Shown: one piece after another, positions 1 to 22,744 of the stretch | Position numbering within the stretch: position 1 is the stretch's first letter | Layout of the letters: every line of letters begins with the position of its first letter | IMG/VR virus record: IMGVR_UViG_3300009149_000308 | Coordinates: 1-22,744 of that record | DNA from: a virus | Length of the DNA stretch: 22,744 nt | Reading direction: 5' to 3' (one strand) | Notes under the pieces: generated by a model | Database searches by the model: none | What the model was told of the DNA's origin: nothing | What the model saw: only the letters and a program-made list of their open reading frames with translations | Translations under genes and position numbers: made by a program

Positions 1-85
1 AGAGCTTGGCGTCGGTCGTGTAGATCCACTCAGCCTCGTTGGGCGTCGGGGTCACGTCGTCTTTTACTGCTACTCGGAATGACAT
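1..85 (-). CDS. Start of a baseplate-region protein (partial, cut by window edge)
   Basis: The first 28 codons of a gene that runs off the low-coordinate end of the window. The visible protein begins MSFRVAVKDDVTPTPNEAEW. Its ATG (83-85) shares one base with the TGA of the spike gene (85-87), a TGATG junction like others in this operon, which supports this start and suggests translational coupling. Coming directly after the hub and spike genes, it most likely encodes another baseplate component, such as a gp25-like or wedge protein, but 28 residues are too few to assign a family. The call rests on context only. Confidence 0.6.
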   Translation of the reverse strand, partial: MSFRVAVKDDVTPTPNEAEWIYTTDAKL

Positions 86-1095
86 CAGTTGCCTCGCAGA
101 TTCGTGGTGGCGTAGCTCGCGATGGAGGGTGTGGCGAGTGTTGTAGGTGGGCCTGTGTTCCCACTCACCGGGTCGGGGTGAATGTGCCCGTCATAGAGTG
201 TCGCAAACCGCTCATCCAGCAAGCGTCGATACGTGCCGGCGATGCCGACGTTGACGGCCCCCGCCGAGACGATGGTAACCACCGCCGCGGTAAGCGTCAT
301 GGCCCCCGTGGCGGTCAGGAACATCGTGGTGGCCGCGGTGAGCACGGCCGCCAGGAAGGTCATTGTGAGGGGGCTAAGGGGGGCGCTCAGCACGGCGGGC
401 GTCGGGCCCACGCCTGTGTAGTTCAGCCCAGCCGATGTGACGTTGAGCGGACCCGAGCTCACGATGTCCACCTGTGGTGTCGGGAGGTCTTGGATCCGGA
501 TGACTTGGCCGAGCGTCGTCGTGAGCTCGATCCGGCGCTGGCCGCTCGAGTGCGTGATCTTCACGGCCGCGCCGAGCTGCGGCTCCGGGCTCGAGGGCGT
601 GGGGGGAGCCAGCGGGGCTTGGAGGAGGATCTCCTCTTCGCCGCCCTTCCAGCGCATTTCCATGACCTGGCCGCCGGGCGTCCGGATGTAGCGCGTCTGA
701 GCGCCGCTCCCCGGCGGGCCGTAGGCGCTCGAGACGCGGCCTGGGATGTCCCGATCACCGGGGTAGCCTCCCATCCAGATCGGCTCCTCGGGATCTCCCC
801 CCCAGAAAGCAAGCCAGACCCCGGCCCCGACGGGCGGGACGTGAAACACGCCATCCCCGCCGTTTCCCGTGACATCGAAGCACGGAATGGCCCACGGCAG
901 CTCATCATCCGTGATGATGAGCTCGGGCGAGCTTCCGCGGAGGCCGTAGACCTGGTCGGCCCGCACGCGAACCCGGCCCTGCTTGAGGGGGTCATCCGCA
1001 TCGACCACGGTGCCAGGCCACAGCCCAGCCCATGACCGCGTCCCCGGTTGGGTTGGCTCTGCCGCTTCTGGCAAGCTCGGGGCGGGCACGGTCAT
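85..1095 (-). CDS. Baseplate central spike protein, gp5/gpV-like (OB-fold plus beta-helix, HxH tip)
   Basis: 336 aa. Residues about 27-113 look like the OB-fold of phage baseplate spikes: a GTVVDADDPLKQGRVRVR opening, then LPWAIPCF and a PPVGAGVWLAFWGGDPEEPIWMG strand pattern. Residues about 175-285 are a run of short alternating beta-strand repeats (ITHSSGQRRIELTT, then VIRIQ, VDIVSS, LNVTS, MTLTAAVVTIVSAGAVNV), as expected of a trimeric beta-helix. Near the C terminus is H304-I305-H306, followed by SGNTGPP. In known spikes such as P2 gpV an HxH motif binds iron at the membrane-piercing tip; applying that here is inference. No lysozyme domain, unlike T4 gp5. The ATG overlaps the hub stop in an ATGA (1092-1095). 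The long hydrophobic stretch (about 240-285) fits a beta-helix better than membrane helices because it alternates polar and apolar residues. Confidence 0.85.
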   Translation of the reverse strand: MTVPAPSLPEAAEPTQPGTRSWAGLWPGTVVDADDPLKQGRVRVRADQVYGLRGSSPELIITDDELPWAIPCFDVTGNGGDGVFHVPPVGAGVWLAFWGGDPEEPIWMGGYPGDRDIPGRVSSAYGPPGSGAQTRYIRTPGGQVMEMRWKGGEEEILLQAPLAPPTPSSPEPQLGAAVKITHSSGQRRIELTTTLGQVIRIQDLPTPQVDIVSSGPLNVTSAGLNYTGVGPTPAVLSAPLSPLTMTFLAAVLTAATTMFLTATGAMTLTAAVVTIVSAGAVNVGIAGTYRRLLDERFATLYDGHIHPDPVSGNTGPPTTLATPSIASYATTNLRGN

Positions 1096-2348
1096 CCTGG
1101 CAACGCCACGGCTGGAACGACCACTCGAGGCGACTGCGGCTTGCCGAACACGTAGTTGTCCCGGGTGCTTGTGGTCTCGGCCTGCGCGCCCGACGGATCT
1201 TCCTCGCCCACGTAAGCCTCACGGCGGTAGCAGACGGCAGATGTCAGGATCGACCCGCCGTCGGGGCGCAGGCCATCTTCGCGAGACCCCGCGTAGGACA
1301 TCTCGTGCTGCACCTCGAGCGCGAGGAAGCGCCCGAGAAAGGGCGTGTCCTGATCGCGTCCCAAGCTCGCCTGCACCTCGAGAATCTGCCCGGCCCGGAG
1401 CGCGAGGTCGGGGCGCGTGTCGACCGCGACGCCGAAGTAGCGGGGCGCGAAGCGTGACCACCGGCCGCGAGCTCGCGACTCCACAGTGCCCGGCGTCGAG
1501 TAGGTCACCGGCATGACCCGGCGCGCGCCACCCGGGTCTCTCGGGACCCGGCCCGCGAGAGCCGGCTGCGTTTGGGCGGCCGGGCCGTCCATCGTGAACC
1601 CCACGCCCACCTTGGCCCCGAAGTCGAATCCCACGGCCTGAAGCGTAGCGCCGCCAGCTCGGTCCACCCGCCGGCCCTGGTAGGTCATGCGGATGCGGTC
1701 GACGCGGTTCTCTACGATGTCCATGTCGTGCCGGCGGGCGCTCGGGGCAGAGAGCGGGGGCGCGGAGAGCCGCAGGAGGTCCTCGTCGAGCCAAAGGAAG
1801 AGGTCCCCCCGACCGCTGACCGACGCCTCCTCGAACACGAGGCGGTGCATGAATTCCCAATCCGTCTCGTTGATCTGCCAGCGGTCGATCCGGTTGGGCG
1901 TGTCATCAGCGCGCGCGTTGAGGTTGTAGCTGGGCGCGATCGTTCGGATGATCTCCGCGACAGTGCTCTGCGGCCAAGCTCGATGCCGGGTCTCCTGCAG
2001 CATGTTGAGCCGACGGTCGCCGCCCCGGATGTTGGTCAGGATCGCCTCCCCGCGGAAGACCACGTCGCTCGAGTCGACCACGGCGGTGCGCCACTCCGTC
2101 GAGGACTCCCGGCCGCCCTCCTGGCTCGTCAAGCGGATCTGGAAGGTCTTGCTGTCGCGGCCGAGGATGATGTCATTCCACTCGCGCCAGACGTTGACCG
2201 CGAGGGAGAGCTCCCAAAAGAAGCCGCCGCGGATCAGGCTCTCGACCCAGACCAGCTTCTTGAGGTAGGGCGTGATGTCCCGCACCTCCGCCGCATCGGT
2301 GTTCCCGAGGCGGAGCTCGACGCCGTCAGCCAGGGTGACCGTAGCCAT
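1092..2348 (-). CDS. Baseplate hub protein, gp27/gpD-like
   Basis: 418 aa from the ATG at 2346-2348. A TTG lies one codon upstream, but the ATG forms a TGATG junction with the stop of the gp53-like gene, so I prefer it. The N terminus has strands with repeated aromatic and basic residues. The centre has the WQINETDWEFMHRLVFEEA segment typical of hub proteins (ETDW, then a helix with F/L), followed by LFLWLDEDLLRL and a later RYFGVAVDTRPDLALRAGQ beta region. In T4 gp27, P2 gpD and the VgrG N-terminal part, such proteins form the trimeric ring joining the tail tube to the spike. The gene directly precedes the spike gene, as in many contractile tails. Family assignment is by pattern and position; sequence conservation in this family is low. 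Confidence 0.72.
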   Translation of the reverse strand: MATVTLADGVELRLGNTDAAEVRDITPYLKKLVWVESLIRGGFFWELSLAVNVWREWNDIILGRDSKTFQIRLTSQEGGRESSTEWRTAVVDSSDVVFRGEAILTNIRGGDRRLNMLQETRHRAWPQSTVAEIIRTIAPSYNLNARADDTPNRIDRWQINETDWEFMHRLVFEEASVSGRGDLFLWLDEDLLRLSAPPLSAPSARRHDMDIVENRVDRIRMTYQGRRVDRAGGATLQAVGFDFGAKVGVGFTMDGPAAQTQPALAGRVPRDPGGARRVMPVTYSTPGTVESRARGRWSRFAPRYFGVAVDTRPDLALRAGQILEVQASLGRDQDTPFLGRFLALEVQHEMSYAGSREDGLRPDGGSILTSAVCYRREAYVGEEDPSGAQAETTSTRDNYVFGKPQSPRVVVPAVALPG

Positions 2349-2689
2349 CAACTCACCTCGACCTGAGCGCCCGTGGCGTTCAACGCAGCTCGCACGTTTC
2401 CGGGCTTCGGGATGATCAGCCGGCGGCCGACGATGACCTCCTCGGGGGGATACTCGATCTTGTTTGCCACGGCGATGGCGGGCCAGAGCGTTCGATCGCC
2501 GTAGATGGCTGCGGCGTAGAGGTCGAGCTGGCCCTCCAGCCCACGCTGGACCACGACCGTCTCCTCATCTCCATCGATACGAACCACCAGCGGACGCCAG
2601 ATGCCAAAAAAGGCCGAGCCACCCCCAATGAACAAGCGGGTCCGCTTGAAGCGGCTGGTGAACGGCTGGTCGAGCTCGAACGTAGCCAT
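2348..2689 (-). CDS. Small baseplate protein with LysM-like C-terminal half (gp53-like)
   Basis: 113 aa. Residues about 57-100 show the pattern of LysM/gp53-type baseplate proteins: LYAAAIYGDRTLWPAIAVAN, then PPEEVIVGRRLIIPKPG. The motif of Y-G-D, then LW-I-A-AN, then a G-x-x-L-x-IP strand is common in baseplate proteins beside the tape measure and hub genes, where it binds partners rather than peptidoglycan. The N-terminal half is beta-rich, and the lysine and arginine residues near the start suggest surface contacts. It starts three bases after the upstream stop and shares one base with the hub ATG. Probably a wedge or hub-collar subunit; exact T4 equivalence is uncertain. Confidence 0.7.
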   Translation of the reverse strand: MATFELDQPFTSRFKRTRLFIGGGSAFFGIWRPLVVRIDGDEETVVVQRGLEGQLDLYAAAIYGDRTLWPAIAVANKIEYPPEEVIVGRRLIIPKPGNVRAALNATGAQVEVS

Positions 2690-2692
2690 GGG

Positions 2693-3490
2693 CTAAGCCC
2701 CCGGCGCAGGCGGGAAGATGCTGCTCTCGAGGCGACTCTGCTGACGCTGGCGCTCCTCTTCTCGGATCTGGGCCGCGCTCGAGGGGATCGCGCTCGGCGA
2801 GACGCCCTCGGCCTGCTGCTCCCAGGCCCCGTTCCGGATCGACTGCCACGTCGGGTAGTCGACCATCAGGGGCTGGATCTGCATGCTGACCTGGCACCCC
2901 GTCGGTCGCGTCGTCACGGGGTCGAAGGGTGGCATCCACTTGACCGAGATGTTCTCCGCGTAGCCTCGGATGGTCATCCAGGCCCCGAAGACCACGAGGA
3001 CCTTGGGTGGGTCGTTGCGGCGCAGCTCAGAGAGCGCCTGGCGCACGCGAGCACTGACCACGGGACTCCCACCCCCCGAGGAGAACTTCCGCACGATGCG
3101 GTTCCCGAGCTCACCCAGCTTGCGCTCGAGGGGGAAGCCTAGCGCCTGGCACCACCGTGCCTTGCGGGACATCTCCTGCATCTCCTGCTCGAACCGTGCC
3201 CGGTCGTAGTTGGCCGGGGGTTGGCCGGGGTTGCCCCCGGCTCGAGACCCCACTCGGAACTCGAGCATCAGGGAGAAGGTCGACCAGTTGCCTCCGCGGT
3301 AGGCCACGCCGCCAGGCTGCGGCATGCGGTCGGCCCCTATTTGCCGGTAGGAAGTCAGGGCGTAGACCTCCTCGATGCTCTCGGGGAAGGTCTCAAAGTC
3401 GAGGCGCGAGTCATCGCCGACCGGGTTGTCCTCGAGCACGAGGGCGCTGTTGAGGCGGTAAAAGGAGCCCGCAGGAACCGAGATGGTCAT
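2693..3490 (-). CDS. Baseplate / tail-tube-initiator-like protein
   Basis: 265 aa. The ATG overlaps the tape-measure stop in an ATGA (3487-3490). Residues about 160-208 (PPKVLVVFGAWMTIRGYAEN, then SVKWMPPFD, then GCQVSMQIQPL) have the strand order of phage tube-like proteins that start or cap the tail tube at the baseplate. The C-terminal 40 residues are charged and Gln-rich (EEERQRQQSRLESS), probably a helix. Position between the tape measure and a LysM/gp53-like protein is where contractile phages and injection systems keep gp48/gp54-type or LysM-linked baseplate proteins. The family is not firmly recognised; the structural role is inferred mainly from context. Confidence 0.6.
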   Translation of the reverse strand: MTISVPAGSFYRLNSALVLEDNPVGDDSRLDFETFPESIEEVYALTSYRQIGADRMPQPGGVAYRGGNWSTFSLMLEFRVGSRAGGNPGQPPANYDRARFEQEMQEMSRKARWCQALGFPLERKLGELGNRIVRKFSSGGGSPVVSARVRQALSELRRNDPPKVLVVFGAWMTIRGYAENISVKWMPPFDPVTTRPTGCQVSMQIQPLMVDYPTWQSIRNGAWEQQAEGVSPSAIPSSAAQIREEERQRQQSRLESSIFPPAPGA

Positions 3491-5295
3491 CCGATCACCC
3501 CCGAGAAGCCAACGGACCCGAACCCGGCGAAGTCGTCGCGACCCCCCACAGCCATCGCGGCAGCCTTGCCTGGGTCAACCCGGAGCGTGCCCTTCAGGGC
3601 CTCGTGAATGCTCCGCATCAGGCTGACCACTTCCCGGCCCCCCTCGACCTTGAGGTCTAGGGGCCCAATGAACTCGCGGACCTTCTCGGCAGTCAGCGGG
3701 ATGACCGTCTCGGCGTGCTTGCCCTCACCGACGTTGACCAGCGTCCCGCCAGTGCTTGGTGTGATGATCCCGCCCTCCGCGAGCTGCGGGATCTGGAAAG
3801 CCTTGCCGAGACCCATCATGTTCGCCACGCTATCGCCAGGCCCAGGCGGATCCCACGCTAGGATCGCGTTGGCGGTCTTGACCAGGTAGTCGTTGATCGT
3901 CGCCTTCATGCTGTCGATGGTCATCTGAAGTGGGGCGATGAACGCCTGGACGAGATTGATCGTGCTGGCCTTGACCTCGCCCACGCCGAAGAGGCTGAGC
4001 ACCCCCTTGCTGAACTCCATCAGCGTGTCCTTGAACTTCATGACCTCTCGGACCCCGTTGGCGAGTCCCCCCTTGAAGTCCTTCCACGCCTTGACGACCG
4101 GATCGATGAGGCTCGGCTTGAGGACCGCCGTGTAGAAGTCGGTGATGTTCTTCGTGAAGTTGCCGTAGAAGTCGGACACCTGCTTGGCGACGTCCTTGAC
4201 GACGATGATCAGCGCGGGCATCCACTCCTTGATGAACGGAATGACCGACTTCTCGATCCAGTCCGCGAGCATCTTGATGCCCGCGACGGTCGCAGGGCCG
4301 AACACGTCCTTGACCAGCACGGTGGCGAGCTTGGCGAGCGGCGGGACCAGCGGCATGATGGCCTTGAGGAGCCCGACGAACGCCTTGGCGAGCGGAGGGA
4401 TAACCTCCGCAGCAATCCGGCCAAACTCGGGGAGCAGCTCGGCCGCGAGTTTGCCGATCGTCTTGATGATCTCGCCCGCGACCGGCGCGAGCTCGGAGAA
4501 CGTCTTGACCACGACGGGGAGTAGCTCGCTGCCGAGGCCACCGAGCGCGCGGAAGATGTCCATGATCACGGGGCCCAGGCTCTGGAACAGCGACGCAATA
4601 CCACTGCTGGCGCTGGTGCTCTTGAGCAGCCCCGCGACGAAGGACGCGACGTGAACCGCCATCACCTCCATCAGCGAGACGAAGGGCGCGATGAACTTCT
4701 GGATCATCGGCGCGAACATCTGCGCCATGACCTCGGCGAGCGCGAACAAGTCCTTGAAGGAGGTCTTGAAGATCGCGGCGAACGTCTCCATCGCCGGGCT
4801 GAGCCCCTCAACCAGCACGTCGATCAGGGGGGAGAAGAGCTTGAGCAGGGACCCGAAGGGGCCGAGGAGCGCGCCGAACAGACCCCCGCTCGCCACCAAG
4901 CCCTTCTTGAGCGTGTCCAGGGAGATGAAGTCCTGGACGATCTCGCCGACGCGGACGGCCGCCGAGCTCGCGGTCTGGCCCAAACTCTGGATCCCGATCC
5001 CGAGCTGCCTGACGATGTTGACCGGGATCCCGATGACGGCCTTGCCCACGTTGACGAAGGCAGACTCGATCAGGTCAAGCGGCTTGAGGATCAGGTCGAG
5101 GGTGTTCTCCGCGAAGTCGCCGAGGGTCGAGCTCAGGGTGGCGGTGCTCTCATCGACGTTCTCGACCAGACCGCCGAGGGCCTTGTCGATCTTCCCGGCT
5201 GAACGCTCGATGGCCGCCTGCCCCGTCTCGAGGACGGGGGAGGCTTCGTCCTTGGCCGTGAACAGCCATCCGAGGACCTGGTATTCGTCAGCCAC
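3487..5295 (-). CDS. Tail tape measure protein
   Basis: 602 aa, starting with GTG directly after the TAG of the preceding short ORF; a GGGGG tract about ten bases upstream may be the ribosome binding site. The protein is almost all helix, with many hydrophobic and amphipathic segments (about residues 125-330) and repeats such as LLPVVVKTFSELAPVAGEII. Near the C terminus (about 515-545) is the common tape-measure motif LAEGGIITPSTGGTLVNVGE followed by GKHAETVIPL. It follows the tube and tail-chaperone genes and precedes the baseplate genes, the usual position. At the rule of thumb of about 0.15 nm per residue the tail would be near 90 nm, moderate length. No peptidase or lysozyme domain is evident. 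It acts inside the tail tube and is ejected or contacts the membrane during infection. Confidence 0.88.
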   Translation of the reverse strand: MADEYQVLGWLFTAKDEASPVLETGQAAIERSAGKIDKALGGLVENVDESTATLSSTLGDFAENTLDLILKPLDLIESAFVNVGKAVIGIPVNIVRQLGIGIQSLGQTASSAAVRVGEIVQDFISLDTLKKGLVASGGLFGALLGPFGSLLKLFSPLIDVLVEGLSPAMETFAAIFKTSFKDLFALAEVMAQMFAPMIQKFIAPFVSLMEVMAVHVASFVAGLLKSTSASSGIASLFQSLGPVIMDIFRALGGLGSELLPVVVKTFSELAPVAGEIIKTIGKLAAELLPEFGRIAAEVIPPLAKAFVGLLKAIMPLVPPLAKLATVLVKDVFGPATVAGIKMLADWIEKSVIPFIKEWMPALIIVVKDVAKQVSDFYGNFTKNITDFYTAVLKPSLIDPVVKAWKDFKGGLANGVREVMKFKDTLMEFSKGVLSLFGVGEVKASTINLVQAFIAPLQMTIDSMKATINDYLVKTANAILAWDPPGPGDSVANMMGLGKAFQIPQLAEGGIITPSTGGTLVNVGEGKHAETVIPLTAEKVREFIGPLDLKVEGGREVVSLMRSIHEALKGTLRVDPGKAAAMAVGGRDDFAGFGSVGFSGVIG

Positions 5296-5487
5296 CTATG
5301 TCACCCCCAAAACTCGCGCGACCACCGCGCCTAGAATGGCCTTCCAGCCCTTCCCCTGAATGCTCTTGGCCCGTTGCTGGGCTGCCATCCTCGACCGTAG
5401 GACGTGGTCGAGGACCTGCCACCGAGTCATCTGCCGCCAGTCCGCGTAGGACAGCCCCGTCAGATGCGCTCGGTGGAACTCCTCCAT
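5296..5487 (-). CDS. Short tail-assembly protein, probable frameshift extension of the upstream chaperone
   Basis: 63 codons from the ATG at 5485-5487 to the TAG at 5296-5298, next to the tape-measure GTG. The sequence (SYADWRQMTRWQVLDHVLRS and a basic C terminus) resembles the short proteins encoded between gp26-like chaperones and tape measures in many myophages. I see no ribosome binding site before this ATG. The frame is open upstream, through the end of the preceding gene, so ribosomes shifting +1 at CCG-TGA (5501-5506) would continue as E-P-G-A-I then this ORF, giving a fusion of about 443 aa. This is the G/GT arrangement of tail chaperones. Either it is made only as the fusion, or it is started by coupling. 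Function is inferred. Confidence 0.7.
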   Translation of the reverse strand: MEEFHRAHLTGLSYADWRQMTRWQVLDHVLRSRMAAQQRAKSIQGKGWKAILGAVVARVLGVT

Positions 5488-5500
5488 GATCGCGCCGGGC

Positions 5501-5506
5501 TCACGG
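5501..5506 (-). other. Candidate +1 programmed frameshift site (CCG-TGA)
   Basis: On the minus strand the chaperone frame ends GAT-CGT-CCG-TGA, followed by GCCCGGCGCGATCATG. Slipping one base forward reads GAG-CCC-GGC-GCG-ATC-ATG with no stop into the 63-codon ORF. A proline codon before a stop is a known type of +1 site in some phage genes. No canonical -1 slippery heptamer is seen at the gene end. Prediction only. Confidence 0.45.
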
Positions 5507-6628
5507 ACGATCAGGCCGAAACAAACTACCGTCCTTCGGGAGTTGGACGGCGACCTCCTTCTTGCATTCTGACCTTGAGCACCGGAACTGAGGCCGGAAC
5601 TCGTAGCCGAACGTGTGCTGGTTCTGCTGCTTCCTGAGCTCGCGCAGGATCGGGGAGGGGGCCTTGCGCCACCACTGGAGCGCCATGACCGGAGACGTCT
5701 TGCTCCCGTTGATCGAGACGATGGCCCGAGCTGCCAGGTAGCTGCCGAGCGCCGACTTCACGTCCGTGTCGATCGAGGCCCCGGTCTCGAGGATGAACTC
5801 CTCGGCCGCGACCTGGTCCTTGACCCGGAGGTGCCGCCACTGAACGGTGTAGCCGCCTGGCAGCGTCGCCGTGAAGGGCTCGCGGTAGTTTGGGCCGACG
5901 GGTCGGGTCTTGCGGCCGAAGCCCCAATCCTCGGGCGTGCCAGCCTCCCCCGCAGCGAGCTTGGCCTCGGTCCTCATCGCCGCGGCGATGATCGGGTCGA
6001 GGTCGTCCTCCTCCGTCTCCTGCCCCGTCCTGCGCCGCAGGTAGACGCAGGGGAGGCTGGTCATGGTGATCGGCTGCTTGGCGAGCGGGCACTGGTCCTT
6101 CCCGCATCCATTGCTAGCATCGACGTTGAGCTCGTCGGTGCCAGCCGTGGCCGCCATGAGGTGCATGCTGATCGCGGCGTAGTCGAGGAGGGTGAGCTCC
6201 TCAAGCGCGAGCTGGCCGCTCAGCGAGACGCAGCGCGAGACCATCTCGCGCATCGCCCTCGAACGGTCGGGACCCTCGGGGCTCGTGCCCGAGATGTTGA
6301 GCTCCTCCTCGCCGCGCATCGGTCGAATGGTCGCCTGTCGGGTCCCATCCGTGTAGTAGATCCCGCCCGAGGGCAGATCGATGACGCGGGAGAAGGGATC
6401 CCCGCCAGACGGCGAGCTCGGCGCGTAGCCTGGGGCCAGGTGACCCCCCTGCATTGCCTCGAGCGGAGCACCGGGAAGGGCACCGGCCGGGGCTTGTGAC
6501 TGCAGGTGGGGGGCACCCATGTTCTGCTCCGCCTGGAAGGCCGAGCGAGCTGGGCCAGCGGATGCCGGCAGGGGGCTGACGGGCGCACCAAGGGGCGCGC
6601 TGCCAGAAAGGGAGGGCTGATCGGGCAT
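5501..6628 (-). CDS. Tail assembly chaperone / baseplate hub protein, gp26-like
   Basis: 375 aa. The start has a strong ribosome binding site (AGAGGAGA before ATCGATG). Residues 1-75 are low-complexity (Ala, Pro, Gly, Ser). Residues about 79-150 carry the recognisable opening of the gp26-like family: a VIDLPSGGIYYTDG segment, then ATIRPMRGEEEL and a helical part. A C-x4-C pair lies near the C terminus (about residues 350 and 355, CSRSEC), followed by EVAVQLP and a final FRP, like the Cys-containing tail of that family. Gene order tube, this gene, short ORF, tape measure is that of tail assembly chaperones, so it probably coats or folds the tape measure, or serves in the baseplate hub. A frameshifted longer form is likely. 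Confidence 0.68.
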   Translation of the reverse strand: MPDQPSLSGSAPLGAPVSPLPASAGPARSAFQAEQNMGAPHLQSQAPAGALPGAPLEAMQGGHLAPGYAPSSPSGGDPFSRVIDLPSGGIYYTDGTRQATIRPMRGEEELNISGTSPEGPDRSRAMREMVSRCVSLSGQLALEELTLLDYAAISMHLMAATAGTDELNVDASNGCGKDQCPLAKQPITMTSLPCVYLRRRTGQETEEDDLDPIIAAAMRTEAKLAAGEAGTPEDWGFGRKTRPVGPNYREPFTATLPGGYTVQWRHLRVKDQVAAEEFILETGASIDTDVKSALGSYLAARAIVSINGSKTSPVMALQWWRKAPSPILRELRKQQNQHTFGYEFRPQFRCSRSECKKEVAVQLPKDGSLFRPDRP

Positions 6629-6662
6629 CGATTCTCCTCTGGGGGGCCGCTAGGCGGCCGGT

Positions 6663-7223
6663 TTAGGAAGGTTGAACGGGGTTGAGCAGGTTCTTCTGGG
6701 GCAACATGCGGTCCACGCTGAACTCGACAGACATGACCAGGGCCTCTCCGCCGCCCATCGAGATGCTGATCTCGGGTTTGCTGACCGGGAACAGCCCCTC
6801 GAGCAGGTAAGACCGCTCGGAAGAGCCGTCACTCTGGAAGAGAACGGCGTGTCCCGTGGTCTTGACGGCTGCCATGGGGGCCATAAGCCCCGTGAATTCG
6901 TCGTAAACCAGCCCAAACCACTGCTCGATGATCCGCCGAGTGCCCGCGAGCGGGAAGTCTCGGAACTTCGCGGTGATGTTGCCTAGGGCGCGGGGCCCAG
7001 CGGCGTACTTCACGCGACCGTTGAGGTAGGGAAGCTCGGCCGTGTTGACCGATCGCCCTGGCAGGGTGAACTCTTGGATGCTGAGAGTCAGGATCTCTTT
7101 TCCGCCCGGGATGAGCCGGTCGATGTTGAGCTCCAGCATCCCCATGTTGTCCTTCTGGGGGTCCCAGATGGACGCAGCCTGCGAGAGAATCGCGCCGGCA
7201 TAGCGGTAAGGGGTAACGGGCAT
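6663..7223 (-). CDS. Tail tube protein, gp19-like
   Basis: 186 aa. It lies directly after the sheath gene and is preceded by a good ribosome binding site (AGGAGAA, spacing of about seven bases), as expected of an abundant structural protein. The sequence alternates beta-strands: LELNIDRLIPGGKEILTLSI, then FTLPGR, NGRVKYAAG, ALGNITAKFRDFPLAG, then a WFGLVYDE helix and ISISMGGGEALVMSVEFSVD at the end. This is the tail tube fold pattern in which hexamers stack inside the sheath. Length is typical (T4 gp19 is 163 aa). The sheath-tube gene pair is a strong context argument. Confidence 0.87.
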   Translation of the reverse strand: MPVTPYRYAGAILSQAASIWDPQKDNMGMLELNIDRLIPGGKEILTLSIQEFTLPGRSVNTAELPYLNGRVKYAAGPRALGNITAKFRDFPLAGTRRIIEQWFGLVYDEFTGLMAPMAAVKTTGHAVLFQSDGSSERSYLLEGLFPVSKPEISISMGGGEALVMSVEFSVDRMLPQKNLLNPVQPS

Positions 7224-7248
7224 GGCTAGGTTCTCCTAAGCGGGCTGG

Positions 7249-10200
7249 TTAGATGCGGACTTCGGAGAAGTCAGCGCCGGACGGGGTCAGGATCAGGTCG
7301 TACTCGATGTTCTCGACGGCTCGAGCCGGCGTGATGAACAGCTTGCCGCGCACGCGGAGGTTGTTGACGTCGTCCGGCGTGGTGGTCGACGGGCTGACCT
7401 CGACGTGGGCGTCCTCGAGCCCTCGCCGCTCGACGATGGGGGCGAGGATGTCGTTGAGGGTCGCCTCCATCTCCCGGTAGAGGGTCGTGTCGTTCAGCTC
7501 AAACAGGAATTCCTGGCTCACGAAGTCGATCAGGTTCTGGATGACGTTGATCGTCCACTGAACGTTGATCCGGTCCGTGCTCGAGGGGTTCCGCTGGAGC
7601 GTCCGCTGCCCGAAGAGGGCCAAGCCGCGCCCGACCCGGTTGATGAAGACGTTGAGGCACTCCGTCCGGTTGCCCACCAGGCCGTAGAGCAGATCTCGGT
7701 CGTCCCGGCTCGGGCTGTAGGCGATGTCCGAGACCGTCAGGTTGCCTCGGCGGAAGCCAGCGATCGGGAACCAAGGCTTGGCGACCCGATCCGTGTTTCC
7801 GATCAGGCGCAAGCACTCACCCTCGCCCGGCTCCTCGACCTCCTGCGCGACGTACTCGTCCAGGTAGGTCACCCACTGGCCCGGGGTCGCCAGGAACTTG
7901 GAGTTGAGCTCGGCCGCAGGCGGGAAGGGCACCACGGCGGTGGCTACCGCCGGCTGGCCGATCCCCGCCGAGTTGAACTCGCCGTTGATGAAGTCGCGGT
8001 GGGCGAACGGGTCGGTCGTGTTGAACAGCGGGACCAGGCCGATGGCGTTCCGGCCTCGACGAGACGCAAGCGTCTGCAGCGCGATGATCACCTGGCGGTG
8101 CCACTGGCCCGGAGTCGCCACGAAGTTGAGCGGGACAAGCTCGGCATTCTGGAACTGCTGGATGCCGGTGTAGGTCTGGCCGACGCGCGCGCCGACGATG
8201 TCTCCCACCGTGAAGGCCCCGGTGAGGCCGATCGCCTGCGTGCCATCCACGTCCACCGTCAAGGTCGATCCGATGCTGGTCACCGCGATCCGAACGAAGT
8301 CCGAGCCGTTGACGGGGTCGTTTACCGCGTCGGCGAGCTCCTGCAGCGTGCTCCGCTGCCCGAAGGACTCCACGATCTCGGTCGCGCCGAAGCGGACCAG
8401 GAGGCGGAGAGTCGGGTTGGTGACCGGATCCGTGCTGGGGTCCTGCTCGACCTCGAACCAGAGGCCATCCGCGAGGATTGGGCGCTCGTTGCCGATGTCG
8501 CCGACGTAGCGAGCCGTCAGGTGGCCCACGGTGTCCTCGGCAATCACGAACACGGCCTCCTCGCGGACCGGCGCTCCCGTCCACTGGATCGAGGTCAGCC
8601 CCGACCCGAAGCTAAGGAAGTTGTCGGGGTCCGTCGCCACGACCACGTTGTCGAGCCAGAAGTCGTCGGCCGAGCTCGCGCCGAGCGCCGCCTGGGCGAC
8701 TTGGGGATCCCCCGCGCCGGCCAGGCTGATCTGCCCAGACTGGAACGCCCGGAGCCGGCCCGCAGCTCGGCGGTAGGGAGGCAGGCCGAGCTCGCCCGTG
8801 AAGGTGGTCTCAGTCCCGTCGCCGAACCCGAGGATCGTCGCTGGGGTGTAGACCGCCGTGATCGGGGCCGCGTCGGCCACGTCGAACGTCTGCGTCCCGG
8901 TGGTCTGCAGGTTCAGGGTGAACCCGAAGGCCCCCGTCTCATGGTTCAGGAAGTCCGAGCCACGGAGGCTGTTGGCCGCCGCGGGCGCGGTCTGCGCCAA
9001 TCCCCAGGCAGCCTCGGCAGCCGTGCCGAGGATCTGCGAGGTCGAGCCGCGGAGCGCGCGCTGAGCTTGCGTCCGAACGGCGGAAGTGTAGTCGCACTCG
9101 ATGGCGGTGGTCGCCGTGATGGCCGCACCTGGCGTGATGCTCCATTCGCCGGTGTCGTAGTCGATCGTGCCCGTGACGGCCGCCTGGCGGGGATCGCCCC
9201 GGCGGTGCGTCAGCCAGCCACCGAGGCCGTTGTCGTAGGCCACGAAGGGCGAGCCCGCCACGTCCGCGATCCGGAGCACGAGCGAGCCTGGGAAGATCGG
9301 CCCAGCGATCCGCACGGCGGTGCCGTTGGTGTCATCGGCCGAAGCGCCGCCGGCAGCCGACGTGTCGAGGGGCTCGGCGAGCTGGTAGGTGCCCACGTCG
9401 CCCGGGACCGCGTTCCCACCCTGGTTGACGATCTGGACGTCGTAGGTGGCCTGGAGTTGGGCCGCCGTGACGCCCGGGAAGGCCACGCCACCTACGGGGT
9501 CCCACGTCGTGGTCGCCCAAGCTCCCGTGATGTAGTCGATCGTGCCGCCGGGGACCGCAACGCCGCCGCCGAGGGGCGCGGTGCGGAGGCCACCGAGGCC
9601 ATCGTCGTAGATCGCGGGGGGAAGCGGGTCGGTCGTCGCCGTCGAGGGGGACAGAACGACCGTGCCGGGGACGATGTAGCCCGCCAGGCCCTTGAGGAGT
9701 GGGTCCGTCGAGTCCGCTGCGCTCGCGCCGAGCGGAACGTCGCCCACCTGCTCCTCAACGGAGTAGACGAGCACCGCCTTGTTGGCATTGAAGAAGCCAG
9801 GAGCGACCGGACCGTCGCTGAGCCCGCCGCTGTAGGCCCCGAGCCCTCGGGTGGTCGAGCCAACCGCCTCCGTCTGGCCTCCGACCCAGATTCCACCGAT
9901 GGTTCCGCCCACGAAGAAGGTCGCACCGTCGAGGCGGAGGGCAAAGGCACCCGTCCGGTAGTCGATGTAGCCCACCGCAGCCCCCGCGGACGGCTCGAGC
10001 ACGCCCACGCCGGACTGCTCGATCCCCGGAGCCCCCGGAGCCGAGTCGGCGAGCTCTTGGAAGACCGCTGCGGCCGTCTCGGCGCGAAGCGTGACCGTGC
10101 CGGGGACCACCGGGCCCCCGAGCGTGCCGTAGTAGGTCGCCAGGCCCGCCAGGGTGCCTGGAATGGTCAGCACGTCCTCGAACACGCGAGATCCCGCGAC

Positions 10201-10893
10201 CGGGTTCTGGGTGCCGTGGAACCGCTTGCCCGCCAGCGGGCCTGTCGAGGAGTCCGGCGAGCGGGTCGAGGCGAACGCCCCATCGTCACCGCCGTCGAGG
10301 TTGACGCGGTCGAGCTCGCCCGTCACGACGTTGGTCGTCTCGGCCGGGAACGTCGTGCCGGCTCCGTTTGCCAGGGTCACGCGGATCAAGCTCGACCCGC
10401 CGTTGATGCTGGTCTCGACGATCCCATTGTCCTGGTTGAGGTAGGTCTCGACCTGGTTGTTTCGCCGGTAGACGTAGACGTTGTAGGAGGTCGGCCCGCC
10501 CGCGCCCGGGTTGTGGACGATGGCGACCTGGATGTTGTCGCCGTCGGGATTGGCCCAGGTGCCTGCGTCGGCAGCCACGATGCCGAGAACCGGCACCAGG
10601 CCGGTCGCGTCGAGCAGACTGGCCGCAGCCGTGGCAAGGAGCGAGCCCGCAGCTCGGGAGAACTTGAGCTGGTTGCCCGACTTCAGGTAGCGGTTGCCCG
10701 CCCGCACGGCGTGCATCCGCTCGATGAGCGGACGGCCGTAGCGTTCCACGAACGCTCCCTCGTCGGCGAAGTCCTCGAGCCGGTTGACCGGCCCGCGCGT
10801 GGCGGGGCCGACGACACCGACGATGGCGTTGCTGGTGGCGGGAGCGAAGACGCTCGCGTCGAAAACGTTGATGTCAATGCCGGGGCTGACCAT
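7249..10893 (-). CDS. Contractile tail sheath protein, greatly enlarged (1214 aa)
   Basis: The N terminus (IVGVVGPATRGPVNRLEDF, residues about 24-42) and the C-terminal core (residues about 930-1214, with FPIAGFRRGNL, YSPSRDDRDLLYG, GRGLALFGQRTL, STDRINVQWTINVI and a final helix/strand block) are typical of phage sheaths. Sheaths are usually about 380-700 aa; here some 700 extra residues lie between the two ends. They include a sheath-like beta domain at about 104-178, a diverged second one at about 790-885, and at least three copies of a GTIDYxTGA-type beta module (about 262-330, 407-486, 533-603) with a partial fourth near 645-685. The frame is open throughout with uniform codon use, so this is one gene. 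The extra domains probably decorate the outside of the tail. The gene precedes the tube gene. Confidence 0.9.
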   Translation of the reverse strand: MVSPGIDINVFDASVFAPATSNAIVGVVGPATRGPVNRLEDFADEGAFVERYGRPLIERMHAVRAGNRYLKSGNQLKFSRAAGSLLATAAASLLDATGLVPVLGIVAADAGTWANPDGDNIQVAIVHNPGAGGPTSYNVYVYRRNNQVETYLNQDNGIVETSINGGSSLIRVTLANGAGTTFPAETTNVVTGELDRVNLDGGDDGAFASTRSPDSSTGPLAGKRFHGTQNPVAGSRVFEDVLTIPGTLAGLATYYGTLGGPVVPGTVTLRAETAAAVFQELADSAPGAPGIEQSGVGVLEPSAGAAVGYIDYRTGAFALRLDGATFFVGGTIGGIWVGGQTEAVGSTTRGLGAYSGGLSDGPVAPGFFNANKAVLVYSVEEQVGDVPLGASAADSTDPLLKGLAGYIVPGTVVLSPSTATTDPLPPAIYDDGLGGLRTAPLGGGVAVPGGTIDYITGAWATTTWDPVGGVAFPGVTAAQLQATYDVQIVNQGGNAVPGDVGTYQLAEPLDTSAAGGASADDTNGTAVRIAGPIFPGSLVLRIADVAGSPFVAYDNGLGGWLTHRRGDPRQAAVTGTIDYDTGEWSITPGAAITATTAIECDYTSAVRTQAQRALRGSTSQILGTAAEAAWGLAQTAPAAANSLRGSDFLNHETGAFGFTLNLQTTGTQTFDVADAAPITAVYTPATILGFGDGTETTFTGELGLPPYRRAAGRLRAFQSGQISLAGAGDPQVAQAALGASSADDFWLDNVVVATDPDNFLSFGSGLTSIQWTGAPVREEAVFVIAEDTVGHLTARYVGDIGNERPILADGLWFEVEQDPSTDPVTNPTLRLLVRFGATEIVESFGQRSTLQELADAVNDPVNGSDFVRIAVTSIGSTLTVDVDGTQAIGLTGAFTVGDIVGARVGQTYTGIQQFQNAELVPLNFVATPGQWHRQVIIALQTLASRRGRNAIGLVPLFNTTDPFAHRDFINGEFNSAGIGQPAVATAVVPFPPAAELNSKFLATPGQWVTYLDEYVAQEVEEPGEGECLRLIGNTDRVAKPWFPIAGFRRGNLTVSDIAYSPSRDDRDLLYGLVGNRTECLNVFINRVGRGLALFGQRTLQRNPSSTDRINVQWTINVIQNLIDFVSQEFLFELNDTTLYREMEATLNDILAPIVERRGLEDAHVEVSPSTTTPDDVNNLRVRGKLFITPARAVENIEYDLILTPSGADFSEVRI
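9085..9297 (-). repeat. Sheath beta-module copy C (residues about 533-603)
   Basis: Protein-level repeat: FPGSLVLRIA, VAYDNGLGGWLTH, TGTIDYDTGEWSI, then TTAIECDYTSA. A partial further copy (residues about 645-685, 8839-8961) keeps only the HETGAFGFTL and ITAVYT part. Confidence 0.75.
9436..9675 (-). repeat. Sheath beta-module copy B (residues about 407-486)
   Basis: Protein-level repeat with all landmarks: IVPGTVVLSPS, IYDDGLGGLRT, GGTIDYITGAWATTTW and a final LQATYDVQ. Same landmark order as copy C and as the capsid module at 21905-22108. Confidence 0.75.
9904..10110 (-). repeat. Sheath beta-module copy A (residues about 262-330)
   Basis: Protein-level repeat. It begins VVPGTVTLRAE and later has VGYIDYRTGAFALRLDG. 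The DDGLGG segment present in copies B and C is not clear here, so this copy is diverged. Boundaries are approximate. Confidence 0.65.
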
Positions 10894-10896
10894 GGC

Positions 10897-11655
10897 TTAG
10901 TCCTCCGCTTCGACGACGGCGGTGTCGAGAAGTATGGGCTGGTTGGGGTCGGTTGAATCGCAGATGTCGAGCTCGATGGATTGGACGAGGCGAGCCTCTT
11001 CCGGGCGGTAGGGCAGGAAGCCCTCGATCCGTCCCGCCCAGGTCCACCGAATCATCTTGGCTCCCTCGCCGGACTCCAAGTCCGACGTGTCCTGCCAACC
11101 GTTGTTGATCAGGCGAAAGCGAGTGGCCCCGTAGAACGCGGCGTGGGCCAGCACGTCTCGTGCTGGCGGCTTGTAGAGTTTGGGGTTGTCCCAGTTGATC
11201 GGCAAGTAGACCGACTCCGCGATGAACTGGAGCTCGATCTGGGCCGAGCAGGTCTGGGCCTTGACCCACCCGCCGTTCCCGCCCGCCCACAGGTCCACCT
11301 GGACGTCGGCTTGAACGGGCCTGGGGTGGCGCATCTTGGTCGCGTTGCCGGTCGCCCGGTCCTTGGTCGTTCCCCGGAACGTGTGGGTGCTGAACCTCGA
11401 GGGGTCGAACGAGAAGGGCTGGACGAGGATGCTGAAGAACGGCGTCCACGACGGCCGATCCCCAATCTGCTGGGGGGTGAGCCCGTGCGCCCCGGTCGCC
11501 TTGCTCACGCGCGAGCCCGCGGCCCGCTTCATTTCCCGCTCCATCTCGGTGAACGCGCGGTCCGGCCCAGCGAACACGGCGGGCACGGGTTGACCGTTCC
11601 ACTCCGCTCGGCGGAAGAAGGCTTTGACGGCTTCGGTAAAGGGCGCGTAGATCAA
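10897..11655 (-). CDS. Putative tail terminator or proximal-sheath protein (gp15/gp3-like)
   Basis: 252 aa if started at the TTG at 11653-11655. Beta-rich segments with many aromatics are visible: WTPFFSILVQPFSFDPSRF, then VQADVQVDLWAGGNGGWVKA, YLPINWDNPKLYKPP, ATRFRLINNGWQDTSDL and IRWTWAGRIEGFLPY. The gene lies between an HK97-gp10-like protein and the sheath, where tail terminators and sheath-capping proteins are encoded, so it probably caps the tail or joins it to the neck. The start is unusual: no good ribosome binding site, and the gene is in the same frame as the upstream gene, only six codons after its TGA. Coupled re-initiation or some stop readthrough is possible. Family membership is inferred mainly from position. 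Confidence 0.6.
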   Translation of the reverse strand: MIYAPFTEAVKAFFRRAEWNGQPVPAVFAGPDRAFTEMEREMKRAAGSRVSKATGAHGLTPQQIGDRPSWTPFFSILVQPFSFDPSRFSTHTFRGTTKDRATGNATKMRHPRPVQADVQVDLWAGGNGGWVKAQTCSAQIELQFIAESVYLPINWDNPKLYKPPARDVLAHAAFYGATRFRLINNGWQDTSDLESGEGAKMIRWTWAGRIEGFLPYRPEEARLVQSIELDICDSTDPNQPILLDTAVVEAED

Positions 11656-11659
11656 AGGT

Positions 11660-11671
11660 GCAGACGTCTGC
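11660..11671. other. 12-bp perfect palindrome GCAGACGTCTGC between two tail genes
   Basis: The sequence gcagacgtctgc is its own reverse complement. It lies between the TGA of the gp10-like gene and the TTG start of the next gene. It could form a small RNA stem or be chance; no second copy was noticed. Confidence 0.4.
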
Positions 11672-11673
11672 GC

Positions 11674-12345
11674 TCAGGAGAGGCGCTCGAGGGCTTGGCG
11701 GAGCGTGGCCGCCTGAACGTCGGGGCGAAGTTGCCGAAACCGAGCCACGACAGCTCGGATGGTGGGACCCCAATGGGGCCTGGCGGGGAGCTTCTTGCTC
11801 GAGGAGCCCAGCTCGAGGAGTCGGGCTAGCTCGTTGTAGGTGAAGCCTGAGTAGTGCTTGCCTGGCTTCAGCCGGACCATGTAGTAGACACCACCCTTGA
11901 CCTGCTCGCCACGAAAGACCTCGATCGCATTCGTGTAGTCGCCCTCGCGGATGAGGATGCGACCGTCGAGCCCCTCACGCGCCTTGCGCTTGGCGTAGGG
12001 CTCAGAGAGCGGCTCATGGGGGAAGGGGGTTCGGTCCGCGAGCTCAGCGCCGGGCTTGCGCTTCCTCGGCGGGCGGGGCACGGGGAGCACGCCAGGTCGC
12101 GGGGAGATCTGCGGGACGGCTGCGTAGAGCCGGTCCAGTATGAGCTCGCGGCCTTCCTCGCAGAGCACGCGGGAGGTAGTCGCCGTGACGTCCACCGCAG
12201 CTCGGGGGAGGAGAGGCATCAGGGTCGGGATCCGCTTAACCGTGATGGTCCGGCCACCCGGCGTCGTCACGGACCGGACGCGGGTCACGGCGGTGCGATT
12301 CCGCTTGCCTGCGGGGAGGAGTCGGAAGGGGTCTAGCCTAGCCAT
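11674..12345 (-). CDS. Tail completion protein, HK97-gp10-like
   Basis: 223 aa from the ATG at 12343-12345, which lies 13 bases inside the preceding gene and has GAGGA upstream at suitable spacing. The frame extends further upstream, but that part is an overlap with the gp14-like gene and is not needed. The C-terminal half matches the gp10-like head-tail joining family: YNELARLLELGSSSKKLPAR followed by PHWGPTIRAVVARF, like the usual 'A-x-x-x-E-F/L-G, then PARP, then P-x-hydrophobic' ending. The N-terminal half is basic with proline-rich parts (PVPRPPRKRKPG). These proteins help join the tail to the neck. It sits between neck and tail-terminator-like genes, which agrees. Confidence 0.68.
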   Translation of the reverse strand: MARLDPFRLLPAGKRNRTAVTRVRSVTTPGGRTITVKRIPTLMPLLPRAAVDVTATTSRVLCEEGRELILDRLYAAVPQISPRPGVLPVPRPPRKRKPGAELADRTPFPHEPLSEPYAKRKAREGLDGRILIREGDYTNAIEVFRGEQVKGGVYYMVRLKPGKHYSGFTYNELARLLELGSSSKKLPARPHWGPTIRAVVARFRQLRPDVQAATLRQALERLS

Positions 12346-12962
12346 GGCGGCGTCCTCGTGTCCTGGGGCACCAGGTTCGGGGGCCGGGGCATGTTCTGTC
12401 GGTCCGAGAACTCGAGCGGGTCGCTGATGTCGTCGGTGAGGATCACGCAGGTCCCCTCCCACGTCATGGCGATGTCGGTCGGGCCTAGGTAGCTCTCCTT
12501 GCATTGCAGGATCTGGAAGAAGCGGCGCGAGTAGAGCACCACGTCGCCGGGTCGCGGGATCAGGAGCTTCTCGTCGCTGGTCACGCCAGGGATCAGGCCG
12601 ATCAGGGAGTCGTCCTGCTGGTCGAGCTCGACACCAAGCCGGCGCGCCTCGGCACGCGAGAACCCGAACGTGGCGGGGGAGGTCCCATCCGTAGAGACGC
12701 GCCCCCGCTTCTGGCCCTTCTGGCGGCCGGTCGGGTCGATGTAGATGTGGATCGGGCAGGGCGGCGCAAACTTGCGCTCGAGGTCGAGGGCCTCGCCGAA
12801 GACGTCGTCCTGGGCCGTGCCGCCTGGAACGTAGTCGGTGAGGAGCCGCCAGTACCACCTGGCGGGGAGCGAGCGTCGGTCGAACTTGGCCTGCTGACGC
12901 AAGATCAACTGCTCATGGGCCGCGTACTGGACGGGCCAGGTCTGTCCTCGATCAACGGTCAA
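12333..12962 (-). CDS. Neck protein, gp14-like
   Basis: 209 aa from a TTG at 12960-12962. No ATG or GTG precedes it in frame before the stop at 13002-13004, and no clear ribosome binding site is present, so the exact start is uncertain. The body resembles the T4 gp14 neck family: DYVPGGTAQDDVFGEALDLE, then PIHIYID, ATFGFSRAEARRLGV, LLIPRPGDVVLYSRRFFQIL, and MTWEGTCVILTDD. In that family this order (LFGE, an IEMY-like strand, F-S-K-FG, then R-P-x-x-GD, then F-Q-I) is characteristic. gp14 works with gp13 to close the filled head before tail docking. The gp13-like candidate here lies about 5.6 kb upstream, beyond the fibre genes. Confidence 0.72.
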   Translation of the reverse strand: MTVDRGQTWPVQYAAHEQLILRQQAKFDRRSLPARWYWRLLTDYVPGGTAQDDVFGEALDLERKFAPPCPIHIYIDPTGRQKGQKRGRVSTDGTSPATFGFSRAEARRLGVELDQQDDSLIGLIPGVTSDEKLLIPRPGDVVLYSRRFFQILQCKESYLGPTDIAMTWEGTCVILTDDISDPLEFSDRQNMPRPPNLVPQDTRTPPWLG

Positions 12963-13039
12963 CTTATCGTCCCAGATGCCGAGGGAGTCAGGTCCCCCGT
13001 TTCACCTCGAGACAGGGTATCTCATCGGGCCGACGCGCA

Positions 13040-13450
13040 CTAGCCGACTTCTTCCTCCGAAGGCTCTTCCTCGTCGAGCTCGGGCGGCATCTTGAACATC
13101 TTGGAGTCCGAGTAGCACGAGACTCCCATGGCTGTCCGCTTGAGGTGCTCGGACCCCTCCTTGCGAGCTGCGCGCGCCTCCTTGAGGCTGGCCCTTCGCA
13201 TCGTCAGCCGCTCGGCCGGGGGAAGCCCATGAACGCCTGAGCCCGGAGAGTCCCGAATTGTGACATCTTGGATTGCGGGCAAGGGCGACTCATCGACGGC
13301 GCGCTGCGCGTGCTCCAGCAACACGTCATTGGCCGCACTCCTGGCCGCCTTGGACGCTCGGAGGCGGTCTAGGATCGAGAGCCGCGGGCGATCCTCCTGG
13401 GGCTGAGACGCGGACGGCAACGGCATGGGAGGGGGAGGAGACATAGGCAC
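13040..13450 (-). CDS. Hypothetical protein, proline-rich start and acidic end
   Basis: 136 aa if the GTG at 13448-13450 is used, 134 aa from the ATG two codons later. AGGAGG (13456-13461) overlaps the upstream stop and lies five bases from the GTG and eleven from the ATG, so either can serve. The first 20 residues are almost all Pro, Met, Ser and Ala; the middle is helical and rich in Ala and Arg (RLTMRRASLKEARAARKEG); the last 13 residues are very acidic (ELDEEEPSEEEV). No domain recognised. It may be an assembly or scaffold-like helper or an accessory protein; I have no evidence for a specific function. A gap of 77 bp with no recognised promoter separates it from the next gene. Confidence 0.72.
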   Translation of the reverse strand: MPMSPPPPMPLPSASQPQEDRPRLSILDRLRASKAARSAANDVLLEHAQRAVDESPLPAIQDVTIRDSPGSGVHGLPPAERLTMRRASLKEARAARKEGSEHLKRTAMGVSCYSDSKMFKMPPELDEEEPSEEEVG

Positions 13451-13459
13451 AAGAACCTC

Positions 13460-14038
13460 CTAGGTGGGGAGCTTTCGCTCGATGAGATCAAGCCGACGGA
13501 GGGAGTCCTCCATCATTCGTCGGGTTTCTTTGTGGGAGGCTAGGGCTTCCTCCATCAGCCGGCGGTTATCCATGTGAGCCGCCGTGTAGCCCTCAAGCGC
13601 CTTGGCTGTGGCGAGTTGACCCTCCTGGGCCTCACGGTCACGGTCGAGCATCTCTCGGAGGAGCGACTCCTGCTCGGCGAGCCGACGGTTGTGCGACTCC
13701 TCCTTAGCCCGCTCCCTCTCCGCGGCACCCTCACGGGTCTTCTTCACTCGGTCTTCGGCCAAGTCCTGGGCCTTGGTCTCCCGCAGCTCGGCCGCCTCGA
13801 GTTGGCGAGCTTGGAAGGCGTTGTTTCGCTTGAGCTGCCAGAAGGCGAAGCCGCCCATGACCACCGCGAGCGCCAGGCAGATGAGGGGAACCCCACCCGC
13901 TTGGATCCGCTCGAGGAGGCTGAGCCCCTTGGCCGCGCCCTCGAGATCCTGAGCCAACACCAAGAAGCCCATCGTCACTCCAACACCCGTCGTGGCCGCA
14001 CCAGCTCCTAGAAGTCTAGCCGAAGGGGCAGACGCCAT
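13460..14038 (-). CDS. Membrane-anchored coiled-coil protein (possible lysis or spanin-like role)
   Basis: 192 aa, with a GGAGTAGG ribosome binding site before the ATG. Two hydrophobic segments lie at about residues 9-29 (GAGAATTGVGVTMGFLVLAQ) and 48-68 (GGVPLICLALAVVMGGFAFW), followed by a long charged helix from about 70 to 185 rich in Arg, Glu, Ala and Lys with heptad-like spacing. This topology suits an inner-membrane protein with a long coiled-coil, as in some i-spanins or holin-linked proteins, but those usually have a single anchor and a periplasmic helix, and no partner o-spanin lipobox is seen. It is in a cluster with a four-helix membrane protein. Function not known. Confidence 0.72.
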   Translation of the reverse strand: MASAPSARLLGAGAATTGVGVTMGFLVLAQDLEGAAKGLSLLERIQAGGVPLICLALAVVMGGFAFWQLKRNNAFQARQLEAAELRETKAQDLAEDRVKKTREGAAERERAKEESHNRRLAEQESLLREMLDRDREAQEGQLATAKALEGYTAAHMDNRRLMEEALASHKETRRMMEDSLRRLDLIERKLPT

Positions 14039-14068
14039 GACCTACTCCTGCGAGCTCGCGCGGGGCCG

Positions 14069-14380
14069 TTAACCCTGGTTGATCTTGAACCCGCCCTTGG
14101 CGAGCTTGGCGACGACGGGAATCAGCGCCTTGAGGACGGTGGCAGCGATCGGGTCGATGATCGCGTCCGGCCCCCAGAGGTCGGTCTCGGCGAGCACGAA
14201 GTCGATCATGCCCTCGGCGGTCGCGTGCTTGTCCTCGTTGCTCATGCTGGTCACCCGCTCGGTGATCTCCATGACCAGCGGGACGATGACAGCCAGGTCG
14301 CTGAGTTGGAAGTCGTCCTTGAGGGTCTCGACGATCTTGGCCGAGTGCTCTTTGATCTGCTCGGGGGTGAATGCGCTCAT
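14069..14380 (-). CDS. Small helical protein of unknown function
   Basis: 103 aa from the ATG at 14378-14380, which overlaps the upstream stop as ATGA (14377-14380) and has AAGAGG upstream. A further in-frame GTG exists upstream but would lie inside the previous gene. The protein is helical, with a middle hydrophobic helix (LSDLAVIVPLVMEITERV), an acidic stretch (FVLAETDLWGPDAIIDPIA) and an ending ALIPVVAKLAKGGFKINQG. The pattern of several helices ending in a K-G-x-x-K-I-N segment is one I associate with small helical proteins in large phages, but I cannot name a function. It lies in a group of small membrane or helical genes after the fibres. Confidence 0.75.
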   Translation of the reverse strand: MSAFTPEQIKEHSAKIVETLKDDFQLSDLAVIVPLVMEITERVTSMSNEDKHATAEGMIDFVLAETDLWGPDAIIDPIAATVLKALIPVVAKLAKGGFKINQG

Positions 14381-14787
14381 GGGGCCTCTTCTTCTTTGGG
14401 GGGTAGGGCCTGGGGCCACCACGCAGCTCCGACGAAGAAGCCGATCGCTGCGAGGACAAGGTTGGCGTAGTTGAAAGTTGGGAGCTCGACGAAGTGGTTT
14501 AGGACATCACTCCCGAGCAAGATAGCAACGGGGACAGCTACCCGCATCCAGAACACCTTCCGGCGCACCTCGAGCGGGAGCCGGTCGCCCTCGGCCTGAT
14601 TCCAAAACAGATGCCCCATCACGACCATCAGCGTGAAGGGCAGCGAGTAGAAGCGGTGCGAGAGGTCGCGGACGATCTCGCTGATGGTGTCGCCCTCGGT
14701 GGCGTTGTAGGCGACCTCGATGTCCCAGATCAGCAAGATCAAGGCGGCCGAGCCCAGGAGGACTGAGGTGATCTTGCGGCTGTTCAC
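14377..14787 (-). CDS. Four-transmembrane protein, candidate holin-like
   Basis: 136 aa, GTG start at 14785-14787, eleven... bases after the previous stop and with only a weak ribosome binding site. Four hydrophobic segments are visible: about 6-24 (ITSVLLGSAALILLIWD), 48-62 (SLPFTLMVVMGHLFW), 80-97 (MRVAVPVAILLGSDVLNH) and 107-125 (ANLVLAAIGFFVGAAWW). The tail ends in acidic residues (KEEEAP). Its size and topology would suit a holin or superinfection protein, but no endolysin is seen next to it, so the lysis role is a guess. It overlaps the next gene by ATGA. An integral membrane protein of the host inner membrane is the safest description. Confidence 0.72.
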   Translation of the reverse strand: MNSRKITSVLLGSAALILLIWDIEVAYNATEGDTISEIVRDLSHRFYSLPFTLMVVMGHLFWNQAEGDRLPLEVRRKVFWMRVAVPVAILLGSDVLNHFVELPTFNYANLVLAAIGFFVGAAWWPQALPPKEEEAP

Positions 14788-14797
14788 GAGGCAGGCC

Positions 14798-15808
14798 CTA
14801 GTTGTTCGTCTTCAGGCGGGACGTGTCAAGCCGAATTGCGACCTTGGCTGCGCCGAGCGACGCCCCTCGCTTGAGCGTAAACCGCCAGAGCCAGTGAGGA
14901 AGGATCTTCTTGGCCTTGATGCTCGCGGCGGGCGTTACATCCCCGTTGGACAGCGGGTATCGGTTTGCCTGGCGGCCTAGGATGATCTCCGCATCAAAGA
15001 GGTTGTAGGCCCCCGTCCCGGTCAGGTTCGGGGTCAAGCTCGGGCTCGCGGTCGGATCCCAATTCCACCATCCATTCGGGTCGCCGGCAGCAGTGAACGC
15101 CGGGACAGGCGAAAGGCTCTGGTTGATCTCGCCAACCTCAAGGGCCGAGCCGTCCACGTTCCAGTCGCCGTCTCCTGCTGCCGGGAGAATGATGTTGAAC
15201 GGACCGACGCTGACCTTGTTCGCGTTCCCGTCACTGGTTCCGGTGCGGTCCTCGGGCACGGAGGCGGGGCTGACGATCGCAAGGCTGAGCCAGTCGTCGT
15301 AGTTGCCGTCGAAGACCACGAGACGGCCCCCGACGATGTAGACCCAGGTGATGAACCGCCCCTCAAGGACCTCCTCGTTGTTGGCGGTCCCGTCCGTCTT
15401 CATGGCGAGTTGATCCCCCTCTCCGATCTTGCCGGTCGTGGGGTTGTCGAACGCGCCCGTCCCGTAGAAATAGGTCCCCGCAGGGATCACCGATGGTTGG
15501 AAGATCGGGGTCTTGCCGTCCGTCTGGGGAAAGTAGACAGCGGTCCCGTCGTCGTTCTTGATCTGGACTGGCGCGGTGTCGTCGGGGGTCGGGGTACTGT
15601 CGTGGGCCGGGATGACCACGTTCTCAAACTCGGACTGCTCGCCCGCGCTGATCGGCCCGCTGAACGTGATCGCTGCGTCCGTGCCTGCGAGACCAACGTC
15701 TGCGCAGTGCGTGACGATATTCGCGTTCGAGTTGATCTCGTCCTTGAGCTTCTCCTCGTTGAGCCCCGCGCCGAAGTAGGTCGCCAGGTCGTAGTTGTAG
15801 GTGTTCAT
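14798..15808 (-). CDS. Tail fibre or appendage protein
   Basis: 336 aa, starting in an ATGA overlap with the previous gene (15805-15808). Residues 1-65 resemble a short N-terminal domain found in many phage minor tail or fibre proteins: DLATYFGAGLNEEKLKDEIN, then DAAITFSGPISAGEQSEFEN and a V-I-P-A-H end. The rest is beta-rich and Gly/Asn/Asp-rich, with PAGTYFYGTGAFDNPTTG, WVYIVGGRLVVFDGNY and NGWWNWDPT; the C terminus is basic (LPHWLWRFTLKRG). No enzyme motif such as a lyase or hydrolase active site is recognised. As the last of four appendage genes it probably forms part of a fibre, a head decoration or a carbohydrate-binding unit. GC content is back near the window's usual level. Confidence 0.68.
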   Translation of the reverse strand: MNTYNYDLATYFGAGLNEEKLKDEINSNANIVTHCADVGLAGTDAAITFSGPISAGEQSEFENVVIPAHDSTPTPDDTAPVQIKNDDGTAVYFPQTDGKTPIFQPSVIPAGTYFYGTGAFDNPTTGKIGEGDQLAMKTDGTANNEEVLEGRFITWVYIVGGRLVVFDGNYDDWLSLAIVSPASVPEDRTGTSDGNANKVSVGPFNIILPAAGDGDWNVDGSALEVGEINQSLSPVPAFTAAGDPNGWWNWDPTASPSLTPNLTGTGAYNLFDAEIILGRQANRYPLSNGDVTPAASIKAKKILPHWLWRFTLKRGASLGAAKVAIRLDTSRLKTNN

Positions 15809-16812
15809 GGTGCCGCGCTACTCCAGATCGCCAGAGAGGCATTCTCGTCGTCGGGGAAGCTCACTGGACGACAATGGGCTGTGCTATTGCTGATACGCCA
15901 CTGCACCTGGTAGGTATTGTTGCCAATCACCCCCAAGATCGACCCTAAGAAACTCATGCAGAGCGGGAGATTAGCAGTAGAGGTGAACCCAGATGACCCA
16001 CCCACTGATACTCCATTGATGAGAACCCTAACCTCTAGGTTCCGACTGCCGTTGGACGAAGCTATGTTGGCAACCAACAGCAGGATGAGGTTTGTCTCAG
16101 AGGACGCCAGAGAGAAGCTGCCCGAGATGAGCGTAGCCCACCCTGGAGGGTTTTGAGTCGTTGAACTGTTGACTGTCACCTTGAAGAACTTCGGTGCTGG
16201 AAGCAGCGTAGGCACAGCACTACCTGCACCCGCAACACGCCATCGAGATGACGTAGCGTCATATTGCAGGACGACAGCCGTGTCGGGTTTGAGGAGCACG
16301 TCGTTGTCGATGGCAAAGCGGTTGGCAGCGGTTGAGCCAGCACTCTGCTTCGTGAACGAGATTTTGAACGTGCCCACGTTGTAGATCGTGAGCAAACGAC
16401 CCTGCGCCCCACCAGCAATCCCCGTGATGGTAGCGTCCGCTGTTGTGGTGAGGCGCAGCGTATTGGCCGTCGCCAAGTTGGTCGGGTTGTAGTTGTCCTG
16501 TGTGGTCGAGAAGCTGGCAGGGCTAAGAACGCCAGCCAACGCAAAACTCTTGCTGGCCTTCGCTACCGTTGGGTTCGGGTAGGTGTCGGCAAGGTCTCCG
16601 CCTGCCGTGCCAGTTGGCGCACCTCCCCCAGTGAGGCTTTTCCACACCGCCGCCCCGAAGGTGGCGTCAACCGATTCAAAGATGTCCTTGGTGGTGGAAT
16701 TGAACCATCGAGCACCAACCAGGAACCCCGCGGAGGCATCGTCGGTAGCTGTTGGGCTAACCGTTGCTGTCTGGCTGAAGGGTTGAACCTGGTCTTGGTC
16801 GATGAGGCTCAT
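15805..16812 (-). CDS. Tail fibre / receptor-binding protein, low-GC
   Basis: 335 aa. The N-terminal part has hallmark fibre sequences: SPTATDDASAGFLVGARWFN followed by an AAVWKSLTGG repeat end, and GTAGGDLADTYPNPTVAKAS, a motif spread through tail fibres of unrelated phages. Residues about 115-200 are a beta domain (LRLTTTADATITGIAGGA and later KISFTKQ). The C-terminal 130 residues (SGSFSLASSETNLILLLVAN, LEVRVLINGVSVGG, YQVQWRISNST) look like a beta-sandwich head that could bind a receptor. Several lines of DNA in the C-terminal half are near 52-53% GC, against roughly 63-68% in lines sampled elsewhere, suggesting recent exchange. It starts two bases after the previous stop. Confidence 0.78.
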   Translation of the reverse strand: MSLIDQDQVQPFSQTATVSPTATDDASAGFLVGARWFNSTTKDIFESVDATFGAAVWKSLTGGGAPTGTAGGDLADTYPNPTVAKASKSFALAGVLSPASFSTTQDNYNPTNLATANTLRLTTTADATITGIAGGAQGRLLTIYNVGTFKISFTKQSAGSTAANRFAIDNDVLLKPDTAVVLQYDATSSRWRVAGAGSAVPTLLPAPKFFKVTVNSSTTQNPPGWATLISGSFSLASSETNLILLLVANIASSNGSRNLEVRVLINGVSVGGSSGFTSTANLPLCMSFLGSILGVIGNNTYQVQWRISNSTAHCRPVSFPDDENASLAIWSSAAP

Positions 16813-16814
16813 GA

Positions 16815-17111
16815 CTACGCGAAGGTCGCGAGCGACTCGATCTGGATGCGATCACCCGTCTTCACCTTTTTCGTGAAGGTGACCTGCGTGGCAGACACCC
16901 ACGTCGTGTCCTCGGCTGCACCGCGAGACTGGAGCACACCGTTGCGCCAGATTTTGTTTCGGTTGTCGTCGCGGAACAGGGCTGCCGTGGACTGCATGAC
17001 GGGGGTACCGAAGGTCGCGAAGGTCGTTGTCGTCCCGGTCCCGCTGAACACGCCGGTCTGGACGTTGAACGTCTCGCCCGCAGCCGCGTTCGCTGTGACC
17101 ACGAACACACG
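16815..17111 (-). repeat. Shared appendage C-terminal module, copy 2
   Basis: Protein-level repeat, residues about 268-365 of this gene, including the stop codon in the coordinates. Landmarks in order are FNVQTGVF, a F-x-D-D segment, NGVL, TWVSATQVTF, then a K-V-K-T-G-D ending. Copy 1 is at 17922-18215. Confidence 0.7.
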
Positions 17112-17912
17112 GTAGGGCAGTCGCGCAACCACAGCGCTGGGGTCGATGATGTCGGGAAGCTGCCCACCGCCGAGCAAGGCCCCACGGTCCAGGTTGTAGA
17201 AACTCTGCTGGAACGGCAACTGGAACTGGTAGGTGGCTGCCGGGAGTGAGACGGCAACGATCACGTCAGTCGCCGGGTTCACTTTGACGAACGACATCTG
17301 AAGGTTCTCAGACGCCGCAGCGGCAACCGCCGTTCCGTCCGTGGTGCCCGCGAGCGCCTGCAAGATGCCGAACACGCGCGCCCCACCGTCGAGCGGCGGA
17401 TCGTTCGTCCCGTCGAGGAAGATGTCCACGACGTTGAGCAGACGGCCCGCCGCAGAGAGCACGGTGCTCAACCCAGCCACCGGAGTGCCTGCAACCGTGA
17501 ACCCGGCCTCCAGGGCAGCGATGTAGGCGTTGTTCTGCACCGATGATGCGCCAACGGCGATGATCCCTGCACCTCCCGCCAGCATGGCGGCGCTCACAGC
17601 GCGGACACCTGCCGCCCCGCCGAGCGTGAAGGCGTTGGCAGCCACGAACGGGGAAATGAACGCGAGCTTCTTGTCGTGGATCTGCCGCAAGCCGAAACTG
17701 TCGAGAGCCGTGGCGATGTCCACGAACCAGTCAGCGGTCCCCGCTAGCCCCTGGGGGTCGATGATTCGGCGAATCTGGGACCGCTGTGCGTTCAGATCGA
17801 ACAGTAGGTTCTGGTTGATCGCCGCAGGGGATTCCAGCCCAGCGCCCGCCGCAACGGTGTCGTCGTAGACATCGCTGTTGCGGATCTGGGTCTCTTGGTC
17901 TAGGTCACTCAT
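16815..17912 (-). CDS. Phage appendage / tail fibre structural protein
   Basis: 365 aa with AAGGA before the ATG. The N terminus (SDLDQETQIRNSDVYDDTVA, then NQNLLFDLNAQRSQIRRIID, ending WFVDI) is a pattern I recognise from phage fibre or structural proteins: an attachment segment followed by a helix. The middle part (about 95-170) is Ala/Gly-rich, with FTLGGAAGVRAVSAAMLAGG. The C-terminal module (about 268-365: TFNVQTGVF, RDDNRNKIWRNGVL, WVSATQVTFTKKVKTGDRI) is shared with the gene just upstream. It probably assembles with that protein, or both dock on the same partner. No enzyme motif seen. Its exact place in the virion is unknown. Confidence 0.7.
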   Translation of the reverse strand: MSDLDQETQIRNSDVYDDTVAAGAGLESPAAINQNLLFDLNAQRSQIRRIIDPQGLAGTADWFVDIATALDSFGLRQIHDKKLAFISPFVAANAFTLGGAAGVRAVSAAMLAGGAGIIAVGASSVQNNAYIAALEAGFTVAGTPVAGLSTVLSAAGRLLNVVDIFLDGTNDPPLDGGARVFGILQALAGTTDGTAVAAAASENLQMSFVKVNPATDVIVAVSLPAATYQFQLPFQQSFYNLDRGALLGGGQLPDIIDPSAVVARLPYRVFVVTANAAAGETFNVQTGVFSGTGTTTTFATFGTPVMQSTAALFRDDNRNKIWRNGVLQSRGAAEDTTWVSATQVTFTKKVKTGDRIQIESLATFA

Positions 17913-17921
17913 GGGCGTTCC

Positions 17922-18215
17922 TTATGCGGTCGGGAAGGGGGCCCGCACCAGCAGTGTGTCTTTGTTCTTTACCTTGATCGAGAGCTTAATCTGCGTAGTG
18001 GAGACCCACTCCGCAACACCATTCCCAGAACCATCACCCTTCGGGAGTTCCTGGCCGTTCAGTTTGGTCTCGATGCGACCATCGTCTTTGAACGCTACAC
18101 CGGAAACCGGGAACGTGACATCAGAGTCTCCGGTAACCGGCGCGGGAGATCCAGCGCCGCCGTAGACGCCCGTCTGGATGTTGATGGCGGTCCCCGGCGT
18201 GACCGTGGCTGTGAA
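17922..18215 (-). repeat. Shared appendage C-terminal module, copy 1
   Basis: Protein-level repeat, residues about 132-228. Landmarks in order are INIQTGVYGG, a F-K-D-D segment, LNGQEL, EWVSTTQIKL, then K-V-K-N-K-D. It aligns over its whole length with 16815-17111. Confidence 0.7.
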
Positions 18216-18608
18216 GGGGCCGAGCACCACCTCCCGCAGCTCGAAACTGTTGAAGTCGAGGATGGCCTCGCCAGCGCCCCCCACCGTCAAGGAGTCGTTC
18301 GGGACGGTGATGATGTCGGTCGGGTCTATGTCGGGAGAGCCGTCGAGCTCACGCACGCGGATTCCACCACCAGCGGCGATCTGCGCCTGCAGATCGGCGT
18401 CGAGCTCGGCGAACGTCACCTGAGTCCCGCCTGGGCTCATGGGATCGCCGGCAGGCATCGGTCGCCGCGGGAAGTAGGGCTCGAGAACCTTCCGCTCACC
18501 GTAGCGTGCCTCGGCATCCTCGACAGCCAGGTCTCGGATCTCTAGCTGCTGCTCGGCGTCCCGGCGGTAGTCATGGAGAACGCGAGGCTTGCGCTGCCCT
18601 GGAATCAT
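17922..18608 (-). CDS. Phage appendage / structural protein
   Basis: 228 aa, beginning in the few bases after the neck-like gene. Residues 1-45 are charged and helical (RKPRVLHDYRRDAEQQLEIR), probably the docking part; a linker and a small segment TQVTFAELDADLQAQI follow; residues about 130-228 are the beta module shared with the next gene (INIQTGVYGG, VAFKDDGRIETKLNGQELPK, EWVSTTQIKLSIKVKNKDTL). Its TAA stop overlaps the next gene's AAGGA ribosome binding site. Following a neck-like gene, it may form neck whiskers or the base of a fibre. Function is inferred from context and not recognised from a family. Confidence 0.65.
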   Translation of the reverse strand: MIPGQRKPRVLHDYRRDAEQQLEIRDLAVEDAEARYGERKVLEPYFPRRPMPAGDPMSPGGTQVTFAELDADLQAQIAAGGGIRVRELDGSPDIDPTDIITVPNDSLTVGGAGEAILDFNSFELREVVLGPFTATVTPGTAINIQTGVYGGAGSPAPVTGDSDVTFPVSGVAFKDDGRIETKLNGQELPKGDGSGNGVAEWVSTTQIKLSIKVKNKDTLLVRAPFPTA

Positions 18609-18611
18609 CAG

Positions 18612-19532
18612 CTACCCGATGTAACGAGGGGGCGGAACGCTGCTCTGCGCGGCCTCGAGCTTCTCGCGGATCTCGTTGATCTCTTCCTTGCCCTCGGAGC
18701 GCAGCTCGGACGCATCGGTGTCGATCGCACCCGCCGGGCCGGGGATCGCGCCCCTCGAGCCGAGAATGCGGGCGGCCGTTCGCTTCGCGTAGCCCACGGC
18801 CACCGTCACGAAGTCGTGCTCGTGGTCGGGCGGGATCTCGTCGAGCTGCCGGCGGCGGCTCGTCAGCACCATGGCGCGCGTGTTGCGGGCCGGCGACATG
18901 AGGTAGAGGACCCGGCTGCCGGCATCCCACCGCCAATCGGGGCGCGTGCCGGTGAGGCGCTCGTAGTTGCGCTCGGCTACGTGGAGCTCAAAGAAGAGCC
19001 TCGGCCCCTGGTAGCCCCAGCGCAGGTAGGTGCTGCTCAGGACGCCTGAGCCCGCGCCTAGGGCCCGGCGGTCCCGGTCGCTGAACTCGACGTCCAGAAC
19101 GCGCTGCACGAAGCCGTAGGGGTTCCCCTGGGCGTCGGCCTGGGGGCACCCCCTCTTGAAGAAGGTGATGGGCAAGGTCTGGGAGGTGGGCACGTCGAAG
19201 GGGAACCAAGCCAGGAGCGGCCGGTGCTTGTTCCAGAGCTGGAGGGCCCGCTTCAGTGCGTGGTCGAGGTTCTGCTCGCTGAGCTCGACATCCACGCCCT
19301 CGCCGCCAAGCTCCTCGAGAATCTGCCGGCGGTATTCCTCCCGCTGGAGATTGCCGACTGCGTTGGGGCCCGGCTGCGACGACTGGCCGTAGACCGGGGG
19401 ACCTGGCACGCCACTCGCCGCAGGGGGGCACGGGGTGCGCCCGAACTCGTCCGTGTTGGGGTCGTAGCCGTTCGGGTAGAACGAATTCTCCCCGACCGTG
19501 GCTCCCGCCGGTAGTTCAGGCGTCCCCGCCAT
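18612..19532 (-). CDS. Neck-region structural protein (gp13-like candidate)
   Basis: 306 aa. Residues 1-60 are low-complexity Gly/Pro-rich. Residues about 64-115 (REEYRRQILEELGGEGVDVE, then SEQNLDHALKRALQLWNKHR) match the helical opening of many phage neck and head-completion proteins, where acidic residues and 'ALxLWxKHRP' precede a strand. Residues about 115-230 are strand-rich (LPITFFKRG, VLDVEF, YLRWGYQGPRLFFELHVAER). The C terminus (about 265-306) is a charged helix (RSEGKEEINEIREKLEAA). It lies between unknown head genes and the appendages, consistent with a head-closure or neck subunit. gp13 itself is not demonstrated; the family is only resembled. Confidence 0.6.
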   Translation of the reverse strand: MAGTPELPAGATVGENSFYPNGYDPNTDEFGRTPCPPAASGVPGPPVYGQSSQPGPNAVGNLQREEYRRQILEELGGEGVDVELSEQNLDHALKRALQLWNKHRPLLAWFPFDVPTSQTLPITFFKRGCPQADAQGNPYGFVQRVLDVEFSDRDRRALGAGSGVLSSTYLRWGYQGPRLFFELHVAERNYERLTGTRPDWRWDAGSRVLYLMSPARNTRAMVLTSRRRQLDEIPPDHEHDFVTVAVGYAKRTAARILGSRGAIPGPAGAIDTDASELRSEGKEEINEIREKLEAAQSSVPPPRYIG

Positions 19533-19540
19533 CGGTCAGC

Positions 19541-20059
19541 CTAAAGCCCGAGCTTGCTGCCGAGCAGCTCGCGCAGGATCTCGGTCCGCTTCGGCGTGCC
19601 GAGCTCGACCTCGATGCCGTGCTTCTCCGCCAACTGCTCGAGCTGGGACTTCTTCATGAGGATCAGGTCTCGCTTCTTCTGGGGATCCGCGATGAACTTC
19701 TTGGTCTTCGGCTCCTCGGGCTCCCCGAGCGTCAGGGCGAGCTCAGCCTTCGGCGGCTTGGGGGTCTCGATCACCTTGTGCTTCGGGACGCTCGGCCCGG
19801 CCGCGCGCTTCGCCTCGTCGCGCTTCTTCTCGGTCTTGATGGCAAGGTCGTTGCGCCGGTTGGCGTTGACCTGGGGCCCCACGCGATCCGTGCGATCCCC
19901 GGTGTGGATCTCAGGCCGGGTCTCCGTGAGCTCGTGAACGAGGTTCGTGGGGATGGCCTGCTGGTCCTTCTGGGTCACCGCCGCGCCGGGCCGCAGGGTG
20001 CGCGATGCACCCTGCCGCCCGCCGTGCCCGATGATCAACCGTCGTCGGCTGACGCGCAT
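19541..20059 (-). CDS. Basic protein with HeH/SAP-like C terminus
   Basis: 172 aa from the ATG at 20057-20059. A longer in-frame version exists, but it would overlap the upstream gene, while this ATG follows that gene's stop by two bases and has AGGTGG upstream. The body is basic and low-complexity (KTEKKRDEAKRAAG, ETPKPPKAELALTLGEPEEP). Residues about 137-168 (LILMKKSQLEQLAEKHGIEV, then GTPKRTEILRELLG) have the helix, extended turn, helix pattern of HeH/LEM or SAP-type domains, which bind nucleic acid or proteins and are common in small phage head proteins. Probably a head-region accessory protein. A role with DNA is inference. Confidence 0.68.
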   Translation of the reverse strand: MRVSRRRLIIGHGGRQGASRTLRPGAAVTQKDQQAIPTNLVHELTETRPEIHTGDRTDRVGPQVNANRRNDLAIKTEKKRDEAKRAAGPSVPKHKVIETPKPPKAELALTLGEPEEPKTKKFIADPQKKRDLILMKKSQLEQLAEKHGIEVELGTPKRTEILRELLGSKLGL

Positions 20060-20061
20060 CG

Positions 20062-20532
20062 TTAGGCCACCTGGTCCTTGGCCGCTTGAGCTCGGGAGAT
20101 CAGGTCCCCATACTGCTCCTCGAACTTCTTGCGGTCCTTCGCCTCGAGCTTCTCCCAGGCGTAGAGGCACCACTCGGGGGGAAGGTCGCCCGAGCGACGG
20201 AGGCGCTGCTGCTCCAGCTCGAGGCGGCGAGCCGGAGACACCGCGCTCAGGGCCTGGAGGCCGGTGAACACGGGCAACGCGAGGACGGTCCCGTAGTAAT
20301 CGCCCTGGACGCGGTCGCCGGGGTAGATCCGGCCCGAGTCGCCCGGAATGTGAGCCGGCGAGCCGATGATGATCGGCGACGAGCTCGCGTTGATGTAGAT
20401 GTTGCCGGGGAGGTCATCCTCGTCGCCCGCCCAGACGTAGAGCGCGCGGGTTTGCTCCTGCGTCATGGGCTTCGACGTGTCGGTCCGCACATGCTTGCGG
20501 GGGTCGATCTTGGGCTCTGCTTTGGTCGTCAT
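20062..20532 (-). CDS. Hypothetical head-region protein
   Basis: 156 aa, with GGAG about eight bases before the ATG. The N terminus is basic and polar (TTKAEPKIDPRKHVRTDTSK). The middle is strand-rich: LPGNIYINASSSPIIIGSPA, then GRIYPGDRVQGDYYGTVLAL. The C terminus is helical and charged (ARRLELEQQRLRRSG, KLEAKDRKKFEEQYGDLISR). I do not recognise the family. The genes on either side of it, a PAS protein and an HeH-like protein, do not reveal a pathway; lying behind the capsid gene it may be a head decoration or portal-side protein. Confidence 0.72.
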   Translation of the reverse strand: MTTKAEPKIDPRKHVRTDTSKPMTQEQTRALYVWAGDEDDLPGNIYINASSSPIIIGSPAHIPGDSGRIYPGDRVQGDYYGTVLALPVFTGLQALSAVSPARRLELEQQRLRRSGDLPPEWCLYAWEKLEAKDRKKFEEQYGDLISRAQAAKDQVA

Positions 20533-20605
20533 TGGGTGCTCCGTGCCCCTAGTCTAGCAAAGGGGCCTGCCGGGTTAGTAGGTCTCTCAAGGTATCCGAA
20601 TGCGC

Positions 20606-20633
20606 GCGCCCTGGCAATCGTCTGCCACGGCGC
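20606..20633 (-). other. Hairpin just after the PAS gene
   Basis: An 11-bp stem (GCGCC-c-TGGCA against TGCCA-c-GGCGC) with one C/C mismatch and a six-base loop (ATCGTC) begins six bases past the PAS stop. The minus strand has no T-run after it, so it is not a classic intrinsic terminator. It may be an RNA processing or protecting hairpin, or a weak terminator. Confidence 0.5.
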
Positions 20634-20638
20634 TTCTG

Positions 20639-21049
20639 CTACGCGGGGAACTCCATCTGGTCAAGGTCGATGTGGTCGGTCAAGTCCACCGAGTAGACAG
20701 CGACCGCCACCACCGTCCCATCGTCGCCTAGCATCGGGATCTTGTCGGTCCGGACCCAGCGGACCTGGCCCGTCTTCGGGTGCCGCAGAGTCTCGATGAT
20801 GTTCCGCTTCGCCCGCCCCGCGCGCAGGACCTCCCGGTCGTCCAGGGTCCACTTCCGCGTCCACGCCGAGGGCCACCAGTCATCCTGGTTGGTCCCCTCC
20901 ATCTGGCTCGGCGTAGTCCCGCCAGCTCGGGCACCACTCTGGTTACACCAGAGGATGTTCCCGCCCTCATCCTTGACCCAGACGCACGTCGGACACTCGT
21001 CGAGGAGGGCCTTCAGGAGATCGAGTTGTTCGCGTAGCGATTCGTCCAT
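20639..21049 (-). CDS. Stand-alone PAS-domain protein
   Basis: 136 aa from the ATG at 21047-21049. A GTG four codons upstream overlaps the AGGAGG (21061-21066), so the ATG with 11-base spacing is the better start. Residues about 11-126 form a complete PAS domain: LDECPTCVWVKDEGGNILWC then N-Q-S-G-A, a G-T-N-Q-D-D-W-W-P segment, EDR-like DDREVLRAG, HPKTGQVRWVRTDKIPMLGD and AVAVYSVDLTDH. This is the pattern of bacterial sensory PAS domains (PAS_4-like). No kinase, cyclase or DNA-binding domain is attached, so it may act as a sensor or by binding a host protein. It lies between the capsid terminator and head genes. It looks captured from a bacterium. Confidence 0.85.
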   Translation of the reverse strand: MDESLREQLDLLKALLDECPTCVWVKDEGGNILWCNQSGARAGGTTPSQMEGTNQDDWWPSAWTRKWTLDDREVLRAGRAKRNIIETLRHPKTGQVRWVRTDKIPMLGDDGTVVAVAVYSVDLTDHIDLDQMEFPA

Positions 21050-21097
21050 GCCCGAGCTCACCTCCTAGAAGTTCTCCCGAGCCTGCCTAGGCGTCTA

Positions 21098-21113
21098 TCA
21101 TCAGGTCTGATGA
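21098..21113. promoter_or_regulatory. Dyad TCATCAG-GT-CTGATGA upstream of the PAS gene
   Basis: Perfect 7-bp inverted repeat with a two-base centre, about 50 bases before the PAS start, on the far side of the capsid terminator. It is placed like an operator for transcription of the downstream genes. I cannot point to convincing -35 and -10 boxes beside it. It could also be a small RNA stem. Confidence 0.45.
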
Positions 21114-21144
21114 CAGGTGCGCTGGCCTCGAGCCCTCGCCGCAC

Positions 21145-21176
21145 ACGAAACAAGCCCGCGGGTCTCCCCGCGGGCT
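21145..21176 (-). terminator. Intrinsic terminator after the major capsid gene
   Basis: A perfect 10-bp GC-rich stem (AGCCCGCGGG at 21153-21162 and CCCGCGGGCT at 21167-21176) with a four-base loop, followed on the minus strand by TTGTTTCG. It begins about 26 bases after the capsid stop codon. The T-tract is imperfect, but stem strength and placement support termination of the minus strand transcript. Confidence 0.85.
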
Positions 21177-21202
21177 CGCTCCCTAGATCGTCGCCGGCCT
21201 CG

Positions 21203-22669
21203 CTAGAGGTTGGTGACGATGATGGTCCCGATCATGTTCGGGTCGATGGTCTTGATCACGTACTCGGTCAGGAGTGCGACGTCCTTGCGGAAGGCGCGAA
21301 CGTGAACGGGCGACTTGTACATCGGAATGTAGTCGCCGACGACGGCAGCGGTCGAGACGAACTCGGGCCCACGGTAGGTGAGCAGAGCCTGGTCGGCCGG
21401 GTAGGTCGGGTCGCAGAACACGTCGAGGTCCTGCTTGGTCAGGCGGCCGACGAAGCGCGGACCGGCGATGCCGTCGTTGCTGTACTGAACGCCCTCGAAC
21501 CCGTCTTGGAACTCGACGATGAACATCAAGCTCGGGTGGATCACGCAGACGTTCGGGCGCGTGGTCTGCGTGGCCTCCCAGATCAGGTTCTGGAGCCGCG
21601 AGATGTAGAGCGAGAACGTCTTGAGGTGATCGCGGTAGCTCACGCCGGTCGGCGCGAGGTTGTCAAAGATGACCGTCCCACCCTGAGCCTGACGACGCAG
21701 AGTGTTGACCACATGCTTGAACTTCTCCATCTGGATCAGTCGCGCACCGGCCTCGATGATCGTCGGCTCCGCGTTGATGCCGAAGTCGTTCAGGAAGTCG
21801 ATGACCGACTGCTGACTCCAGCTCGCGCCGAGCGCGCGCGGGCGAGCTTGGACCGTCTCAGCCTTGAGCTGGATCCCGTACTCGGGGAGCTCGATGGCGG
21901 CTTCGATGTTGTAGTCGTAGCTCGCACGAGGCGTGTCGGTCGTCGCAGCCGCGAAGCGGACGCTGAGGATCTTCGTGACGTAGTTGATCGTGTTCGTGAC
22001 GCCACCGCCAGGCGCGCCAACGTCACCGACCAGGTTGCCGTTGCCGTCGTCGCGGATCACCTGCGTGCCCGCCACGATCGTCAGCGTGCGCGGAATGACC
22101 GGCCCGTAGCCCAGCTCGAGCGGAGCGGCCGTGGTGCCGTAGTCGGTGCCGCCAGCGACGCCGAGCTCCTCGCCAGGGTCGCGGATGTGCTCGGACGAGA
22201 AGTCCTCGGTCCCGCGGAAGCCCTGGAGGCTGTCGAACATGGAGGCGCGGTTGGGGATCGCACCCTTGCTGCGCTCGGTCACGATGTCGAGGTAGTGAAT
22301 CCGGCCCAGGCGGTTGCTCATGGGCTGAACCGAGATGACCCGGTCGAGGATGTCCTCGGAGTTGGCCGCGGCGATGAGCGCCAGGCCGTTCTTCACCCAG
22401 GCGGGCAAGCTCGCCCGACTGGTCTCGAGGAGCTCACGGTTGGCCGTGGTCTCCTTGAGGAAGTTCTCCATCATGATCGCGACGCGGGTTTCGAGCCACG
22501 GATCGATGTCGCCGTTTCGATCCTCTAGGATCTCCATCGGCTTGAAGGTCTTGATGCCGAGATCGGCATCCGAGAACTCCTTGAAACGCTTGACCTTCTT
22601 CTCGAACTTCTCGACCAACTTGTTGGTCAACCGCCGGGAACGCTGGCGGTGGGCAGCGGTAGCGAGCAT
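21203..22669 (-). CDS. Major capsid protein, gp23-like (HK97 fold)
   Basis: 488 aa, with AGGAGAT before the ATG. The N-terminal third has long charged helices (LTNKLVEKFEKKVKRFKEFS, VAIMMENFLKETTANRELLE), as in gp23-type precursors. The core resembles T4 gp23: ELPEYGIQLKAETVQARPRA, then LGASWSQQSVIDFLNDFGIN with an A-E helix. In gp23 the same place reads K-A-E-T/S-R-A-L-K-x-x-Y/W-S-x-E-x-x-Q-D. The end (RFVGRLTKQDLDVFCDPTYP, TYRGPEFVSTAAVVGDYIPM) matches the gp23 C-terminal pattern with a 'Y-K-G' strand. Residues about 188-255 hold an additional beta module shared with the sheath. A strong terminator follows. No visible cleavage site (I did not look for one reliably). Confidence 0.85.
   Translation of the reverse strand: MLATAAHRQRSRRLTNKLVEKFEKKVKRFKEFSDADLGIKTFKPMEILEDRNGDIDPWLETRVAIMMENFLKETTANRELLETSRASLPAWVKNGLALIAAANSEDILDRVISVQPMSNRLGRIHYLDIVTERSKGAIPNRASMFDSLQGFRGTEDFSSEHIRDPGEELGVAGGTDYGTTAAPLELGYGPVIPRTLTIVAGTQVIRDDGNGNLVGDVGAPGGGVTNTINYVTKILSVRFAAATTDTPRASYDYNIEAAIELPEYGIQLKAETVQARPRALGASWSQQSVIDFLNDFGINAEPTIIEAGARLIQMEKFKHVVNTLRRQAQGGTVIFDNLAPTGVSYRDHLKTFSLYISRLQNLIWEATQTTRPNVCVIHPSLMFIVEFQDGFEGVQYSNDGIAGPRFVGRLTKQDLDVFCDPTYPADQALLTYRGPEFVSTAAVVGDYIPMYKSPVHVRAFRKDVALLTEYVIKTIDPNMIGTIIVTNL
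21905..22108 (-). repeat. Sheath-like beta module inside the capsid protein (residues about 188-255)
   Basis: Protein-level match to the three sheath modules. In order it has VIPRTLTIVAGTQV, IRDDGNGNLVGD, TNTINYVTKILSVRF and a final SYDYN. Just behind it starts the gp23-core segment EYGIQLKAET, so the module is an insertion before the core. Confidence 0.7.
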
Positions 22670-22705
22670 CGCTATCTCCTATGTCTGGGGGGTTTGTGCC
22701 TTCGC

Positions 22706-22744
22706 CTAACCGCGTTGTCGGCGGCGTCGTTTGCTGGCGGCCAT
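22706..22744 (-). CDS. C-terminal end of an unknown gene (partial)
   Basis: The last 12 codons and TAG stop of a gene entering from the high-coordinate edge. Visible residues are MAASKRRRRQRG, so the ending is very basic. The ATG at 22742-22744 could be a start or an internal codon; the window edge prevents a decision. It ends 36 bases before the capsid gene. A basic C terminus upstream of the capsid would suit a scaffold, protease or small head protein, but nothing can be assigned. Confidence 0.5.
   Translation of the reverse strand: MAASKRRRRQRG

Follow-up and report, generated by a model that had tools for sequence, protein, structure and literature searches.

A tailed phage builds its head and its tail from different proteins, and the locus analysed here raises the question of whether its major capsid protein (MCP) and its tail sheath protein nevertheless share one β module, as the original prediction held, and what such a module might do on the virion. 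The window, i.e. the whole stretch of DNA analysed, is a linear piece of 22,744 bases, recorded in IMG/VR as viral; its virion genes are on the minus strand (Table 1), and it is part of the genome of an uncultured T4-like myovirus. A search of GTDB genome contigs for MCP relatives found none and therefore gave no lead to the host.

The window sheath contains a gp18-type core in N- and C-terminal parts, as identified by PHROG 23, tblastn, and alignment; its C-terminal third aligns with T4-like sheaths in tblastn. The insertion between the two core parts (nearly 600 residues) is missing from the sheaths of SP-15, LIS04, Molly_1, and QdP_Psa3, which are 494–512 residues long. With three modules in this insertion, the window sheath is of the multi-domain type (type 3, at least three domains with the extra ones inserted in the core). 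The module itself comprises about 70–75 residues and two hairpins, with turns at D-D/N-G-x-G and Y-x-T-G.

Table 1. Virion genes and module copies in the window
Feature	Position	Strand	Evidence
Major capsid protein (MCP), gp23 type, 488 aa	21203..22669	-	Pfam Gp23 E 4.8e-21; PHROG 138 major head protein E 5e-17
Module in MCP, residues about 185-255	21905..22117	-	profile A5 E 3e-27
Tail sheath protein, gp18 type, 1214 aa	7249..10893	-	PHROG 23 tail sheath E 3.8e-39
Large sheath insertion, residues about 232-800, between N- and C-terminal core; carries the modules	8494..10200	-	sheath alignments
Sheath copy 1 (diverged)	9919..10125	-	profile A5 E 5e-12; hhalign with MCP module Prob 67.9, E 4.8e-5
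Sheath copy 2	9433..9690	-	profile A5 E 8e-22; hhalign with MCP module Prob 93.2, E 2.9e-7
Sheath copy 3	9085..9309	-	profile A5 E 8e-27; hhalign with MCP module Prob 93.1, E 3.2e-7
Putative eroded fourth sheath copy, residues about 687-796	8506..8835	-	aligned with canonical copy in relatives L079, L082, L083 (E 1e-13 to 4e-9)
Tail tube	6663-7223	-	PHROG 45 E 2e-12
Baseplate proteins	low-coordinate end of window	-	Phage_GPD-like, Phage_base_V

Homology of the Capsid and Sheath Segments

A profile built from the module alignment (A5) matched exactly four places in the window, one in the MCP and three in the sheath; this profile includes rows from the window, and tests independent of it carry more weight. 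The segments named in the original prediction, MCP residues 188–255 and sheath residues 262–330, 407–486, and 533–603, agree with the nucleotide positions given for them on the minus strand. They were compared profile to profile, as had been proposed, using hhalign with one profile built from MCPs alone (14 rows) and others built from sheath copies alone (8 rows). All three sheath copies matched the MCP module (Table 1) in alignments covering 63–87 columns in order, whereas sheath regions outside the copies gave Prob values below 2, and copies 2 and 3 matched each other with Prob 98.8 (E 1.3e-16). In 200 shuffles of the columns of the MCP profile, which preserved column composition, the top null score was 23.7, compared with real scores of 43.5, 42.4, and 31.4. 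A profile made solely from sheath copies 2 and 3 found the MCP module of phages GXN1 (E 3e-4), QdP_Psa3 (1.6e-3), RHph_TM30 (2.2e-3), and LIS04 (4.6e-3), and, more weakly, that of the window (0.066) and of P1 gp23 (0.22), all at Z=1000. Even blastp of the MCP against the sheath, run without composition correction, recovered copy 3 (E 1.3e-4) and copy 1 (E 0.002).

The four segments share the order of sequence landmarks that had been described for them, except that in sheath copy 1 the DDG landmark is interrupted by an insertion of about 10 residues and the final strand is indistinct. Because a canonical copy in three of the more distant sheaths (31–34% identity) aligns with sheath residues 687–796, the window sheath appears to have an eroded fourth copy; the same place in other sheaths gave weak matches (E 6e-4 and 1e-3), and a profile search for this copy within the window clade gave no significant match.

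The likeness could in principle reflect convergence of short hairpin motifs (DGxG, YxTG) that are frequent in β-rich virion proteins: few letters are conserved and these form turns, the module lies outside all Pfam families, and single-sequence matches are weak. Against this stand the 63–87 ordered columns at E 5e-5 to 3e-7, which the composition-keeping shuffles fail to reproduce, the correct placement of a sheath-only profile in distant MCPs, and structure matches that lead from MCP to sheath as well as from sheath to MCP (see below), and convergence is accordingly very improbable. We conclude that the MCP segment and the sheath segments are almost certainly copies of one homologous β module, as the original prediction had proposed.

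Existing family databases describe this module sparsely. In Pfam, 19 module sequences gave no relevant match up to E 10, and no family covers the module, although its fold may still be related to that of the curated Ig-like families (Big, I-set, fn3, and others); PHROGs 6128, 1014, and 9261, which contain it, are all of unknown function. A PDB sequence search with the MCP alone returned nothing, and one with the module profile returned weak matches only, including P1 gp23 (E 0.66); arylsulfate sulfotransferases and cohesin, also among these weak matches, were taken as chance.

Capsid Position and Predicted Structures

The MCP module is flanked by a YSSE-like segment and a PEYGI...RALGASWS segment, a place at which T2 gp23 has an insertion of its own. 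MCP alignments that include T2 thus put the module at the position of the T4 gp23 insertion domain in the gp23-type HK97 fold, before the P-domain segment. Members of this sequence family also occupy the slot in the MCPs of LIS04, GXN1, QdP_Psa3, and RHph_TM30 and, more weakly, of Molly_1 and LR756511, and SP-15 and P1 each have one profile match, in the MCP gene (E 5.7e-4 in the P1 genome). T4-type gp23 and gp24 have an insertion domain at the same MCP position but with a different sequence: T2, searched at E up to 1, did not match the module profile, although a distant relation in fold is conceivable. Pseudomonas phage 30-2 likewise gave no match.

The AlphaFold2 model of the MCP (12 rows) has a mean pLDDT of 53 and a pTM of 0.29; it is poor except in the A-domain core, the N-terminal region, and the module, and so did not confirm the complete MCP fold. 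Residues 161–250 are at pLDDT 70–87, and the A-domain matches T4 gp23 with Z 11.2. The model of sheath fragment 226–618 (17 rows) has a pLDDT of 74, with most module strands at 80–90. When Foldseek's best 1000 PDB chains for the sheath model were ranked with VIA-align, the top match of copy 3 among them was the insertion domain of the P1 head protein gp23 (9ukm_A 197–304): model residues 275–383 (sheath 500–608) superimposed with Z 7.8 and an rmsd of 3.1 over 89 residues at 21% identity. A Z of 7.8 lies in a range where unrelated matches also occur, and the structural match to P1 was obtained for copy 3 only. In a register computed from the alignment ends, P1 VVDNGSGSL (244–253) and LNYNIG (271–276) are about level with DNGLGGW and IDYDTG of copy 3. 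The P1 I-domain has the same place in the MCP and the same hairpin motifs (VVDNGSGSL ... LNYNIGQ) as the window module. The MCP model also aligned with 9ukm_A, from residue 160 onward against 199 onward, but with an rmsd of 13.4 over two domains.

The second match of copy 3 among the same 1000 chains, with Z 6.2 and 22% identity over 85 residues, was chain 2G of 9gtp, the baseplate complex of a contractile injection system of Streptomyces coelicolor; this chain is neither sheath nor capsid. The third match of the sheath model in this set was the S6 capsid (7x30_A, Z 5.5). For copies 1 and 2 the matches, which were to sandwich folds including Ig, were all weak (Z about 3.5–5).

Searches of BFVD also linked the two proteins. 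The sheath model matched the MCPs A0A8S5SVR6 and A0A8S5MDV5 (prob 1.00), and the MCP model matched the tail sheath A0A6J5S5A9 of another uncultured phage (E 1e-5, prob 1.00) with an rmsd of 4.4 over 110 columns at 31% identity. At the level of predicted models, the likeness of head and tail therefore appears in both directions of the structure search.

Distribution and Age of the Copies

A single-protein scan found relatives of the window sheath at 8 loci, of which 7 were full length (50–53% identity), and an alignment scan found them at 25 loci; MCP relatives in IMG/VR were found only with an alignment of three, which gave 13 at 62–81% identity where single-protein patterns gave none. The larger related contigs have 7–11 module matches each, the coverage of genes varying by contig; among these are one copy in the MCP and three to five in the sheath. 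The more distant sheaths (31–34% identity) likewise have three to five module matches. Upstream of the MCP, the larger contigs encode a protein of about 345 residues with two copies and another of about 300–360 residues with a single copy; beyond the sheath, two to four copies lie in a protein of about 980–1100 residues that matches Pfam Baseplate_J (above the cut-off in one contig and below it in the other), and one lies in a protein of about 400–430 residues that matches Pfam Tail_P2_I. The window shows the module only in the MCP and the sheath because it ends before the upstream pair and begins after the Baseplate_J/Tail_P2_I pair.

The original prediction called the presence of the module in both head and sheath unusual, and comparison with catalogued phages agrees. 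In the eight reference phages with an MCP copy found by profile, no second copy was detected; P1, SP-15, LIS04, GXN1, QdP_Psa3, and RHph_TM30 thus have one detected copy per genome, in the MCP, whereas the window also carries the module serially in its sheath. Searches of 50,697 phage records by tblastn gave no match, either with the sheath module region or with one module from a relative (L015). Ten further T4-like phages did not match the module profile, a result that shows only the limit of the profile's reach; the same negative outcome holds for six catalogued phages of T4 type in which a sheath was matched, multi-domain ones included.

A tree of 79 modules over 75 columns was weakly resolved, but several groupings were firm. 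The ten MCP copies of the clade form one group (99/96), as do slot 1 (100/99) and slot 2 (99/98) of the clade sheaths, the second slot of the ~345-residue protein (100/99), and the copies of the ~300-residue protein (96/86); both slots of the ~345-residue protein follow the slot-wise pattern across phages. The twelve slot labels require 20 changes on the tree, compared with 57 in shuffles, and within one phage the head copy and the tail copies do not pair as nearest neighbours. Grouping follows protein and slot throughout the clade, so the copies are old and inherited slot by slot, rather than lately moved. Sheath copies 2 and 3 are close in the tree, which fits a duplication inside the sheath.

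These groupings bear on whether the module is recently mobile, having jumped late in this phage from the MCP gene to the sheath gene or the reverse. Its occurrence in several unrelated virion proteins within the same phages, and the differing copy number among sheaths, are what such mobility might produce; however, the slot-wise grouping runs counter to it, no sheath copy was seen to group firmly with its own MCP copy, and a search of the tree for recent MCP–sheath exchange found no sign of it. A late jump can hardly account for the shared module. Of the mobile surface domain originally envisaged, a surface location is plausible, given the outward I-domain of P1 and the position of extra sheath domains off the tube (see below), but recent mobility does not agree with the tree.

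A Proposed Role on the Virion

Ig-like domains are widespread over phage structural proteins. The extra domains of type 3 multi-domain sheaths described by Evseev et al. (2022; PMC9230969) are Ig-like, also β-rich, and also located between conserved core parts; according to the available portion of that paper, they sit away from the tube, stability or adhesion is proposed as their role, and a sequence link to an MCP insertion domain is not reported. In P1, the β-rich I-domain of gp23 points outward and touches the P-domain of the adjacent capsomere (PMC12810830).

The MCP module is the I-domain of a gp23-type HK97 fold, as in P1, and the three sheath copies and the eroded fourth are arranged in series inside the insertion between the core parts. 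By analogy with P1 and with other sheaths, the MCP module would point outward and brace the P-domain of the next capsomere, and the sheath copies would lie on the outside of the rings and brace neighbouring subunits. Such copies would add stability or bulk, not catalysis, with host attachment possible as a secondary role. We regard this explanation as a whole, i.e. a shared module that forms a P1-like I-domain in the MCP, is serial in the sheath, and braces outward, as probable.

An alternative is that the module is a surface adhesin, with copies on head, sheath, and baseplate binding a host or environmental glycan weakly, as has been proposed for Ig-like phage domains. The suggestion that extra sheath domains help adhesion (Evseev et al. 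2022; PMC9230969) is in line with this, as are matches of the sheath model to the CBA120 tailspike TSP4 (Z 5.2) and to fibre pieces, and the presence of copies on several exposed parts in the relatives. Conservation within the window clade points the other way. Mean module identity in the clade MCPs is 65%, between that of the P and A domains (74–85%) and that of the linker (45%), and the sheath modules are 55–59% identical compared with 53–56% for the sheath core, so that the hypervariability that might mark receptor binding is not seen in this comparison. Conservation falls on residues of the turns and the core, with no common surface patch, and head and sheath copies within one phage are no more alike than their counterparts elsewhere. 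An adhesin is thus unlikely, and because a variable receptor binder would be expected to show a different pattern of conservation, we prefer an outward structural brace as the module's role, a preference that is modest and drawn by analogy. The same observations, namely head and tail copies that are not nearest neighbours, conservation confined to turns and core, and a module no more variable than the proteins that carry it, give no support to the original suggestion that head and tail copies bind the same target. It is also conceivable, but improbable to a greater degree than the adhesin, that the module is a common docking point, each copy on the head, the sheath, the baseplate wedge, and the tail protein receiving the same partner or the same kind of edge strand, with the whole particle coated by a single soluble protein, either a fibre or a decoration protein.

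The original prediction rightly cautioned that the domain might not be new. Insertion domains of MCPs are already known, as are extra domains in sheaths; what is new is one sequence family in both, and our literature search, which had partial coverage, found no paper linking the two by sequence. Capsid insertion domains and the extra domains of sheaths have so far been studied separately, and here one family fills both roles in one phage, with relatives extending it to the baseplate wedge protein, tail protein I, and two proteins encoded beside the capsid gene. The present work supplies a profile for a module that is absent from Pfam and present in PHROGs only within families of unknown function, and the shared family gives a concrete way to test where capsid insertion domains and sheath decoration came from.

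Module-bearing proteins in relatives

In four relatives, two further proteins carrying the beta-rich module common to the major capsid protein (MCP) and the tail sheath are encoded upstream of the MCP gene, with two modules in the first and one in the second; neither had a Pfam match, and they are candidates for head surface proteins. Modules also occur in a Baseplate_J-like protein, which has several copies, and in a Tail_P2_I protein, which has one, in the relatives L111 and L113. The sheaths of L084 and L085, relatives found through the C-terminal sheath core, lack the module, and the single weak module match in these records falls within an open frame of 823 aa. The annotation of Bacillus phage SP-15 assembles the MCP gene (L002:5480-7997) from two pieces that flank a gene for a putative endonuclease, an intron-like arrangement.

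Features in the window and in relatives
Feature	Location	Strand	Match
Two module proteins upstream of MCP	L115:4077-6216	-	
	L027:3124-5096		
	L024:4453-6391		
	L032:4004-6016		
Baseplate_J-like and Tail_P2_I proteins	L111:2593-7108	-	
	L113:1752-5869	-	
Two proteins, apparent membrane segments	window 13460-14038, 14377-14787	-	
PAS-domain protein, 140 aa	window 20639-21061	-	PAS_4, E 2.8e-15
Adjoining genes, common C-terminal part	window 17922-18608, 16815-17912	-	

Other genes of the window

Between the head and tail genes lie those for the two putative membrane proteins, one with a long coiled-coil-like tail, for which nothing matched in Pfam. The PAS-domain gene directly follows the MCP gene inside the virion gene cluster, an unexpected location for a sensory-type domain. 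The two adjoining proteins have ~91 C-terminal residues in common (29% identity, E 2e-4), and this stretch is another domain used twice in this phage, unrelated to the module.
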